Source: Urechidicola croceus
GTDB taxonomy: Bacteria > Bacteroidota > Bacteroidia > Flavobacteriales > Flavobacteriaceae
NCBI GenBank assembly: GCA_905181865.1
Contig: CAJIZG010000005.1
Location: 478,705 to 542,704 of the forward strand
Reading direction: 5' to 3'
Length of the DNA stretch: 64,000 nucleotides
The translations under genes and the position numbers were made by a program. Shown piece by piece: positions 1-64,000 of this stretch (its first letter is position 1; every line of letters starts with the position of its first letter). The notes beneath the pieces are model-generated. The model saw nothing but the letters and a program-made list of their open reading frames with translations, did not search any database and was not told the DNA's origin.

Positions 1-156
1 TCTTTAATTTCAAGATACTACTATATTGCTCCATTCTTTTTAATTTGTGTAATAATGGTGGGTGTTTATGGATCCTATTCTACAAAAAAGAAGAAACTGT
101 TTTACATTCAATCTATACCTGTAATTTTGGCGTTGTTGGCCATTTATGTATTTTGA
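1..156 (+). CDS. C-terminal end of a membrane protein (partial)
   Basis: The window opens inside this gene. Frame 1 is open for 51 codons and ends at a TGA. The visible part has two hydrophobic stretches, roughly residues 9-24 and 38-51, separated by a short basic loop (STKKKKL). This is the usual look of the last two helices of an inner-membrane protein whose tail stays in the membrane. Nothing in the fragment identifies a family. The next start lies 61 bases downstream on the same strand, so cotranscription with the sulfatase gene is possible. Confidence 0.55.
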   Translation, partial: SLISRYYYIAPFFLICVIMVGVYGSYSTKKKKLFYIQSIPVILALLAIYVF

Positions 157-217
157 TTTCAAGTTTATTAAATATTTGTATCTTGCGTTTTTAATGTATA
201 ACCAAACCACTTCATTA

Positions 218-1840
218 ATGAAAACACCTTGGAAATTTTCATTGTTATTAACGGCTTTAGTAATACTATCTGCCTGCGAACAAAAAGTAGAGAAAGAGGC
301 AAAAATAAGACCTAATATTTTATTTATTATGTCTGATGATCATGCCTATCAGGCTATTAGTGCTTATAGTGATCATTTGATTCAAACACCAAATATTGAC
401 AGGATTGCCAATGAAGGAATCAAGTTTAACAATGCTTGTGTTACCAATTCTATTTGTGCTCCATCTAGAGCCACTATTCTAACAGGGAAGCATACGCATA
501 TCAATGGTAAAATTGACAATCGTGGTTCGAATCCTTTTGATACCTCTAACGTTACTTTCCCTCAAATTTTTCAAAAAGCTGGTTATGAAACAGCCATGTT
601 TGGAAAGCTGCATTTTGGGAATAATCCAAAGGGAGTGGATGATTTTATGATTTTACCTGGACAAGGAAATTATATCAACCCAAAATTTATAACACCCAAA
701 GGAGATACTATTATCAAGGGATATGTCACAGATATTATCACTGATTTAACGTTAAGATGGTTGAAGGAAAAAAGAAACCCGGAGAAACCATTTATGATGA
801 TGTATTTGCACAAAGCACCGCATAGACCTTGGTGGCCGAGTCCCAAGAAATTCGCTGAATTCACCCAAAAAACATTTCCAGAACCAGCTACTTTATTTGA
901 TGATTATTCAAACAGAGGGACAGCGGCAAAAACTGCCGAGATGAATTTATTAACTCACATGCAGTACCAACATGATTCTAAGATTCGACCAGAAACTTTG
1001 AAAGAAATGGGGACTGTATTACCTGTAGTAAAAGGATTTGATCAGGGGTTTTATGGCCCTTACAATCGTGCTAGTGCTGAACAGAAAGCGCAATACGATC
1101 CAACATTAGATAAAATTAACGAGGACTTTAAAACCAACTGGCCTCAAATGAATGATAAAGAAAAGATGCGTTGGAAATATCAACGCTACATGCAAGATTA
1201 CTTGGGTGTAATTTCTTCTGTTGATGACAATGTGGGACGTGTTTTAGATTATATGGATGAGTCTGGGCTTGCAGAAAACACCGTTGTAATTTACACTTCA
1301 GATCAAGGGTTTTATTTAGGGGAGCATGGATGGTTTGACAAACGTTTCATTTATGACGAATCTTTTAAAACGCCACTTTTAATACGTTGGCCAAATGAAA
1401 TTAAACCGGGATCAACAAATGAAGAAATGGTGCAGAACCTTGATTTCGCGCAAACCTTTTTAGAAATAGCTGGAATTGCGGCTCCTAACGATATGCAAGG
1501 AGAAAGTTTAGTTCCGTTATTAAAAGGGGAAGTTGAAAAATGGACCAGAGATGCTGTATACTATCACTACTATGAATATCCTGCAGTTCACATGGTAAAA
1601 AGACATTATGGGATTGTTACTATGGAATACAAACTGGCGCATTTTTATCATGATGTTGATGAGTGGGAGCTATACGATCGTAAGAATGATCCGAATGAAA
1701 TGATGAACGTATACAATGACCCAGACTACGCCGATATTGTTAAAGGTCTTAAAGCTAAACTAGTAGATTTACGTGTAAAATATAAAGATTCAGAAGAATT
1801 AGATCAACATTATATTGATCAATTAGAGGTAAAGAAATAA
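218..1840 (+). CDS. S1-family sulfatase, lipoprotein
   Basis: This is a formylglycine-dependent sulfatase of about 540 residues that removes sulfate esters, probably from a sulfated glycan or other carbohydrate. The sulfatase signature C-A-P-S-R lies at Cys80-Arg84; Cys80 would become formylglycine. The metal-binding pair Asp40-Asp41 sits in PNILFIMSDDH. A second conserved metal region (SDQGFYLGEHGWFDKR) lies in the C-terminal half. I chose the ATG at 218 because it starts a lipoprotein signal with lipobox LSAC (Cys20); an upstream in-frame ATG at 146 would add 24 residues that do not fit. The protein should be anchored in the periplasm or on the outer surface. It is not next to a SusC/D pair and no maturase gene is seen. 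The substrate cannot be told from the sequence. Confidence 0.9.
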   Translation: MKTPWKFSLLLTALVILSACEQKVEKEAKIRPNILFIMSDDHAYQAISAYSDHLIQTPNIDRIANEGIKFNNACVTNSICAPSRATILTGKHTHINGKIDNRGSNPFDTSNVTFPQIFQKAGYETAMFGKLHFGNNPKGVDDFMILPGQGNYINPKFITPKGDTIIKGYVTDIITDLTLRWLKEKRNPEKPFMMMYLHKAPHRPWWPSPKKFAEFTQKTFPEPATLFDDYSNRGTAAKTAEMNLLTHMQYQHDSKIRPETLKEMGTVLPVVKGFDQGFYGPYNRASAEQKAQYDPTLDKINEDFKTNWPQMNDKEKMRWKYQRYMQDYLGVISSVDDNVGRVLDYMDESGLAENTVVIYTSDQGFYLGEHGWFDKRFIYDESFKTPLLIRWPNEIKPGSTNEEMVQNLDFAQTFLEIAGIAAPNDMQGESLVPLLKGEVEKWTRDAVYYHYYEYPAVHMVKRHYGIVTMEYKLAHFYHDVDEWELYDRKNDPNEMMNVYNDPDYADIVKGLKAKLVDLRVKYKDSEELDQHYIDQLEVKK

Positions 1841-1847
1841 AATTAAT

Positions 1848-2519
1848 TTATTGTGGTTTAACATTTGTTACAAAATCCTTTAAATAAAAGGGTTCAAAGT
1901 AAGCGACATTTTCAAAATTATCGTTTTTATAATCGAAATACGATAGAATTGCCATCTCATTTGCCGAGGGTAATTTATTTTCTATATATCGTGCATTAGG
2001 ATGCTCTATGATTGTCTTGGTCTTAGTTACACCGTCGCCAATAAAATAAGTTATTCCTTTATTTAAATAAGTTTCGAAAGAATAGGTATCTAATATTTCA
2101 GCCTTTATGTCTCTTATTTGATCGTTATTTTTATCAAATACGGCACTATAAACCTCCATACGTCGAGCATCAAGCATCGGGATAATGAATCCACCCTTAT
2201 AAGAAACTTGTAATGACAAACTTTGTAATGTGCTCACTGAAATTAAAGGGATGTCAAGAGCAAAGCATAAGCCTTTCGCAGAAGAAACACCTATTCTTAA
2301 ACCCGTATATGAGCCAGGTCCTTTACTTACAGCAATCGCATCTAAGTCTTGTAGCGTTTTAGAAGAATTACTTAATACGTCATTTATAAAGACATTTAAT
2401 TTCTCTGCATGCGAAAAATTCCCATCATAAAATTCTTTCAATACAATGACAATACCGTCTTCAGCTAACGATACAGAACAGTTTTTAGTCGCAGTTTCTA
2501 AGTTTAATATTAAAGACAC
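1848..2519 (-). CDS. tsaB: tRNA threonylcarbamoyladenosine biosynthesis protein TsaB
   Basis: TsaB is the non-catalytic partner of TsaD and helps make the t6A modification at position 37 of ANN-decoding tRNAs in the cytoplasm. The 223-residue product has the typical N-terminus (ILNLETATKNCSVSLA), the SKGPGSYTGLRIGVSSAKGL region of the ASKHA fold, and the LDARRMEVYSAVF segment of this family. Length is normal. The start codon is GTG (complement of 2517-2519). It is convergent with the sulfatase gene, with only 7 bases between the stops. A TATCTTTG promoter box lies 21 bases upstream of the start, so the gene probably has its own promoter. Confidence 0.92.
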   Translation of the reverse strand: MSLILNLETATKNCSVSLAEDGIVIVLKEFYDGNFSHAEKLNVFINDVLSNSSKTLQDLDAIAVSKGPGSYTGLRIGVSSAKGLCFALDIPLISVSTLQSLSLQVSYKGGFIIPMLDARRMEVYSAVFDKNNDQIRDIKAEILDTYSFETYLNKGITYFIGDGVTKTKTIIEHPNARYIENKLPSANEMAILSYFDYKNDNFENVAYFEPFYLKDFVTNVKPQ

Positions 2520-2540
2520 TATTTAAATGTTTAAAAAAGG

Positions 2541-2548
2541 CAAAGATA
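2541..2548 (-). promoter_or_regulatory. Promoter -7 box of tsaB
   Basis: On the minus strand this reads TATCTTTG, a full match to the Bacteroidota -7 consensus TAnnTTTG. A TTG at 2571-2573 on the same strand, 22 bases further upstream, could be the -33 element. That TTG lies inside the stem of the upstream terminator hairpin. Confidence 0.5.
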
Positions 2549-2566
2549 GGTTTTTGAATAAAAAAA

Positions 2567-2593
2567 CGTGCAACATTCTTACAATGTTGCACG
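2567..2593 (-). terminator. Rho-independent terminator after the tolC-like gene
   Basis: Arms CGTGCAACATT (2567-2577) and AATGTTGCACG (2583-2593) pair perfectly over 11 bases around a 5-base loop. On the minus strand the hairpin is followed by a run of T residues (complement of 2560-2566). It lies 26 bases beyond the stop of the outer-membrane efflux gene and probably ends the respiratory operon. Confidence 0.8.
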
Positions 2594-2618
2594 TTGATTT
2601 AGTTACAGTTTATACGAT

Positions 2619-3992
2619 TTATTCCGATACAATTGGAATACCAAAATAGAATTCTAATAATTTTGATTTAAATATAAAATTGTATTTAGCTCTAACAAGA
2701 CTAGATTGAGCATTTACAAATCGTGTTCTAACTTGTTCATATTCAAAAGTATTTATAGCCTCTAATTCGTAACTTTGCTGTGCATTGATAAAAGCGGCGT
2801 CTTGCGCTTTGAGCGATGCTTTAGATATTAAATATTGATTCAATGCCGCTTTGGCATCTGTGAATGAAGTTTCTATATTTGATCGAAGGGTCTGTTTTTC
2901 TTGCTCCAATCTATACGCCGCTTTTTTCTCGTTTACTACAGCTCTGTTGACACTGGTCTTGGTTCTATTTCCATTAAATATTGGAATGCTTAAACTAGCA
3001 CCAGCATTATATCCTAAGTTGTTTTCTAGTTGTTCTCCAAATCCATTAGGAACAAAAATAATATTGTTGGGGTCGTTAGGGTCTATTAAAGGTCTTACAT
3101 CTTTATCACCTTGACTGTGCTGATAAGTAGTACCTAATCCGCCTCCAACTCTTAAGGATGGATAAAAAGAACCTTTGGCAATTTCGGTACTTAACTCAGA
3201 ATTTTTAATGCCTAATTCAGCACTTTTGATTTCAGGTCTGACTGTTACTGCTTTTTCAAAAACTTCATCAGCAGTGCTATATATTAACTCATCGGTTGGC
3301 ATTTCAACAGTGATGTCTTCAACGTCAAGTCCTATATGCGAAATTTGAAGTAGTTGCGCTAGGCTGAGAATAGCACTTTCTAATCCTATTTCTGCATTTA
3401 CAATATTGGCTTCATCGGCTGCTAATTGTGCTTGAATATCTAATAGTTCAACTTTAGCTCGCATTCCTGAATTCACTAATTCTTGAATTTGATCAATCTG
3501 TTTTTGGGTAATTTCTTTTTGTTCCTCAGCTATTTTTAAATTCTCCTTATTAAAAAGTATATTCAGGTAGTTATTGGCTATGAATACCATGATGTTGTTT
3601 TTTAAAACATCAAGTTGAAACCTACTTGATTCAAGTCCTAGTTCCGCTTGTTTTTTGGTATTAATATTCTGGAAGCCGTTAAAAAGATTAACTCCAGCAT
3701 TTAAACCAAAATTATTCCCCCGAGAGTCTCTTGAAATACGCAAACCTGTTTGTCCAATAAAAGAACCGAAATTATAGTTTTGTGATGCGGAAGCACTTAC
3801 TGAAGGTAAAAAATTACCTTTTGAAGCTCTAATGATTTCAATTGAAATTAATGTGTCTAAGGCAGTCTGTTTTATTTGAATGTTATTTTCAACGGCATAT
3901 TCGACACATTCTTTTAGGGTCCATTTTTTAGTTTGTGCATTTGTATTACTGCATAATACAAACGCAAAAAGGACAAGTAGTTTTAATTTCAT
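2619..3992 (-). CDS. TolC-family outer-membrane efflux protein
   Basis: This 457-residue protein is predicted to form the trimeric outer-membrane channel of an export or efflux system. It begins with a signal peptide ending near SNTNAQ. It then shows the TolC pattern: two internally similar halves with long alanine/glutamine/glutamate-rich helices (LKECVEYAVENNIQIKQ near the start, IQELVNSGMRAKVELLDIQAQ in the middle) and beta segments such as YNAGASLSIPIFNGNRTK. Its usual partners, an RND or ABC pump and a membrane-fusion protein, are not beside it; it sits at the end of the cytochrome oxidase cluster. A terminator follows. A second TolC-like gene at 60780-62111 does have its partners. Confidence 0.88.
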   Translation of the reverse strand: MKLKLLVLFAFVLCSNTNAQTKKWTLKECVEYAVENNIQIKQTALDTLISIEIIRASKGNFLPSVSASASQNYNFGSFIGQTGLRISRDSRGNNFGLNAGVNLFNGFQNINTKKQAELGLESSRFQLDVLKNNIMVFIANNYLNILFNKENLKIAEEQKEITQKQIDQIQELVNSGMRAKVELLDIQAQLAADEANIVNAEIGLESAILSLAQLLQISHIGLDVEDITVEMPTDELIYSTADEVFEKAVTVRPEIKSAELGIKNSELSTEIAKGSFYPSLRVGGGLGTTYQHSQGDKDVRPLIDPNDPNNIIFVPNGFGEQLENNLGYNAGASLSIPIFNGNRTKTSVNRAVVNEKKAAYRLEQEKQTLRSNIETSFTDAKAALNQYLISKASLKAQDAAFINAQQSYELEAINTFEYEQVRTRFVNAQSSLVRAKYNFIFKSKLLEFYFGIPIVSE

Positions 3993-4082
3993 AGTACAAA
4001 AAAATGTTTTCTTAGCGGATTGCCATATTCATAGGACGATCAAAACTACAATTTGTTACAAATTAGTTGTCTTATAATAATG

Positions 4083-4301
4083 TTAATTTGTTGATTTGAT
4101 TTTATATCGATAAATAAAGTATAAAAGTGCCCCAACCAATACGTATGGAAAAACCATTAGATACATAATTCCATCATTTAATCCTTGCGCTACTTCAGCA
4201 TTACCACTTTCAACTACAGCCTTACACATGGCGCATTGAGAAACAGTTCTGAGAGAAATGAAAAGAGTGAAAATAAAGGTAAGTATGGGTTTATTCTTCA
4301 T
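4083..4301 (-). CDS. Small membrane protein of the cytochrome oxidase cluster
   Basis: This 72-residue protein has an N-terminal signal-like helix (residues about 5-20), a short segment with a Cys-x-x-Cys pair (QCAMCKAVV, about residues 22-30) and one C-terminal transmembrane helix (about 46-65) followed by a basic tail. The CxxC just after the first helix could face the periplasm and bind metal or take part in thiol exchange, but that is a guess. The gene lies 19 bases after the DUF420 gene, on the same strand, inside the respiratory operon. I recognise no named family with confidence. Confidence 0.75.
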   Translation of the reverse strand: MKNKPILTFIFTLFISLRTVSQCAMCKAVVESGNAEVAQGLNDGIMYLMVFPYVLVGALLYFIYRYKIKSTN

Positions 4302-4320
4302 TTTTTTGTTTATTACAATG

Positions 4321-4833
4321 TTAATAATAGGGTGCGATCATACAATATACGATTACGCCTGTAATGGCAACATATAACCAGATTGGAAAAGTGTATTTAG
4401 CAATTTTCTTATGGGCTTCAAATTTACCTAGTTTCCCTCGGACATATGTGATTAAAACAAAAGGGATTACAACTATCGATAGCACAATATGGCTAATTAA
4501 AATTATAAAGTAAAAAATTTTGAATTCACCATCATAAGAAGTAGAATCTGAAGTCATATGATAGAGAACATACAATATTAAAAATAAGACAGAAAGTGCC
4601 ACCGCCAATGTAATCAATTGCTCATGTACATTTCTATTCCCTTTTTTAATAAACCAAACGGCTACTATTAGAACTATAGCGGTGAGCGCGTTGGTTGACG
4701 CGTAAATAGGAGGTAGGAATATTGGTAACGTAATATCTATTTTTATTCCGAATAAAGCGGCTATAGCCAATGGCAAAGCGATAGATAATGTTATTATAAT
4801 TTTATCATACCTTTTCTCTTGGGCAGTTTTCAT
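4321..4833 (-). CDS. DUF420 family membrane protein
   Basis: The 170-residue product is almost entirely hydrophobic, with about five transmembrane helices. Conserved-looking His residues lie at or near membrane segments (YHMTSDS, ISHIVLS, EAHKKIAKY). This matches the DUF420/YozB-like family, members of which are found with heme-copper oxidase genes and are thought to help oxidase assembly. The spacing to the upstream SCO gene is 5 bases, so the two are surely cotranscribed. The exact biochemical role is not known from sequence. Confidence 0.82.
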   Translation of the reverse strand: MKTAQEKRYDKIIITLSIALPLAIAALFGIKIDITLPIFLPPIYASTNALTAIVLIVAVWFIKKGNRNVHEQLITLAVALSVLFLILYVLYHMTSDSTSYDGEFKIFYFIILISHIVLSIVVIPFVLITYVRGKLGKFEAHKKIAKYTFPIWLYVAITGVIVYCMIAPYY

Positions 4834-4838
4834 CTTGG

Positions 4839-5480
4839 TTATTCTTTTAAAAGTATTTTTATATCTTCTTTCAATTCATTTATTTGATCTGGAAATTCAT
4901 TTTCTCTGAGCGCTCTGTAATACATTATTGGGTTTCCGTTTTTATCGGTTCTAGATCGAATAAATCCGTTTTTATCAATCAAAGCAAAAAGACCCGAATG
5001 TTCAAAACCGCCAACTTCTTCTTCAGCAACACCTGCATATAGTTTAAAGCCTTTATGGGCGAGTTCATATACTTTCTCTCGAGGCTGACCAGAAAGTAAA
5101 TGCCAATGAGGACTAGAAATTTTAAACTCTTCTGCGTATTCTTTTAAAATTTGAGTCGTGTCATGTTCAGGGTTAATGGAAATGGAGGCGATTCCAAAAT
5201 ACGGATTCCCGAAAAATTCATTTTGAAGGGTAACCATTTTTTCATTCATAAGAGGGCAAATAGTCGGACATGTTGTAAAGAAAAACTCCACCACATACAC
5301 CTTCCCTTTATAAGATTTATTAGTTATTAATTCTCCCCGTTGATTAGTGAATTCAAAGTAAGGCACCTCTGGAAAGGTATACAGTTGTTCTCCAGATAAA
5401 TAATCTATAATTTTAGGAACTGTATAGATTCCGAAGATTAAAATTATAAATGAAACACCTACGTATGAATATTTTTTCAT
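4839..5480 (-). CDS. SCO1/SenC copper chaperone for cytochrome c oxidase
   Basis: SCO proteins deliver copper to, or reduce, the CuA site of cytochrome oxidase subunit II on the outer side of the inner membrane. The 213-residue product has an N-terminal membrane anchor (about residues 5-22), then a thioredoxin-like domain. The copper-binding motif C-P-T-I-C is at Cys71 and Cys75, and the third ligand is probably the His in GGFEHSGLFALID. Length is usual for the family. It lies between the degenerate SCO-like gene (93 bases upstream) and the DUF420 gene, in the operon of oxidase assembly genes. Confidence 0.92.
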   Translation of the reverse strand: MKKYSYVGVSFIILIFGIYTVPKIIDYLSGEQLYTFPEVPYFEFTNQRGELITNKSYKGKVYVVEFFFTTCPTICPLMNEKMVTLQNEFFGNPYFGIASISINPEHDTTQILKEYAEEFKISSPHWHLLSGQPREKVYELAHKGFKLYAGVAEEEVGGFEHSGLFALIDKNGFIRSRTDKNGNPIMYYRALRENEFPDQINELKEDIKILLKE

Positions 5481-5573
5481 GTGTCTATATGTATTGTTTT
5501 TTAACCATCACATGCAGTTTGCTATTAATCATGATTTTAGGCAATAAAATATTTAGAATACTCGTGTTATGAT

Positions 5574-6212
5574 CTAATTTTCTCTTTTTCTTCGCTCCTC
5601 TTTTTCTAGAGATTTTTTGAGTTGATAATATATAATTCCAATATCATCTCGCATCTTATTTTTTAAGACTGCTACAGAGTTCATATCGTAGCCATATAGT
5701 TTCCCACCTTTGGTGTCTTCATCATCTTTTCGGCCTCTTAATCGCAATTTTCTATCTATGATAAACGCATTTTCTGAACCAAAGTAATCGTTTAATTTAT
5801 AAGGGGTGTCGAAACTGTTGAAAATTGAAACGATCTCTTTTTTCGAAGTTATAACAAATTTCCACCTACCAGCATCAGTATAAGTTTCTAAGCGCTTTTT
5901 TACTTGTTCAATTTCAGTTTCATTGCCTGGAGGAACAATAATTACCATTTGAAAATAAAGGCTCAAATTATAATTTTTATAAATTATTTCATTTAAGTTG
6001 AATAACTGACTTTTAGTTTGGGCTAAATCATCCCCTAAAAAACATACTACAGAAAAATGATCCTTAAAAGTTTCTTTAGTTGAAATATCTTGGACTCCTT
6101 CTGATAGGATAGGAAGGTTAGCGTAGTGATAGATTCCTTTCGATAGAAATATATAGAACAACAAAGGAACAATAAACAGTGTTGCCAATACTAAAATTTT
6201 CTTCTTTTGCAT
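5574..6212 (-). CDS. Membrane-anchored SCO-like protein lacking the copper motif
   Basis: The 212-residue protein has one N-terminal transmembrane helix (about residues 6-24) and then a soluble domain. Around residues 50-60 the segment HFSVVCFLGDDL occupies the place where SCO proteins carry VEFFFTTCPxxC, and near residue 150 NAFIIDRKLRLRGR resembles the SCO segment GLFALIDKNGFIRSR. The CxxxC motif is absent: only one Cys remains. I infer a degenerate thioredoxin/SCO fold that no longer binds copper in the usual way and may act as a structural partner in oxidase assembly. The C-terminus is highly charged (EKEERRKREN). It lies between the subunit IV and SCO genes. Not recognised as a named family. 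Confidence 0.7.
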   Translation of the reverse strand: MQKKKILVLATLFIVPLLFYIFLSKGIYHYANLPILSEGVQDISTKETFKDHFSVVCFLGDDLAQTKSQLFNLNEIIYKNYNLSLYFQMVIIVPPGNETEIEQVKKRLETYTDAGRWKFVITSKKEIVSIFNSFDTPYKLNDYFGSENAFIIDRKLRLRGRKDDEDTKGGKLYGYDMNSVAVLKNKMRDDIGIIYYQLKKSLEKEERRKREN

Positions 6213-6267
6213 AAGTATTGATCAAAAAAAATGCGGAAAATCCACCTTATCTTTTTTAAATTTTATA

Positions 6268-6621
6268 TTAATAATCCCATTTGGTGTAAGGTGACATTAT
6301 TCCATCTATGTAACTACCTTCAATCAATAAAAGTGCTGTTAGATAACAAAGTAAGAAAATGCTTGTCCAAACAATAGATCTTCTAAACCATTTTTTCTCA
6401 TCAATCATGTGCATAAAGTACCATGTAATGCCATATGCCTTTACCAAGGTAAGAATTAAGAATATCCAGTTTAAAGGACTTGTTCCTAAGAAAGAAGACA
6501 AGTGTAAAGATGCTGGTTTGTAAATCCCTAACACTACTTCAACTAGTGTAATTATCGAAAGGAAAATAAAAACTTTCCAGATTAATGCCGTATGAGATGT
6601 ATGTTCTGCTTCGTGTGCCAT
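6268..6621 (-). CDS. Cytochrome c oxidase subunit IV-type protein
   Basis: This 117-residue membrane protein has three predicted helices, like the small prokaryotic oxidase subunit IV (CtaF/CyoD type). The first follows a His-rich start (HEAEHTSH), the second includes NWIFLILTLVKAYGITWYFMH, and the third is SIFLLCYLTALLLIEG. The TWYFMHM segment with its His is typical of the family. It is encoded 19 bases after the subunit III gene on the same strand. It should sit in the inner membrane as part of the heme-copper oxidase and help its assembly. Confidence 0.85.
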   Translation of the reverse strand: MAHEAEHTSHTALIWKVFIFLSIITLVEVVLGIYKPASLHLSSFLGTSPLNWIFLILTLVKAYGITWYFMHMIDEKKWFRRSIVWTSIFLLCYLTALLLIEGSYIDGIMSPYTKWDY

Positions 6622-6640
6622 TTTAAATACTATTTTGTGA

Positions 6641-7615
6641 TTATACTAAGTAGAAGAATGTGAATACAAATACCCAAACTAAATCTACAAAGTGCCAATA
6701 TAAACCAACTTTTTCTACCATTTCGTAACTTCCTCTGCGTTCATAATTACCTAGAATGACATTGAAGAAAATGATAATATTAAATACAATTCCAGAGAAT
6801 ACGTGAAAACCGTGGAAACCTGTAATAAAGAAGAAGAAGTTTGCAAATAAGTTTTTACCATATTCATTTACTTTAAGGTCTGCTCCCGTTATAACTGCTT
6901 TTCCTTCTGCCAAGTATTTTAATGAAGCATCACGAGATAAAATCTCTTTTGACTTCATGTCAAAGTTGATTTTTTCTGTTCTGACACTTAATTCTGGGTG
7001 CCTTTTAAAAGCTTCTGAAACTTCAGCAACCGTAAAAATAGGTAATGAAGCCTCTTCTGCATACCATAAGCCATTATTAGCTAGATGTTGCTCTCTATCT
7101 TTATGATGAGTTACTACAAAACTATCTAAGGTGACTTGATGACCTGATGCATCTACAAACTGAATGATTTTACCATCATACATTTGGACTGCTCCATAAG
7201 ACCCATTGATAAACGTTTTCCACTCCCAAGCTTGAGAACCTACGAAAATAGCACCACCAATAATAGTAGCAAACATATACCATGCTACTTTTGTTTTTTT
7301 CATTTGATGACCTGCGTCAACAGCTAATACCATTGTAACAGACGAAAAGATCAAGACAAATGTCATGAACGCTACGTAAAGCATTGGGAAATTCCCATGA
7401 ACAAATGGGATGTGAGTAAATACTTCATCAGCAATTGGCCAAGTTTCTAGAAACTTGAAACGCATTGCTCCATAAGCAATAATAAATCCTGAGAACGTAA
7501 GCGCATCAGACATGATAAAGAACCATATCATCATTTTTCCATAACTTGCACTAAAAGGTTTCGCTTTACCTCCGCCCCATGTTAACTCTTTAGCAGCAGC
7601 AGCAGTTGCTTCCAT
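6641..7615 (-). CDS. Cytochrome c oxidase subunit III, long form
   Basis: Subunit III of the heme-copper oxidase, 324 residues. Family segments are visible: WFFIMSDALTFSGF near the start, and FFFITGFHGFHVFSG and YWHFVDLVWVFVFTFFYLV near the end, the last being the classic subunit III C-terminal helix. Between about residues 130 and 245 there is a hydrophilic stretch not seen in ordinary subunit III (about 200-260 residues in total), with segments such as LDSFVVTHHKDREQH and KSKEILSRDASLKYL. It is in frame and flanked by membrane helices, so it probably forms a large loop between helices. A second, short subunit III gene lies directly upstream. Confidence 0.9.
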   Translation of the reverse strand: MEATAAAAKELTWGGGKAKPFSASYGKMMIWFFIMSDALTFSGFIIAYGAMRFKFLETWPIADEVFTHIPFVHGNFPMLYVAFMTFVLIFSSVTMVLAVDAGHQMKKTKVAWYMFATIIGGAIFVGSQAWEWKTFINGSYGAVQMYDGKIIQFVDASGHQVTLDSFVVTHHKDREQHLANNGLWYAEEASLPIFTVAEVSEAFKRHPELSVRTEKINFDMKSKEILSRDASLKYLAEGKAVITGADLKVNEYGKNLFANFFFFITGFHGFHVFSGIVFNIIIFFNVILGNYERRGSYEMVEKVGLYWHFVDLVWVFVFTFFYLV

Positions 7616-7669
7616 AAAAAATATATTAAATTTTAGTTTTTTTGACAGTTCAAATTTACAATAATTATA

Positions 7670-8254
7670 TTACCTAAGAAAGTAGAAAAATAAAAAGAGT
7701 AAGAGCCATAAAATATCTACAAAATGCCAAAAGATCGCACCTAACTCTAAACCAAGTGTTTCTGTCGAATTATAGCGTTTTTTAAAATGATTATAAATAA
7801 CAATAAGCACCACAATAAGCCCAGCAATTACATGGATTAGATGTGCAAAAGAGATTACCATTAATAAGGAAGCAGAAACGATACTACCTCTTCCTGATAA
7901 ATATAATCCGGATGCTTTTAATTCAAAGAATCCTTGAATCTGGTAAAATGCAAACCCAAATCCTAAAATTAATGTTGCAATTAACAATGCGGAAGTTACT
8001 TTTCTATTGTCTTTTTGAATACTTTTTTTTGCCAATATGAAAGTGATACTACTTAATATAATAAGAAGCGTACTAATATACAATGCTTGCGGTAATTCAA
8101 AAGAAACCCAATCCTCTCTGTTGCTGCTTATAATGTAAGCACTTGTTAACCCTATAAACATCATGGTCATACTTACCATTGAAATCCAAAGCATTGGTTT
8201 TGCCGATTTTCTACGGGCGATTTTAAGTTCTTGACTTAAATTTTTATTTTCCAT
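7670..8254 (-). CDS. Cytochrome c oxidase subunit III, short form
   Basis: A second subunit III-type protein of 194 residues with five predicted transmembrane helices. The C-terminus (GAIFWHFVDILWLLLFLFFYFLR) is the subunit III hallmark, and FAHLIHVIAGLIVV corresponds to the conserved His-containing helix. It lacks the hydrophilic insertion of the next gene. Its ATG overlaps the stop of the heme O synthase gene by one base (TAATG), so translation is probably coupled. Two tandem subunit III genes suggest either two parts of one oxidase or partners of different complexes; subunits I and II are not in this window. Confidence 0.9.
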   Translation of the reverse strand: MENKNLSQELKIARRKSAKPMLWISMVSMTMMFIGLTSAYIISSNREDWVSFELPQALYISTLLIILSSITFILAKKSIQKDNRKVTSALLIATLILGFGFAFYQIQGFFELKASGLYLSGRGSIVSASLLMVISFAHLIHVIAGLIVVLIVIYNHFKKRYNSTETLGLELGAIFWHFVDILWLLLFLFFYFLR

Positions 8255-9147
8255 TAGTGTAAAAATTTATCTACTACGTATATTATTTGAATTAAAGTAA
8301 TGTACAAAACACTTGAAAGCATTAATTGTCTCGCTACTTTATCTGTTTGCTCTTTGTGTAATTTAACACCATAATATAGCATTGTAGAGCCCAATAAGAA
8401 TATTATGACGGCGGTGATAGGGTAAATCCAAAAATCACCAGTTTGTTTAAATACGGGAATGATCGATACTAAAATCATCACCGTGGTGTAAAGGATAATT
8501 TGCTTGATGGCTCCTCTATCTTTTTTCCCCATCGGTAGCATGTTAAATCCTGCTTTTTTATATTCGTCAAATTGCAACCATCCAATAGCCCAAAAATGTG
8601 GGAATTGCCAAAAAAATTGAATTAAGAAAAGCGTTCCGGGTTCGATAGAAAAATCATTCGTTACGGCAATCCATCCTAACATAAAAGGTATAGCGCCTGG
8701 AATGGCTCCGACAAATACAGTTAGAGGAGTGATTGCCTTTAAAGGGGTATAGGCACTTGTATATAAAAAAATAGATATTGCTCCAAACAAGGCACATTTC
8801 GCGTTGATATAATACAAAATTCCAATTCCGAGAATTGTAAAAATTACAGCGATTATCATGGCGGAATTTACAGACATTCTAACCGTAGGAATGGGTCTGT
8901 TCATAGTGCGCTTCATTAACGCATCTGTGTCTTTTTCTATAATTTGATTGAATGCATTTGAAGCACCAACCATTAAATACCCACCAATAGTTAACAAAAG
9001 CAGCGTTGTATAATTGATGGTTTCTGCGGCTAGGAGGTACCCCGCTATTGAGGAAAAAACGACGCTTAATGATAATCCAACTTTGGTAAGTTGTTTAAAA
9101 TCATTAAATTTACTTGGGATAGTTATTGTCTGTGCTTGATTTTCCAA
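8254..9147 (-). CDS. ctaB: Protoheme IX farnesyltransferase (heme O synthase)
   Basis: This UbiA-type prenyltransferase adds a farnesyl group to heme B to make heme O for the oxidase, in the inner membrane. The 297-residue protein has about eight or nine helices and the two Asp-rich prenyl-diphosphate sites: NQIIEKDTDALMKRTMNRP near residue 67, and DEYKKAGFNMLPM near residue 192, preceded by FFWQFPHFWAIGWL. These are diagnostic of CtaB/CyoE. The start is TTG (complement of 9145-9147), giving MENQAQT; no better ATG is in frame at the front. It is the first gene of the minus-strand respiratory operon, with a TATCTTTG box upstream. Confidence 0.93.
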   Translation of the reverse strand: MENQAQTITIPSKFNDFKQLTKVGLSLSVVFSSIAGYLLAAETINYTTLLLLTIGGYLMVGASNAFNQIIEKDTDALMKRTMNRPIPTVRMSVNSAMIIAVIFTILGIGILYYINAKCALFGAISIFLYTSAYTPLKAITPLTVFVGAIPGAIPFMLGWIAVTNDFSIEPGTLFLIQFFWQFPHFWAIGWLQFDEYKKAGFNMLPMGKKDRGAIKQIILYTTVMILVSIIPVFKQTGDFWIYPITAVIIFLLGSTMLYYGVKLHKEQTDKVARQLMLSSVLYITLIQIIYVVDKFLH

Positions 9148-9177
9148 TCTAAATTCTTTAGTTTTTTAAGAACGATA

Positions 9178-9185
9178 CAAAGATA
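9178..9185 (-). promoter_or_regulatory. Promoter -7 box of the respiratory operon
   Basis: The minus strand reads TATCTTTG, matching TAnnTTTG, 30 bases upstream of the heme O synthase start. No good -33 element is seen. The rest of the gap to 9438 is AT-rich and contains no reading frame of note; it must also hold the promoter of the divergent SLC13-type symporter gene. Confidence 0.4.
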
Positions 9186-9438
9186 TTTTATTCTACCGTA
9201 ATAACCTTCTGTTTTATTAATAAATAATGAATGATTTTGAGCGAATTAACGCCATAAAAAAAATGAGTAAGAAGTAAAATCAATTAATTACATAATCGAG
9301 TAAAGTTTATCGATTAGAGATGAGAAGTGGAAATTATTTTCATAATTAGAAAAAATCAACTTACTTAGACCAATAATTGGAATAGTCGATATATTTAATT
9401 AGGTCCAAACTTTTATTAAATAGAAAAACTTTATTTAT

Positions 9439-10893
9439 ATGAAAATATCAAAACGCCTTTTGGGTATTGTTTTAGGTCCATCTGTATGTATTATAATTTT
9501 AGTTTTTTTTCATCCACATGGATTGTCAGATTCGGCAAACGCGATATTAGCCTCGGTATCTTGGATCGCGATATGGTGGATGTTGGAGCCAGTCCCGATT
9601 GCGGTAACGGCATTACTTCCAATAATTATTTTTCCAATAAGTGGAGGCTTATCTTTGGCGAAAACAACCCCTGCATATGGACATAAATATATCTTTTTAT
9701 TTATTGGAGGTTTTATCTTAGCCATTGCTATTGAAAAATGGAAGTTGCATAAAAGAATAGCCTTAAATATTATAAAAATTGTTGGAACCAATGTCGTTCA
9801 GATTATTCTTGGATTTATGGTTGCGACGGCCTTACTGTCGATGTGGATTTCAAATACGGCAACGGCTGTTATGATTTTACCTGTTGGATTAGCCATTGTT
9901 TCTCAGTTAAAGGACAATCCGAATACTATTGAAGAGGAAAATTTAATTTTCAGCAAGGCGTTGATGCTGTCTATTGCTTATAGCGCTTCCATTGGAGGAA
10001 TGGCTACTTTGATTGGGACTCCTCCGAATTTAGTTTTGGCAGGAGTTGTACAAGAAACATATGGAATTGAAATTTCATTTGCCCAATGGTTCTCATTCGG
10101 ATTTCCAATTTCTGTTATTTTGCTAATTATTTGTTGGTTCTATTTGACTAAAGTGGCCTTTAATTTTAAACAAAAGGAGTTTCCCGGAGGGAAAATGGAA
10201 ATTAAAAATCAACTAGCAAAACTTGGTAAAATATCTTTCGAAGAGAAAATGGTGTTAACTATTTTTTCTTTGACAGCATTGGCATGGGTGAGCAGATCTT
10301 TTATCATTAATAAATTTATTCCAGTTATAGATGATAGTATTATTGCGATTAGTGCTTCTTTATTACTATTTGTACTTCCTTCAAAAAACAGGAATAAACC
10401 CCTAATGACATGGAAGGATGCCGTAAAACTTCCTTGGGGAATCTTGTTGCTTTTTGGTGGCGGTATGGCTTTGGCAAGAGGCTTTGAAGAAAGTGGTTTG
10501 GCAGTGTGGTTTGGTAGTCAATTAAACGAATTTGGTAACATGCATTTATTTATTGTCCTGTTTTTAATAATTACGATGGTTAATTTTTTAACAGAAATCA
10601 CCTCTAATTTGGCGACCACAGCAATGCTTCTTCCAGTATTGGTATCTCTCGCTGGAGGGATTCAGGTGCATCCATACTTTTTATTAGTTGGAGCAACGTT
10701 GGCTGCATCTTGCGCTTTTATGCTTCCTGTTGCTACGCCACCAAATGCAGTTGTCTTTGGCTCTGGATTCGTAAAAATTGAAGAAATGGTTAAAAAAGGA
10801 ATATGGATGAATCTTCTGTCTATTGTAATAATATCTATTTTTGTCTACTTCATTTTACCATTAGTTTGGAAAATGGCACCATTGGTAAACTAA
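9439..10893 (+). CDS. SLC13/DASS-family sodium-coupled anion symporter
   Basis: This 484-residue inner-membrane protein belongs to the divalent anion:sodium symporter family, which moves C4-dicarboxylates, citrate or sulfate with Na+. Two repeated signature regions are present: WISNTATAVMILPVG (about residues 136-150) and EITSNLATTAMLLPVL (about 388-403), the second with SNL in place of SNT, as also seen in animal members. PPNLVLAG and PPNAVVFGSG mark the ends of the two half-sites. About eleven helices are predicted. The substrate cannot be told apart by eye. It stands alone, divergent from the respiratory operon and followed by a long gene-poor gap. Confidence 0.88.
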   Translation: MKISKRLLGIVLGPSVCIIILVFFHPHGLSDSANAILASVSWIAIWWMLEPVPIAVTALLPIIIFPISGGLSLAKTTPAYGHKYIFLFIGGFILAIAIEKWKLHKRIALNIIKIVGTNVVQIILGFMVATALLSMWISNTATAVMILPVGLAIVSQLKDNPNTIEEENLIFSKALMLSIAYSASIGGMATLIGTPPNLVLAGVVQETYGIEISFAQWFSFGFPISVILLIICWFYLTKVAFNFKQKEFPGGKMEIKNQLAKLGKISFEEKMVLTIFSLTALAWVSRSFIINKFIPVIDDSIIAISASLLLFVLPSKNRNKPLMTWKDAVKLPWGILLLFGGGMALARGFEESGLAVWFGSQLNEFGNMHLFIVLFLIITMVNFLTEITSNLATTAMLLPVLVSLAGGIQVHPYFLLVGATLAASCAFMLPVATPPNAVVFGSGFVKIEEMVKKGIWMNLLSIVIISIFVYFILPLVWKMAPLVN

Positions 10894-11591
10894 ACTGTAG
10901 GAATTGGACTTTAAATTTAGACCTTTCAATATAATTAACACATTTGTTCACTGTATATATTAAATAAATTGTAACAAATCACAAGTTTTATTGTTAAATA
11001 AATATGATGACTAACCAATTTTAAAGAATATGTAAATCGTTTGTTTTTGTCCTTTTATGATGTGTTTGTCTTTTTTTTGGCAAAACAATTACGCTGACAA
11101 GGGCACAAGTAATCATATAAAATTAGAATGCGGTATTATCTTACATTTATTCAGATATAAATGATAAATATTCTAAAAGTATAAAATCTTTCCAAATCTC
11201 GGATTTAACTCGAGTGTATTCCATTATTATGAACGGTTTTGAAAAGAAAAGGAATTATAAAATATATGTTAAAACAAATGATAATACTATAGTTCGCTTA
11301 GATTTTAGTAAAATGAATGGTGTTCTTCAACTTAGAATAAATCATACTAATTTTAGTAATCAACGGTATAGAGTCAACTACTTTTCTAGATATAAGAAAA
11401 GTTGTAACGTTGTTTAAAAGCTTCATTCAGATATAATAGTAGGTTTTCTAAACTTCAAGATAATTTAGAATATAGAGCGCTACATTGAATATTTCATTTT
11501 TAATTATAGGATTAATAGGTATTTTTAATAAGTGCTCCTTTCTTTTTTGAAAATAAGTATATTCGCAACTTAACTAATTAAACTATATCTA
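10894..11591 (+). other. Gene-poor AT-rich gap
   Basis: About 700 bases with no convincing gene. The only open frame of note is 11214-11417 (GTG start, or ATG at 11229), which would give a basic peptide of about 62-67 residues with no signal, helix pattern or recognisable motif. The 12-mer ATTCAGATATAA occurs twice (about 11149 and 11425). No terminator hairpin or clear promoter box was found; TATATTCG at about 11559-11566 is one base off the -7 consensus and could serve the next gene. Confidence 0.5.
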
Positions 11592-13241
11592 ATGCTTAGT
11601 ATTTTATCATTTCTTGGCTTTACCATTCTTGTTGGTGTTATTGCTTATTTCGCGACTCGAAAAACAGATGAAAACTCTTCCGATGGTTACTTTTTAGGAG
11701 GAAGAAGCCTAACCGCCGGTGTCATTGCTGGTTCTTTGTTACTTACAAATTTATCTACAGAACAAATAGTTGGACTCAATGGGTCTGCTTATCAAAGTGG
11801 CTTATCAGTAATGGTTTGGGAAACTTTGGCGGCGATAGCAATGATAGTCACAGCGTTATTTTTATTGCCTAGATATTTAAAGGGAGGCTTAACAACGGTA
11901 CCTCAATTTTTAGCAAAAAGATTTGATGTTGCAACAAAAACAGGTACTTCAATTCTATTTTTATCGGGTTATGTAGTTGTGTTGCTGCCTGTAATATTGT
12001 ACTCAGGTTCAGTAGCAATTAGCGGAATGTTTAATGTCCCAGAATTACTTGGTGTATCTTCTGAAACAGGCATAGTTATTTGCGTTTGGGGAATTGGAAT
12101 AATAGGTGCTATATATGCTGTATTTGGCGGATTAAAAGCCGTTGCCGTTTCAGATTCAATCAATGCAATAGGTTTACTTATTGGAGGTATTTTAATTCCA
12201 GTATTAGGTTTGATAGCTATAGGTGATGGCAGTATGATGGAAGGACTTTCTATCATAACAACAGAAAATCCAGAAAAATTCAAGTCTATGGGTGGACCAA
12301 CAGATCCAGTTCCGTTTTATACCATATTTACAGGGATGATGTTGGTTCAATTATTTTATTGGGGTACCAACCAACAAATAATTCAAAGAGCACTTGGAGC
12401 AAAGAATTTAGTAGAAGGACAAAAAGGATTGTTACTTGCTTCTTTTATAAAAATATTAGGACCGCTTATTGTTGTATTACCGGGATTAATAGCCTATCAT
12501 ATGTTCAATGGGAGTTTAGAAAACGCAGATGAAGCCTATCCAATGTTAGTGAACAAAGTATTACCAGCTCCATTATTAGGATTCTTTGCAGCAGTATTGT
12601 TTGGGGCTATTTTAAGTTCATTTAATAGTGTATTAAATAGTTCGGTAACTTTATTTGGAATAGATATATACAAACAACATATAAATCCAGAAGCCGATGA
12701 AAGAACCATTGTAAAGTATGGGAAAACTTTTGGAATTGTCTTAGCTATTATGGCAATGTTTATTGCCCCATTTATTGCTAAAGCGGGAAGTTTGTTTGCT
12801 TATTTACAGGAGGTAAATGGGATTTATAGTATTCCAATTTTAACAATTATAGTGGTAGGGTATACTACGAAACGTGTTCCAGCTATTGCGGCTAAATTAG
12901 GTTTGGTGTTCGGTTGTTTGCTATATATTATAAGTCAATTTTTTATGCAACCATACTTTGTAGATAGTGCATTGGCATCAGCCGCTGCCGCTGGAGTTAC
13001 AGATGAGGCTGCTTTGGCATTGGTAAAAGCGCAAGCATATCCGCATTTTTTAGATGTGATGGCTATTCTTTTTGTTTTAAATGTCGTAATCATGTTAATA
13101 ATAGGGAAAATTAGACCTAGAGAAACAGATTATGTTCAAGCGTATACGGGGCAGGTAGACATTACCCCTTGGAAGTATGTAAAGCAAGTTGGAATTGCTA
13201 TCTGTATTATTGTAATAGGTGTTTATATCTATTTTGCTTAA
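11592..13241 (+). CDS. YidK-like sodium:solute symporter (SSS family)
   Basis: This 549-residue inner-membrane protein of the SSS/SLC5 family imports a small organic solute, probably a sugar, together with Na+. It has the LeuT-fold layout of about fourteen helices. It closely resembles E. coli YidK in segments I remember: TNLSTEQIVGLNGSAYQSG near residue 58, GGPTDPVPFYTIFTGM near 236, and YWGTNQQIIQRALGAKN near 259. The protein ends in hydrophobic helices with little tail. The gene lies just upstream of the PUL regulator, same strand, 116 bases apart. It may feed on monosaccharides set free by the locus, but the substrate is not known. Confidence 0.88.
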   Translation: MLSILSFLGFTILVGVIAYFATRKTDENSSDGYFLGGRSLTAGVIAGSLLLTNLSTEQIVGLNGSAYQSGLSVMVWETLAAIAMIVTALFLLPRYLKGGLTTVPQFLAKRFDVATKTGTSILFLSGYVVVLLPVILYSGSVAISGMFNVPELLGVSSETGIVICVWGIGIIGAIYAVFGGLKAVAVSDSINAIGLLIGGILIPVLGLIAIGDGSMMEGLSIITTENPEKFKSMGGPTDPVPFYTIFTGMMLVQLFYWGTNQQIIQRALGAKNLVEGQKGLLLASFIKILGPLIVVLPGLIAYHMFNGSLENADEAYPMLVNKVLPAPLLGFFAAVLFGAILSSFNSVLNSSVTLFGIDIYKQHINPEADERTIVKYGKTFGIVLAIMAMFIAPFIAKAGSLFAYLQEVNGIYSIPILTIIVVGYTTKRVPAIAAKLGLVFGCLLYIISQFFMQPYFVDSALASAAAAGVTDEAALALVKAQAYPHFLDVMAILFVLNVVIMLIIGKIRPRETDYVQAYTGQVDITPWKYVKQVGIAICIIVIGVYIYFA

Positions 13242-13304
13242 TACTTTATTTTGCTCAATAAATTCTTAATCAGTCTCCAATGAGTATCGCGTAGTTTTGT
13301 TTGT

Positions 13305-13312
13305 TATATTTG
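13305..13312 (+). promoter_or_regulatory. Promoter -7 box of the PUL regulator gene
   Basis: TATATTTG matches the Bacteroidota -7 consensus and lies 45 bases before the TTG start of the regulator gene. A -33 TTG at the right distance is not evident. It suggests that the regulator is transcribed separately from the symporter gene before it. Confidence 0.4.
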
Positions 13313-13357
13313 GTAAACGTAGATTAATGATTTTGTTAGTCTTAAAGTGAAACTAAG

Positions 13358-16174
13358 TTGACTAAAAACGAACTATCAAGCAGCCTTATATGTTTTTTTA
13401 TATTCTTGAGTTCTTTGGCTCAAGAGTTGCCACCTATTCAAAATTTTTCTCCAGATAATTACTATGCTGGAAATCAAAATTGGATGATTTCTCAGTCTGC
13501 AGATCGGAATATCTTTATAGCCAATAATTCTGGGTTACTTGAGTTTAATGGTGCGAAATGGAAATTGAATACTTCTCTAAATGGATCTGTAGTCAGATCA
13601 GTCAAAGTGATTGATGGCCTTATTTATACTGGTTGTTATATGGATTTCGGTTTTTGGGAAAAGGACTTGTTTGGAGATTTGAATTACACCTCTTTAATTC
13701 CAAAGTTACATCAAGAACTTATTGAAGATGAACAGTTCTGGAATATTCAGGAATTTAGAGACTGGATTTTATTTCAATCTTTAGATCGAATTTACATTTA
13801 CAATACGAAAAAAGAAACATTTAACATTGTAGAGGCAAAATCTTTAAGGGCAAATATCTTTATTGAAAGGAATACTATTTATTTCCAAAAATTGAATGAA
13901 GGAATTTTTAAAATTGAAAATGGAAAATCTGTAGTAGTTATTGCTGATGCGGTTGTTAAAGAGAATAATCTAATTGGGACATTTATAATTAATGAAAACA
14001 TCGTGTTTCTTTTTGAAAACGGAGCTTTTTATAAATTTTCTGAAAACAAATTAATAAAATGGAATATTCCAGCCGACTCGGAAATAGGTGGTAAAAAGAT
14101 ATATTGTAGTTTGCAATTAGCAGATAACAGCATAGTTCTAGGAACCATTTCTAATGGAATTTACCAATTGAATTCAAATGGAAAAATAATTAGAAATATT
14201 AATAGACGGCATGGTCTTTTAGATAATACCATCTTGTCAATCTTTGAGGATGCAGAAAATAATTTATGGTTAGGTTTAGACAATGGGGTAAGTGTGTTGA
14301 ATTTGAAATCTCATTTTTCTATCAATACCGATTCTAAAGGGGAATTGGGTGTTGTATATGCATCCATAGCTACTAATGATTATTTGTATTTGGGAACAAA
14401 CCAAGGGCTGTTTTACAGGCCAGTTGAGGGAGACGGTAAATTTCAATTAATAAGCGGAACCGAAGGACAGGTTTGGTCATTAGATAAGGTTGATGCAACA
14501 TTGTTTTGTGGACACAACAAGGGTACCTTTGTCGTAGATGGAATTATTGCTGATAAAATTTCTGATTTTCCTGGTACTTGGGGAGTTAAGAAAGTTCCTT
14601 CGAATCAGAATCTTTTATTACAAGGAAATTATGAAGGGTTGAGTATTTTAGAAAAATTAAATGGTCAATGGCAATTTAGAAATAAAATAGAGGGATTTGA
14701 TATTCCTACTAGGTTTTTTGAATTTGTAGAAAATGATCAAATTATTATAAATCACGATCAAAAAGGAATATTCATTTTAGATATAGATAAGGATTTCGAG
14801 GAAATTTTGAATATCGAAAATTCGCCTTCTTACGGCTATGGTTCAAGTCTTGTAAAGCACATGAATGATATTATTTACACATCAAATTCATCTAGAGGAG
14901 TCTATAAATTTAATAGTGAAACAAAGAAGTTTATAGTAGATTCGGTTCTTACCAATACTTTTTATAAAAAAGATGAAGGTCTTATCGGTATCCTTATTTC
15001 TGACCATGATTCAAATAAACTATGGGGTTTTTCCGATAGAAACATTATTTGTGTTTCACAAGGAAAATTTAGTAATGCTTTTGATATAATTAATGTACCC
15101 ATAACTGCCTCTTTTAGAAGAAAATTTGGTCTTCTAGGGTTTGAAAGCTTGACTCATTTGGGGAATGAGATATATTTAATTGGAACCTCTAGTGGGTACT
15201 TATATATGGATATTAATACTATAGTTTCGGGGGAGCGTCAAATTAAGATAGATGCAATTAAAAACGAAACTCTTGATGGATTTTCTCAAAAAGTATTGAG
15301 AACTAGAGAAAAAAGTTTCAATTCCAATGAAAATAATTTTAAAGTTAATTTTAGTGATGCTCATTTTGATAAATATTCAGAGGTAGAATATCAATATCAA
15401 TTAATAGGTATCTACCATCACTGGAGTTCTTGGTCAAATCAATCTGAAATAGAACTTAATAATTTGTCTTTTGGTAGTTATAAGTTGAATATAAAATCAA
15501 GAATTGGGGATCAATTATCTTCTAATATGGAGTCTTTCTCTTTTAAAATTAGTAAGCCGTGGTATTTAACCAATTTCAGTCTTATAATCTATTCAATTGC
15601 AATCTTATTGTTTTCTTTCGGAATGCATAAAATATACAAAGTATATTACACAAGAGAGAAGCAACGCGAAATTAAGAGATCGCAACGAAAGTTGAAAATA
15701 GAGAATTTAAAGAATGAAAAAGAGATAATGCGAATTAAGAATGAAAATTTGTATTTAGATATAGAAAGCAGAAATAGAGAGGTAGGTTCGGCTACAATGA
15801 CCCTTATTAGAAAAAACGAATTTTTGGGTAGTTTGAAATCGGAACTTAAGAAAACGAAGTCACTAGATAATTTGGAGCAGATTATTAAAATTGTGGATGA
15901 AAATTTAAATAGTACAGATGACTGGAAACTATTTAAAAAGGCCTTTACTAACGCAGATAAGGATTTCTTTGATAAAATTAAAAAGATACATCCTAGTCTT
16001 ACCCCAAATGACTTAAAGTTATGTGCTTATTTAAGATTGAATTTGTCGTCTAAGGAAATTGCTCAGTTGTTAAATATTTCAACAAGAAGTGTTGAAATAA
16101 AAAGATATCGATTGCGAAAAAAGATTGAATTACCTAGCGAAAATAATCTTTCACAGTATATTTCAGAAATATAG
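13358..16174 (+). CDS. Membrane-spanning one-component regulator (propeller, Y_Y_Y, LuxR HTH)
   Basis: Probably the glycan-sensing regulator of the PUL. The 938-residue protein begins with a signal peptide (about residues 1-22), then a beta-propeller of Reg_prop-type repeats (for example ILSIFEDAENNLWLGLDNG), a Y_Y_Y domain (about 658-735), one transmembrane helix (about 738-757), a charged coiled coil (about 765-830) and a C-terminal LuxR-type helix-turn-helix (about 880-930; SSKEIAQLLNISTRSVEIKR). No histidine-kinase, receiver or AraC domain is present, so this is not a classical hybrid two-component sensor. The periplasmic part would sense oligosaccharide and the cytosolic HTH would bind DNA directly. 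The start is TTG, the first possible start after an in-frame stop, and it begins the signal peptide. SusC follows after 272 bases. Confidence 0.88.
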   Translation: MTKNELSSSLICFFIFLSSLAQELPPIQNFSPDNYYAGNQNWMISQSADRNIFIANNSGLLEFNGAKWKLNTSLNGSVVRSVKVIDGLIYTGCYMDFGFWEKDLFGDLNYTSLIPKLHQELIEDEQFWNIQEFRDWILFQSLDRIYIYNTKKETFNIVEAKSLRANIFIERNTIYFQKLNEGIFKIENGKSVVVIADAVVKENNLIGTFIINENIVFLFENGAFYKFSENKLIKWNIPADSEIGGKKIYCSLQLADNSIVLGTISNGIYQLNSNGKIIRNINRRHGLLDNTILSIFEDAENNLWLGLDNGVSVLNLKSHFSINTDSKGELGVVYASIATNDYLYLGTNQGLFYRPVEGDGKFQLISGTEGQVWSLDKVDATLFCGHNKGTFVVDGIIADKISDFPGTWGVKKVPSNQNLLLQGNYEGLSILEKLNGQWQFRNKIEGFDIPTRFFEFVENDQIIINHDQKGIFILDIDKDFEEILNIENSPSYGYGSSLVKHMNDIIYTSNSSRGVYKFNSETKKFIVDSVLTNTFYKKDEGLIGILISDHDSNKLWGFSDRNIICVSQGKFSNAFDIINVPITASFRRKFGLLGFESLTHLGNEIYLIGTSSGYLYMDINTIVSGERQIKIDAIKNETLDGFSQKVLRTREKSFNSNENNFKVNFSDAHFDKYSEVEYQYQLIGIYHHWSSWSNQSEIELNNLSFGSYKLNIKSRIGDQLSSNMESFSFKISKPWYLTNFSLIIYSIAILLFSFGMHKIYKVYYTREKQREIKRSQRKLKIENLKNEKEIMRIKNENLYLDIESRNREVGSATMTLIRKNEFLGSLKSELKKTKSLDNLEQIIKIVDENLNSTDDWKLFKKAFTNADKDFFDKIKKIHPSLTPNDLKLCAYLRLNLSSKEIAQLLNISTRSVEIKRYRLRKKIELPSENNLSQYISEI

Positions 16175-16193
16175 ACTGTATCTAAAATTATTC

Positions 16194-16381
16194 TTACCCC
16201 TACATCACCACAACATAATTAATTATTTGAAATCTAGTAAGCTGTTTTTTTAAATTTTAAACAGGAATCTTGTCTGGATATCTAATACTAGTAAAAACAA
16301 GGGTCTTGGCTTGAGAGGCAAATGATTTAATGGGGTTAAAGTTAGAATTAATTTTATGTTGTATGTTTTTTGTAGGGGTAA
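16194..16381. promoter_or_regulatory. Inverted 11-base motif pair upstream of susC, candidate operator
   Basis: TTACCCCTACA at 16194-16204 and its exact reverse complement TGTAGGGGTAA at 16371-16381 face each other across 166 bases in the gap between the regulator and susC. The second copy lies 65 bases before the susC start, at promoter distance. I did not find the motif at the other intergenic gaps of the locus. I infer binding sites for the adjacent LuxR-type regulator. A weak -7 box (TAGATTTA, 16410-16417) lies between the second copy and the start codon. Confidence 0.45.
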
Positions 16382-16446
16382 TTTAACATCAACAATTGTT
16401 AATTGTACATAGATTTACACAATAACAAATTAACAACTAATATAGT

Positions 16447-19400
16447 ATGATTTCAAAAATTTTATTTATTGGATTTTTTTTAACAGCATTTATATCCTTA
16501 GGGCAAAATATCGACGTTACTGGTAAAGTAATAGAAGATAGTTCTAATGAACCTCTGCCTGGAGTAAATGTTATTATCAAAAACACCAATGTAGGTGTAA
16601 CAACTGATTTTGACGGGAATTTTAACTTAGGTGGGGTTCCAATCAATTCAGTTTTGGTATTCTCTTCTCTCGGTTATCAAGAGAGCGAGTTTACAGTAAT
16701 TAATGATCAGGCAATTAATATAAAGTTAATTGTTGATATGGCCACCTTAGAGGAGGTCGTAATAGTAGGGTATGGTACTCAAACTAAAAAAGAAATTACA
16801 GGAGCTGTTTCTGTAATTAGTTCAGAAACTATTGAAAAATTAAATCCGGTTCGTGTTGAAAGTGCCCTGCAGGGTCAAGTCGCGGGAGTTAGCGTAACTT
16901 CTATATCTGGATCTCCTGGTAGTGCATCCAGTATTAGAATTCGAGGAATTACTACCAACGGAAACAACAATCCACTAATATTAGTTGATGGAAATGTTGT
17001 TGAAGATCTAAGTGTTATCAATCCCAATGATATTGAAAGTATTAATGTATTGAAAGATGCAACGGCAGGTATATACGGAGTAAGAGCTGCGAATGGGGTT
17101 ATATTAATTACTACGAAATCAGGTCGTAAAAATTCTGATTTAAAGTTTGATTTTAGCACTTATACGGGAATACAAGAAACTACTAGAACGATTCCTGTTT
17201 TAAATGCTACAGAATATGGAGCGTTGATTAATGAATCTCATGCAGTGGGTGGAGAGGATATACCCTTTGTAGATTTTGCAACATACGGGAAAGGAACAAA
17301 TTGGCAAGACGAGATTTTTCAAACCGCACCTATATCTAATGTGAATTTTAGCGCTGCTGGCGGGGGTGAAAAATCTAGTTATTCTTTTGGAACTTCGTAT
17401 TTAACCCAAGATGGGATAGTAGGAGGATCTGATGCTAATTTTAATCGCTTTACTGGAAGAGCAAGTTACGATATTGATTGGACTGAAAAGTTAAAGATGA
17501 CCACTACTGTTATATACGTCAACACCAATACGAAAACTTTAACGGAAAGTACATTGGGTTCAGTTTTGTTCAATGCTTTAAATATGTCACCTGCAATGAC
17601 CGTAAAAGATAGTAATGGAGATTACACTATCGCTGAAGGATTGGGTAATGAGGTCATCAACCCAGTTGCTCAGATTGAGAACACGTATAATGATAGTAAA
17701 GTAAATAAGATAAGTGGAACTATTGGTTTCAATTATAGTTTTTCAGATCATTTTAAAGTTGATTCCAAATATCAATTTAACTATGCTGAAGTGACTGGAA
17801 AGACATTTTTTCCAGAAGTTTTTTATGGTTCTGGGAAAGTGTTTAATATATCCAGAAATGTGATAACCGAAAATGACGATATTTACCGTGATTATACATT
17901 CGATAATTACGCTACTTATTCAAATAATTTTAACGATAGTCACAATGTAAAAGTCTTGCTAGGGATGTCTGTTTTTCAAACAACAGGTGATTTGTCAGGA
18001 TACACTGGATTCGATATTCCAGATAATTCTTACAGTCAAGCAACTATAAAAAATGCGTCTGATGTGGTAGATAACTATCAAAATGGAGGTAATACTTTTG
18101 ACGGAAGATTACTTTCCTATTTTACAAGAGTTCAATACGACTATAAGGGAAAGTATTTGCTTTCTGGAGTATTGCGTAGAGATGGATCAACCAGATTTGG
18201 TTCTGCCAATAAATTTGGTTATTTCCCTTCAGGATCAATTGGATGGATAGTTTCTGATGAATCATTTCTAGAAGATAGCAAAACCATAAATTTCTTCAAA
18301 TTAAGAGTTAGTTACGGTATTGTAGGGAACGATAGAATTCCAGATTATAGATTTGTTTCTTTACTATCAGGAGAAGGAACGTATGTTTTTAACGATGAAA
18401 TAAGTGTTGGTATTGCGGAAGGAGCTCTTGCAAATCCAGAAATAAAATGGGAAAAGCAAAAGACTTTTGATGTTGGTATGGATTTCAAATTGTTTGATAG
18501 CAAGGTAGACATTACCGTAGATTACTTTAATAAAAGAACCGAAGATTTATTATTAACACCGCAAGTATCTGGAATTTTAGGAGTGTATGCACCTGGATCT
18601 AGGGCCCCTATTGTGAATGCTGGAACCGTTGATAATTCTGGACTAGAATTTCAAATTGTCTATATGCATGATATTTCAGAAGATCTTAGATTTAATGCAA
18701 GCTATAATTTCACTACGTTAGAAAACGAAGTAATATATGTTGCCAGTGAAAATGGTTTTGTAGCTGGTGGAGAATTTGGAGTGGGATTGGAACCTCCATC
18801 TAGAATGGAAGTTGGACAACCCATAGGTTACTTTTACGGACTAAAAACACTAGGAGTTTTTCAAGACCAAGCAGCTGTTGAAAATCACCCAACACAATTG
18901 AACGCAGCTCCAGGAGATTTGAAATATGCCGATATAAATGAAGATGGAATTATTGATTCTAACGATAGAACCTATATTGGAGATCCTATTCCAGGTGTTA
19001 CGATGGGCTTTAATTTAGGGGTAAATTTTAAAAACTTCGACTTTACGGGTTATGTTTTTGCCTCTATTGGAAATGAGATCGTTCGAAATTATGAACGAAA
19101 TCAAAGTTTGACAAACAGAAGTGTTTATTTTTTAGACAGATGGACAGGTCAAGGAAGTACTAATGAAAATCCAAGAGTTACTACTGGTGCTAATTCAAAT
19201 CTTTTGTTTTCAGATTATTATGTTGAAGATGGTTCTTATGCAAGAATTCAAAATTTACAGGTTGGATATACCTTTTCAGACAAAGTAATCGAGTCATTAA
19301 GATTAGATAAATTTAGATTGTATGCTTCTGTGAACAATGTATACACTTTTTCAGATTATAAAGGTTACGACCCTTCGGCTTCTTCAGGAAATCCAATAGG

Positions 19401-19470
19401 AGGAGGTATTGATCAAGGATTTTATCCAGTTCCTAGAATATATATGCTTGGTTTAAACATTAAATTTTAA
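16447..19470 (+). CDS. susC: SusC-like TonB-dependent outer-membrane receptor
   Basis: This 1007-residue protein is the TonB-energised porin that brings glycan fragments through the outer membrane. It starts with a signal peptide (ending near SLGQ), then a carboxypeptidase-regulatory-like domain (about residues 22-105; GKVIEDSSNEPLPGVNV) and a plug with the SusC-type signature VVIVGYGTQTKKEITGAV and IRIRGITTNGNNNPLILVDG. A 22-strand barrel follows and ends in an aromatic residue (GLNIKF). Length and order are typical. susD starts 4 bases after the stop. As in characterised pairs, SusD would form the lid over this channel. Substrate is inferred as laminarin-type beta-1,3-glucan from the enzymes downstream. 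Confidence 0.95.
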   Translation: MISKILFIGFFLTAFISLGQNIDVTGKVIEDSSNEPLPGVNVIIKNTNVGVTTDFDGNFNLGGVPINSVLVFSSLGYQESEFTVINDQAINIKLIVDMATLEEVVIVGYGTQTKKEITGAVSVISSETIEKLNPVRVESALQGQVAGVSVTSISGSPGSASSIRIRGITTNGNNNPLILVDGNVVEDLSVINPNDIESINVLKDATAGIYGVRAANGVILITTKSGRKNSDLKFDFSTYTGIQETTRTIPVLNATEYGALINESHAVGGEDIPFVDFATYGKGTNWQDEIFQTAPISNVNFSAAGGGEKSSYSFGTSYLTQDGIVGGSDANFNRFTGRASYDIDWTEKLKMTTTVIYVNTNTKTLTESTLGSVLFNALNMSPAMTVKDSNGDYTIAEGLGNEVINPVAQIENTYNDSKVNKISGTIGFNYSFSDHFKVDSKYQFNYAEVTGKTFFPEVFYGSGKVFNISRNVITENDDIYRDYTFDNYATYSNNFNDSHNVKVLLGMSVFQTTGDLSGYTGFDIPDNSYSQATIKNASDVVDNYQNGGNTFDGRLLSYFTRVQYDYKGKYLLSGVLRRDGSTRFGSANKFGYFPSGSIGWIVSDESFLEDSKTINFFKLRVSYGIVGNDRIPDYRFVSLLSGEGTYVFNDEISVGIAEGALANPEIKWEKQKTFDVGMDFKLFDSKVDITVDYFNKRTEDLLLTPQVSGILGVYAPGSRAPIVNAGTVDNSGLEFQIVYMHDISEDLRFNASYNFTTLENEVIYVASENGFVAGGEFGVGLEPPSRMEVGQPIGYFYGLKTLGVFQDQAAVENHPTQLNAAPGDLKYADINEDGIIDSNDRTYIGDPIPGVTMGFNLGVNFKNFDFTGYVFASIGNEIVRNYERNQSLTNRSVYFLDRWTGQGSTNENPRVTTGANSNLLFSDYYVEDGSYARIQNLQVGYTFSDKVIESLRLDKFRLYASVNNVYTFSDYKGYDPSASSGNPIGGGIDQGFYPVPRIYMLGLNIKF

Positions 19471-19474
19471 GAAA

Positions 19475-20947
19475 ATGAAAAGAATGAACTATAAATTAAT
19501 AAGAGTACTGTTTATTATAAGTTTAGTAACAGTATGGTCTTGTAACGAAGACTTTGTTGATGTCGCATCACTTGATGAAAACTCAGAAGAATATTTTAAT
19601 TCAGAGGAAGACTACCAAAATGCGCTCATTGGAGCCTATGATCTTTTGCAATCTACATACGCAAATGTAATGCTTGGTGAAATCGCTTCAGACAATTCCT
19701 TGTGTGGGGGTGAAAGTGCAACAGATGTAGTAGGATGGCAAGAAATAGATGATATGATTCACACACCTGAAAACGCAAACCTTAGAGATATTTGGGGTTG
19801 GATGTACGCTGGAGTAAATAGAGCAAATTTCATTATGGAATTTCAAGATAAAACAGATTTTACTGGTAAAAATGAAGTATTGGCACAAGCACGATTTTTA
19901 AGAGCCTATTATTACTTTGAATTGGTAAAATGGTTTGGAGATGTGCCGTTGTCTGTAGATAAAAGAATACAATTTGGAGATCAATTTAGTATAGAACGAA
20001 CTCCTAAGACCGCAGTTTATGCACAGATAGAAATCGATTTACAATTTGCTGCGTCCAATTTACCATCAGTACAGCCTGAAAAAGGTCGAGTGACAAGCGG
20101 TGCTGCAAATGCTCTTTTAGGAAAAGTATATTTATTTCAAGATAAATTTTCAGAAGCTGCAGAAGTACTTGATCAGGTGATCGCCGGTCCTTACGATTTA
20201 GTGGATGATTATGATGCAATTTTTGAGCATGATGGGGAAAATGGAGTTGAGTCAGTTTTTGAAATTCAATATTCTGATGCAGAAGGAGGTAGTTTTGATT
20301 GTTTGCAATGCAGTGAAGGTAATGTTGCTGTAGGGTTTAATGGTATTAGAAATTATACGGGTCCTGAATTTGATTCTGGATTTAGTTTTAACGTACCAAC
20401 GCAAGAAGTAGTAGATGAATTTGAAGAGGGCGATCTTCGTAAAGACGTTGCGATTTTGGATATAGAGCAATGGGCTGCTGACAATGAGGCAACATATGCA
20501 ACAGGGTTTGAACATACGGGTTATTATAACCGAAAATATATTGCACGTAAAGGAGATTTGAATACAGGAGATGCAAACCTTACAAACCCTAATAATTATA
20601 GAGCCATACGTTTTGCTGACGTATTGTTAATGGCGGCGGAAGCTTATAACAGAGGTAGTTTGGGCGATAATATTGCGCAAGGTTATTTAAACAGAGTTAG
20701 AGCTCGAGCATTTGGAGGCACAGATCATACAATTTCTGCTACTGGATCCGACTTGACTCAAGCTATTTATCACGAACGAAGAGTAGAATTGGTAGGAGAA
20801 GGTCACCGATTTTTCGATTTGGTGAGAACAGATAGAGCTGCTCAAGAAATAGATGGATTTGAAACAGGAAAACATGAAATATTTCCTATTCCATCAATTG
20901 AAATTGAATTGGCAGGAGGTACATGGCTACAAAATCCTAGATATTAA
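19475..20947 (+). CDS. susD: SusD/RagB-type glycan-binding lipoprotein
   Basis: This 490-residue surface lipoprotein is the lid of the SusC channel and captures oligosaccharide. Its lipobox ends at Cys23 and is followed by acidic residues (CNEDFVD), which fits surface export in Bacteroidota. TPR-like helices carry family segments: QARFLRAYYYFELVKWFGDVP in the first third and, near the C-terminus, YHERRVELVGEGHRFFDLVRT and the closing segment HEIFPIPSIEIE, a standard SusD ending. It follows susC by 4 bases and precedes the repeat lipoprotein gene by 18. The binding residues cannot be picked out by eye. Confidence 0.94.
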   Translation: MKRMNYKLIRVLFIISLVTVWSCNEDFVDVASLDENSEEYFNSEEDYQNALIGAYDLLQSTYANVMLGEIASDNSLCGGESATDVVGWQEIDDMIHTPENANLRDIWGWMYAGVNRANFIMEFQDKTDFTGKNEVLAQARFLRAYYYFELVKWFGDVPLSVDKRIQFGDQFSIERTPKTAVYAQIEIDLQFAASNLPSVQPEKGRVTSGAANALLGKVYLFQDKFSEAAEVLDQVIAGPYDLVDDYDAIFEHDGENGVESVFEIQYSDAEGGSFDCLQCSEGNVAVGFNGIRNYTGPEFDSGFSFNVPTQEVVDEFEEGDLRKDVAILDIEQWAADNEATYATGFEHTGYYNRKYIARKGDLNTGDANLTNPNNYRAIRFADVLLMAAEAYNRGSLGDNIAQGYLNRVRARAFGGTDHTISATGSDLTQAIYHERRVELVGEGHRFFDLVRTDRAAQEIDGFETGKHEIFPIPSIEIELAGGTWLQNPRY

Positions 20948-20965
20948 AATTAAAAAATTATAAAC

Positions 20966-23065
20966 ATGAAAACATTCAACTATATAATAAGTGTTGTTTT
21001 ATTACTAACAGCGGTTTCGAGTTGTACCGAGGAGGATTTTGGTAATCTAGACTTTATTGATAGCATCACTGCGCCAGAAAATGTGTCAGCGCTGTTTACA
21101 GTGACACCAGATAATACAGGTCTTGTTACCATTACACCAAACAGTGAAGGAGCAACCTCATACGAAGTTCATTATGGCAATGATATTACAACTCCAGTAA
21201 GTATAGAGCAAGGGGAAAGCACTAATAGTATATATCCAGAGGGAAATTATGAGGTAAAGGTAATTGGAGTTGGACTTTCGGGATTAAAAACGGAAGCTAT
21301 GGTTCCTTTAGTGGTGTCGTTTAATGCTCCTACTAATTTGGTAATTACATCTATGAACGACGAGGTTATTTCGAAACAGGTAAATGTAACGGTAACAGCA
21401 GAATTTGCTACTTCGTTTGACGTATATTTTGGAGAAACGGGAATTGATGAACCAGTGATGGCGAATATTGGAGAAACAGCCTCGTATATTTATGCAGAAC
21501 CAGGAACTTATTCCATTAGGGTTGTGGCTAAAGGAGCTGCGGTTGAAACAACCGAAGAGACTATAGAGTTTGAAACAGTAGAAATCTTACAGCCCGTAAC
21601 GCCTGCTCCAGAGCCAACAGCGCAAGAAGCTAATGTGGTTTCTATTTACAGCGATGTATATACTAATATTGCTATAAGCGAATTAAATCCGGATTGGGGA
21701 CAAAGCACTGTTTTAACCGAAATTCAAATAGAGGGTAATAATACATGGTTTTATAATTCCTTAAATTTCACGGGAATTGTAACCGATTATGGCAATCCTA
21801 CAGTCCTTTCGGGAATGTCACATGTTCACTTTGATTATTGGTCGCCAGATGGAGTAAAATTAGGTTTAAAACTGGTGAACACGTCCTATGACGATGGAGA
21901 CCCATTAAAAGCAGATTTGAAAGAAGTAGGGTCAGTAATACAAGGAGAATGGGTGTCTGTTGATATTGTCTTAGCAGATTATTCTACAGATGTATCCGGT
22001 ATTTCACAGCTTTTATTTGATACACTAGGTGAGACTGCAAATGTATATATAGATAATTTTTATTTCTATCAAGATGTACCTACATCACCCGCAGTTGCAG
22101 CAACAGCGCCAACAGCACAAGCTGCTAATGTAGTTTCAATCTACAGTGATGCTTATACCAATGTTTTCTTAAGTGAAGTAAATCCAAATTGGGGTCAAAC
22201 TACCGCTTTAACTGAAGTTGAAATTGAAGGTAATAAGACTTGGAAATATGAGGGTTTAAGTTTTACTGGAATTGTAACTGATTATGGTAATGCTACAGAT
22301 CTTTCTGGGATGACCCACGCACATTTTGATTATTGGTCGCCTGATGGAGTTAGTTTAGGATTAAAATTAGTGAACACGGCATATGGTGACGGAGATCCTT
22401 TAAAAGAGGATATAGAAAACGTTGGAACTATGACTTTGGGCAGTTGGGTAAGTGTAGATATTCCACTTGTAGATTATACGACAGATCCATCTGGGATTAC
22501 ACAACTTTTATTTGATACGTCAGGAGAAAGCGCTACAGTATTTATAGATAATTTTTATTTCTATAAGGAAATCCCTCCGGCACCATTGGTGGCAGCACCG
22601 ATTCCGACTTTAGATGCTGTCAATGTGATTTCTATTTATAGTGACGCCTATACTGGAGTTGCATTAAGTGAAGTAAATCCAAACTGGGGACAGACGACTG
22701 CATTAACTGAAGTTGAGATAGAAGGTAACAATACCTGGTTATATGAGAATTTAAGTTTCACTGGAATTGTAACCGATTATGGAAATGCAACGGATTTATC
22801 CACAATGACGCATGTTCATATAGATTATTGGACACCAGACGGAACGAGTCTTGGATTGAAACTTGTCAATACGGCTTATGGCGACGGAGATGCTCTTAAG
22901 GAAGATATAGAAAATGTCGGAGTTATGGTGCATGGAAGTTGGGTAAGTATCGAGATTCCATTAGCGGATTATACGACGGATACATCGGGCATTACACAAT
23001 TGCTATTTGATACGTCAGGAGAAAGCGCTAAAGTGTATATAGATAATCTTTACTTCCATAATTAG
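20966..23065 (+). CDS. Surface glycan-binding lipoprotein with three tandem modules
   Basis: This 699-residue protein sits in the usual SusE/surface glycan-binding position. Its lipobox ends at Cys20 followed by acidic residues (CTEEDFG), suggesting the outer surface. Residues about 35-115 and 120-205 look like two Ig/PKD-like beta domains (NVSALFTVTPDNTGLVTI; IEFETVEIL). From about residue 217 three copies of a 165-residue module follow, each with ANVVSIYSD, NWGQ, FTGIVTDYGN, DYWSPDG, LGLKLVN, GSWVSV, LLFDT and IDNFYFY. The IDNFYFY ending resembles carbohydrate-binding beta-sandwich modules. Tryptophans recur at fixed places and could stack on glucose. I infer multivalent beta-glucan binding; the module family is not named with certainty. 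Confidence 0.85.
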   Translation: MKTFNYIISVVLLLTAVSSCTEEDFGNLDFIDSITAPENVSALFTVTPDNTGLVTITPNSEGATSYEVHYGNDITTPVSIEQGESTNSIYPEGNYEVKVIGVGLSGLKTEAMVPLVVSFNAPTNLVITSMNDEVISKQVNVTVTAEFATSFDVYFGETGIDEPVMANIGETASYIYAEPGTYSIRVVAKGAAVETTEETIEFETVEILQPVTPAPEPTAQEANVVSIYSDVYTNIAISELNPDWGQSTVLTEIQIEGNNTWFYNSLNFTGIVTDYGNPTVLSGMSHVHFDYWSPDGVKLGLKLVNTSYDDGDPLKADLKEVGSVIQGEWVSVDIVLADYSTDVSGISQLLFDTLGETANVYIDNFYFYQDVPTSPAVAATAPTAQAANVVSIYSDAYTNVFLSEVNPNWGQTTALTEVEIEGNKTWKYEGLSFTGIVTDYGNATDLSGMTHAHFDYWSPDGVSLGLKLVNTAYGDGDPLKEDIENVGTMTLGSWVSVDIPLVDYTTDPSGITQLLFDTSGESATVFIDNFYFYKEIPPAPLVAAPIPTLDAVNVISIYSDAYTGVALSEVNPNWGQTTALTEVEIEGNNTWLYENLSFTGIVTDYGNATDLSTMTHVHIDYWTPDGTSLGLKLVNTAYGDGDALKEDIENVGVMVHGSWVSIEIPLADYTTDTSGITQLLFDTSGESAKVYIDNLYFHN
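21614..23062 (+). repeat. Three tandem in-frame repeats of 495 bases
   Basis: Repeat units begin at 21614, 22109 and 22604, so the period is exactly 495 bases (165 codons) both times. Units 2 and 3 are the most alike at the protein level; their differences are largely synonymous, which points to duplication followed by purifying selection. Unit 1 is more diverged. The linkers between units are rich in proline and alanine. Confidence 0.85.
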
Positions 23066-23084
23066 AATTTAAAAAATAAAAAAA

Positions 23085-24020
23085 ATGAAAAATATAGAAT
23101 TCTTAACAAAAATAATCTTTACGATATTTGCCGCCTTGTTGGTGAGTTGTGAAGAAGAGACCTATGAGTTTGGAGATATTATTGCCCCTTCGAATATAGA
23201 AGTAAGTATCGAAATTATTGGTGCTGATGCATCAAACCCATATGGAGATGGAAGTGGAAAGGTAAATTTTAATGCCACAGCGGACAATGAGATATCTTAT
23301 CAATATGTATACAACGAAGAAATAATTTCTGCTCCGGGTGGAAATCATTCTTTTATTTTTGGAAAGGTTGGGACTAATATCTACACGATAACGGTGTTAG
23401 CTGTTGGAACAGCTGGAGCAACAAGCAGTAAATCAATAGACGTAACTGTGCGCAGTGATTTTGAAGATCCAGAGGCTAAAGACTTTTTATCAGGAGGCAC
23501 AAGTTCGAGTAAAACTTGGTATTGGGCGGCAGACAAACCTGGTAATATTGGTTTGGGTCCAAATACGGTTCAGGCTGGTGGAGAGCATACATGGTCTCAG
23601 TGGTTTACCTCATTTGCTTGGCATGAAGATAAACTATGTATGTACGATGCAGAATTTGTATTTACGCAATCTGGTTCTGGTGTATTGACTTTTGAGCAGA
23701 CCGCTGGAGATGCTTACATTCCAGGAGATTATGCTTCTGAAATAGGAGTTGATGGTGATACTTGTCACGGTACCGATATCGTTTCGTCTATAACGGGTGT
23801 TAAAAATGTCTCTTTGAGTCCATCGTCATCAATAGCAACTATGGATGGAGAATATAGAGGAACAACCTTAAATTTTTCAAATGGTGGATTTATGTCTTGG
23901 TATGTAGAGAATAGTACTTTTGAAATAATAGCGATTACCGAAACTACTTTAAAAGTTAGAGTTGAAGAGGGCCCGCGTGCCTGGTATTGTAATTTCCAAA
24001 CAGAGAAACCTGTTCAATAA
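23085..24020 (+). CDS. PUL lipoprotein with Ig-like domain and C-terminal binding domain
   Basis: This 311-residue lipoprotein has lipobox Cys22 followed by acidic residues (CEEETYEFGD), which suggests surface display. Residues about 38-122 form an Ig/PKD-like domain that starts NIEVSIEIIGADASNPYGDG and is clearly related to the N-terminal domain of the GH16 enzyme encoded next. The C-terminal part (about 130-305) begins with FLSGGTSSSKTWYWAADKPG and is rich in aromatic residues and glycine, like a beta-sandwich glycan-binding domain. No catalytic motif is seen. It lies 19 bases after the repeat lipoprotein gene and is followed by a strong hairpin. I infer a second beta-glucan-binding protein. 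Confidence 0.75.
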   Translation: MKNIEFLTKIIFTIFAALLVSCEEETYEFGDIIAPSNIEVSIEIIGADASNPYGDGSGKVNFNATADNEISYQYVYNEEIISAPGGNHSFIFGKVGTNIYTITVLAVGTAGATSSKSIDVTVRSDFEDPEAKDFLSGGTSSSKTWYWAADKPGNIGLGPNTVQAGGEHTWSQWFTSFAWHEDKLCMYDAEFVFTQSGSGVLTFEQTAGDAYIPGDYASEIGVDGDTCHGTDIVSSITGVKNVSLSPSSSIATMDGEYRGTTLNFSNGGFMSWYVENSTFEIIAITETTLKVRVEEGPRAWYCNFQTEKPVQ

Positions 24021-24035
24021 AACAAACAAATTAGT

Positions 24036-24071
24036 AAGGATAAAGGAGGAATTGAAAACTCCTTTATCCTT
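24036..24071 (+). terminator. Hairpin between the binding-protein genes and GH16, possible attenuator
   Basis: Arms AAGGATAAAGGAG (24036-24048) and CTCCTTTATCCTT (24059-24071) pair perfectly over 13 bases with a 10-base loop. The following bases (TAAATAG) are only weakly T-rich, so termination may be partial. It could stabilise the 3' end of the susCD message and lower expression of the downstream enzyme genes. Confidence 0.6.
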
Positions 24072-24105
24072 TAAATAGTATCAATTTTTATTTAGCTTAA
24101 TATAG

Positions 24106-25227
24106 ATGTATAGGTTGTTAAAAAATAGTTGTCTGGGTTTTACTATGGTAATATTTCTGGCCATGGTTTCTAGTTGCGATGCCGATGATGATGCAATTGA
24201 AGTTGTTGAAGAGGAATTAATTATTCCTAAAGATTTGAACGTGACTATTGAAGTGGTAGGAGCAAACTCTGAGAACCCAAATGGAGATGGAAACGGTGTA
24301 ATTAAGTGTAAAGCTTCTGCAGCAAATGCAGTGAAATATGGATTTGAATTTGATACAGCCAATGAAGTTGAAAGCATAAGTGGTGACATGGAATTTACTG
24401 CTACGGAAAAAGGAACGAATGATTTTAGTATAACCGTTTATGCCTACTCAAAAACAGGCGAAGTAATTAACATCTCCAAGGAGGTTAAAATATATGTGAC
24501 TCCAGATCTGTTTTCAACCTTGATTTTTTCTGATGAATTTGATGTCGCTGGAAATCCAGATAATACAAAATGGGGTTTTGATATTGGCACGGGATGCCCT
24601 GATCTTTGTGGATGGGGAAATGCAGAAGAACAATACTATACCAGCAGAACGGATAATGTGAGTGTAAAGGATGGGTTTTTGACAATTACAGCAAAAAAGG
24701 AAAATTATAAGGGCGCGAGTTATACTTCTACAAAAATGTTAACAAAAGGGAACTTTGATTTTACTTATGGAAGAGTTGAAGTAAAAGCAAAATTACCAGA
24801 AGGCAAAGGGACTTGGCCAGCAATTTGGATGTTGGGTGATAATATTGATACTGTGGGTTGGCCCGCTTGTGGAGAAATAGATATTATGGAGCATTTTGGG
24901 AAATTACAAGGAACTATATCTAGTGCGATGCATACACCATCAAGTTTTGGAAATACAGCAAATCATGGAAATCAGTTTTTAGCAGATGTTTCAACAAAAT
25001 TCCACACGTATATAGTAGAGTGGACTGCGGAAGAAATAGTATTTAAAGTAGACGACGTGGAACATTACAGATACAATCCTCCGGTAAAAGACAATAATAC
25101 CTGGCCTTATAATGCAGATCAATATCTAATATTGAATATCGCTATGGGAGGTATAGCAGGAGGATCCATTGATACGAATTTTTCAGAATCAAATATGGAA
25201 ATTGATTATATAAGAGTGTATCAGTAA
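24106..25227 (+). CDS. GH16 endo-beta-1,3-glucanase (laminarinase), lipoprotein
   Basis: This 373-residue enzyme should cut internal beta-1,3 bonds of laminarin at the cell surface with retention of configuration. The lipobox ends at Cys24 and is followed by CDADDD, an acidic surface-export tag. Residues about 42-125 are an Ig/PKD-like domain shared with the protein before it. The GH16 jelly roll (about 133-373) contains GEIDIMEHFG, in which Glu257 is the predicted nucleophile and Glu262 the acid/base, with Asp259 between. WPAIWMLGDN and LILNIAMGG are further GH16 segments. The E-x-D-x-x-E spacing places it with laminarinases rather than lichenases. A hairpin separates it from the upstream genes. 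Confidence 0.94.
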   Translation: MYRLLKNSCLGFTMVIFLAMVSSCDADDDAIEVVEEELIIPKDLNVTIEVVGANSENPNGDGNGVIKCKASAANAVKYGFEFDTANEVESISGDMEFTATEKGTNDFSITVYAYSKTGEVINISKEVKIYVTPDLFSTLIFSDEFDVAGNPDNTKWGFDIGTGCPDLCGWGNAEEQYYTSRTDNVSVKDGFLTITAKKENYKGASYTSTKMLTKGNFDFTYGRVEVKAKLPEGKGTWPAIWMLGDNIDTVGWPACGEIDIMEHFGKLQGTISSAMHTPSSFGNTANHGNQFLADVSTKFHTYIVEWTAEEIVFKVDDVEHYRYNPPVKDNNTWPYNADQYLILNIAMGGIAGGSIDTNFSESNMEIDYIRVYQ

Positions 25228-25440
25228 AAATTGAATTTGGAAAGTTTTAAGATCGCAAACTGAATAATTCAGATGTGACCTTTATTAAATAAAATAGTTC
25301 ATTTGTTAGGATTCTAAAACAGCAAATTATAAACAGATTGTTCCAATATAATTAGAACTGGAGTGAATTTTTTTACGACCAGAATGGGGATTATTATCTC
25401 TTAATAATAGGATGGTCAACAATATATTCAATATAAATCA

Positions 25441-28400
25441 ATGATTAATAAGTCAATATATATAGGACGTAAAGAAGTTTTTATGGATGAAAAAAAAGTG
25501 GATGGAGAATTAATTCAATTCGAAAACGAATCATATTACAAAATTTCAAATTATGATTTGATGCGACCTTTTTTCATGAGTATTGTAAGCGATTCTAATC
25601 ATTGGATGTTTATCTCAAGTAGAGGTGGATTAACAGCAGGTAGAAAGGATAGCGAGTCAGCACTTTTCCCTTATTATTCCGATGATAAAATTACAGAAGC
25701 GTCAGATATTACTGGGAGTAAAACTATATTTCAAGTTCACGTAAACGATAAAATATTATTATGGGAACCTTTTTCGGACAGATATATAGGAACTTATAAA
25801 ACCCAACGTAATTTATATAAAAATAGTTTTGGAAACAAAATTATTTACGAAGAGATCAATCATAGTTTGGGGCTCACTTTCAGATATCAATGGAACTTTA
25901 GTCATACATATGGTTTTGTAAAAAAGAGTATACTTATAAACAATAATAGTGATGAAATTAGTGTAACTCTTTTAGACGGAATTCAGAATATTATGCCTTA
26001 TGGTGTTGAAGAGGGATTACAAGCAATTCGAAGTAACCTTGTTGATGCCTACAAGAAAAATGAATTGGAGGCGGAAGTTGGAATCGGAGTATTTTCATTA
26101 AGTGCTATCATTGTAGATCGGGCTGAACCTAGCGAAGCGTTAAAAGCTTCCGTAGTATGGTCTTATGGTTTGGAGGATGTGACTTATTTGGTTTCTTCTT
26201 TACAAGTAGCAGATTTTAGAAGAGGAAAATCAATAGTTCAAGAAAATGATATAAGAGCAGAAAAGGGGGCTTATTTTGTTTCAACTTCGATAGTGTTGTC
26301 TTCAGATAGACAAAAGACTTGGATGATTGTGGCAGACGTAAATCAGACTATAAACTCCATCGTTCATACGTCTGAATTAATCAAGAGCAAGAAAGATATT
26401 TTTGAGTTAGTTCAAGAGGATATAGCGTTGGGGACAAAACAGTTATTTTGTTTAAATGCATCTTCAGATGCGTTGCAAATGACCGCCGACAAAATGCGAA
26501 ACGGACGTCATTTTTCGAACACGCTTTTCAATATTATGCGTGGTGGTGTTTTCGATGATAACTATCAAATTGAAAAATCAGATTTTATAAACTATATTTC
26601 AAAAGCGAATAAGGATGTATTAAAACGGAATGGACAACTTCTAAATGCTCTATCAGAATATTTTACACTAAATCAATTAAAAGAGTTACTTGAGAAAGAG
26701 CAAGATTTAGATCTAAAAAGATTGGCTTTTGAATACATGCCGTTAAAATTTAGTAGACGACACGGAGATCCGAGTAGACCATGGAATAAGTTTTCTATCA
26801 ATACATATAATGAAGTAGATGACTCTAAAATATTAGATTACGAAGGTAATTGGAGAGATATTTTTCAGAACTGGGAAGCCTTGGCACATTCATATCCGGA
26901 GTTTATCGAAAATATGATTCATAAGTTTTTAAACGCAACTACTTTTGACGGTTATAACCCCTACAAGGTAACCAAAGATGGGTTTGATTGGGAAACAATA
27001 GAGCCAGATGATCCTTGGTCTTATATTGGGTATTGGGGGGATCATCAGATTATTTACTTGTTAAAGTTTTTAGAATTTATAGAAGATCATTACCCAAATA
27101 AATTATCGAGTTATTTCAATCAAGACATTTTCGTTTTTGCCAATATACCATATAAAATAAAAAGTTATAAAGACATTTTATCGAACCCTAAAGATACGAT
27201 TGACTTTGATGTTTCTTTGGATAAAAGAATCAGAAAAGAGCAGAAAATCATTGGAGGGGATGGAGCCCTGCTAAAAGATAAGAATAACGAGGTTTACAAT
27301 GTAAATCTTATTGAAAAACTGTTAGTTACGACTTTGACAAAAGTGTCGAACTTTATTCCAGAGGGAGGAATTTGGATGAATACGCAAAGACCCGAATGGA
27401 ATGATGCAAACAATGCTTTGGTAGGGAATGGAGTTTCCATGGTAACGCTGTATTATTTAAGACGTTTTTTAAACTTCTTTGACAAGACTGTTCAAAATGC
27501 CTCGGAAGACCAATACTCAGTATCTTTAGAATTGGCTTTGTTTTTAGAGCGTGTTTTGGAAACATTTACATCAAATACTAACATTTTAATTTCAAGAATT
27601 TCCAATAGAGAAAGAAAAATAATAGTGGACGGTTTGGGAAATGCAGCTGATAATTACCGAAGTGGAATTTATAAAAGTGGGCATTCTAACGTTAAAGAAG
27701 TAATTAGTAAAGAGAGATTGTTGTCCTTTATTGAGGTTACATTGGAATATTTAAATCATACTATTAAAGCGAATAAAAGAACTGATAATTTGTATCATTC
27801 GTATAATTTAATGACTGTTGAAAATGATGATGAGGTTTCAATTTCACATTTACCCTTAATGCTAGAAGGTCAGGTTGCTATTTTAAGTTCGGGTTTTATA
27901 TCGGCCACATCGTCTTTAGAATTATTGGATGGGTTAAAAAACAGTGTACTCTTTAGACCAGATCAGTGCAGTTATATTTTATATCCGGATAAAAAACTTC
28001 CAAGATTTACGGAGCGGAATAATTTGCCAGTAGAAAAATTGGCAACTTCTATTTTGTTGCATCGACTTTTGGAAGAGGGAAATATCGAAATAATTGAAAA
28101 AGATATCTTAGGACAAGTTCATTTTAATGGAAGTTTTAACAATGCCGAAAGTCTAAAGACGGCCTTGTCTCAATTATCAAAGGAAGAATTTGGAGATATT
28201 TTAAATAAAGAAGAAAAATTAGTGTTGGAGATTTTTGAGGATGTTTTTAACCACAAAGCATTTACTGGTAGATCAGGAACATTCTATGGTTATGAAGGAC
28301 TAGGTTCGATTTATTGGCATATGGTTTCTAAATTGTTGCTGAGTGTTCAAGAAACTTGTTTTGATGCTATTTCGAGTAATGAGAATGAAGAGGTTGTAGT

Positions 28401-28905
28401 AAGGTTATTCGAGCATTATTACGAAATACATGAAGGAATTGGAGTGTATAAATCACCAGAATTGTATGGGGCATTTCCTACGGATCCTTATTCGCATACT
28501 CCAGGAGGTAAAGGGGCGCAACAGCCTGGACTGACTGGACAAGTAAAAGAAGATATTTTGAGTCGATTTGGAGAACTAGGAGTTTTTGTAAAGCATGGGC
28601 AACTACAATTTAATCCCAAAATGTTGCGCAAGGAAGAGTTTTTAAAAGAGTCTAGAACGTTTCATTATGTTGATGTAAATAAACAATTAAAAAAAATAGA
28701 ATTAGAACAGAATTCGCTCTGTTTTACCTATTGCCAAACACCTGTAATTTATCAATTAGCTAGTAAAGGCGGAATAGGACTTTATTATTCTGACAGAGCA
28801 CCTATGTATTTTGATTCTTTACAGCTAGATACTAGAATAAGTGCTCAGATTTTTAGAAGAACTGGTGAAATCGAAGTAATCATTGTTTCATTACAAGAAA
28901 ACTAA
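25441..28905 (+). CDS. Probable beta-1,3-glucan phosphorylase (GH149-like)
   Basis: The 1154-residue product has no signal peptide and is therefore cytoplasmic. It has an N-terminal beta-sandwich-like region (about residues 1-320) and a large helical region, as in clan GH-Q inverting phosphorylases. The segment RPEWNDANNALVGNG, with Asp655, resembles the catalytic Asp region of GH94-type enzymes. RRHGDPSRPWN and PDDPWSYIGYWGDHQ look like substrate and phosphate-site segments. Great length and a place beside GH16, GH17 and SusC/D genes fit GH149, whose characterised members use phosphate to release alpha-glucose-1-phosphate from beta-1,3-glucan chains. The family assignment rests on memory of length, motif and context and needs a profile search; GH94 or GH161 would be the alternatives. 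Confidence 0.7.
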   Translation: MINKSIYIGRKEVFMDEKKVDGELIQFENESYYKISNYDLMRPFFMSIVSDSNHWMFISSRGGLTAGRKDSESALFPYYSDDKITEASDITGSKTIFQVHVNDKILLWEPFSDRYIGTYKTQRNLYKNSFGNKIIYEEINHSLGLTFRYQWNFSHTYGFVKKSILINNNSDEISVTLLDGIQNIMPYGVEEGLQAIRSNLVDAYKKNELEAEVGIGVFSLSAIIVDRAEPSEALKASVVWSYGLEDVTYLVSSLQVADFRRGKSIVQENDIRAEKGAYFVSTSIVLSSDRQKTWMIVADVNQTINSIVHTSELIKSKKDIFELVQEDIALGTKQLFCLNASSDALQMTADKMRNGRHFSNTLFNIMRGGVFDDNYQIEKSDFINYISKANKDVLKRNGQLLNALSEYFTLNQLKELLEKEQDLDLKRLAFEYMPLKFSRRHGDPSRPWNKFSINTYNEVDDSKILDYEGNWRDIFQNWEALAHSYPEFIENMIHKFLNATTFDGYNPYKVTKDGFDWETIEPDDPWSYIGYWGDHQIIYLLKFLEFIEDHYPNKLSSYFNQDIFVFANIPYKIKSYKDILSNPKDTIDFDVSLDKRIRKEQKIIGGDGALLKDKNNEVYNVNLIEKLLVTTLTKVSNFIPEGGIWMNTQRPEWNDANNALVGNGVSMVTLYYLRRFLNFFDKTVQNASEDQYSVSLELALFLERVLETFTSNTNILISRISNRERKIIVDGLGNAADNYRSGIYKSGHSNVKEVISKERLLSFIEVTLEYLNHTIKANKRTDNLYHSYNLMTVENDDEVSISHLPLMLEGQVAILSSGFISATSSLELLDGLKNSVLFRPDQCSYILYPDKKLPRFTERNNLPVEKLATSILLHRLLEEGNIEIIEKDILGQVHFNGSFNNAESLKTALSQLSKEEFGDILNKEEKLVLEIFEDVFNHKAFTGRSGTFYGYEGLGSIYWHMVSKLLLSVQETCFDAISSNENEEVVVRLFEHYYEIHEGIGVYKSPELYGAFPTDPYSHTPGGKGAQQPGLTGQVKEDILSRFGELGVFVKHGQLQFNPKMLRKEEFLKESRTFHYVDVNKQLKKIELEQNSLCFTYCQTPVIYQLASKGGIGLYYSDRAPMYFDSLQLDTRISAQIFRRTGEIEVIIVSLQEN

Positions 28906-28923
28906 TCTAACAAGGAGACAGTA

Positions 28924-30204
28924 ATGAAGACCCTTTATAAAATACTTTCAGTCGGAGTAATCAGTTTTATGATGATTAACTGTGTAAATAAAGAAGAGAC
29001 GAACAAACAAGATAATATGAAGAAAATATCAGCAAAAGATATATTAGGTAACCCAGACTATTTAGCAATTTCATATAGTGGCTATCGGGAGAATTCGCGA
29101 GATATAGAACCAACTATTGATCAACTAAAAGAAGATATGAAAATTTTGGCCGCTATGGGAATTAAACTATTGCGCACCTATAATGTTCAACTAGAACAGA
29201 CGGCCAATTTATTAAAGACTATTAGTCAATTAAAAGTTGAAGATCCAAATTTTGAAATGTATGTAATGTTGGGTGCTTGGATTGATTGTGAAAATGCTTG
29301 GACAAATAGAGTTCCGAATCATGAAGTAGAAAGTCGAGACAACGCGGAGGAAATCGGCAGAGCAATAGTTTTGGCAAAAAAGTATCCAACTATTGTAAAG
29401 ATTATTGCTGTAGGTAACGAGGCAATGGTGAAATGGGCAGAAAGTTATTACGTGCAGCCAGGAGTGATTCTTAAATGGGTTAATCATTTACAAGGTCTTA
29501 AAAAGAAGGAAGAACTTCCAATAGATTTATGGATTACAAGTTCAGATAATTTTGCTTCATGGGGAGGTGGGGAAAGCGAATATCATGTAAATGATTTAAC
29601 AAACCTTATCAAAGCGGTAGATTATATATCTCTGCACACATACCCTATGCACGACACGCACTACAATCCTGCCTTTTGGGGTGTGCCAAATAATGAACAA
29701 TTGAGTGATCTAGAGAAAATTGAAGTCGCTATGCTTCACGCAAAGGACTATGCCGTTTCTCAATATCAAAGCACTTTAAATTATATGAAAAGTCTAGGTG
29801 TAAATAAACCTATTCATATTGGTGAAACTGGATGGGCAAGTAACTCCAATAAAGAGTACGGAGACCACGGATCAAAAGCAACTGATGAATACAAAGAAGC
29901 CTTGTATTATAAGTATATGCGCGATTGGACGAAAGAAAAAGGGATATCGTGTTTTTATTTTGAAGCTTTTGATGAAAGTTGGAAAGATGCGGAAAATATA
30001 TTGGGTTCTGAAAATCACTTTGGTTTAATCAATTTGAAGAGCCAAGCAAAATATGCACTATGGGATTTTGTCGATAAAGGAGTTTTTAACGGGATAACCA
30101 GAGATGGACAGGAAATAACGAAAACATACAATGGTAATATGGCGTTGCTTTTGAATGATATATTAGTCCCATCGAAGAAGTTTAAAGTAATGAATCATGA
30201 ATAA
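28924..30204 (+). CDS. GH17 beta-1,3-glucan hydrolase or transglycosylase, lipoprotein
   Basis: This 426-residue lipoprotein (Cys20, with a less typical lipobox MINC) is a TIM-barrel enzyme of family GH17. The predicted acid/base is Glu166 in AVGNEAMV and the nucleophile is Glu301 in IGETGWAS; both motifs are standard for the family. MGIKLLRTYNVQ near the front matches the first barrel strands. GH17 enzymes act on beta-1,3-glucan as endo- or exo-glucanases or as glucanosyltransferases, and these cannot be separated here. The residues after the lipid Cys are not strongly acidic (CVNKEET), so a periplasmic place is more likely than the surface. It follows the phosphorylase gene by 18 bases and is surely in the same operon. 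Confidence 0.88.
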   Translation: MKTLYKILSVGVISFMMINCVNKEETNKQDNMKKISAKDILGNPDYLAISYSGYRENSRDIEPTIDQLKEDMKILAAMGIKLLRTYNVQLEQTANLLKTISQLKVEDPNFEMYVMLGAWIDCENAWTNRVPNHEVESRDNAEEIGRAIVLAKKYPTIVKIIAVGNEAMVKWAESYYVQPGVILKWVNHLQGLKKKEELPIDLWITSSDNFASWGGGESEYHVNDLTNLIKAVDYISLHTYPMHDTHYNPAFWGVPNNEQLSDLEKIEVAMLHAKDYAVSQYQSTLNYMKSLGVNKPIHIGETGWASNSNKEYGDHGSKATDEYKEALYYKYMRDWTKEKGISCFYFEAFDESWKDAENILGSENHFGLINLKSQAKYALWDFVDKGVFNGITRDGQEITKTYNGNMALLLNDILVPSKKFKVMNHE

Positions 30205-30229
30205 AATTAACCCATAAAATAGTTTGGAA

Positions 30230-31237
30230 ATGTTAAGACAGTCCATAGTGACGTTTTTTATTGGGATGCTAATCTCCTGTAATACTATTGAAACCGCTAA
30301 TAAAATAACAATTTTGGAACGTCAAATTTTGGTCAATGGGAACCCATATTTAATCAAAGGTATTTGTTACCACCCAGTTCCTAAGGGTAGTCTTTCAAGA
30401 GATTTTGGTAACTTAACTCAGGATTTAAATTTGATGGTTGAGGCAGGAATAAATACGATAAGAGCCTATGCCCCTATTGATGATGTGGCTGTTTTAGATG
30501 AAATATGCGCTGCTGGTATAAAATTAATTATAGGTTTTGGATATAACCAAGATGGAAATTTTGATATCCTTTCGGGAACCTTTATCGATTATATAAATAA
30601 GTATAAAAATCATGATGCTATTTTGTTATGGGAACTGGGGAATGAGTACAATTATCATCCGGAATGGTTCGAAGGAGACCTAAAAAATTGGTATCAACTA
30701 TTAAATAATGCTTCGGAACTGATACATAAAAATGACCCATTACATCCTGTAGCAACAGCCCATGGGGAATTGCCAGATTCTCTGGCACTTTCTACGTGTC
30801 CTAGTATAGACGTTTGGGGAATGAATTTATACCGCTGGGATACTCCAAACAAAGTTTTCGAAGAGTGGGTTGCGATTAGCACCAAACCCATGTATCTCTC
30901 TGAAGCAGGAAGTGATAGTTATATGACGATTGAGAAAGAGGGATATCATGCAGGAGTCAATGAGAGGGCGCAAGCAGATGCTAACCAGAATATTTTAAAT
31001 ATAATTTTTAATGCTACTGAAGTCTGTTCGGGAGTTACCATGTTTTCATTTACTGATGGTTGGTGGAAGGCAGGGAATAATAATAAACAAGATACGGGAG
31101 GACAGGCTCCGAATAGTAGCGGAGTTCCATATGATGGTGCACCAAATGAGGAATATTGGGGAATGGTTGATATAGAGCGAAACAAAAAAAGAGCATTTGA
31201 AATCTTGAAAAGAAAATATAACCAAAGTATAGAATAA
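30230..31237 (+). CDS. Clan GH-A glycoside hydrolase, lipoprotein, family unassigned
   Basis: This 335-residue lipoprotein (lipobox ISC, Cys17) is a TIM-barrel glycosidase of clan GH-A. The predicted acid/base is Glu139 in WELGNEYN and the nucleophile Glu225 in LSEAGSD. The front (YLIKGICYHPVPKGS, then EAGINTIRAYAP) resembles the GH2 catalytic barrel and also GH72-type glucanosyltransferases; GH158 is another thought. I used the ATG at 30230; a TTG six bases earlier is possible. The gene lies 25 bases after GH17 and 28 before the symporter. By context it should act on beta-1,3- or beta-1,6-linked gluco-oligosaccharides, perhaps at branch points, as no GH30 is present. That role is an inference. 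Confidence 0.75.
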   Translation: MLRQSIVTFFIGMLISCNTIETANKITILERQILVNGNPYLIKGICYHPVPKGSLSRDFGNLTQDLNLMVEAGINTIRAYAPIDDVAVLDEICAAGIKLIIGFGYNQDGNFDILSGTFIDYINKYKNHDAILLWELGNEYNYHPEWFEGDLKNWYQLLNNASELIHKNDPLHPVATAHGELPDSLALSTCPSIDVWGMNLYRWDTPNKVFEEWVAISTKPMYLSEAGSDSYMTIEKEGYHAGVNERAQADANQNILNIIFNATEVCSGVTMFSFTDGWWKAGNNNKQDTGGQAPNSSGVPYDGAPNEEYWGMVDIERNKKRAFEILKRKYNQSIE

Positions 31238-31265
31238 TACTTACAACTAATTAAATATTTAAGGT

Positions 31266-32696
31266 ATGAAACATTCTAAAACCGCTCCTAAAGACAGAGT
31301 GGCATTTGGCCAAAAGATGGCTTTTGGTGCAGGTCACCTAGTGCTAAACTTGTTGCCAGGATCTTTAGCTATATTTATGTTTTTTTTATTGACTGCCTTT
31401 GGAATGGATCCCTTTTTAGCAGGATTATTAGGGGGTCTTCCACGTATATTTGATGCTTTAACAGACCCTATAATGGGTTTTATTTCAGACAACACAAAAT
31501 CGAGATGGGGGAGAAGAAGGCCTTATATTTTTGTTGGAGCTATATTAAGCGGCGTATTGTTTGCAGTTTTATGGCAATTAGATCCAGAGAACACGGAGTT
31601 TTTTAACTTTTGGTATTTTTTAATTTTATCGATGGTTTTCTTAATTGGAAATACCATGTTTGCAACTCCTTTGATAGGATTAGGATATGAAATGACCTCT
31701 GATTATAACGAGCGAACACGTTTAATGGCGTTTTCCCAAATTATTGGTCAAATTGCATGGATGATTGTTCCGTGGTTTTGGGTGCTTATTGCAAGTCCAG
31801 ATATATTCGAAACACAAGCCATAGGAGTTCAGCGCCTTTCTGTAATCGTTGGAGCGATTTGTATAGTTCTAGGTTTACTTCCTGCTTTCTTTTGCAAAGG
31901 TATTGATTCCTCGCATATGGAAAATAGAAAAGTAATCTCGTTTAAAACAATGTTTTCAAACTGGAAAGATCTTTTTCAAGGAATTGTGCAGGTTTCTAAA
32001 AACAAGCCTTTTATGAAACTTTGTGGCGCCACTTTTTTGGTGTTTAATGGGTTTCAGATGGTGGCATCTTTTAGTTTTTTTATTATTGTTTATTATATGT
32101 TTAATGGCGATTTTGTACTGGCAGGAAACTGGCCAGCATGGTTTTCTACTGTAACCGCATTTTTAACGGCATTTGTTGTAATTCCAATCATTTCTTGGAT
32201 CGCAAATAATTGGGGGAAAAGAAAAGCCTTTATAATTTCTACAGCAATTTCAATAATAGGTTATGTCCTTAAATGGTGGGCATTTGATCCAGAGAATCCT
32301 TGGTTAATCTTTATGCCACTTCCATTTATAGCATTTGGCTTAGGAGGTTTATTTACGCTAATGATGAGTATGACTGCTGATGTTTGTGATTTAGATGAAT
32401 TGAATAATGGGATGCCGAGAAAGGAAGGGACTTTTGGTGCTATTTATTGGTGGATGGTGAAGTTAGGGCAAGCCTTGGCTTTGGTTTTAGGAGGTTTAGT
32501 ATTAAAAGTAGTGGGTTTTGATCAAAATGCTACATTACAATCAGTCGAAACCATGACAAATTTAAGAATAGCAGATATTCTTATTCCATCTATAACGGCT
32601 TCACTGGCGATTTGGGTTATGTGGAAATATAGTCTGAATGAATCGAGGGCTCATGACATAAAAGAAGCATTGGTGAAAAGGAGAGGAGAATTATAA
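31266..32696 (+). CDS. GPH-type sugar:cation symporter (MFS)
   Basis: This 476-residue inner-membrane transporter has the features of the glycoside-pentoside-hexuronide:cation symporter group: twelve predicted helices, the loop SDNTKSRWGRRRPYIFVG between helices 2 and 3, GYEMTSDYNERTRL, and in the second half MTADVCDLDELNNGMPRKEG. Members import glycosides with H+ or Na+. Placed between periplasmic and cytoplasmic glucanase genes, it is the likely door for laminari-oligosaccharides into the cytosol, where the phosphorylase and the signal-less GH17 would meet them. Confidence 0.88.
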   Translation: MKHSKTAPKDRVAFGQKMAFGAGHLVLNLLPGSLAIFMFFLLTAFGMDPFLAGLLGGLPRIFDALTDPIMGFISDNTKSRWGRRRPYIFVGAILSGVLFAVLWQLDPENTEFFNFWYFLILSMVFLIGNTMFATPLIGLGYEMTSDYNERTRLMAFSQIIGQIAWMIVPWFWVLIASPDIFETQAIGVQRLSVIVGAICIVLGLLPAFFCKGIDSSHMENRKVISFKTMFSNWKDLFQGIVQVSKNKPFMKLCGATFLVFNGFQMVASFSFFIIVYYMFNGDFVLAGNWPAWFSTVTAFLTAFVVIPIISWIANNWGKRKAFIISTAISIIGYVLKWWAFDPENPWLIFMPLPFIAFGLGGLFTLMMSMTADVCDLDELNNGMPRKEGTFGAIYWWMVKLGQALALVLGGLVLKVVGFDQNATLQSVETMTNLRIADILIPSITASLAIWVMWKYSLNESRAHDIKEALVKRRGEL

Positions 32697-32722
32697 AATC
32701 AGATACTAAAAAGAAATATTAT

Positions 32723-33607
32723 ATGTCGGTTAGAGAAGGGAAAAAATTGGCACTAGCAGGAGTAGATTATGCTAGTAAAACAGATAGGGGAATCCAAAAT
32801 ATATTTAATAGGCTATTGAAAAATGGCATGCATGGAATATGTTTTAGTCTATATGAGGAAGGTCAAAATCCGGGGGATCAAATTACGGAAGATCAAATTA
32901 GAAGGAGGATGGAGATTATAAAGCCATATACTAAATGGATTCGTACATTTTCATGTACCGATGGTAATGAAGCTATCCCGCGAATTGCTAAGGAATATGG
33001 GATTAAAACCTTGGCTGGAGCATGGCTAGGTGATGACAATGAGATTAATAATCAGGAAATAGCAGGACTCATTAAATTAGCTAAGGAAGGTTATGTAGAT
33101 ATCGCCGCAGTTGGTAACGAGGTCCTATATCGTAAAGATTTATCTGAAAGTGAGTTACTACACTTTATACAGCAAGTAAAAGAGGCTATTCCAACTATTC
33201 CTGTGGGATATGTTGACGCCTACTATGAGTTTGTAGATAGACCAAAAATTACAGAGGCATGTGATGTAATTTTGGCGAATTGTTATCCATATTGGGAAGG
33301 GTGTAGGATTGATTATGCGCTTGTATATATGAAAGAAATGTACAACCAAGCGGTAAAAGTCGCTAATGGCAAAAAAGTTATTATTACTGAAACAGGATGG
33401 CCAAGTATGGGAGAAAGCTTTGAAGGTGCGTATCCGTCCTATGACAATGCAAAAAGGTATTTTATCAATACGCAACAGTGGGCAGAAACTGATGATTTGG
33501 AGTTGTTTTATTTTTCATCTTTTGATGAACCTTGGAAAGTAGGAGCCGAAGGTGATGTTGGAGCTTATTGGGGTCTTTGGGATAAGGATGAAAAATTAAA
33601 GTTTTAA
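32723..33607 (+). CDS. Cytoplasmic GH17-family enzyme
   Basis: A second GH17 protein, 294 residues, without signal peptide or lipobox, so predicted to act in the cytosol. The predicted acid/base is Glu133 in AVGNEVLYR and the nucleophile Glu223 in ITETGWPSMGE, the latter very close to the plant and fungal GH17 consensus. The C-terminus (FSSFDEPWKVG...WGLWDKDEKLKF) closes the barrel. It is the last glycosidase of the locus, 26 bases after the symporter gene. It could trim imported beta-1,3-oligosaccharides or transfer glucosyl units to lengthen them for the phosphorylase. It differs strongly from the lipoprotein GH17, so the two are not recent duplicates. Confidence 0.85.
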   Translation: MSVREGKKLALAGVDYASKTDRGIQNIFNRLLKNGMHGICFSLYEEGQNPGDQITEDQIRRRMEIIKPYTKWIRTFSCTDGNEAIPRIAKEYGIKTLAGAWLGDDNEINNQEIAGLIKLAKEGYVDIAAVGNEVLYRKDLSESELLHFIQQVKEAIPTIPVGYVDAYYEFVDRPKITEACDVILANCYPYWEGCRIDYALVYMKEMYNQAVKVANGKKVIITETGWPSMGESFEGAYPSYDNAKRYFINTQQWAETDDLELFYFSSFDEPWKVGAEGDVGAYWGLWDKDEKLKF

Positions 33608-33643
33608 TTTTTAGAAGGTACTGAAAGGACACGATTCTATAGA

Positions 33644-33659
33644 ATAGTTATATAACTAT
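33644..33659. repeat. Perfect 16-base palindrome after the last glucanase gene
   Basis: ATAGTTATATAACTAT reads the same on both strands. It lies 37 bases after the cytoplasmic GH17 stop and 123 bases before the next start. No T-run follows, so it is a poor terminator. It could be a protein-binding site, or chance in AT-rich DNA. Confidence 0.3.
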
Positions 33660-33782
33660 AGGAATTACAATCTTAAAGTTAATCAATGATTGCATATTGG
33701 TCAACTTTTTTTACTTTTACAGGTAAGTTAATTTTATGGATGAGACAAGTTCTTATTTTTTCTATAGCGAATCTATTTTATT

Positions 33783-34634
33783 ATGAAAAAACTAATATTT
33801 ATAATTTCTTTTTTGACAGTTATCACGATTCACTGTCAGCAATCTCAATTGTCGTTTATGACCTACAATATTCGTTATGACAATCCTTCTGATGGAGAAA
33901 ATGCATGGTCAAATAGAAAAGATAAATTAATAGAACAGATTAAGTTTTACGACCCTGATGTTTTCGGAATTCAAGAAGGACTTTCGCATCAGGTTTCTTA
34001 TATGAAGCAATGGATGTCTGAATATGAGATGATTGGAGTAGGGCGAGATGACGGCGCAGAAAAGGGAGAGTATGCTTCTCTTTTTTATAACAAAAAGCGA
34101 TTTGACGTTATTACATCGAATACTTTTTGGTTGTCTTTAACACCGACAGTTCCATCCAAGAATTGGGATGCTTCATTGCCAAGAATATGTACCTATGCCA
34201 AATTAATGGAAAAGGCGACTGGCTTAACGTTTTGGGTATTTAATGCACACTTTGATCATAAAGGTGTGGAGTCACGAAAGAAGAGTATCAATTTAATTGA
34301 AGAAAAAATTAAAGAAGAGAATAAAGATAATTTACCTGTAATTTTTATGGGAGATTTAAATGTTTTACCAGAAAGCGAAGTAATTGGTAAATTAAATAAG
34401 TTTTTAATAGATTCTTATGATGCTAGTAAGAAAGCCCCTTTTGGTCCAGTGGGAACTTTTAATGGTTTTCATTTTGATATGCCAGTTACGAAACGAATTG
34501 ATTATATTTTCGTGTCTAGAATGGGGCTGATAGAAGTTCAAAAATATGCTGTTTTAACAGATGGAGTAGATTTAAAATATCGATCAGATCATTTACCCGT
34601 ATATGTTGAATTGGAAATGTATCAAAAGAAATAA
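33783..34634 (+). CDS. Secreted endonuclease/exonuclease/phosphatase-fold protein
   Basis: This 283-residue protein has a signal peptide (about residues 1-19) and the EEP fold of DNase I-like nucleases and phosphodiesterases. Catalytic segments are visible: FMTYNIRYDNP at the start, FGIQEG (metal-binding Glu), FNAHFDH, FMGDLN (Asp and Asn), RIDYIFVS and SDHLPVY (the closing Asp-His pair). All key residues are in place, so it should be active on phosphodiester or phosphate-ester bonds in the periplasm or outside. The true substrate is unknown; members next to PULs are often labelled simply as endonucleases. The 175-base gap before it suggests its own promoter. Confidence 0.85.
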   Translation: MKKLIFIISFLTVITIHCQQSQLSFMTYNIRYDNPSDGENAWSNRKDKLIEQIKFYDPDVFGIQEGLSHQVSYMKQWMSEYEMIGVGRDDGAEKGEYASLFYNKKRFDVITSNTFWLSLTPTVPSKNWDASLPRICTYAKLMEKATGLTFWVFNAHFDHKGVESRKKSINLIEEKIKEENKDNLPVIFMGDLNVLPESEVIGKLNKFLIDSYDASKKAPFGPVGTFNGFHFDMPVTKRIDYIFVSRMGLIEVQKYAVLTDGVDLKYRSDHLPVYVELEMYQKK

Positions 34635-34671
34635 AAAAATACGTTTCTAAATGTTAGATGACTAATATGTT

Positions 34672-35242
34672 TTGACGAATTGTATATATAATTTTGTCTT
34701 GAATGATAATTTTGAAAAACTGTGGTTCTTTAGGTTGATTTTAACCCTTATGTTAGTTGTTGGCTATTCAGTAGATGATGAGTCGAATGAGATAAATGTG
34801 ATAGAAGTAAGCAGTCTTTCCTTAGCGGAAACTTTAGCACATGATAATTTAATTACTGCAAGCCGTCCGCAACCTCCAATACATGCTAGTTGCGATAAGT
34901 ATACTGGACTTTTAGTTCCGATACTTAAACTAAATAGGGATTCTTTTGAAGTATTATATGGAGGTGCTGTTTTTAAAGATAGTTACCCGTTAATTTCTGA
35001 CTCCAGGCTAGGAGATGACGATTATAAAGGAAGGTGGATGCTATATGAATACTCGTAAAGAAGGAGTAGATCCTTTAAAATATCCAAATGTATATAGTGA
35101 GGAAGATTTAGATTTGGATGACTTTATGTCTAGAGATAATTATTTTGGATGTCCGTTGAAAAACAAAAAAATTAAGGAATTTGGATTAATTAAAAGAGAG
35201 CACAATTTATTTTCGCTCTCTCTTTTTATATTCCTTCACTGA
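34672..35242 (+). pseudogene. Probable decayed lipoprotein gene
   Basis: Two overlapping frames appear to be halves of one old gene. The first (34672-35058, TTG start) gives 128 residues beginning with a hydrophobic leader ending LMLVVGYSVDDES, which looks like a lipobox whose Cys has become Tyr (TAT). Near 35050 the coding sense seems to pass to the +1 frame, which continues KEGVDPLKYPNVYSEEDLDLDDF and ends at 35242. A single indel would join them. No upstream promoter was seen. The original function is not recognised. An alternative is that the second frame is chance. Confidence 0.4.
35195..35227 (+). terminator. Rho-independent terminator
   Basis: Arms AGAGAGC (35195-35201) and GCTCTCT (35215-35221) with a 13-base loop are followed by CTTTTT. 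It lies at the end of the decayed gene and 58 bases before the cytochrome gene, so it insulates the latter from upstream transcription. Confidence 0.65.
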
Positions 35243-35254
35243 GGATATAATTAG

Positions 35255-35262
35255 TATATTTG
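35255..35262 (+). promoter_or_regulatory. Promoter -7 box of the octaheme cytochrome gene
   Basis: TATATTTG matches TAnnTTTG and lies 22 bases before the ATG, just after the terminator. No clear -33 TTG is seen at the right distance. Together with the terminator it indicates a single-gene transcript. Confidence 0.45.
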
Positions 35263-35284
35263 GCGGAATAAGTTTTCTTTTTTT

Positions 35285-37507
35285 ATGACTTTGTATCACG
35301 CTTCACTTTTATCTTTTTTTAGAAATTTAGGAATCTTTATTTGTATTCTTTTTTGCGCTGCTTGTAATTCTAAAGAGAAAGTGGAATACACGGAAATAAA
35401 AGATGGAAAGGAGTTATCTGCTTCCTTTGTGGGTTCAGAAACTTGTAAAACATGTCATTTGGAACAATTTCAAGATTGGCAAGGTTCTCATCACGATCAA
35501 GCAATGAAAATTGCCGATTCTAGTAGTATATTGGCAGATTTTAATAACGAAATATTTACATCTAAAACTGTTAAAAGTAAGTTTTTTAAGAAGGGTGCTG
35601 ATTATTATGTGAATACGGAAAGTGAGGATGGAACATATAAAGATTTTAAAATAGAATATACTTTTGGTGTGACCCCACTGCAGCAATACTTAATCAAATT
35701 TCCGAATGGTGAATATCAATGTTTAACTACTGCTTGGAATAGTGTTGAAAACACATGGTTTTCGTTAAATAGTGCTGTAGATATAAATCATGGTGATTGG
35801 TTGCATTGGACCGGTGGAGCGATGAGTTGGAATACCATGTGTGCTGATTGTCATTCTACAAATCTTCAAAAAAATTACCAAAGTAAAACGGATACCTATA
35901 AAACGACTTTCAGTGAAATAGATGTGAGTTGTGAGGCTTGCCATGGTCCATCAAGTGCACATGTTTCTTTTTATAAGAATCCGATGGAGGACAAACTCCC
36001 TCCATCACTATATATGGATACAAAGATGGATTCTAAGGAAGTGGTAGATAAATGTGCTAGATGTCACTCTAGAAGAGCACAGCTAACGGAGTATTTTGAT
36101 TATTCTGGAAGTTTTATGGATCATTATTCTCCTAGTTTATTGATTGATCCTTTGTATGAATTGGATGGTCAAATTAGAGACGAAGATTACGTATATGGTT
36201 CTTTTGTTCAAAGTAAAATGTATCATAACGGTGTTTCTTGTAAAGATTGTCACAATGTACATTCCTTAAAGTTGAAGAAACAAGGGAATAATCTTTGTTT
36301 GACTTGTCATGAACCTGCATATAATGAACCGTCGCATAATTTTCATTTAGTTGGTTCAGAAGGTGCTCAATGTATCAATTGTCATATGCCAGGTAAAATT
36401 TATATGGGAAATGATTTTAGACGTGATCATAGTTTTAGGATACCTAGGCCAGATCAAACAGTAAGTCATGGTGTTCCAAATGCGTGCAATGGTTGTCATG
36501 AAAATAAATCTCCTCAGTGGGCCAAAGATGTGATTGTATCCAAATTTGGAGAAGAACGTGCTGATCATTTTTCCGATCAATTATTAAAAGGGTATCATGG
36601 AGATATAACTGCTTTCGAGAGATTAATGGCAGACGGAAATTATCCTGAAATTGCACGTGCAACTGCGTTGAGTCTATATGCGAATCAATCATTGGATCCA
36701 AGTCAGTTAAATAACTTGGTTCGTTATTTAAACGATTCTTCGGCAATTGTAAGAAATGAAACGATACTCTCATTGGAAAGAATGAGAAACCAGCAAGTTG
36801 CAAATAATATCATTCCACTATTAACAGATTCCATGAGAATGGTTCGAATTTCTGCAGCTCAATATTTCAATATGCTAGGGATTGATGTAAGTGCCGATCC
36901 GAATTATGCAAAAGCCACAAAAGAATTTTTAGAGGGGATGAATGTAAATGCCGATTTTGCATCTGGGCAGCATCAAATAGGCTTGTATTATCAGGCAAAA
37001 GGGAAAGATGAGAATGCCATGAAATCGTATGAACGAGCTATTAGCATAGATGGGTATCACAATAGATCTAGAATGAATTTAGCATTGTTATATTATCAAA
37101 ATGGAAGGGTAGATGCTGCTGAAAAGTTATACTTAAAAGTTGTTGAACAAGAGCCGGAATTTAGTTATTCCTATTATATGCTTGGATTGTTATATAATGA
37201 AACAGGCGACCGAGAAAAATCATTGGAATATTTAAGTAATACCATAGGAAAGGAACCGGCCAATATGAACGCATATTACAACTATGCATTAATGTTGCAA
37301 CAAGAGGGAAGAAATGTTGAATCTATTAAAGTAGTTGAAAACGGATTACAACTTTTTGTTAACAATGAACGATTGCTTTATGTACAATTATTGGGAGAGA
37401 TTAACACGAAGAATAACAATGCATTGAATACTTGTTCTTTGCTATTGCAATTGGCTCCGAATAATCAAGATTACCAAAAAATTTATAGAGATTTAAAACA
37501 GAATTGA
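35285..37507 (+). CDS. Octaheme c-type cytochrome with TPR domain, lipoprotein
   Basis: This 740-residue lipoprotein (lipobox Cys27) carries eight CxxCH heme c sites: CKTCH, CADCH, CEACH, CARCH, CKDCH, CLTCH, CINCH and CNGCH, all in the first 410 residues. The arrangement resembles the cytochrome c554 / NapC-NrfA-related multiheme group. The C-terminal third has an alpha-helical stretch (about 430-540) and tetratricopeptide repeats (about 555-735; AMKSYERAISIDG, AEKLYLKVVEQEPE). It should be tethered in the periplasm or on the outer membrane and move electrons, with the TPRs binding a partner. No reductase or quinol dehydrogenase gene is adjacent. Electron donor and acceptor are unknown. Confidence 0.9.
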   Translation: MTLYHASLLSFFRNLGIFICILFCAACNSKEKVEYTEIKDGKELSASFVGSETCKTCHLEQFQDWQGSHHDQAMKIADSSSILADFNNEIFTSKTVKSKFFKKGADYYVNTESEDGTYKDFKIEYTFGVTPLQQYLIKFPNGEYQCLTTAWNSVENTWFSLNSAVDINHGDWLHWTGGAMSWNTMCADCHSTNLQKNYQSKTDTYKTTFSEIDVSCEACHGPSSAHVSFYKNPMEDKLPPSLYMDTKMDSKEVVDKCARCHSRRAQLTEYFDYSGSFMDHYSPSLLIDPLYELDGQIRDEDYVYGSFVQSKMYHNGVSCKDCHNVHSLKLKKQGNNLCLTCHEPAYNEPSHNFHLVGSEGAQCINCHMPGKIYMGNDFRRDHSFRIPRPDQTVSHGVPNACNGCHENKSPQWAKDVIVSKFGEERADHFSDQLLKGYHGDITAFERLMADGNYPEIARATALSLYANQSLDPSQLNNLVRYLNDSSAIVRNETILSLERMRNQQVANNIIPLLTDSMRMVRISAAQYFNMLGIDVSADPNYAKATKEFLEGMNVNADFASGQHQIGLYYQAKGKDENAMKSYERAISIDGYHNRSRMNLALLYYQNGRVDAAEKLYLKVVEQEPEFSYSYYMLGLLYNETGDREKSLEYLSNTIGKEPANMNAYYNYALMLQQEGRNVESIKVVENGLQLFVNNERLLYVQLLGEINTKNNNALNTCSLLLQLAPNNQDYQKIYRDLKQN

Positions 37508-37539
37508 GTTATTTTCTGACTTTTGACCTGTATTTTTCT

Positions 37540-37699
37540 TCAGTGTGAAGTGTGCGTTTTTTTTAGAAGAGTTCGAATAGCTTCAGAGGTATCTATTTTA
37601 ACACCGGTAATTTCTAAAAACAGATATGCTCTTATCAGCAGCGTTTTCCTCTAATAGGTGTATTGGCATAACAGCTCTTAATCCTATCTTCTTTTTCAT
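37540..37699 (-). pseudogene. Frameshifted gene remnant in the gap before GH31
   Basis: The 354-base gap at 37508-37861 holds no intact gene. On the minus strand an ATG at 37697-37699 opens MKKKIGLRAVMPIHLLEENA..., which breaks off in frame after about 33 codons. The next frame continues without a stop as LEITGVKIDTSEAIRTLLKK and ends at a TGA (37540-37542). A one-base shift near 37620 would join them. Upstream, KPVNKLIGEFL in yet another frame may be more of the same gene. The parent protein is not recognised. Confidence 0.35.
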
Positions 37700-37799
37700 A
37701 GAAATTCTCCAATTAATTTATTAACTGGTTTTTTTATATCTTTTATTTGGCTCTTAATAAAGTGGCTTTTGGTCAATTAAAATAAGGCCTAAGTTTGAA

Positions 37800-37844
37800 A
37801 TAAAAGCCTTAGCCGAAATAAATTATTTTGGCTAAGGCTTTTAT
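37800..37844 (-). terminator. Strong terminator hairpin after the GH31 gene
   Basis: Arms ATAAAAGCCTTAGCC (37800-37814) and GGCTAAGGCTTTTAT (37830-37844) pair perfectly over 15 bases; the 15-base loop can extend the helix further. On the minus strand the 3' arm ends in GGCTTTTAT, giving a short T-run. It lies 17 bases beyond the GH31 stop and may work in both directions. Confidence 0.8.
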
Positions 37845-37861
37845 CAAAAGAGAATTAATAT

Positions 37862-40258
37862 CTAACCTTTAATTTGAAGGTTTGTAAATTCTTTAGAAAC
37901 TACCAAAGAATTATTTTTAAATTGAACATCTTTTAAATCTATATATTCATTGTCAACTTTTATTGATTTGACATCAAAAGGTAATCCGAATATGTTTATT
38001 TTAAATGTATCGTAAGTAGTTATGTACTGACCTCTTTTATGAATTCTAATAATTAATTTATTGTCGCTTCCTGCTAGATTAAATTTCTTTAGGCTATAGC
38101 GTCCTTTTGTATAATCATATCCATCATTGGCATCTTCGTATAATTCAGAATCTTCCTTTCCTTCTTTATAATAGACATCTAGTGAAAGTTGGTCAATAGT
38201 TTTTTCACCTACATATTGTTGCACAGGGTATTTAGGTATTATAGCACCAGCTTTAACGAAAACAGGCATACTGTCTAGGTCTGCATCTGCCCAAATTTCT
38301 TTACCTCCAGAGATAGATTTTTTGGTCCAATAATTAAACCATTCACCTCTTGGAATATACATTCTTCTTCCCTTAGCATTTGGTTCGTTAATAGGACAAA
38401 TAAGTAACTTGTTCCCACAAATAAACTCATCTACTCTATAATGGGTCTGTGTATCTTCTTGGTCAAACAATACTAATGATTTTAACATTGGCTCTTTGTC
38501 AACCGAGTATTTATAAAAGGATGTATATAAATATGGAAGTAGTTCATATCTAATTTCAATAAATTTACGAACGACATTAGTAATTTCGTCATCAAAAGCC
38601 CAAGGTTCCTGATCGCCATGATCTCCAGAAGAGTGTGTTCTACAGAATGGGTGAAACGCTCCTAGTTGAATCCAACGTGCATACAATTCTCCGTTTGGTT
38701 GTTCAGCAAATCCACCGATATCAGATCCTGCAAAGGAGAATCCGGATAAAGCCAATCGCTGAGCTTGAATGTTTGCAATTTGTAAATGTTCCCAAGATGC
38801 TACATTATCTCCCATCCAAGTAGATGTATAACGTTGAGTTCCAGAATATGCAGAGCGCGTAATTACGAACGGTCGTTTTGGATAATTGAATTTTTTTAAT
38901 CCATGATACGTGGCTCTTGCCATCTGCATACCATAGATGTTATGTGCCTTTTGATGGCTGCATGGGTTCCCGTCATAATCGTGTCTTACATCAGACGGGA
39001 AAGTTTTGCCAGGAACATCCATAACAGCAGGTTCGTTCATGTCATTCCAAACACCTTTTACTCCAATATCTTCAATCAATTCTTTAAACAATCCTGCCCA
39101 CCATTCTCTTACTTCTGGTCTCGTGAAATCAGGAAAATAACATTCTCCCGGCCAAACTTTTCCTTTCATGTAAGGACCATCTGCACGTTTACAAAAATAA
39201 TCCTTGTCTAAGGCTTCTTTAAATACACTATATTCGTTATCTATCTTAATTCCCGGATCAATAATAACTACAGTTTTAAATCCGTTGTCTGCCAATTCTT
39301 TGACCATTCTTTTCGGATTAGGAAAATAATCTTCATTCCATGTAAAGCATCTAAATCCTTCCATATAATCGATATCCAAATAGATAGCATCACACGGAAT
39401 TTTTAAGTCTCTAAATTTTTTAGTAATCTCTTTTACATTGGATTCTGGATAGTAGCTCCATTTACATTGGTGATATCCTAAAGCCCATAACGGCGGTAAT
39501 TCTGGAGTTCCAGTTAAATCTGTATAATTGATAACAACATCCTGCATTTTTGGGCCATAGATGAAGTAGTAATTCATTTCTCCACCTTGTGCCCAGAAAC
39601 TTGTCACATTTCTGCGCTCATGACAAAAGTCAAAATACGTTTTAAACGTATTGTCAAAAAAGATACCGTAAGATTTGTTGTTGTGAAGTCCTGTATAAAA
39701 TGGAATTGCCTTATAAATAGGGTCTGTATCCTTTCCGAAAGCATAAGAATCTGTAGCCCAATTTTCAAAACGTCTTCCTTTTAAGTTTAAGTGCTGAGGT
39801 TTATCGCCAAGACCATAGTAACTTTCTCCTATTTGAGCGGTTTTACTCATTTTTACAATGTCACCACCCAATTCGTAACTTTCCTCCCAGTGAAATCCTA
39901 ATTCATCCTCACAAATAATGGAATTGTCTTTAACATCAAAAATGGCTTTTCTCAAATCTAATTTATAAATATGACAAATTAGTTTTGAGGTAATAATAAT
40001 GTATTTGTCCTCTTCCTCAGAAATCTCAAGATGATTATAACCTCTATTTACATTTTTATCAATTGCATAGGAGAAATCTTTATCAAATTTTCCAACGGTA
40101 GTGTATCTAAATCTAAGAACGCTATCTCTTAAAACTGTTAAATCGAGAATTACATTATTTGAAGTGCTAAAGTGAAGTACATCAACTTCTTTTTTATATG
40201 ATTTTATGGTCGTAGGGAACAGGTCTCCCTTGTATTCTAGTTGTGTATTTAAGATCAT
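37862..40258 (-). CDS. GH31 alpha-glucosidase
   Basis: This 798-residue enzyme releases alpha-linked glucose from the ends of maltodextrins or glycogen-derived chains, with retention. It has no signal peptide and should be cytoplasmic. The nucleophile is Asp406 in KGVWNDMNEP, the GH31 hallmark. DAIYLDIDYMEGFRCFTW and AGSDIGGFAEQPNGELYARWIQLGAFHPFCRTH are further family segments, broken here only by my quotation, and the acid/base Asp should lie in the TSTWMGDN segment. Length and beta-sandwich ends are normal. It follows the glycogen genes on the same strand but a terminator (40350-40393) and its own promoter box separate it from glgB. Confidence 0.93.
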   Translation of the reverse strand: MILNTQLEYKGDLFPTTIKSYKKEVDVLHFSTSNNVILDLTVLRDSVLRFRYTTVGKFDKDFSYAIDKNVNRGYNHLEISEEEDKYIIITSKLICHIYKLDLRKAIFDVKDNSIICEDELGFHWEESYELGGDIVKMSKTAQIGESYYGLGDKPQHLNLKGRRFENWATDSYAFGKDTDPIYKAIPFYTGLHNNKSYGIFFDNTFKTYFDFCHERRNVTSFWAQGGEMNYYFIYGPKMQDVVINYTDLTGTPELPPLWALGYHQCKWSYYPESNVKEITKKFRDLKIPCDAIYLDIDYMEGFRCFTWNEDYFPNPKRMVKELADNGFKTVVIIDPGIKIDNEYSVFKEALDKDYFCKRADGPYMKGKVWPGECYFPDFTRPEVREWWAGLFKELIEDIGVKGVWNDMNEPAVMDVPGKTFPSDVRHDYDGNPCSHQKAHNIYGMQMARATYHGLKKFNYPKRPFVITRSAYSGTQRYTSTWMGDNVASWEHLQIANIQAQRLALSGFSFAGSDIGGFAEQPNGELYARWIQLGAFHPFCRTHSSGDHGDQEPWAFDDEITNVVRKFIEIRYELLPYLYTSFYKYSVDKEPMLKSLVLFDQEDTQTHYRVDEFICGNKLLICPINEPNAKGRRMYIPRGEWFNYWTKKSISGGKEIWADADLDSMPVFVKAGAIIPKYPVQQYVGEKTIDQLSLDVYYKEGKEDSELYEDANDGYDYTKGRYSLKKFNLAGSDNKLIIRIHKRGQYITTYDTFKINIFGLPFDVKSIKVDNEYIDLKDVQFKNNSLVVSKEFTNLQIKG

Positions 40259-40282
40259 AAATGTTTAGTTTACTGAAAGTTG

Positions 40283-40290
40283 CAAAAATA
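40283..40290 (-). promoter_or_regulatory. Promoter -7 box of the GH31 gene
   Basis: The minus strand reads TATTTTTG, a match to TAnnTTTG, 24 bases before the GH31 start and downstream of the glgB terminator. No clear -33 element. Confidence 0.4.
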
Positions 40291-40349
40291 CTAAAAATTA
40301 AACATTGGGAACATATTTTTAACTAAAAGACATACCGATATTTCATAGA

Positions 40350-40393
40350 ATTCCTATTCTTTATTGATCTGTAAATCAAGAAAGAATAGGAAT
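40350..40393 (-). terminator. Terminator of the glycogen operon
   Basis: Arms ATTCCTATTCTTT (40350-40362) and AAAGAATAGGAAT (40381-40393) pair over 13 bases, and the loop contains a further TTGAT/ATCAA pairing. It begins 3 bases after the glgB stop. The T content on the minus strand after the stem is modest, but position and length make it a convincing operon end. Confidence 0.75.
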
Positions 40394-40396
40394 GAG

Positions 40397-42298
40397 TTAA
40401 TTCTGTTTAAAAACTATAAAACCTAGTGGCGGGAGCGTTATTTCAGCAGAATATTTTTTGTTATTCCAAGAAGATTTTTTTACCGTCACTAGTTTTGAAT
40501 TTGAAATTCCACTACCGCCAAATTCCTCAGCATCACTATTAAATAGTTCTTTTAATTTTCCAGATTTTGGAACCCCTATTTTATATTTTTTAAGAGGGTT
40601 TGGAGTCATGTTGCAAATAACAATGACTTCACTATTTTTTCCTTTTCGAATATAAGAAATGACTGAATTTACAGAATCATCATGTGCAATCCATTCAAAA
40701 CTATCATGGTCAAAACCTTTTTCAAAAAGAGCAGGTGTAGTTTTGTAAAATAGATTTAAAGATTTAAAATAGTGTTGTGTTTTTTTATGGGAATCATGCT
40801 CTAAAATATTCCAATCCAAGCTTTTTTCAAAATTCCATTCTTCCTGTTGTCCAAATTCATTCCCCATAAAATTTAAATTAGTTCCAGGATGCGAAAACAT
40901 ATAGCCATACAGTAATCTTAAATTTGAAAATCGCTGCCATTCATCTCCTGGCATTCTTCCCAAAATCGATTTTTTCCCATAGACCACCTCGTCATGGGAA
41001 AGTGGAAGCATAAAGTTTTCTGTAAATGCATACGTAAGACTAAACGAAATATTATTTTGATGATGACTTCTATAAATTGGATTTTTTTCAAAATAGTCCA
41101 AAGTGTCATGCATCCATCCCATCATCCATTTCATACCAAAACCTAGGCCGCCAAAATCTGTTGGTTTTGAAACCATCGGAAAGGCAGTAGATTCTTCAGC
41201 AATAGTTTGCACATCTGGAAATGATTTATAAACTTCAATATTTAATTCTTTTAACAAAGAAACAACAGAAAGGTTTTCTCTTCCGCCAAACTCGTTTGGC
41301 TCCCATTCACCCTCTTCTCTTGAATAATCAAGGAATAACATAGACGCAACAGCATCCACTCTTAACCCATCGGCATGATATTGATCTAGCCAAAAAACAG
41401 CATTACTTATTAGGAAAGAGCGTACTTCATTGCGCTCATAATTAAAAATTAAACTTTTCCAATCTTTATGATATCCTTTTCTTGGATCTGGATGTTCGTA
41501 TAAGTGAGTACCATCAAAAAATCCTAATCCATGTGAATCATCTGGAAAATGAGACGGTACCCAGTCTAAAATGATACCAATATCATTTTGGTGTAATTTA
41601 TCCACTAAAAGTTTGAATTCTTCGGGATACCCGAATCTCGATGTGGGTGCAAAATATCCTGTAAGTTGATATCCCCAAGACGGATCATACGGAAACTCCA
41701 TAATTGGCATCAACTCCACATGGGTAAAGTTCATTTCCTTTACATAGGACACTAATTCATCTGCTAACTCAGTATACGATAAAAATCGATTTTCTTCAAC
41801 ATTGCGCTTCCATGAACCCAGATGTACTTCGTAAACTGAATAAGGGGCATCTAGCGCATTATGCTTTTTACGTTTTTTCATCCAATTAGCATCCTTCCAT
41901 GAATAATTGGAATCCCAAATTACAGAAGCCGTTTTTGGTGGGTGTTCACAGCGCCTTGCATAAGGATCAGCCTTTTCAGTAATAATATTACTGTTGTTAG
42001 AATATAATTTATACTTGTAAATATTTCCTTTTCCAACATGAGGTATAAACCCTTCCCAAATGCCAGATGAGTCCCATCTAACATTTAGTGCATGTTCTTC
42101 CCCAGTCCAAAAATTGAAGTCTCCAATTACCGAGACCTGTTTGGCACTTGGAGCCCAAACGGCGAAATAAGTTCCTTCAACACCATCAACTGTTGTTGCA
42201 TGAGATCCAAATTTCTCATATAATCTAAAATGTTTTCCACTTTTAAATAGATAGATATCTAATTCAGAAAATTTGCTATATGCAGTAACTTTTGCCAT
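40397..42298 (-). CDS. glgB: 1,4-alpha-glucan branching enzyme
   Basis: GlgB (GH13) makes the alpha-1,6 branches of glycogen in the cytosol. The 633-residue protein has an N-terminal CBM48-type domain (about residues 25-115; TYFAVWAPSAKQVSVIGDFN), the GH13 barrel and a C-terminal beta domain. Asp315 in RVDAVASML is the predicted nucleophile, Glu368 in AEESTAFP the acid/base, and LPLSHDEVVYGK holds the third Asp region. GYQLTGYFAPTSRFG is a branching-enzyme segment. Length fits the short form of the family, lacking the extra N-terminal module. It follows glgC by 3 bases and ends the glgA-glgC-glgB operon. Confidence 0.96.
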   Translation of the reverse strand: MAKVTAYSKFSELDIYLFKSGKHFRLYEKFGSHATTVDGVEGTYFAVWAPSAKQVSVIGDFNFWTGEEHALNVRWDSSGIWEGFIPHVGKGNIYKYKLYSNNSNIITEKADPYARRCEHPPKTASVIWDSNYSWKDANWMKKRKKHNALDAPYSVYEVHLGSWKRNVEENRFLSYTELADELVSYVKEMNFTHVELMPIMEFPYDPSWGYQLTGYFAPTSRFGYPEEFKLLVDKLHQNDIGIILDWVPSHFPDDSHGLGFFDGTHLYEHPDPRKGYHKDWKSLIFNYERNEVRSFLISNAVFWLDQYHADGLRVDAVASMLFLDYSREEGEWEPNEFGGRENLSVVSLLKELNIEVYKSFPDVQTIAEESTAFPMVSKPTDFGGLGFGMKWMMGWMHDTLDYFEKNPIYRSHHQNNISFSLTYAFTENFMLPLSHDEVVYGKKSILGRMPGDEWQRFSNLRLLYGYMFSHPGTNLNFMGNEFGQQEEWNFEKSLDWNILEHDSHKKTQHYFKSLNLFYKTTPALFEKGFDHDSFEWIAHDDSVNSVISYIRKGKNSEVIVICNMTPNPLKKYKIGVPKSGKLKELFNSDAEEFGGSGISNSKLVTVKKSSWNNKKYSAEITLPPLGFIVFKQN

Positions 42299-42301
42299 AT
42301 G

Positions 42302-43564
42302 TTAAATTACAAATCCATTAGGAATTACTGCTCCTTTTTTAATAACTACAATACCAGCTTTAATAACGTGGGTATCTGTTTCTGTATCTTCTAAATGAGT
42401 GCCTCCGTTTATTCGAACATCATTTCCGATACAACAATTCATATCGAGTATAGCATTTTTTATAAAACAGCGCGCTCCTATGCCAATAGGTACATTTTTC
42501 TTATTGCTTAATTCATCGAGGTTTTGATAAAAATCACTTCCCATCATATAGGTATTGATTACAGTAGATTCATCTCCAATTCTAGAACGAATACCAATTA
42601 CGGAATGCTCAATTTTTGCGGCGCTTATAATCCCTCCTTCGGCAACGACTGTCCTGTTTAATGTAGTTCCATAAACTTTAGTTGTAGGGAGCATTCTTGC
42701 ACGTGTATAAATACGTTTTGATTTATCATATAAATTGAACTGAGGAATGTCATCTGTCAATCCAAGATTTGCTTCAAAGAAAGAATCAATATTTCCAATG
42801 TCAGTCCAATATCCTTCGAACTGATAGCTTAAAGTTTTATGTTCACTAATTGCTTGTGGAATAATTTCTCCACCAAAATCAATTGTATCAGGATTATTCA
42901 TTAACTCAATAAGCAGGTCTCTATTAAAAATGTAGATTCCCATAGAAGCCAAATAGTTTCTGTCTTGTGATTTCATTTCACCACTAACTTCAGAAGTCCA
43001 ATCTGGTAATAAAGAAGTATCAGGTTTTTCTATAAATGAAGTGATTTGATTTTTGTCGTCTGCCTTTAAAATTCCAAATGAAGTCGCATCCTTGGCGTTT
43101 ACCGGAATTGTGGCGATAGAAATTTTTGCTTTCGATTTTTTATGGGCTTTTACCATTTCGTTGAAGTCCATTTGGTATAATTGATCTCCAGAAAGAATCA
43201 AAGCATATTCAAAATCATGTCGTAAGAAGTGGTGCATACTTTGACGAACAGCATCTGCAGTTCCCTGGAACCAACCTTTGTTTCCTGGTGTTTGTTCTGC
43301 AGCTAATACATCAACAAAAGCCGAACTAAAAAAACTAAAGGAATAGGTGTTCTTGATATGTCTGTTTAACGAAGCAGAATTAAATTGAGTTAAGACATAT
43401 ATTCGTTTAATCTCTGAATTTATACAATTCGAAATAGGAATATCTACCAATCGGTATTTTCCAGCAATAGGAACTGCTGGTTTTGATCTTGATTCTGTCA
43501 ATGGATATAATCTTGATCCTTGTCCTCCTCCTAAAATTATCGATAATACTTCGTTATTAATCAT
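42302..43564 (-). CDS. glgC: Glucose-1-phosphate adenylyltransferase
   Basis: GlgC makes ADP-glucose from ATP and alpha-glucose-1-phosphate, the committed and usually allosteric step of glycogen synthesis. The 420-residue protein begins with the nucleotide-binding segment ILGGGQGSRLYPLTESRSKP and contains the catalytic-site segment ILSGDQLYQMDF and the sugar-site segment SFIEKPD. GGEIIPQAI and YWTDIGNIDSF are also typical. The C-terminal left-handed beta-helix (about residues 300-420) carries hexapeptide repeats. It lies 6 bases after glgA and 3 before glgB. Its substrate is also the expected product of the phosphorylase in the PUL. Confidence 0.96.
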   Translation of the reverse strand: MINNEVLSIILGGGQGSRLYPLTESRSKPAVPIAGKYRLVDIPISNCINSEIKRIYVLTQFNSASLNRHIKNTYSFSFFSSAFVDVLAAEQTPGNKGWFQGTADAVRQSMHHFLRHDFEYALILSGDQLYQMDFNEMVKAHKKSKAKISIATIPVNAKDATSFGILKADDKNQITSFIEKPDTSLLPDWTSEVSGEMKSQDRNYLASMGIYIFNRDLLIELMNNPDTIDFGGEIIPQAISEHKTLSYQFEGYWTDIGNIDSFFEANLGLTDDIPQFNLYDKSKRIYTRARMLPTTKVYGTTLNRTVVAEGGIISAAKIEHSVIGIRSRIGDESTVINTYMMGSDFYQNLDELSNKKNVPIGIGARCFIKNAILDMNCCIGNDVRINGGTHLEDTETDTHVIKAGIVVIKKGAVIPNGFVI

Positions 43565-43570
43565 GTCTCG

Positions 43571-44974
43571 TTAGTTTAATGAGTTATATAAATTGATGTA
43601 TTCTTGAGCAGAAGCATTCCAGGAATGATCGATACTCATGATTCGCTTTCTATTTTTGTTGAATGCTGTTTTGTCTTGATATAATAAAGTCGCTCTTTCA
43701 ATAGCGTTAACGATTTGATCGATCTCTACGTCTTTATGTGTAAATCCGAAGCCGTCTTCAGAAATATCTATTATGGTATCTTTTAAACCGCCAGTTTTTC
43801 TGACAATTGGGATCAATCCGTAGCGTAAGGCGTACATTTGATTTAAGCCACAGGGTTCTATTCTCGAGGGCATTAATAAATAATCGGCTCCTGCATAAAT
43901 AATATGAGAGATTTTTTCATCATAACCTATAAAAGCATTGTATGTGCCTTCAAATTCAGTTTTTAAAGATTCTAATTGGCTTTCAACCTCCTCATGACCA
44001 GAACCTAATAAGAGCACGGAGATGTTTTCTTTTTGCAATGCTTTTTGAAAAACTTCTGGCAATAATTCGGCGCCTTTTTCTCCTACAAGTCTACCTATAA
44101 AAGCAAATAACGGTTTGTTTAGATCCAAATTAAATTCTTTACAAAGCCATTCTTTATTGCCCTTTCTTCCTGAGGCAACGGCACTTTTCTTGAAGTTTTT
44201 TACAATATAATGGTCGGTTTCTGGATTCCAAACTTCGGAATCAATTCCATTTAATATTCCCACACATTTATGGCTTTCTGCCACTAATAAATCCTCTAAC
44301 CCATTTGCCTTTATTTTTAATTCTTCCATATAACTAGGCGAAACCGTAGTGACCTTCCAAGCACATTTAATGGCGGCAGATAGTGGATTAATCATACCGC
44401 TCCAATCTAATAAACCAATATTTTCAAAGTTAAATGCTGGAATCAATCCAACTTTATCATGACTAAAAGATCCTTGATATTGCGCATTGTGAATTGTTAA
44501 AATTACTGGGATTTTGTTCAAGGATTCATATTTATAAGATTCTTGAAGCATAAAAGGAGTTAGTCCCGCATGGTGATCATGGCAATGAATAATTGTTGGT
44601 TTTTCTTTCCATGTTAAGATCCAATCCAACGCGGCTATTTGAAATGCTAAAAACCGATTCGCATCATCATAAGAATAAACATAATCGACCGTTAAGAGAT
44701 TTATTATTTTTACAAAATAAATATCAAAACCTACAGCGTTATTATCTAATGTTAGAATTTTAAAATTATAGGATTCTCTGCCTAATTCAAGGGTTGAATT
44801 ATAAGCAGTACTAAATTCATGACTCTGAGTAAATTTGTTGTCATAAAATGGCATGATAACCTCAGAAGTACGATCAGAATTACTTTGATATTTTGGTAAA
44901 GCGCCAACTACATCTGCTAATCCCCCAACTTTCGCAATTGGGTAACATTCGGCACTCAAGTGTGTTATTTTCAT
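43571..44974 (-). CDS. glgA: Glycogen synthase (GT5)
   Basis: GlgA adds glucose from ADP-glucose to the non-reducing end of alpha-1,4-glucan in the cytosol. The 467-residue protein has a GT-B fold. The N-terminal segment KVGGLADVVGALPK holds the ADP-glucose-binding Lys and Gly residues; PTIIHCHDHHAGLTPF and FAFIGRLVGEKGAELLPE mark the two domains, and PSRIEPCGLNQMYALRYG is the C-terminal E-x7-E-like sugar-binding region. Length is normal. It is the first gene of the glycogen operon, 76 bases downstream of the lepA stop on the same strand. I saw no clear promoter box before it. Confidence 0.95.
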   Translation of the reverse strand: MKITHLSAECYPIAKVGGLADVVGALPKYQSNSDRTSEVIMPFYDNKFTQSHEFSTAYNSTLELGRESYNFKILTLDNNAVGFDIYFVKIINLLTVDYVYSYDDANRFLAFQIAALDWILTWKEKPTIIHCHDHHAGLTPFMLQESYKYESLNKIPVILTIHNAQYQGSFSHDKVGLIPAFNFENIGLLDWSGMINPLSAAIKCAWKVTTVSPSYMEELKIKANGLEDLLVAESHKCVGILNGIDSEVWNPETDHYIVKNFKKSAVASGRKGNKEWLCKEFNLDLNKPLFAFIGRLVGEKGAELLPEVFQKALQKENISVLLLGSGHEEVESQLESLKTEFEGTYNAFIGYDEKISHIIYAGADYLLMPSRIEPCGLNQMYALRYGLIPIVRKTGGLKDTIIDISEDGFGFTHKDVEIDQIVNAIERATLLYQDKTAFNKNRKRIMSIDHSWNASAQEYINLYNSLN

Positions 44975-45050
44975 AGATCTCTATAATAAGACCTAAAATG
45001 TACAAATTTTTTTAGAAAATCCTAAGAGATTAAGCAAGATTTTATTACCC

Positions 45051-46847
45051 TCAATCATTTAATTTTAAAACAGCCATAAATGCTTGCTGCGGAATTTCTA
45101 CATTCCCCACTTGACGCATTCTTTTCTTTCCTTTCTTCTGCTTTTCTAATAATTTACGTTTACGAGAAATATCACCACCGTAACACTTGGCAGTTACATC
45201 TTTACGCAATGCTTTGATTGTTTCTCTCGAAATAATCTTAGAACCGATGGCAGCCTGAATCGGAATGTCGAATTGTTGTCTTGGAATTAATTCTTTTAAT
45301 TTCTCACACATCTTTTTACCAATATTCTGTGCATTATCTGCATGAATCAGTGCCGAAAGCGCATCTACAGATAGTGCATTTAGCAATATATCTAAACGAA
45401 CAAGTTTAGACTCCCGCATCCCAATTGGTGTATAATCAAAAGAAGCATATCCTTTAGATACCGTTTTAAGACGATCGTAAAAGTCGAAAACAATTTCTGC
45501 TAATGGCATGTCAAAATTCAATTCAACACGTTCTGTGGTTAGATAGGTCTGATTCGTAATCATTCCTCTTTTTTCTATACACAGGGACATTACATTACCA
45601 ACAAAATCTGCTTTGGTAATAATAGATGCTTTTATATAAGGTTCTTCTATTCTATTAAGCGTTGAAGGGTCTGGTAAATCTGTAGGGTTATTTAAAATAA
45701 ATGCCTCATCTGGTTTTCTATTTGTAAATGCATGGTAAGATACGTTTGGTACCGTAGTAATAACGGTCATGTTAAATTCACGTTCCAATCGTTCTTGGAT
45801 AATTTCCATGTGTAACATTCCTAAGAATCCACAGCGGAAACCGAAACCTAAAGCAGCAGAGCTTTCAGGTAGAAATACCAATGAAGCATCGTTCAATTGT
45901 AATTTCTCCATAGAGTTACGTAACTCTTCGTAGTCTTCTGTATCTACAGGGTAAATTCCTGCAAATACCATTGGCTTTACATCTTCAAATCCTTCTACAA
46001 TATTGGTAGTAGGGTTAAGAGCGTCGGTAATGGTATCTCCAACTTTCACTTCTTTTGCTGTTTTAATTCCAGTAATTAAATACCCAACATCACCCGTTTT
46101 TACAGATTTTTTAACGACTTGTTCTAGTTTTAAGGTTCCGACTTCGTCGGCAAAATATTCTTGACCGGTAGCAACGAATTTCACTTTTTGCCCTTTTTTT
46201 ATTTCCCCATTAAAAACTCTAAAATACGTTTCAATTCCTCTAAAGGTATTGTAAACGGAGTCGAAAATCAAGGCTTGTAGCGGGGCGTCTGGGTCTCCTT
46301 TTGGAGCTGGAATACGCTCAATAACTGCTTTTAAAATAGCATCGACACCTAAGCCTGTTTTTCCACTTGCGTGAATTACTTCGTCGGAATCACAACCTAA
46401 TAAATCAACAATATCATCGGTAACTTCTTCTGGATTGGCAGATGGTAAATCTACTTTGTTAAGAACAGGAATGATCTCTAAATCATTCTCTAAAGCTAAA
46501 TACAAGTTAGAAATAGTTTGTGCCTGTATACTTTGTGCAGCATCAACAATTAGTAATGCACCTTCACAAGCCGCGATAGAACGAGAAACTTCGTAAGAAA
46601 AATCTACGTGTCCCGGAGTGTCGATCAAGTTCAAGATATATTCTTGGCCTTCATACGTGTACTCCATTTGAATCGCGTGTGACTTAATGGTAATACCACG
46701 TTCACGCTCCAAATCCATCGTGTCTAGTAATTGATCTTTTTTTTCTCTATCGGTAACAGCGCCTGTAAATTCTAATAATCTATCTGCCAGTGTACTCTTA
46801 CCGTGGTCAATATGTGCAATTATGCAAAAATTTCTAATGTGCTTCAT
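45051..46847 (-). CDS. lepA: Translation elongation factor 4
   Basis: LepA/EF4 is a ribosome-associated GTPase linked to back-translocation or to ribosome assembly. The 598-residue protein has the G1 motif AHIDHGKST (residues about 10-18), G3 [10 protein letters not shown]4 NKVDLP, and the LepA-specific C-terminal domain with [20 protein letters not shown]. Domain order matches the family. I placed the start at 46847 ([10 protein letters not shown]), the usual N-terminus; the longer open frame to 46901 would overlap the TATCTTTG promoter box at 46876-46883. It stands between the glycogen operon and a gene-poor stretch. Confidence 0.96.
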
Positions 46848-46875
46848 TCGTCGTAATCTTTCTTGTAAGAATCTG

Positions 46876-46883
46876 CAAAGATA
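46876..46883 (-). promoter_or_regulatory. Promoter -7 box of lepA
   Basis: The minus strand reads TATCTTTG, 28 bases before the lepA ATG at 46847. TTG triplets lie 12-15 bases further upstream, a little close for a -33 element. The box lies inside the longer alternative reading frame and so supports the shorter start. Confidence 0.55.
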
Positions 46884-47326
46884 GTTTTTTTGTTTCAACA
46901 ATGTTTAACCTCAATTCGATTTATATGATAGATATAAAATTAAATCGTAATATTGAAGCACAGCGATTTGTTATTTCGGCAGAGTGGAGTATGAGCAATA
47001 TGATACGATTTCTCCTATTATCGAAATGACTAAGGATATTTTTTGAGTAAATTGCAGTTCATTGAAAAACACATTTTATTATTTATTTAGCGAATGTTTC
47101 TTTGTGATATAAATAGTTGAATTTGACCTTATAAAAAAAGATATATTCAAAATTATTTTATTGCTTTTAATTCTTGTTGCGAGACTATTAATAATTACGG
47201 ATTAAGATAATAATTATGAATCTTACGCGGATAATTATCCAGATTTATCCAAAGATGAGAATTGGGCACATGTAAAGGTTATTAGAAGTATTCAAAGAAC
47301 TTTCTATTAAAAAAGTAGCAAAGAAA
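46884..47326. other. Gap with a possible decayed membrane-protein fragment
   Basis: No intact gene. From about 47113 to 47310 one plus-strand frame gives a hydrophobic segment (DIFKIILLLLILVARLLIITD), a TAA at 47203-47205, and then in the same frame a hydrophilic run (NYESYADNYPDLSKDENWAHVKVIRSIQ, shown broken by that stop from the helix) to a TAA at about 47310. A signal or membrane helix followed by a soluble part with an in-frame stop suggests a decayed gene. I saw nothing else in this stretch. Confidence 0.3.
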
Positions 47327-47655
47327 ATGACTTCTATAACGGTGGCGAAAGGCGATAAAATCATTTTCGGAAAATTAGAAGATATTACCTATTTAAAGGC
47401 CGATGAAAAATGTGTAATGCTTTATACAAACAGCGAAATCATATTGTTAGATAGTCCTTAAATCAATTGGAAAAATGCTTACTCGATTATTTTTTGAGAG
47501 TACATCGTGCTGTGATCATAAATATAAATTATCTTGAGGAGAATCAAAAGTATTTTAGCAGCCGGTATATTATAAAACAGCAGAATAAAGGACTCAATTC
47601 TATTACAACGGGTCATAGTTATTTACCTCAAATTAAATTGTGGATGGGAGTTTAG
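47327..47655 (+). pseudogene. Frameshifted LytTR DNA-binding protein
   Basis: The two halves of a LytTR-type DNA-binding domain lie in different frames. Frame one (ATG at 47327) gives ITVAKGDKIIFGKLEDITYLKAD and stops at a TAA at 47459-47461. The -1 frame then continues as LEKCLLDYFLRVHRAVIININYLEE and ends SITTGHSYLPQIKLWMG; FxRVHRxxIIN is the LytTR hallmark. A one-base change near 47457 would restore a protein of about 110 residues. No kinase partner is adjacent. It may be a true pseudogene or a sequencing error in a live gene. Confidence 0.75.
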
Positions 47656-47775
47656 ATTCTTTCCTCCCGCAAGCTTTCAAAAATCGTGTAGGCTTATTAT
47701 TAAAAAAACATCTACTAGGTCACAAAGACCTTACATGAAAGCAACAAAATTATTTCAATTGAAAATATAAACTCC

Positions 47776-47783
47776 TATCTTTG
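47776..47783 (+). promoter_or_regulatory. Promoter -7 box of dusB
   Basis: TATCTTTG matches TAnnTTTG. Transcription would start around 47790, which makes the first in-frame TTG (47797) almost leaderless and favours the TTG at 47806 as the start of dusB. A TTG 14 bases upstream is too close to be a standard -33 element. Confidence 0.5.
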
Positions 47784-47805
47784 CATTTTTAAAAAATTGA
47801 TTGTT

Positions 47806-48795
47806 TTGGTTAAAATAGGAGACATAGAATTACCAGATTTCCCATTGCTATTAGCACCGATGGAAGATGTAAGTGATCCGCCATTTAGAGCATTGTGCAA
47901 GGAGCAGGGTGCAGATGTGGTATACACGGAGTTTATTTCGTCCGAGGGCTTGATTCGTGATGCAGCAAAAAGTATTAAGAAATTGGATATCTATGAAAAA
48001 GAACGTCCGGTTGGAATTCAAATTTTTGGTGCTAATCTAGAATCTATGCTTCGAACGATAGAGATTGTTGAGCAATCAAAACCAGATATTATTGATATTA
48101 ATTTTGGGTGTCCAGTAAAAAAGGTCGTTTCTAAAGGAGCAGGAGCTGGGATTTTAAAAGACATCGATTTAATGGTTTCTTTAACAGAAGCCATGGTAAA
48201 ACATACTGATTTACCTATATCGGTAAAAACGCGTTTGGGTTGGGATCATGATTCTATAAAAATTATAGAAGTTGCAGAGCGTTTACAGGATGTAGGATGT
48301 AAATCAATTGCGATTCACGGACGAACGCGGGCGCAAATGTATAAAGGAGATGCCGATTGGGCGCCAATTGCTGCCGTTAAAAATAATTCAAGAATGCATA
48401 TTCCAGTTTTTGGAAATGGGGATATTTCTTCACCAGAGAGAGCAATGTCCATGCGAGATGATTATGGTTTAGATGGAGCGATGATAGGTAGAGCAACCAT
48501 TGGTAATCCTTGGTTTTTTAAACAAGTAAAACACTTTTTTGAAACAGGAGAACACTTGCCTGAAATTACTATTGCAGAACGTGTTGCAATGGCCAAAAGA
48601 CATTTAGAGTTAGAAATCGCTTGGAAAGAAGTTGAGATTGTAGGAGTCATGGAAACGAGAAGACATTACACGAATTATTTTAAAGGGATTGCAAATTTTA
48701 AACCTTATAGATTAAAAATGGTTACTTCAGATTCTGCTCAAGAAGTCTATAACGTTTTTGATGAAGTATTGGAGAAGTTTGGAAGCCTATCATAG
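47806..48795 (+). CDS. dusB: tRNA-dihydrouridine synthase, DusB type
   Basis: This FMN enzyme reduces uridine to dihydrouridine in the D-loop of tRNAs. The product (about 329 residues) begins VKIGDIELPDFPLLLAPMEDVSD, has the catalytic Cys in NFGCPVKKV, and the FMN/phosphate segments SVKTRLGW, AIHGRTRAQMYKG and GNGDISSPERA. GRATIGNPWFFKQ closes the barrel. The start is TTG at 47806 giving MVKIGD, the usual beginning of the family; an upstream TTG at 47797 would add three residues. It is transcribed on its own and is convergent with the permease-rbfA pair. Confidence 0.94.
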   Translation: MVKIGDIELPDFPLLLAPMEDVSDPPFRALCKEQGADVVYTEFISSEGLIRDAAKSIKKLDIYEKERPVGIQIFGANLESMLRTIEIVEQSKPDIIDINFGCPVKKVVSKGAGAGILKDIDLMVSLTEAMVKHTDLPISVKTRLGWDHDSIKIIEVAERLQDVGCKSIAIHGRTRAQMYKGDADWAPIAAVKNNSRMHIPVFGNGDISSPERAMSMRDDYGLDGAMIGRATIGNPWFFKQVKHFFETGEHLPEITIAERVAMAKRHLELEIAWKEVEIVGVMETRRHYTNYFKGIANFKPYRLKMVTSDSAQEVYNVFDEVLEKFGSLS

Positions 48796-48798
48796 AGA

Positions 48799-48856
48799 CT
48801 TCTCATAGAAAAGGATATTTTTAACGCATAATTTTTCCCTATGAGGAGATGAGAAG
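48799..48856. terminator. Inverted repeat between convergent genes, possible terminator
   Basis: CTTCTCAT (48799-48806) can pair with ATGAGAAG (48849-48856), and CTCATAG (48802-48808) alternatively with CTATGAG (48839-48845). The loop is long and contains runs of T and A. Position between the dusB and permease stops suggests transcription ending, but the structure is not classical. Confidence 0.35.
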
Positions 48857-48861
48857 GGACT

Positions 48862-50064
48862 TTACTCTACTACTTCTTTTGTAATTCTACTACTGGCAAT
48901 TTTTGCAGCAATAAAACCAAGAATAAGTATAGTAAAAAATACGGTAATTACATTGCTCATTTTAAATGCTACTGGAAAAGCTAAATGAGGGGTAATCATA
49001 AATAAACCAAATTCTTTTTGAAGTAGTACTAAAATAATGGCAAGTGCTAATCCAATCAATAAGCCAAAGAAACTCAATAAAAATCCTTGAAACGTAAATA
49101 TTTTACGAATTTCTCGAATGTCCGTTCCAAGATTGTAAAGGGTTTTTAAATTTGATTTTTTGTCAAAAATCATCATAATTAATGCTCCAATTACGTTAAA
49201 CAATGCAATGATAAGTATCAACGTAAAAATTAAATAGGAGGCTAAATTTTCTGTGTTTAGCATTTTGTAAAGCAGCGCGTTTAACTGTTCACGAGTTTCA
49301 AATTTAAAAGCTGATCCCAATTTTTTAATAAGCGTTTCAATAACCGCTTCGCGCTTATCTAAATCAATAACTTTTACTTCAATGGCGCTAATTTGGTTTT
49401 CAGAATAACCCAATAATTGTTGCGCTAAGTCTAATGAGATAAAGGTAAATTTTCGATCCAATTCTTCGGTTAGTTCAAAAATACCAACGGGCTGCACTTT
49501 TGTAATACTAATGTCATTCTTAATACTAGTTACATATCCCGAACCAGGTTTGGGTACATATATTTTAAGTGGCTCTAAATAATCATTTATTCCCATGGAA
49601 AGGGTATTGGAAATTCCATTTCCAACAACAGCATGATTTGAATACTCAAAATTAATCCAGCGACCCACCACGATGGCGGTATCTATATTATTAATCTGAT
49701 TAAAATTTTCTTCTACACCTTTAATATAAGCTAAATGCGTTTTATTTTTGAACTCTAAAAAAGCCCGTTCTTCAATTACTTTTGTGAATTGGTCAACACC
49801 TGCCGTTTCATTGATAGACTGTTTTATTTTGGAAGTAAATAAAAATGATTTTCCCTTTACGGGAGTTATTTTAAAGTCGGGGTCCGAATTTTGAATAAAT
49901 CCCAGGCTGAATTCTTTTAATCCAGAAAATCCAGAGAGCACTATAAATAAGGCCATAGTGCCAATAATAACACCTATAGTTGCAATAATTGTAATAATAT
50001 TTATAGTATTATTACTACTCTTTGAAAACAAATAGCGCTTTGCAATATAGAGTGGAAAATTCAA
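48862..50064 (-). CDS. FtsX/LolE-type ABC transporter permease
   Basis: This 400-residue inner-membrane protein has the MacB/FtsX permease plan: one N-terminal helix (about residues 20-45; TIIATIGVIIGTMALFIVL), a large periplasmic domain, and three C-terminal helices (about 275-395). The N-terminus FPLYIAKRYLFSKSSNNTIN is typical of LolC/LolE-type permeases, which extract lipoproteins from the inner membrane for transfer to the outer membrane. No ATPase gene is adjacent. It starts 2 bases after the rbfA stop, so the two are cotranscribed. Confidence 0.85.
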   Translation of the reverse strand: MNFPLYIAKRYLFSKSSNNTINIITIIATIGVIIGTMALFIVLSGFSGLKEFSLGFIQNSDPDFKITPVKGKSFLFTSKIKQSINETAGVDQFTKVIEERAFLEFKNKTHLAYIKGVEENFNQINNIDTAIVVGRWINFEYSNHAVVGNGISNTLSMGINDYLEPLKIYVPKPGSGYVTSIKNDISITKVQPVGIFELTEELDRKFTFISLDLAQQLLGYSENQISAIEVKVIDLDKREAVIETLIKKLGSAFKFETREQLNALLYKMLNTENLASYLIFTLILIIALFNVIGALIMMIFDKKSNLKTLYNLGTDIREIRKIFTFQGFLLSFFGLLIGLALAIILVLLQKEFGLFMITPHLAFPVAFKMSNVITVFFTILILGFIAAKIASSRITKEVVE

Positions 50065-50066
50065 TC

Positions 50067-50459
50067 TTATTTTTTTTTGCGTTTGTTTAAAATATCGGGA
50101 TTCTCAATCGGATTATCTTCTCTGCCCTTTAAAGCATTGTCAATACTGTCAATGTAGTCTAGCGAGTCATCTCCATAAAATAACAATTGGGGCATTCTCC
50201 TTAATTGATTTTTAGTTCTACGCGCCATTTCATGACGAATTGTGGCAGTATTTGATGTAATACCTTTTAATAACTGTTCTCTTTTTTCAGAAGGAAAAAC
50301 ACTTAAAAAAATCTTCGCTTCGCCAAGATCGCTAGTAACTCTAACTTTGGTAACAGAAATTAAGACACCCTTCATACCCTCTCTAGCGGCACCTTGTAAA
50401 ACATCTACCAAGTCTTTTTGTAAAACTCCTGCAATTTTTTTCTGTCTGTTTGTTTCCAT
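50067..50459 (-). CDS. rbfA: 30S ribosome-binding factor A
   Basis: RbfA binds the 30S subunit during late maturation of 16S rRNA and in cold adaptation. The 130-residue protein has the KH-like fold of the family: an N-terminal helix (RQKKIAGVLQKDLVDVLQ), GVLISVTKVRVTSDLGEAKIFLSVF, and the conserved MARRTKNQLRRMPQLLFYGDDSLD. I used the ATG at 50459 (METNRQ) because it gives the standard N-terminus; an upstream ATG would add eleven residues. The C-terminus is rich in lysine. It heads a two-gene operon with the LolE-type permease, an arrangement that I believe is common in the Flavobacteriaceae. Confidence 0.93.
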   Translation of the reverse strand: METNRQKKIAGVLQKDLVDVLQGAAREGMKGVLISVTKVRVTSDLGEAKIFLSVFPSEKREQLLKGITSNTATIRHEMARRTKNQLRRMPQLLFYGDDSLDYIDSIDNALKGREDNPIENPDILNKRKKK

Positions 50460-50680
50460 GCGGCAAAAGTACGGTATATTTGAAAAGGACAAGTTGTTTC
50501 ATGTGTCTTTAATATTTGTTAATTCGGTTACGTGGTTCATTGACAATAGTCATTGCCTTGGGTATCGGCTTTTAGGCATGAAGGTTTCATGTGTTTATAT
50601 CAATTATTTTAAGGGGTCACATATTCGTTTGTCATTAATCATTCCCTTGGGGGATAAAATTTTTAATATGCTCGTTTCAT

Positions 50681-51103
50681 ATGAAAAAAATAGAACATAT
50701 CGGTATTGCTGTTAAGGATTTAGAAGTATCAAATAAACTGTTTTCAAAACTATTTAATACGTCGAATTACACAGAAGAAGTTTTAGAAAGTGAAGGGGTT
50801 AAAACATCGTTTTTTAAGATTGGTGATGAGAAGATAGAGTTGCTGCAAGGTTTAAATGCGAATAGTGTTATTTCAAGATTTATTAAAAAAAAAGGAGAAG
50901 GTGTGCATCATATTGCTTTTGAAGTAGTTGATATTAGAAGTGAATTGATTCGTTTGAAGGAGGAGGGGTTTGAGTTGATAGACGACATTCCTAAAAGAGG
51001 GGCTGATAATAAATTAGTGGCTTTTATTCATCCGAAATCTACCAATGGTGTGTTGATTGAACTCTGTCAAGATATTGTATCATTGAAAAAAAATTTTGAA
51101 TAG
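50681..51103 (+). CDS. mce: Methylmalonyl-CoA epimerase
   Basis: This small metalloenzyme of the VOC (glyoxalase) superfamily interconverts the R and S forms of methylmalonyl-CoA in propionate metabolism. The 140-residue protein begins KIEHIGIAVKDLEVSNKLF, and metal ligands are expected at His5 and in GVHHIAFEVVDI and GVLIELCQ (Glu near the end). Length is exactly that of the family. The upstream gap to rbfA contains the promoters for the divergent genes. The mutase genes are not in this window. Confidence 0.92.
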   Translation: MKKIEHIGIAVKDLEVSNKLFSKLFNTSNYTEEVLESEGVKTSFFKIGDEKIELLQGLNANSVISRFIKKKGEGVHHIAFEVVDIRSELIRLKEEGFELIDDIPKRGADNKLVAFIHPKSTNGVLIELCQDIVSLKKNFE

Positions 51104-51215
51104 AAATAAAATGAGCTACGACTCGTTTTCATAATTGTAAGAATATAATTTGATTTTATATTGTTGATGAAATTTTAACTTAGAATTGTATCTTGCAAAA
51201 AATATAAAAAAATAG

Positions 51216-52094
51216 ATGTCCAAATCATTTGAGAAATATCAAAAGCGCCGATTGCGTTCTTCGTATGCATCCGTGGTTATTAGCGTTGCTTTAGTTTTAT
51301 TTTTATTAGGTGTTTTGGGGCTGTTAATTGTTAAGACAAAAACAGTTTCTGATCATTTTAAGGAGCAAGTTGCGATAACTGTTTTTTTAAAAGATAGTGC
51401 TAAGGAGAAAACAATAAAAAGCTTGTTGTCAACTATTGAAAAGGAAGAGTTTGTAAAATTGGTTCAATATGTTTCTAAAGAAGATGCCGCTAAACAGTAT
51501 AGTGAAGATATAGGAGAAGATTTTGTTGAATATTTGGGTGGGAATCCTTTAAAAAATGCGATCGATATTTATTTAAAGTCCGATTTTGTGACTCCAGAGA
51601 AAATGGCTGAAATCGAAACTGATTTAGTGAAAAATAAAGTTGTTTTTGAAGTATCGTATGACAAACCCTTGATTGATTTATTGACAAAAAATATTCAAAG
51701 AATAAGTTTTTGGATTTTGATTTTCAGTGCCGTTTTTACTTTGATTGCTGTTGTATTGATTAATAGTGCAATTAGATTATCGGTTTATTCAAAAAGGTTT
51801 ACAATTAAAACCATGCAAATGGTTGGTGCAACAAAAGGATTTATACGAAAACCATTTATTTGGCAAGGTGTAAAATTAGGAATTATTGGTGCATTGGTTG
51901 CCATAACTGGTGTCGTAGGAGTAATTCTGTATCTCGATAAAAATATACCAGAATTACAATTGTTATCAGATAAGGGAATGTTAGGGCTATTATTTGTTGT
52001 TATCATTTTAATTGGAATGGGAATAACTTTTGTAAGTACCTTTGCTGCAACGCAAAGATTTCTAAATTTGAGGACGGAAGAATTGTATTACTAA
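51216..52094 (+). CDS. ftsX: Cell division protein FtsX
   Basis: FtsX is the membrane partner of the ATPase FtsE and controls cell-wall hydrolases at the division site. The 292-residue protein has a basic cytoplasmic N-terminus (KSFEKYQKRRLRSS), helix 1 (about residues 18-42), a periplasmic domain of about 120 residues including EDIGEDFVEYLGGNPLKNAI, and three C-terminal helices. MVGATKGFIRKPFIWQG between helices 2 and 3 is diagnostic. ftsE is not adjacent, as is often the case in Bacteroidota. It leads a cluster with DUF3098, uppP and truB. Confidence 0.92.
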   Translation: MSKSFEKYQKRRLRSSYASVVISVALVLFLLGVLGLLIVKTKTVSDHFKEQVAITVFLKDSAKEKTIKSLLSTIEKEEFVKLVQYVSKEDAAKQYSEDIGEDFVEYLGGNPLKNAIDIYLKSDFVTPEKMAEIETDLVKNKVVFEVSYDKPLIDLLTKNIQRISFWILIFSAVFTLIAVVLINSAIRLSVYSKRFTIKTMQMVGATKGFIRKPFIWQGVKLGIIGALVAITGVVGVILYLDKNIPELQLLSDKGMLGLLFVVIILIGMGITFVSTFAATQRFLNLRTEELYY

Positions 52095-52212
52095 TTGAGA
52101 AAATTGGATTAAATACTATCAATTTCGCGCATAGTTTAAAGGAATTAAATACGTAAAGATTCAAATTGTTAATATAAATATTAGAGATACTACGTAAAGA
52201 CTTTATATAAGT

Positions 52213-52464
52213 ATGGGAAGTAAAAACAAGAAAGAGAAAACGAATTCAGAATTTCTTTTCGGCAAGAGGAATTATAAAATTATGCTCGTAGGTTTGGGTT
52301 TGATTGCTCTTGGATTTGCCCTTATGGCAGGAGGTGGGAGTGATGATCCAACTATTTTTAATGAAGAAATATACAATTTTCAACGCATTAGATTGGCGCC
52401 AACATTAATTTTAATTGGTTTTGCTATAGAAGTTTATGCAATACTTGCCAAGTCAGAGAAGTAA
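52213..52464 (+). CDS. DUF3098 small membrane protein
   Basis: The 83-residue protein has a charged start (KNKKEKTNSEFLFGKRNYKIM) and two transmembrane helices (about residues 27-45 and 60-78) joined by a short loop with the motif GGGSDDPTIFNEEIYNFQR, given here as nineteen residues. This is the pattern of the DUF3098 family, found between ftsX and uppP in many Bacteroidota. Its stop overlaps the uppP start by one base (TAATG), so the two are translationally coupled. The role is unknown; a link to envelope growth is suggested only by its neighbours. Confidence 0.88.
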   Translation: MGSKNKKEKTNSEFLFGKRNYKIMLVGLGLIALGFALMAGGGSDDPTIFNEEIYNFQRIRLAPTLILIGFAIEVYAILAKSEK

Positions 52465-53255
52465 TGAGTTATTTGGATGCGATAATCCTAGGTTTGATTC
52501 AAGGATTAACAGAATTTTTACCAGTATCTTCTAGTGGCCATTTAGAATTGGCAAAAGTAATTTTAGGGGACAATTCGTTACCCGAAGAAAGTCTGACCTT
52601 TACCGTAATTTTACATTTTGCTACTGCTTTAAGTACGATTGTTGTTTTTAGGGAAGAAGTTTTAGAAATAATAAAAGGATTATTTTTGTTTAAATGGAAT
52701 GAAGAAACTCAGTTTTCTCTTAAAATTTTGGCTTCTATGATTCCTGCGGCTCTCATTGGATATTTCTTTGAGTCGGAATTAGAATCTTTGTTTGGCGGAC
52801 AAATATTGTTGGTTGGATTTATGTTGTTGATAACCGCCATGTTACTATTATTTGCTGATAAGGCCAAGAATACAGATAAAAAGGTTGGATTTGGAAATGC
52901 AATGGTTGTAGGTTTTGCACAAGCAATTGCAATGTTGCCTGGAATTTCAAGATCGGGAGCCACGATATCTTCTGCAGTTTTACTCGGGGTTGATAGAACA
53001 CAGGCTGCTAGGTTTTCATTTTTGATGGTTGTACCATTAATTATTGGTAAAGTTTGCAAGGATATTTTAGGAGGTGAATTGAATTTGGAGTCTTCGAAAA
53101 TAGGTATTTATTCAGTGGGCTTTATCATGGCATTTGTATCTGGAATGATTGCGTGTACTTGGATGATTTCTTTGGTGAAGAGAAGTAAATTATCCTATTT
53201 CTCTTTGTATTGTGCTGTTATAGGCACGGTGTCTATTTTTTATTCACTGATATAA
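52464..53255 (+). CDS. uppP: Undecaprenyl-diphosphatase
   Basis: UppP (BacA) recycles undecaprenyl diphosphate to the monophosphate lipid carrier for peptidoglycan and other polymers. The 263-residue inner-membrane protein has the two conserved active-site regions: QGLTEFLPVSSSGHLEL near residue 15 (E-x-x-P-x-S-S-S-G-H) and LPGISRSGATISSAVLLG near residue 160. About eight helices are predicted. It shares one base with the DUF3098 gene before it. truB follows after 87 bases on the same strand. Confidence 0.95.
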   Translation: MSYLDAIILGLIQGLTEFLPVSSSGHLELAKVILGDNSLPEESLTFTVILHFATALSTIVVFREEVLEIIKGLFLFKWNEETQFSLKILASMIPAALIGYFFESELESLFGGQILLVGFMLLITAMLLLFADKAKNTDKKVGFGNAMVVGFAQAIAMLPGISRSGATISSAVLLGVDRTQAARFSFLMVVPLIIGKVCKDILGGELNLESSKIGIYSVGFIMAFVSGMIACTWMISLVKRSKLSYFSLYCAVIGTVSIFYSLI

Positions 53256-53342
53256 TTAGGCTGGATTGGATTTTTATCAATTTCCAAAACAAGAATGAGA
53301 AACGTTTTTATTTATGGCAAATTGGTATTTAGATTTTATTTT

Positions 53343-54038
53343 ATGACGTTAGAAGATTACGAGAACGGACAAGTTTTATTGATTGATAAACCATTGGAGT
53401 GGACCTCCTTTCAAGTGGTTAATAAATTGCGTTGGGAGATTCGACAGCGATTCAATATTAAAAAAATTAAAGTAGGGCATGCTGGCACCTTAGACCCGTT
53501 AGCAACTGGATTACTCATTTTGTGCACAGGTAAATTCACTAAAAATATTGAAACATACCAGGCACAAGAAAAGGAGTATACCGGAACAATAACATTAGGG
53601 GCTACTACGCCAAGTTATGATTTAGAATCAGAAATTGATCAAGTTTATCCTTTAGAACATATTTCTGAAAATTTAATTCGGGAGATATCCAAAACATTTG
53701 TTGGTCAAATATCTCAAAAACCACCAATTTTTTCAGCAATAAAGAAAGATGGGAAGAGATTGTATGAATTGGCTAGAGCCGGACAAACTACAGAAATAAA
53801 GTCTCGAAATATTAATATTTTTGAATTTGAAGTTACCCGCATTGATATGCCATATGTTGATTTTAAGGTGCGATGCAGTAAGGGAACTTATATTCGATCT
53901 CTGGCATTTGATTTTGGTAAAGCGCTGAACTCGGGAGGGCATTTATCAGTTTTGAGACGCACAAAAATTGGTGATTTTTCAGTTGAGAATGCCGAATCTA
54001 TGGAAGAATTTATTAAAAAAATAAAATCGACAGATTAA
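53343..54038 (+). CDS. truB: tRNA pseudouridine(55) synthase
   Basis: TruB isomerises U55 in the T-loop of tRNAs. The 231-residue protein has the catalytic segment KVGHAGTLDPLATGLL, with the Asp of TLDP as nucleophile, the binding segment KEYTGTITLG, and KPPIFSAIKKDGKRLYELAR and RCSKGTYIRSLAFD, all standard. I took the ATG at 53343 (MTLEDYENGQ) because the family begins there; the longer open frame from 53295 adds sixteen residues with no support. The C-terminal PUA part is short. An inverted repeat follows directly. Confidence 0.95.
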   Translation: MTLEDYENGQVLLIDKPLEWTSFQVVNKLRWEIRQRFNIKKIKVGHAGTLDPLATGLLILCTGKFTKNIETYQAQEKEYTGTITLGATTPSYDLESEIDQVYPLEHISENLIREISKTFVGQISQKPPIFSAIKKDGKRLYELARAGQTTEIKSRNINIFEFEVTRIDMPYVDFKVRCSKGTYIRSLAFDFGKALNSGGHLSVLRRTKIGDFSVENAESMEEFIKKIKSTD

Positions 54039-54044
54039 GTCGTT

Positions 54045-54109
54045 GTCATTCCTGCGAAGACAGTAATCTAACTTCTATATGTCTGGATTTCTACCTTCGC
54101 AGGAATGAC
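54045..54109. repeat. GTCATTCCTGCGAAG inverted repeat, REP-like terminator
   Basis: Arms GTCATTCCTGCGAAG (54045-54059) and CTTCGCAGGAATGAC (54095-54109) pair perfectly over 15 bases around 35 bases. They are more GC-rich than the neighbourhood. They lie between convergent stops. The motif resembles dispersed GTCATTCC-type intergenic repeats that I recall from other flavobacterial genomes. It is the only copy in this window. It can work as a two-way terminator. Confidence 0.7.
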
Positions 54110-54113
54110 ATAA

Positions 54114-54599
54114 TTACTTTATAAACCGACTGTGCCAACTTTCTGTGATTGGAATTTCCCAATTATTTTCCAACTCTTCTTTGGTGTTGATGAGGTTGTT
54201 AAAGACAATGGTTTTGGAAGATACAGATTTGTTTTTAACTAACTTCTGAAATGTTTTCAAATCTTTATACTGAACATGCTCCCCTTGCTTAAAACAAACG
54301 TTTAATTTGTCTAAAAGCTCTACGCTATAGATTTCCTGAATTTCAATGATGAAAGAGACAGATTGGTCAATGGCATTTAGGGATAAAGGACTATTAGCTA
54401 CATCTACAGCAAATAGTATAAATCGATCGTATTTAATTTCATAAGAAGCTTGGATAGGTTTATTTTCATTGGTCCATTGGTTTAGAAAGCTTTCAATTTT
54501 ATTCTTTATGGCATCTAATTCTTGTGGGTAAAATTTTCGATTTGATTGGTAGATCCAAATTTTCGAGTTGTCAGGAAGGCTATTGAAATCTAAGAGCAT
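54114..54599 (-). CDS. Conserved protein of unknown function
   Basis: The 161-residue cytoplasmic protein begins MLLDFNSLPDNSKIWIYQSN and has the features of a small alpha/beta domain: KIESFLNQWTNENKPIQASY, DRFILFAVDV and KLNVCFKQGEHVQYKDLKTF. Homologues in flavobacteria are often labelled 'ABC transporter ATPase', but no Walker motif is present, so that label is not supported. I used the internal ATG at 54599; a longer frame up to 54641 adds a hydrophobic stretch of fourteen residues that looks spurious. No catalytic motif is seen. It ends next to the inverted repeat and is divergent from the following lipoprotein gene. Confidence 0.75.
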   Translation of the reverse strand: MLLDFNSLPDNSKIWIYQSNRKFYPQELDAIKNKIESFLNQWTNENKPIQASYEIKYDRFILFAVDVANSPLSLNAIDQSVSFIIEIQEIYSVELLDKLNVCFKQGEHVQYKDLKTFQKLVKNKSVSSKTIVFNNLINTKEELENNWEIPITESWHSRFIK

Positions 54600-54692
54600 A
54601 ACGAATATTTTAATAAATAGCAAAAATAGAGAATCAACCATTAAATTTTCAGTGTTAAACTAATAATTATTACTTTTACATACCTCAAAATT

Positions 54693-55295
54693 ATGACAAA
54701 GTTTTCTTATTATATCGTTTTAATCGTATTTTGCTTGGCAGGATGCAAACCTAGCACAGAATCCAACATAGAGGATGATATAGTTGAGGTAGAACAAGGT
54801 ATAACGATAAGTAGTATTGGCGAACAATTATCTGCGGATGTAAAAGTTCTTTTAACAGATTGGAAAGATTTTCAGTCTGTCACAAAAAAAATTGAAGCGT
54901 ATATGACAACTACTTCAGGGCAGGCTTTAGAAAACGCAAATGATTTGTCAATTTTGATTCGAAAAGTTTCCGATACCATAAAAATGGATGTTTTAGAAAG
55001 GCCTGATTTTAGAGCTAGATTAAATGTTTTGTACAGTCATTCTTTAAGATTAGATGATATGTCTACGATTCCAAGTATTTCTGAGGATGAAGTGAAGAAG
55101 CAAGTGACAAAGTTGTTAGATGCATTTTCATCTATTAATAATAAGATTAATGCTATCTATAGGGAAGAGAAATCGGAAAAAGAGTTTAACGATCGATCAA
55201 CTAAGATCGATGAAATTGATAAATTGGATGTTGAAAAGGATAAAAATAAATCAAGGAAACCTTCTCTAGTAAATCCAGTCCAAGTGTCTCCGTAA
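54693..55295 (+). CDS. Lipoprotein of unknown function
   Basis: The 200-residue product has a lipobox ending at Cys18 (LAGC). The mature part is mainly helical, with acidic and basic heptad-like runs (SILIRKVSDTIKMDVLERPDFRARL is a typical stretch; here cut at family-neutral residues). The C-terminus (about residues 155-195) is highly charged with many Lys and Asp and probably unstructured. No known domain is recognised. The gene starts 93 bases from the divergent neighbour and is followed by about 275 bases without an intact gene. It may be tethered in the periplasm. Confidence 0.7.
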   Translation: MTKFSYYIVLIVFCLAGCKPSTESNIEDDIVEVEQGITISSIGEQLSADVKVLLTDWKDFQSVTKKIEAYMTTTSGQALENANDLSILIRKVSDTIKMDVLERPDFRARLNVLYSHSLRLDDMSTIPSISEDEVKKQVTKLLDAFSSINNKINAIYREEKSEKEFNDRSTKIDEIDKLDVEKDKNKSRKPSLVNPVQVSP

Positions 55296-55314
55296 TTTAA
55301 CATGAATTTCTTAG

Positions 55315-55540
55315 CAAAAAGCGGTAGGTGAAGTTGAAAAACAACGTCACAACTATAGTTCATCTCTAAAGAAAATAGCATTCATCATTAATTTGTTGGT
55401 GCCATATCAAAAAGTTCTGAAGTTGGTATTATCTGTAAATGAAATATTTTTTCCATTTTTTAATCTGCTTATTTTAAGGGGTGTGTTCTGCCCAAAAGAA
55501 GACATACAAGAAGAAGGAATTCTTCCATTATAATAGATAA
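55315..55540 (+). pseudogene. Possible gene debris between the lipoprotein gene and recX
   Basis: Two weak traces occur. One frame is open from 55315 without a start codon and includes VEKQRHNYSSSLKKIAF. In another frame an ATG at 55439 opens a signal-peptide-like stretch (MKYFFHFLICLF), meets TAA at 55475-55477, and continues GVCSAQKKTYKKKEFFHYNR to a stop at 55538-55540; the joined reading looks like a secreted-protein leader with a cleavage site near CSAQ. Neither is convincing on its own. Confidence 0.25.
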
Positions 55541-55569
55541 TTTTTAAAGAATGTATTCAAAAGTAAAGA

Positions 55570-56046
55570 TTAATGTTTAATAATTGAATTGACCTTATCA
55601 TAGACTAAGGAAGATTCCCATCCTCTGTATAAAAGATAGTCGCTTAATTTTTTCTTTTTTTTAAATTTATTAGTCTCCGTGAGGGATTCCAATTTCTTTT
55701 CAGCCAGTGAATGAAAAGTACTGAGGTAATTTTCTTCGCTTATTTCTTTTAGAGCACTTTTAATATTGTAATCGGAAATATCACGAAACCTCAGTTCTCT
55801 GGTGATACGTTGCTTGCCCCATTTTTTGATATTAAATTTCCCTCTAGCAAAACTTTTGGCAAAACGTTCTTCATTTAAAAAGTTATGATCAATAAGGTGT
55901 ACTATAATATGTTGGCAAACTTCTGGAATCATGTTGTATGATCTCAGTTTTTGTTCAATTTCTTTATGACACCTTTCTTGATACACGCAGTATCGCTCAA
56001 TGGCTCTTTTGGCCTCTTCAACAGTATATGATTTTTGAGATTTCAT
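55570..56046 (-). CDS. recX: Regulatory protein RecX
   Basis: RecX binds RecA filaments and limits recombination activity. The 158-residue protein is all-helical, with the three tandem three-helix repeats of the family: EEAKRAIERYCVYQERCHKE at the front, VHLIDHNFLNEERFAKSFARG in the middle (the EERFAxxFxRGK signature), and KKKKLSDYLLYRGWESSLVYD at the end. WGKQRITRELRFRDIS is another RecX segment. recA is not in the window. It lies downstream of the RND operon on the same strand, separated by a strong terminator. Confidence 0.9.
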   Translation of the reverse strand: MKSQKSYTVEEAKRAIERYCVYQERCHKEIEQKLRSYNMIPEVCQHIIVHLIDHNFLNEERFAKSFARGKFNIKKWGKQRITRELRFRDISDYNIKSALKEISEENYLSTFHSLAEKKLESLTETNKFKKKKKLSDYLLYRGWESSLVYDKVNSIIKH

Positions 56047-56069
56047 TTCGGAAAGATAAGTTAATTTAT

Positions 56070-56103
56070 AAAAAATGCCGAAGTGATTACTTCGGCATTT
56101 TTT
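56070..56103 (-). terminator. Terminator of the RND efflux operon
   Basis: Arms AAAAAATGCCGAAGT (56070-56084) and ACTTCGGCATTTTTT (56089-56103) pair perfectly over 15 bases around a GATT loop, with A/T runs at both ends. It starts 4 bases beyond the stop of the RND pump gene and should work in both directions. Confidence 0.9.
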
Positions 56104-56107
56104 ATAG

Positions 56108-59100
56108 TTAAGAGAATACGCTTCTAATCCAAAATTTCAATTTATGAGATAAATAGAATAGGATTGGTACTACGATCAGTGTTAGGAAGGTAGCCACAAA
56201 TAAACCGTAAATTACTGTCCATGCCAGTGGTCCCCAAAAAATAACATTATCACCTCCAAAATAAATATTTGGATTAAAATCGCTAAAGAGTGTGTAGAAA
56301 TTGATGTTAAATCCAATAGCTAATGGAATTAATCCTAATATCGTAGTAATTGCTGTTAAAAGTACGGGCCTTAGACGCGCTTTACCAGCAACGACAATAC
56401 TATCGTAGATTCCCTCAATATGCAGTGAGTCTTTTTTAGTGAGATTTAAACCTGCTTTCTTTCTATCAATTAATAATTGGGTATAATCGAGTAAAACAAC
56501 ACCATTATTTACAACAATTCCGGCGAGCGATATTATACCCATCATTGTCATCATAATAACAAATGGTGCTCCCGTAAGAACGATTCCTCCAAAAACACCT
56601 ATTAAACTTAGGAATATTGCCAACATAATAATGACAGGTTTGGATATAGAATTAAATTGAAAGATCAAAATAAGGAAGATTAAACCCAAACCAGTAAAAA
56701 AGGCACCCATAAGAAAGTTCATTTGCTTATTTTGTTCTTCAATTTGCCCTGTATAATCGATGCTAACTTCACTTGGTAGATTGCTAAATTCATTCATTTC
56801 TTTCTGAATCTTAGAAACAATGGCGGCAGCATCAGTAAAGCCAGGGGAAAGGGCTGAATATAAGACTACAACTCGTTTCGTATCACGATGTTTAATTGCG
56901 CTAAATCCAGAGTTATTTGTGTGTTTTACAAGGGCAGAAACAGGAACTTCTTTTATTTGTCCGGAAGACATGTCTCTAAAAGTAATTCTCTGATTGAAAA
57001 TAGCACTTTTGTTATATCTATCTTTTTCGTTGAAACGAACATATATATCAAAATCGTCACCATCTTCTTTAAAAACTCCTGCCTTTGCTCCAAAGACTGA
57101 ATTTCGTAATTGTTGACCAATTTGACTTGCAGTTACACCTAACTCCCCAGATTTTTTACGATCTATTTCTACGGTCATAGAAGGCTTAGATTTATTCACA
57201 TCTATTTTAAGTTCATCAATTCCCTCAATATTTCTAGAGTTGATAAAATCACGTATGTTTTCTGCAGAAGCAATTAATTCAGTATAGTCGTCTCCCTCAA
57301 TTTCAACATTGATTGGATATCCAACCGGTGGACCATTTAAATCTTTTTCAACTGAAATTGAAACCCCTGGATAAATACCAACTAATGATTCTTGAACTTT
57401 ACGTCTTAAGGCCTCACTGTCTCTTCCTTTTCTATATTTATATTCACGCATAGAAGCCGTAATCTTTGCTTTATGGGGCATTTCTGCAAAAGAACCTCCA
57501 TCTGTTGCGGGGTTTCCAGCGCCTTCACCTACTTGAGAAACCACACTTTCAATTAAATAGTTATAGTCACCGTCCATATTCTCCTTTGAATTAAGGATGG
57601 TGTAAACTTGACTTTCTATTTCTTTGGTTATTGTATTGGTTTTTTCGATATCTGTACCTTGTGGATATTCGATATAGACAATAATTTGATTGGGCTTATT
57701 ATCTGGGAAAAACTGTATAACTGTGCGCTGTGTGGCAACTGAATATCCAAATCCGATAAAGGCAACTAAAAGTAGCATAAAAGTTCCAATTATAATGAGA
57801 TATGGTCTCCATCCTTTTAAAGCGATTTTTAGGGATTTTTCGTAAAACCGTTCCAAACGCGTCAATACTTTAGTTTGAAAATGGTTCGCCATTTTTCGAA
57901 GTATAAATCGGTATACCCATAACATAATAGCCGTAAATACCATTACGCTACCCAGTATTCTATTTTCTCCTCCAAACAAATAGATAAAAGTTCCAAGGCC
58001 TAATAATATGGATGAAATAATGATAATATTCTTTAGAGGCATATCCTTATCTTCAACCTTCATAAATTGAGATACCAACACAGAGTTGAAGAATATAGCT
58101 ACAAACAGTGAGGATCCTAATACGACTGATAAAGTAATTGGGAAATAGATCATGAATTGACCCATTAAACCGGGCCATAGGCCAAGGGGTATAAAAGCTG
58201 CAACGGTTGTTGCAGTGGATATGATAATTGGAAAAGCAATTTCGCTAATTCCTTTTTTCGCCGCTTCTATTCTAGACATTCCTTCTTCGTCCATTAAGCG
58301 ATATACATTCTCAACAACTACAATTCCATTGTCTACGAGCATTCCCAGACCCATAATCAATCCGAAGAGAATCATGGTATTCATAGTATATCCAAGATTG
58401 CTTAAAATCATTAACGACATAAACATGGACATAGGAATTGCAAAACCTACAAAGAGTGCATTTTTAAATCCTAAAAAGAACATTAGAACACCTACTACTA
58501 AGATGATACCAAAAATAATATTGTTGACCAGGTCGTTAACTTGACCAATGGTTTTGGTGCTTTGGTCGTTAGAAATAGAGGTTTTCAGATTTACAGGTAA
58601 ATCATTCGCTATAGCTTCTTTTAGAATTTCTCTCACTTTGTCGGCAGCATCAACCATATTTTTTCCTGCACGCTTCTTTATATCGAGCATTACTACCGTT
58701 TCGCCAAACTCCCGTGCATACGTCGTTTTCTCTTTTTCTTGAAATGATATTGTGGCCAAATCTTTAATGTATACGGGTTTGTTAAATTCCCATTTCACAA
58801 CAAAGTTTTCCAATTCTGAGGGGTCTTCAATTTCACCAATTACACGAATTGTTCTGCGTTGTCCACTATTTATAATGTTTCCGGCAGACATGGTTACATT
58901 ACCATTTTGTATGGCTCCTATAATATCATTAAAACTAACCTTGGCCGCCGTCATTTTATAGATGTCTACAGCTATTTCGACTTCTTTATCTTGAGCACCG
59001 CGTATACTTGCTTCTTTAATTTCATCTAAGCTTTCAATTTTTTCTTGAAGTACTTCTGCGTAGAATTTTAATTTTTCGAGAGGAAAATTTCCAGAGATAT

Positions 59101-59575
59101 TAATATTAAGAATTGGGACTTCTTCAGATATACTTAAATCAAACACATTGGGTTCAATTTTAGCACCATTAAACATGGGCCAGTCTTCACTGGAAATTTC
59201 TGTATCTAAATTGTCTTTTATTTTTTGTTTCGCGGCTTCCGGAGTAATACTCTCATCAAACTCTACGATGACCATAGATACATCCTCTTCAGAAGTTGAG
59301 GTTATTTCTATGACATTACTTATCGTTTTAACTTTGTCTTCTATAGGGTTCGTAATTAGTTTCTCCATGTCTTCTCCAGTATTGCCCGGGAAAATAGAGT
59401 ATATATAAATTTTAGTTTCTTTAATTTCTGGGAAACTCTCTCTTGGCATTTCTTGATATGCCGAGAAGCCTAAAAACAGGATTAAAGCCATTACTACATA
59501 TATAGTAGTTTTGTTATTTATCGCCCATGACGATAAACCAAATTCCTTTTCTGAATTTTTATTTTTACTTGTCAT
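56108..59575 (-). CDS. RND-family efflux pump, inner-membrane subunit
   Basis: This 1155-residue protein is the proton-driven pump of a tripartite efflux system. It has the RND layout: helix 1 (about residues 18-35), a large periplasmic domain, helices 2-6, a cytoplasmic stretch, helix 7, a second periplasmic domain and helices 8-12. The proton-relay helix reads GLGMLVDNGIVVVENVY: one of the two Asp of AcrB is kept and the second is Asn. Segments such as FSAIKHRDTKRVVVLYSAL and GIVVNNGVVLLDYTQLLIDR are typical of Bacteroidota members. It follows the adaptor gene by 9 bases and is the last gene of the operon. Substrates are unknown; drug or lipid export are possibilities. Confidence 0.93.
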   Translation of the reverse strand: MTSKNKNSEKEFGLSSWAINNKTTIYVVMALILFLGFSAYQEMPRESFPEIKETKIYIYSIFPGNTGEDMEKLITNPIEDKVKTISNVIEITSTSEEDVSMVIVEFDESITPEAAKQKIKDNLDTEISSEDWPMFNGAKIEPNVFDLSISEEVPILNINISGNFPLEKLKFYAEVLQEKIESLDEIKEASIRGAQDKEVEIAVDIYKMTAAKVSFNDIIGAIQNGNVTMSAGNIINSGQRRTIRVIGEIEDPSELENFVVKWEFNKPVYIKDLATISFQEKEKTTYAREFGETVVMLDIKKRAGKNMVDAADKVREILKEAIANDLPVNLKTSISNDQSTKTIGQVNDLVNNIIFGIILVVGVLMFFLGFKNALFVGFAIPMSMFMSLMILSNLGYTMNTMILFGLIMGLGMLVDNGIVVVENVYRLMDEEGMSRIEAAKKGISEIAFPIIISTATTVAAFIPLGLWPGLMGQFMIYFPITLSVVLGSSLFVAIFFNSVLVSQFMKVEDKDMPLKNIIIISSILLGLGTFIYLFGGENRILGSVMVFTAIMLWVYRFILRKMANHFQTKVLTRLERFYEKSLKIALKGWRPYLIIIGTFMLLLVAFIGFGYSVATQRTVIQFFPDNKPNQIIVYIEYPQGTDIEKTNTITKEIESQVYTILNSKENMDGDYNYLIESVVSQVGEGAGNPATDGGSFAEMPHKAKITASMREYKYRKGRDSEALRRKVQESLVGIYPGVSISVEKDLNGPPVGYPINVEIEGDDYTELIASAENIRDFINSRNIEGIDELKIDVNKSKPSMTVEIDRKKSGELGVTASQIGQQLRNSVFGAKAGVFKEDGDDFDIYVRFNEKDRYNKSAIFNQRITFRDMSSGQIKEVPVSALVKHTNNSGFSAIKHRDTKRVVVLYSALSPGFTDAAAIVSKIQKEMNEFSNLPSEVSIDYTGQIEEQNKQMNFLMGAFFTGLGLIFLILIFQFNSISKPVIIMLAIFLSLIGVFGGIVLTGAPFVIMMTMMGIISLAGIVVNNGVVLLDYTQLLIDRKKAGLNLTKKDSLHIEGIYDSIVVAGKARLRPVLLTAITTILGLIPLAIGFNINFYTLFSDFNPNIYFGGDNVIFWGPLAWTVIYGLFVATFLTLIVVPILFYLSHKLKFWIRSVFS

Positions 59576-59584
59576 AATTCAGAA

Positions 59585-60760
59585 TTATTGATTAATAATT
59601 TTTACTTTTTGACCAGCTTTTACATTTCTGGCGCCTTCTCGAATAATTTCTGCGTCTTTGTCTAATCCAACTAAGACTTCAATGAAATCACCTTGTGTTA
59701 ATCCGGTTTGGATGATAATTCTTTGGGCATGAGCCAAATTATCTTCATCTTTATCAGATACTACATAAATATATTGTTGGCTTTGAGAATTTTCTGAAAT
59801 GATACTTTGAGGAATTAGAAGAGCATTTGGATTCGTGTAATCGTTGATTTTAATTTTGCTCGTAAGATTTGGTTTTATTTGTCCATCCGGATTAGGGACA
59901 TTTACCTCAATTTTAAAAGAGCGATTACTTGGATCTATATAATTACCAACGTGTCTTACTTTGGTATCAACTGTTTCTCCTAAGACGGGGAAATATACTT
60001 TAACTTTTTTCCCTTTTGTTACATTTAATAAATGATTTTCAGGAACTTCGGCTTCAATATACATGTTATTTAAGTTTATAATTCGAAGCAGTTGGGTCTG
60101 TCCTGGACCTACTACAGAACCTTGCTCTGTATAAACGTCGTCAATAATACCATTAAATGGTGCTCTAACAATTGTTTTATCGAGTTGAGCCTGAAGTTGT
60201 TTTAACGAATTTTGTTGAGATTTGTATGTTGCTTCTGTTTGTAGAAATTGAATTTCAGATCCAATTTTTTGCTCCCAGAGTCTTTTCTGACGCTGGTATG
60301 TAGTTTCTGAAAATGCAATTTGGACTTCCACTTGTGCTATTTGTTGGCTCAATCCGCCATCATCTACTCTGGCAAGTTTTTGTCCTCTTTTCACAAGTTG
60401 GCCCTCTTTGACGTACATATTCGTCAAGGTTCCGGCAAACTCAGGATACAGGATGATATTTTGTTTAGTTACTACATTTCCTTGAAGTTCTAAAAAATGC
60501 ATGAAGTTAGATTCTTTAGCAATAAATGTAGTTACTAGCGGATTTTTAGCATTGTTGTCATCACTGTTTAACACTTCTTCTATTTTTTCTAAGTCTTCAT
60601 TCACGCTTTGCAACTGATTTTTCAATTCAATTTGCTTTTTCTTTAGAGTAACTTCGTTTCCTTCTGCGATTAATCCATCAATAGAAAGTTTTGTAGTTTG
60701 CGATTCACTGCACGAAACTACTATGATTACAAGAATTATTATGGTTATTATATGTTTCAT
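59585..60760 (-). CDS. RND efflux periplasmic adaptor (membrane-fusion protein)
   Basis: This lipoprotein of 391 residues links the RND pump with the outer-membrane channel. The lipobox ends at Cys17 (VVSC). Domain order follows the family: a coiled-coil region (about residues 33-60), a lipoyl/barrel-sandwich domain (LTNMYVKEGQLVKRGQKLARVD, shown as family pattern of G-x-x-V-x-x-G), a helical hairpin (about 120-175), and beta-barrel segments (APFNGIIDDVYTEQGSVVGPG). I used the ATG at 60760; a TTG two codons upstream is also possible. It lies 13 bases after the TolC-like gene in the operon. Confidence 0.92.
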   Translation of the reverse strand: MKHIITIIILVIIVVSCSESQTTKLSIDGLIAEGNEVTLKKKQIELKNQLQSVNEDLEKIEEVLNSDDNNAKNPLVTTFIAKESNFMHFLELQGNVVTKQNIILYPEFAGTLTNMYVKEGQLVKRGQKLARVDDGGLSQQIAQVEVQIAFSETTYQRQKRLWEQKIGSEIQFLQTEATYKSQQNSLKQLQAQLDKTIVRAPFNGIIDDVYTEQGSVVGPGQTQLLRIINLNNMYIEAEVPENHLLNVTKGKKVKVYFPVLGETVDTKVRHVGNYIDPSNRSFKIEVNVPNPDGQIKPNLTSKIKINDYTNPNALLIPQSIISENSQSQQYIYVVSDKDEDNLAHAQRIIIQTGLTQGDFIEVLVGLDKDAEIIREGARNVKAGQKVKIINQ

Positions 60761-60779
60761 TGTCAATTAGTTTTGATAA

Positions 60780-62111
60780 TTATTTGATGTTTAATGCGTT
60801 TTCTAAAGAAGTTTTAGAGTTTATTAAGTACTGAATAGATTCTAAATATTTTTGTTGTCTGCTGTATAATTGGTTTTGGGCACTGGTTAAGTCGAAACTT
60901 GTAGAAATACCTTCAAAAAACTTAATACTTTCTTTCATCTCAATGCGTTCGGCGAGGCCTAAATTTTCTTTTGAATTTTGATAATTATCAATTGCAAATT
61001 GATAATCGGTGCGGGCATCTTGCACTTGTATTTTTAAGTTTTGTTCTGTCTCTGTTAGTTTTCGTTCTGCAATTTGTAAATTAAGTTTGGCTTGTTGTGT
61101 TTTTGAACTTCTTTGCAGACTGCTAAAAATAGGAATGTTCATACTTACTCCAAGTAGCGAAGATCCGTACCACTTTTGTTCGGTTTGAAAAAAGTCGAAT
61201 TCAGAATTGTTGGCGGCAGATCCATAATTTAGAAATGCCCTTAAGGAAGGTAATGCTTTACTTTTTTCGAATTTGACAAGTAATTCTTGAGAGTCTTTAT
61301 TGTTTTCGGCTATTAAATAATCGATATGATTGGTAATATCGAAATTAGTCTGTGTAAGTCCTATATCTAAATTTTCTAAGAGTAATTCTTCAAAATTATT
61401 AGTGAGTATCACAGTTGAATCAACCTCTAGACCTAAAGAAATGTTTAATAGTTTGTGTGCGGTGATTTGATATCTGTTTGTCTTGTTTATATCGTTGTTG
61501 ATTGCAGATAGTGTTAGCTGCTGCTGTTCTGCGTCTTGTTCTTCTCCAAAACCATTTTCAACTAATTTTGTGGTTTGTTCGAGATTTTGTTCAAGTACAA
61601 GTTTATTTTTCTCTAATAGTAAGACAGTTTCTTCAACTAAAAGAACGTTGGCATATGCATTAACTACTGCTTGCTTTACAGAGAATTCGGTTTTTATTTT
61701 TCCGCTCTCGCTAATTTTTTTATACGTTCTAGCAGCTTGTAAGCCAACAATATAAGATCCATCAAAAAGTAGTTGGGATAGCGTTACTTTAGCATTCATG
61801 TTTTGTTTTGTGCCAAACGTTACTGGTTGAAATTCCCCTGGAGGATTGCCAAAAAATTCTGACGGAATTAATGAAACTTGTTGCTGAAGAAAATTTTGAT
61901 ACTCTATATTTCCATCTATTTGGGGAAGTCCTATTGCCGCAGTTTCCCAAACTCTATTAGTTGCTAATTTTATGTTGTCTGAAGCGGTTTGAACGGCGTA
62001 AGCATTCTTTAACGCATAATCAATAGCTTCTTGGAGTGTAAATTCATTTTTTTCTTGAGCTTGCATAAAAGCGCCCCATAGAAGTGTGAATATAATAATT
62101 TTATTTTTCAT
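60780..62111 (-). CDS. TolC-family outer-membrane channel of the RND system
   Basis: This 443-residue protein forms the outer-membrane exit of the pump. It has a signal peptide ending near AFMQAQ, then the TolC-type repeats: EFTLQEAIDYALKNAYAVQ at the front, the coiled-coil tip region around GFGEEQDAEQQQLTLSAIN, and the second half beginning near SLRAFLNYGSAAN. SLLGVSMNIPIFSSLQR is a typical beta segment. Its start overlaps the end of the TetR gene by 11 bases, which points to translational coupling and to one transcript with regulator, channel, adaptor and pump. Confidence 0.91.
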   Translation of the reverse strand: MKNKIIIFTLLWGAFMQAQEKNEFTLQEAIDYALKNAYAVQTASDNIKLATNRVWETAAIGLPQIDGNIEYQNFLQQQVSLIPSEFFGNPPGEFQPVTFGTKQNMNAKVTLSQLLFDGSYIVGLQAARTYKKISESGKIKTEFSVKQAVVNAYANVLLVEETVLLLEKNKLVLEQNLEQTTKLVENGFGEEQDAEQQQLTLSAINNDINKTNRYQITAHKLLNISLGLEVDSTVILTNNFEELLLENLDIGLTQTNFDITNHIDYLIAENNKDSQELLVKFEKSKALPSLRAFLNYGSAANNSEFDFFQTEQKWYGSSLLGVSMNIPIFSSLQRSSKTQQAKLNLQIAERKLTETEQNLKIQVQDARTDYQFAIDNYQNSKENLGLAERIEMKESIKFFEGISTSFDLTSAQNQLYSRQQKYLESIQYLINSKTSLENALNIK

Positions 62112-62706
62112 TATTTTGTAATACTTTTTCTAATGTTTTAATTCCTTTTTTAGTTGCAATAGCTCTAATGTGATATTTTAAATAGGTGTCTGATAAATAT
62201 TTTTGTTTAAATGATTCTCTAGGAAACGTGTCCTCATCTTTGATTCCTAAAAGTCCACTGAAATAAATGCGTGAAATAAAGTTCAGGTCAATTTCTTTGC
62301 GATATAAGTCCAATTCAATACCACGGTTTAAATTTTCTACAACGCATGATTGCATCAACTCAAGTTGTTTTGATTTTAAAGTTCTAAATATATTTGGGTA
62401 GTATTTTTGGAGTTGATAATGAGAAGATGATTTCTCATCTTTTACGTTTTCAAGAACAAAATTTTTGATAGCGTACAATTCTTCAATAGGATTTTTTTTA
62501 TATTCACAAATACAGCCTATACCATGTGAGATAAAATCGAAAAGAGACATGGTTGCCGATTCAATAAGTTTTGTTTTGTTTTTAAAATGCGTGTAAATTG
62601 TTTTTTTTGAGATACCCATTTTCATAGCAATATCATCCATGGTAACGCTCTTAAACCCATAGTTCATAAACATTTCAACCGATTTTTCTAATATTTCACA
62701 TCTCAT
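62101..62706 (-). CDS. TetR-family transcriptional regulator of the efflux operon
   Basis: This repressor of about 201 residues has the TetR-type helix-turn-helix at its N-terminus: VEMFMNYGFKSVTMDDIAMK, then GISKKTIYTHFKNKTKLIE. The C-terminal helical ligand domain is of unknown specificity. I chose the ATG at 62706 (MRCEILEKS) because the longer frame, from 62730, would run into the -7 promoter box at 62728-62735. It is the first gene of the operon and overlaps the next gene by 11 bases, so it probably represses its own operon and is released by a pump substrate. Confidence 0.9.
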   Translation of the reverse strand: MRCEILEKSVEMFMNYGFKSVTMDDIAMKMGISKKTIYTHFKNKTKLIESATMSLFDFISHGIGCICEYKKNPIEELYAIKNFVLENVKDEKSSSHYQLQKYYPNIFRTLKSKQLELMQSCVVENLNRGIELDLYRKEIDLNFISRIYFSGLLGIKDEDTFPRESFKQKYLSDTYLKYHIRAIATKKGIKTLEKVLQNNEK

Positions 62707-62727
62707 AATTAAATCTAAATTCGATTG

Positions 62728-62774
62728 CAAATATAGGCTGGAAACTTTAGAAACACAAAAAGTTTTTAAAGTTT
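62728..62774 (-). promoter_or_regulatory. Promoter and candidate TetR operator of the efflux operon
   Basis: The minus strand has TATATTTG at 62728-62735 (a full -7 match) and, 20 bases upstream, a TTTTG ending at 62756, the right distance for the -33 element. Between and over them lies an inverted repeat AAACTTT (62742-62748), ten bases, AAAGTTT (62759-62765), with a third AAAGTTT at 62768-62774. Its place over the -33 box suits a repressor site for the TetR protein. Confidence 0.5.
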
Positions 62775-62830
62775 TTACAATTTTTTAACTATTTCTTATT
62801 CTCAAGAATTATTTTTACAAAAAAACAAAC

Positions 62831-63802
62831 GTGGTGATTTCTAAATTAAGAAAAGAGTTTTTAGAGTATTTGGAAAGTGTAGTCAAGGTAAAGGAGCCTA
62901 CAAATCTTTACGAACCCATAGAGTATATATTAAAATTGGGGGGTAAACGGATGCGTCCTGTTTTGACGTTAATGAGTGCAGACTTATTTGGAGTAGATTT
63001 TTATGCTGCAATGAACGCGGCAATGGCTGTTGAGGTTTTTCATAATTTTACGTTGGTTCATGATGATATTATGGATGATGCTCCCTTGAGAAGAGGGAAA
63101 GTTACTGTGCATGAAAAATGGAATCCTAATATTGGTATCTTGTCTGGTGACGCCATGATGATTTCGGGATATCAGTATCTGGAAACCTATGATCCTGAAG
63201 TATTTAAAAAATTAGTACAGGTATTTAGCAAAACGGCAATAGAAGTTTGCGAAGGGCAACAGATGGATGTGGATTTTGAAACGAGGGCAGATGTCAAAAT
63301 TGAAGAATATTTGAAAATGATTGGGTTAAAAACTTCTGTTTTGGTGGGGTGTGCATTGAAAATGGGTGCGATCGTGGCAAAGACTTCAGAAGAGAATGCA
63401 CAACTTATTTATAATTTTGGATTAAACTTGGGTCTTGCTTTTCAGTTACAAGATGATTATTTAGATACCTATGGGGACCCAATAACCTTTGGAAAGGTAA
63501 TTGGAGGAGATATTATGGAGAATAAAAAAACATTTCTTTATTTAGTTGCTATACGTGATTGTAACGAAGAAGATCATATGATATTATTGGATTTGTATTC
63601 AGAAAAACGAGCAGATAATAAAGACAAGATTAGAGCGGTGAAAAGAATATTTAGCCAATATGAAATCCCTCGAATTATAAAGACTGAAATTGAAATTTAT
63701 ACTCAAAAGGCATTTGAGTGTTTGGATTTAATTACTATTTCGAAAAGTAAAAAAGTAGCGCTAAAAGAATTTGGAAATTCGTTAATGCAAAGAGATGTTT
63801 GA
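62831..63802 (+). CDS. Polyprenyl diphosphate synthase
   Basis: This trans-isoprenyl diphosphate synthase joins isopentenyl units into a C15-C40 chain, in the cytosol, for menaquinone side chains or other isoprenoids. The 323-residue protein has the substrate segment LKLGGKRMRPVLTLM, the first Asp-rich motif HDDIMDDAPLRRG (Asp78, Asp79, Asp82) and the second, QLQDDYLDTYGDP. GKVIGGDIMENKKTF is also typical. The start is GTG; two GTG codons stand side by side (62831 and 62834). Product chain length cannot be read by eye. The gene is divergent from the TetR operon and overlaps the next gene by 8 bases. Confidence 0.93.
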   Translation: MVISKLRKEFLEYLESVVKVKEPTNLYEPIEYILKLGGKRMRPVLTLMSADLFGVDFYAAMNAAMAVEVFHNFTLVHDDIMDDAPLRRGKVTVHEKWNPNIGILSGDAMMISGYQYLETYDPEVFKKLVQVFSKTAIEVCEGQQMDVDFETRADVKIEEYLKMIGLKTSVLVGCALKMGAIVAKTSEENAQLIYNFGLNLGLAFQLQDDYLDTYGDPITFGKVIGGDIMENKKTFLYLVAIRDCNEEDHMILLDLYSEKRADNKDKIRAVKRIFSQYEIPRIIKTEIEIYTQKAFECLDLITISKSKKVALKEFGNSLMQRDV

Positions 63803-64000
63803 GGATCAAACGGGACTGGTGATTTTTGAAAAAATCAATAAAAATAATTTATATGTTAAACTCATCAATCAGTTCAATAAAGATTTTCTTCTTACGGGCT
63901 TATCATCTAGTTTTTCGCAGACGCTACTTCGTGAAGATCTGATTCATACTCTAGTAGATTTAATCGAAGACCTTGTAATGAATCGGTTTTCTGATTACTT
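63795..64000 (+). CDS. Start of an unknown gene (partial)
   Basis: An ATG at 63795, overlapping the end of the polyprenyl synthase gene by 8 bases, opens a frame that runs to the window edge (68 complete codons). The visible part begins MFEDQTGLVIFEKINKNN and is hydrophilic with leucine-rich helices (TLLREDLIHTLVDLIEDLV). There is no signal peptide. The overlap suggests translational coupling with the synthase. I do not recognise the family. Confidence 0.6.
   Translation, partial: MFEDQTGLVIFEKINKNNLYVKLINQFNKDFLLTGLSSSFSQTLLREDLIHTLVDLIEDLVMNRFSDY

Follow-up and report, generated by a model that had tools for sequence, protein, structure and literature searches.

The closest described systems are the laminarin polysaccharide utilization loci (PULs) of variant 1, which comprise GH149, GH17, GH16, GH158 and GH30, whereas GH3 marks variant 2 (PMC10877868, PMC10108472). 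Variant-1 PULs are known from Formosa sp. Hel1_33_131 and North Sea MAGs (PMC6246565, PMC10108472, PMC10877868); GH30_1 is published there as 'including variations', and the partner enzyme is either a GH158 or an unclassified 'GH0'. Many Muricauda laminarin clusters are led by a LuxR gene; Muricauda also carries a GH17A-GH30_1-MFS-GH17B block with GH149 upstream, or GH3 in some clusters, and related Formosa genes are reported to be laminarin-induced (PMC13188888). The feeding of GH149-derived glucose 1-phosphate (Glc1P) into alpha-glucan storage has already been proposed (PMC11093988).

We analysed a 64,000-nucleotide stretch of the Urechidicola croceus genome (the window), in which positions 13358–33607 correspond to a single co-directional PUL. 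We consider it very probable that this is a variant-1 (GH149-type) laminarin utilization locus with a phosphorolytic pathway, lacking the GH30_1 found in most such loci. Its genes, in order, are:

13358..16174, + strand: regulator with a beta-propeller/Y_Y_Y domain and a LuxR-type HTH (Pfam PF07495, PF00196)
16447..19470, + strand: SusC-type TonB-dependent transporter (Pfam Plug, CarbopepD_reg_2)
19475..20947, + strand: SusD-type glycan-binding lipoprotein (Pfam SusD_RagB, SusD-like_3; lipobox-like SC by eye)
20966..23065, + strand: LP1, lipoprotein carrying three tandem repeats that resemble one another (by eye, CTEED follows the lipobox)
23085..24020, + strand: LP2, second lipoprotein (CEEE after the lipobox by eye)
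24106..25227, + strand: GH16 laminarinase-type lipoprotein (Pfam PF00722, 3.7e-26; top PDB match ULam111, 5wut, 6.3e-64)
25441..28905, + strand: GH149 beta-1,3-glucan phosphorylase (NF058639, PDB 6hq6; no signal sequence by eye)
28924..30204, + strand: GH17A, endo-laminarinase-type lipoprotein (PDB 6fcg, E=1.4e-186)
30224..31237, + strand: GHA, unclassified clan GH-A lipoprotein (Pfam GH2_C; predicted fold; invariant E141 and E227)
31266..32696, + strand: GPH-type sugar symporter of the inner membrane (Pfam MFS_2, 3.3e-60)
32723..33607, + strand: GH17B, probable beta-1,3-glucanosyltransferase (PDB 4wtp, 1.7e-38; no signal sequence by eye)

Intergenic gaps are 4 (SusC-SusD), 18 (SusD-LP1), 19 (LP1-LP2), 85 (LP2-GH16) and 213 (GH16-GH149) bases in the first part of the locus, and 18 (GH149-GH17A), 19 (GH17A-GHA), 28 (GHA-GPH) and 26 (GPH-GH17B) bases after GH149. 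Reading frames and Pfam matches (SusC plug, SusD, GH16, two GH17, a GH2_C-type TIM barrel and MFS_2) agree with an earlier note that had recognized a co-directional SusC/D pair, two lipoproteins, a GH16, two GH17 enzymes, a clan GH-A enzyme, a GPH symporter and a 1154-residue protein. The regulator that forms the first gene of the locus was unnamed in that note. The symporter scores 6.2e-58 (196.5 bits) against TIGR00792, below that model's cut-off of 231. Family searches with LP1 and with LP2 gave no match above cut-off; both proteins are probably glycan binding.

The window and variant 1 have in common SusC/D, GH16, GH149, GH17, an MFS-type transporter and a second GH17, and the variant's enzyme list is likewise devoid of GH3. 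With the Muricauda PULs (PMC13188888, PMC11005184) the window shares a LuxR gene in first place (as in many of them), GH16, GH149 (or GH3 in Muricauda), GH17A, MFS and GH17B, including the conserved transfer residues of a signal-less GH17B. It differs from variant 1 in having no GH30_1 (and no GH30 match in the genome) and in encoding GH17B as its own gene, unfused to the transporter; where Muricauda PULs have GH30_1 and a GH2, the window has GHA in their stead. GH30_1 aside, the locus matches published variant 1, and the earlier designation of a laminarin-type PUL is supported. The target could instead be another beta-1,3-glucan (curdlan, callose, yeast or mixed-linkage glucan), since family-level assignments do not separate these substrates. 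Laminarin is usually debranched by GH30, and the lack of any GH30 match in the genome would be in keeping with a glucan that has no branches. We regard this as unlikely, because the 6fcg protein matched by GH17A is FbGH17A, from a Formosa laminarin PUL, the top GH16 match is ULam111, and the gene order is the same as in published laminarin PULs.

Algal laminarin is our preferred substrate, and its final cleavage would be assigned to the 1154-residue protein. That protein matches the NCBIfam equivalog NF058639 (GH149) with 1750.5 bits against a cut-off of 1150, across positions 2–1133 of 1134, and its residues 11–1153 match PDB 6hq6 with E=0; a Pfam search returned no match. Its W653-N654-D655 (WND) and R472-D473 (RD) motifs are shared, within a near full-length match, with the GH149 enzyme Pro_7066 (PDB 6hq6/6hq8), in which W651/N652/D653 and R470/D471 are catalytic or sugar-phosphate residues (PMC6771811). 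Judged from its sequence, the product of 25441–28905 is a GH149 beta-1,3-glucan phosphorylase, bearing out the earlier description of a signal-less, phosphorylase-like protein (absence of the signal was read by eye), and imported sugar chains would very likely be split with phosphate, as that note had proposed. GH149 enzymes phosphorolyse oligosaccharides down to glucose (PMC6484121), so a triose would be converted into two molecules of Glc1P plus a single free glucose. The proposed saving of one ATP per glucose released therefore applies to each phosphorolytic cut, and is overstated per glucose.

Of 299 Flavobacteriaceae genomes sampled, 102 encode a GH149. One GH149 locus stretch was taken from each of 80 of these genomes, leaving aside the window's own genome, 17 genomes whose GH149 is incomplete, lies close to the end of its contig or sits on a small one, two genomes set aside deliberately (G086 and G216), G192, G135, and the second copy in G050; one stretch (L104) covers only 12.8 kb. 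Genes were scored as present at a best blastp E<=1e-8, except for GH30 (60% identity) and GHA (45%). The conserved order is GH149-GH17A-(GHA)-GH30-GPH-GH17B, with a GH17-A-like gene in 73 of the 80 loci, GPH in 74, GH17B in 62 and GH30 (>=60% identity) in 62; SusC was found in at least 25, a lower bound because the loci are seen up to 9.3 kb upstream at most. Within the same genus, genome G113 gave no GH149 match and no GH17A match (the latter search was run without a positive control, so that absence is unproven), which marks the locus as accessory.

Neither GH3 nor GH30 occurs in the locus. A GH3-like frame lies within the 20-kb stretch in 17 of the 80 relatives' loci and in none of the remaining 63, with both GH3 proteins encoded in the window's genome as queries (E<=1e-8), a search that divergent GH3 may escape. 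On these counts, together with published variant 1, we reject the view that phosphorolysis without GH3 makes for an unusual design. The reported absence of GH3 holds for the locus but not for the genome, since the assembly (97.39% complete) contains two GH3 matches, both outside the locus. One is an 816-residue protein resembling BglX and exo-beta-1,3/1,6-glucosidase (556 and 604 bits, under the respective cut-offs of 666 and 1330), and it could share the final cleavage step. On a mainly hydrolytic reading, this unlinked GH3, with periplasmic GHA, would free glucose, leaving GH149 a minor flux or a reverse, synthase role. That GH3, however, adjoins a sulfatase-like frame (by eye), outside any laminarin locus, relatives' GH149 is genetically tied to laminarin genes, and the GPH importer would be superfluous were glucose release purely periplasmic; we find mainly hydrolytic cleavage quite unlikely and retain phosphorolysis.

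GH30 gave no match genome-wide, although at 97.39% completeness it could be absent from the assembly only. Fifteen of the 102 GH149 genomes, this one included, are without GH30, and the 28-base GHA-GPH gap leaves no GH30 remnant at the site where relatives keep that gene.

GHA is a single barrel of 337 residues, bears invariant motifs of its own and is the sole GH2_C-type match in the genome; GH2_C was matched by all 22 GHA members. Its AF2 model (mean pLDDT 86.8) has as nearest solved folds GH2, GH158 and GH157, at 15–22% identity and with similar scores. The profile's best PDB match is GH158 (9oro, 2.4e-12), followed by GH2 (6ncw, 1.6e-11), but the former spans residues 67–204 only (fold TM ~0.65, 20% identity), and GHA fails a full-length sequence match to 9oro. 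GHA shares the clan GH-A barrel with the GH158 (9oro) and GH157 (9fz9, 9g4n) structures, which hold laminari-oligosaccharides, at about 17–20% identity, while GH2 uronidases score equally well or better; a literature search joining GH157, Labilibaculum and laminarin found nothing. E141 and E227 are invariant in alignments A1 and A2 (139 and 225 in A2 numbering) and are likely the catalytic pair. On its modelled fold, GHA is a conserved, GH149-linked, unclassified enzyme resembling GH2, GH158 and GH157, and we infer that the 'GH0' beside GH149 in variant 1 may be GHA or its like.

Among the 80 family loci, 23 have GHA only, 46 a GH2-like protein only, 11 neither and none both (chance 4e-12, a naive value that ignores kinship of the genomes). 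Strict mutual exclusion is nevertheless ruled out by L167, which has both and belongs to the named GHA loci (the best 80 of 344, many on contigs that stop within the flank). GHA as a plain substitute for GH30_1 is likewise rejected, because 19 of 23 GHA loci hold both; the window thus looks like GH30 loss rather than a swap.

GH17B matches the R. miehei transferase 4wtp and carries E133, Y136, W191, E192 and E223. Tyr136, Trp191 and Glu192 are the transfer residues of GH17 beta-1,3-glucanosyltransferases of the MlGH17B/RmBgt17A type (PMC11005184), and all three are present in the 32723–33607 product, which by this residue comparison retains those of a beta-1,6-forming transferase and probably acts as a transglycosylase in the cytosol. 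On substrates shorter than DP5, MlGH17B shows very little activity, and the DP2-4 products of MlGH17A are unusable for it.

The sequence itself shows which genes are present, the families to which they belong, their catalytic motifs and the conservation of their order; from there we infer where the proteins reside, which substrate they handle, how flux runs, how the locus is regulated and what GHA does. Compartments were assigned from lipoboxes and the charge after the cysteine, both read by eye; charge following the lipoprotein cysteine is a surface-export rule. GH16 would cut laminarin at the surface, and the fragments would be imported by SusC/D and the binding lipoproteins, trimmed by GH17A and GHA as periplasmic lipoproteins, and carried inward as short laminari-oligosaccharides by the GPH symporter. 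GH149 would then release Glc1P and a last free glucose, with GH17B transglycosylating, probably in the cytosol. Glc1P could enter glycolysis via phosphoglucomutase or glycogen via GlgC; a GlgC gene lies ~13 kb from the locus, and the genome carries two PGM-type genes and two ROK-type frames.

A bolder reading, which we hold to be doubtful, is that GHA represents a new GH-A family dedicated to phosphorolytic beta-1,3-glucan loci, carrying out periplasmic debranching or end-trimming so that this lineage can do without GH30_1, and that cytosolic GH149 and beta-1,6-forming GH17B are a beta-glucan counterpart of maltodextrin phosphorylase and amylomaltase, with Glc1P passing to the neighbouring glycogen cluster. 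The MalP/MalQ-like pairing is weakened by the near inactivity of MlGH17B below DP5 and by the ability of GH149 alone to reach glucose.

Clusters of such design are already described and common, GH149 in Bacteroidota laminarin loci being already in print, and novelty is limited to the missing debranching enzyme and the unclassified helper GHA. Much marine carbon is stored as laminarin, a major pool, and when it is split with phosphate some of the energy of the bond is conserved in Glc1P. With this locus a naturally GH30_1-free example joins the known ones, and an activity for GHA would fill a gap in the scheme.

Searches with Pfam and NCBIfam confirmed the gene set and the single gene direction that the earlier note, made from the sequence alone, had described for the polysaccharide utilization locus (PUL); a glycogen-type cluster lies beside it:

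13358-33607, whole PUL, 20 kb, all genes in the same direction (Pfam and NCBIfam)
37862-44974, GH31-GlgB-GlgC-GlgA-type glycogen cluster, convergent with the PUL

The PUL runs from a LuxR/Y_Y_Y regulator through SusC, SusD, two lipoproteins of no family (LP1 and LP2), GH16, GH149, a GH17 enzyme (GH17A), a GH2_C-type TIM barrel (GHA), a GPH/MFS_2 symporter (GPH) and a second GH17 enzyme (GH17B). Intergenic gaps from SusC onward are 4-28 bases, except for LP2-GH16 (85) and GH16-GH149 (213); the regulator and SusC are 272 bases apart. LP1 (20966-23065) matches no family above cut-off, displays by eye three similar tandem repeats of ~160 residues each, and is likely a multivalent glycan binder. 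Just 3' of the PUL, 35285-37507 encodes a 740-aa protein with multiheme cytochrome c motifs and HEAT and TPR repeats. The window also holds a minus-strand RND efflux set (56108-62111; AcrB-type pump, HlyD-type adaptor and outer-membrane efflux protein) and one more outer-membrane efflux protein (2619-3992).

The 1154-residue frame at 25441-28905 has no match in Pfam, scores 1750 bits against the NCBIfam GH149 equivalog (cut-off 1150) and is covered almost end to end by an alignment to 6hq6, a GH149 enzyme of solved structure. It carries W-N-D at positions 653-655 and R-D at 472-473, motifs printed for the characterised GH149 enzyme Pro_7066 (PMC6771811). The phosphorylase call made from raw sequence was correct, and this is the single GH149 match in the genome.

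A phosphorolytic, GH3-free design is not unusual. GH149 is found in 102 of 299 sampled Flavobacteriaceae genomes (above cut-off in 101), and among 80 of these 102 loci, each compared over ~20 kb, a GH17A-like frame is present in 73, GPH in 74, GH17B in 62, GH30_1 in 62 and a GH3-like frame in 17. PMC5827456, which places GH149 within Bacteroidetes PULs, lists GH3 and/or GH30_1 among the features that GH149 PULs commonly have; our counts agree for GH30_1, less so for GH3. GH149 is also described in Formosa laminarin PULs (PMC6246565), in a laminarin PUL ‘variant 1’ (GH149, GH17, GH16, GH158 and GH30, as opposed to ‘variant 2’ with GH3; PMC10877868, PMC10108472), and in Muricauda, where some clusters have GH3 in its place (PMC13188888). 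By its predicted gene content the locus is a variant-1 laminarin PUL lacking GH30_1, and would not surprise a specialist.

The reported absence of GH3 holds for the PUL (13358-33607) and fails for the genome, which has two matches elsewhere. One (C2, 816 aa, adjoining a sulfatase-like frame) resembles exo-beta-1,3/1,6-glucosidase and BglX, scoring below both models' cut-offs; C1, the second match, of whose longer frame 861 aa were read, carries a PBP4B-like part, and its best model, beta-N-acetylhexosaminidase, is likewise below cut-off. The absence of GH30 extends to the whole genome, with zero matches. GH30 is matched in 87 of the 102 GH149 genomes and lacking in 15, some of the 102 being incomplete. 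Relatives of like arrangement are mostly ordered GH17A-GHA-GH30-GPH-GH17B; in the window 28 bases separate GHA from GPH, and the absence of GH30 between them is clean.

Of the 299 genomes, 34 encode a strong relative (E<=2.4e-77) of GHA, the 337-aa unclassified lipoprotein, and 32 of these 34 belong to the 102 with GH149; at E<=0.001 matches extend to 168 of 299, many being GH2-type proteins. Flanks of the best 80 of 344 named relatives (8 kb, or as far as the contig end) contain GH149 in 71, a GH17A-like frame in 75, GPH in 75, GH17B in 58, GH30_1 in 55 and GH3 in 13, and the labels among these 80 records include Bacteroidales, Saprospiraceae, Balneolaceae, Kiritimatiellales and Pontiella. 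Three loci (L173, L181 and L199) pair GHA with GH149 outside Bacteroidota, under the labels Kiritimatiellales and Pontiella (both MAGs) and Pontiellaceae B1224 (no MAG label); transfer of a GHA-GH149 module is possible.

Pfam GH2_C matches all 22 aligned GHA members, and GH72 weakly matches 15. The AlphaFold2 model is a TIM barrel (mean pLDDT 86.8), and Foldseek gives GH2 uronidases, GH158 and GH157 (15-22% identity) as its best matches in the PDB. Both alignments keep E141 (in GNE) and E227 without exception, a pair that matches the acid/base and nucleophile of clan GH-A enzymes. The literature searched contained no GHA assay. GHA is probably the ‘GH0’ given beside GH149 in PMC10108472, a link that we infer. 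A ~1060-aa GH2-like protein of alternative GH149 loci shares homology with GHA in its N-terminal barrel (311 aligned columns, 25% identity, E 1e-22); in L071:913-4095, the ~650 residues after this barrel resemble, as judged by eye, an outer-membrane beta-barrel. The two proteins co-occur in none of the 80 family loci; L167 carries both, and genome G223 has a strong GHA and a 1072-aa frame of the GH2-like kind on different contigs. We tentatively suggest, with some doubt, that they are alternatives for one job, likely periplasmic end or branch trimming.

GH17B has the acid/base E133, together with Tyr136, Trp191 and Glu192, residues tied to transglycosylation in PMC11005184 and numbered identically there; its second glutamate is E223, printed as Glu233 in that source. 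Across 63 aligned GH17B sequences, the window's included, the Trp and both Glu are present in 63 and the Tyr in 59. The characterised Muricauda enzyme MlGH17B makes beta-1,6 links and is poorly active below DP5. Since GH30 is absent, branched products of GH17B would need another enzyme.

Acidic residues following a lipobox are the rule for surface export. Read by eye, SusD, LP1, LP2 and GH16 have a lipobox followed by such residues, GH17A and GHA have a lipobox without them, and GH149 and GH17B have no signal sequence. This pattern suggests that GH16 would cut at the surface, where SusD and the two lipoproteins would bind, that GH17A and GHA would trim in the periplasm before import by GPH, and that GH149 would phosphorolyse the imported chains inside the cell. 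Because Pro_7066 degraded laminaritriose as far as glucose (PMC6484121), every residue of a chain save the last would yield Glc1P. Two PGM-type genes and two ROK-type frames (putative sugar kinases) in the genome could take up Glc1P and glucose.

GlgC (E<=1e-100) is present in 52 of 101 GH149 genomes (the one with a partial GH149 being dropped) versus 48 of 198 others, counts that ignore kinship and miss divergent GlgC. The two genes share a contig in 21 genomes and lie <=100 kb apart in 12 of these, including the window. This co-occurrence and nearness suit the published proposal that GH149-derived Glc1P feeds alpha-glucan storage (PMC11093988). The phosphorolytic mechanism is probably right; if GH17A, like MlGH17A (PMC13188888), makes mostly laminaritriose, ATP would be spared for two of every three glucoses.
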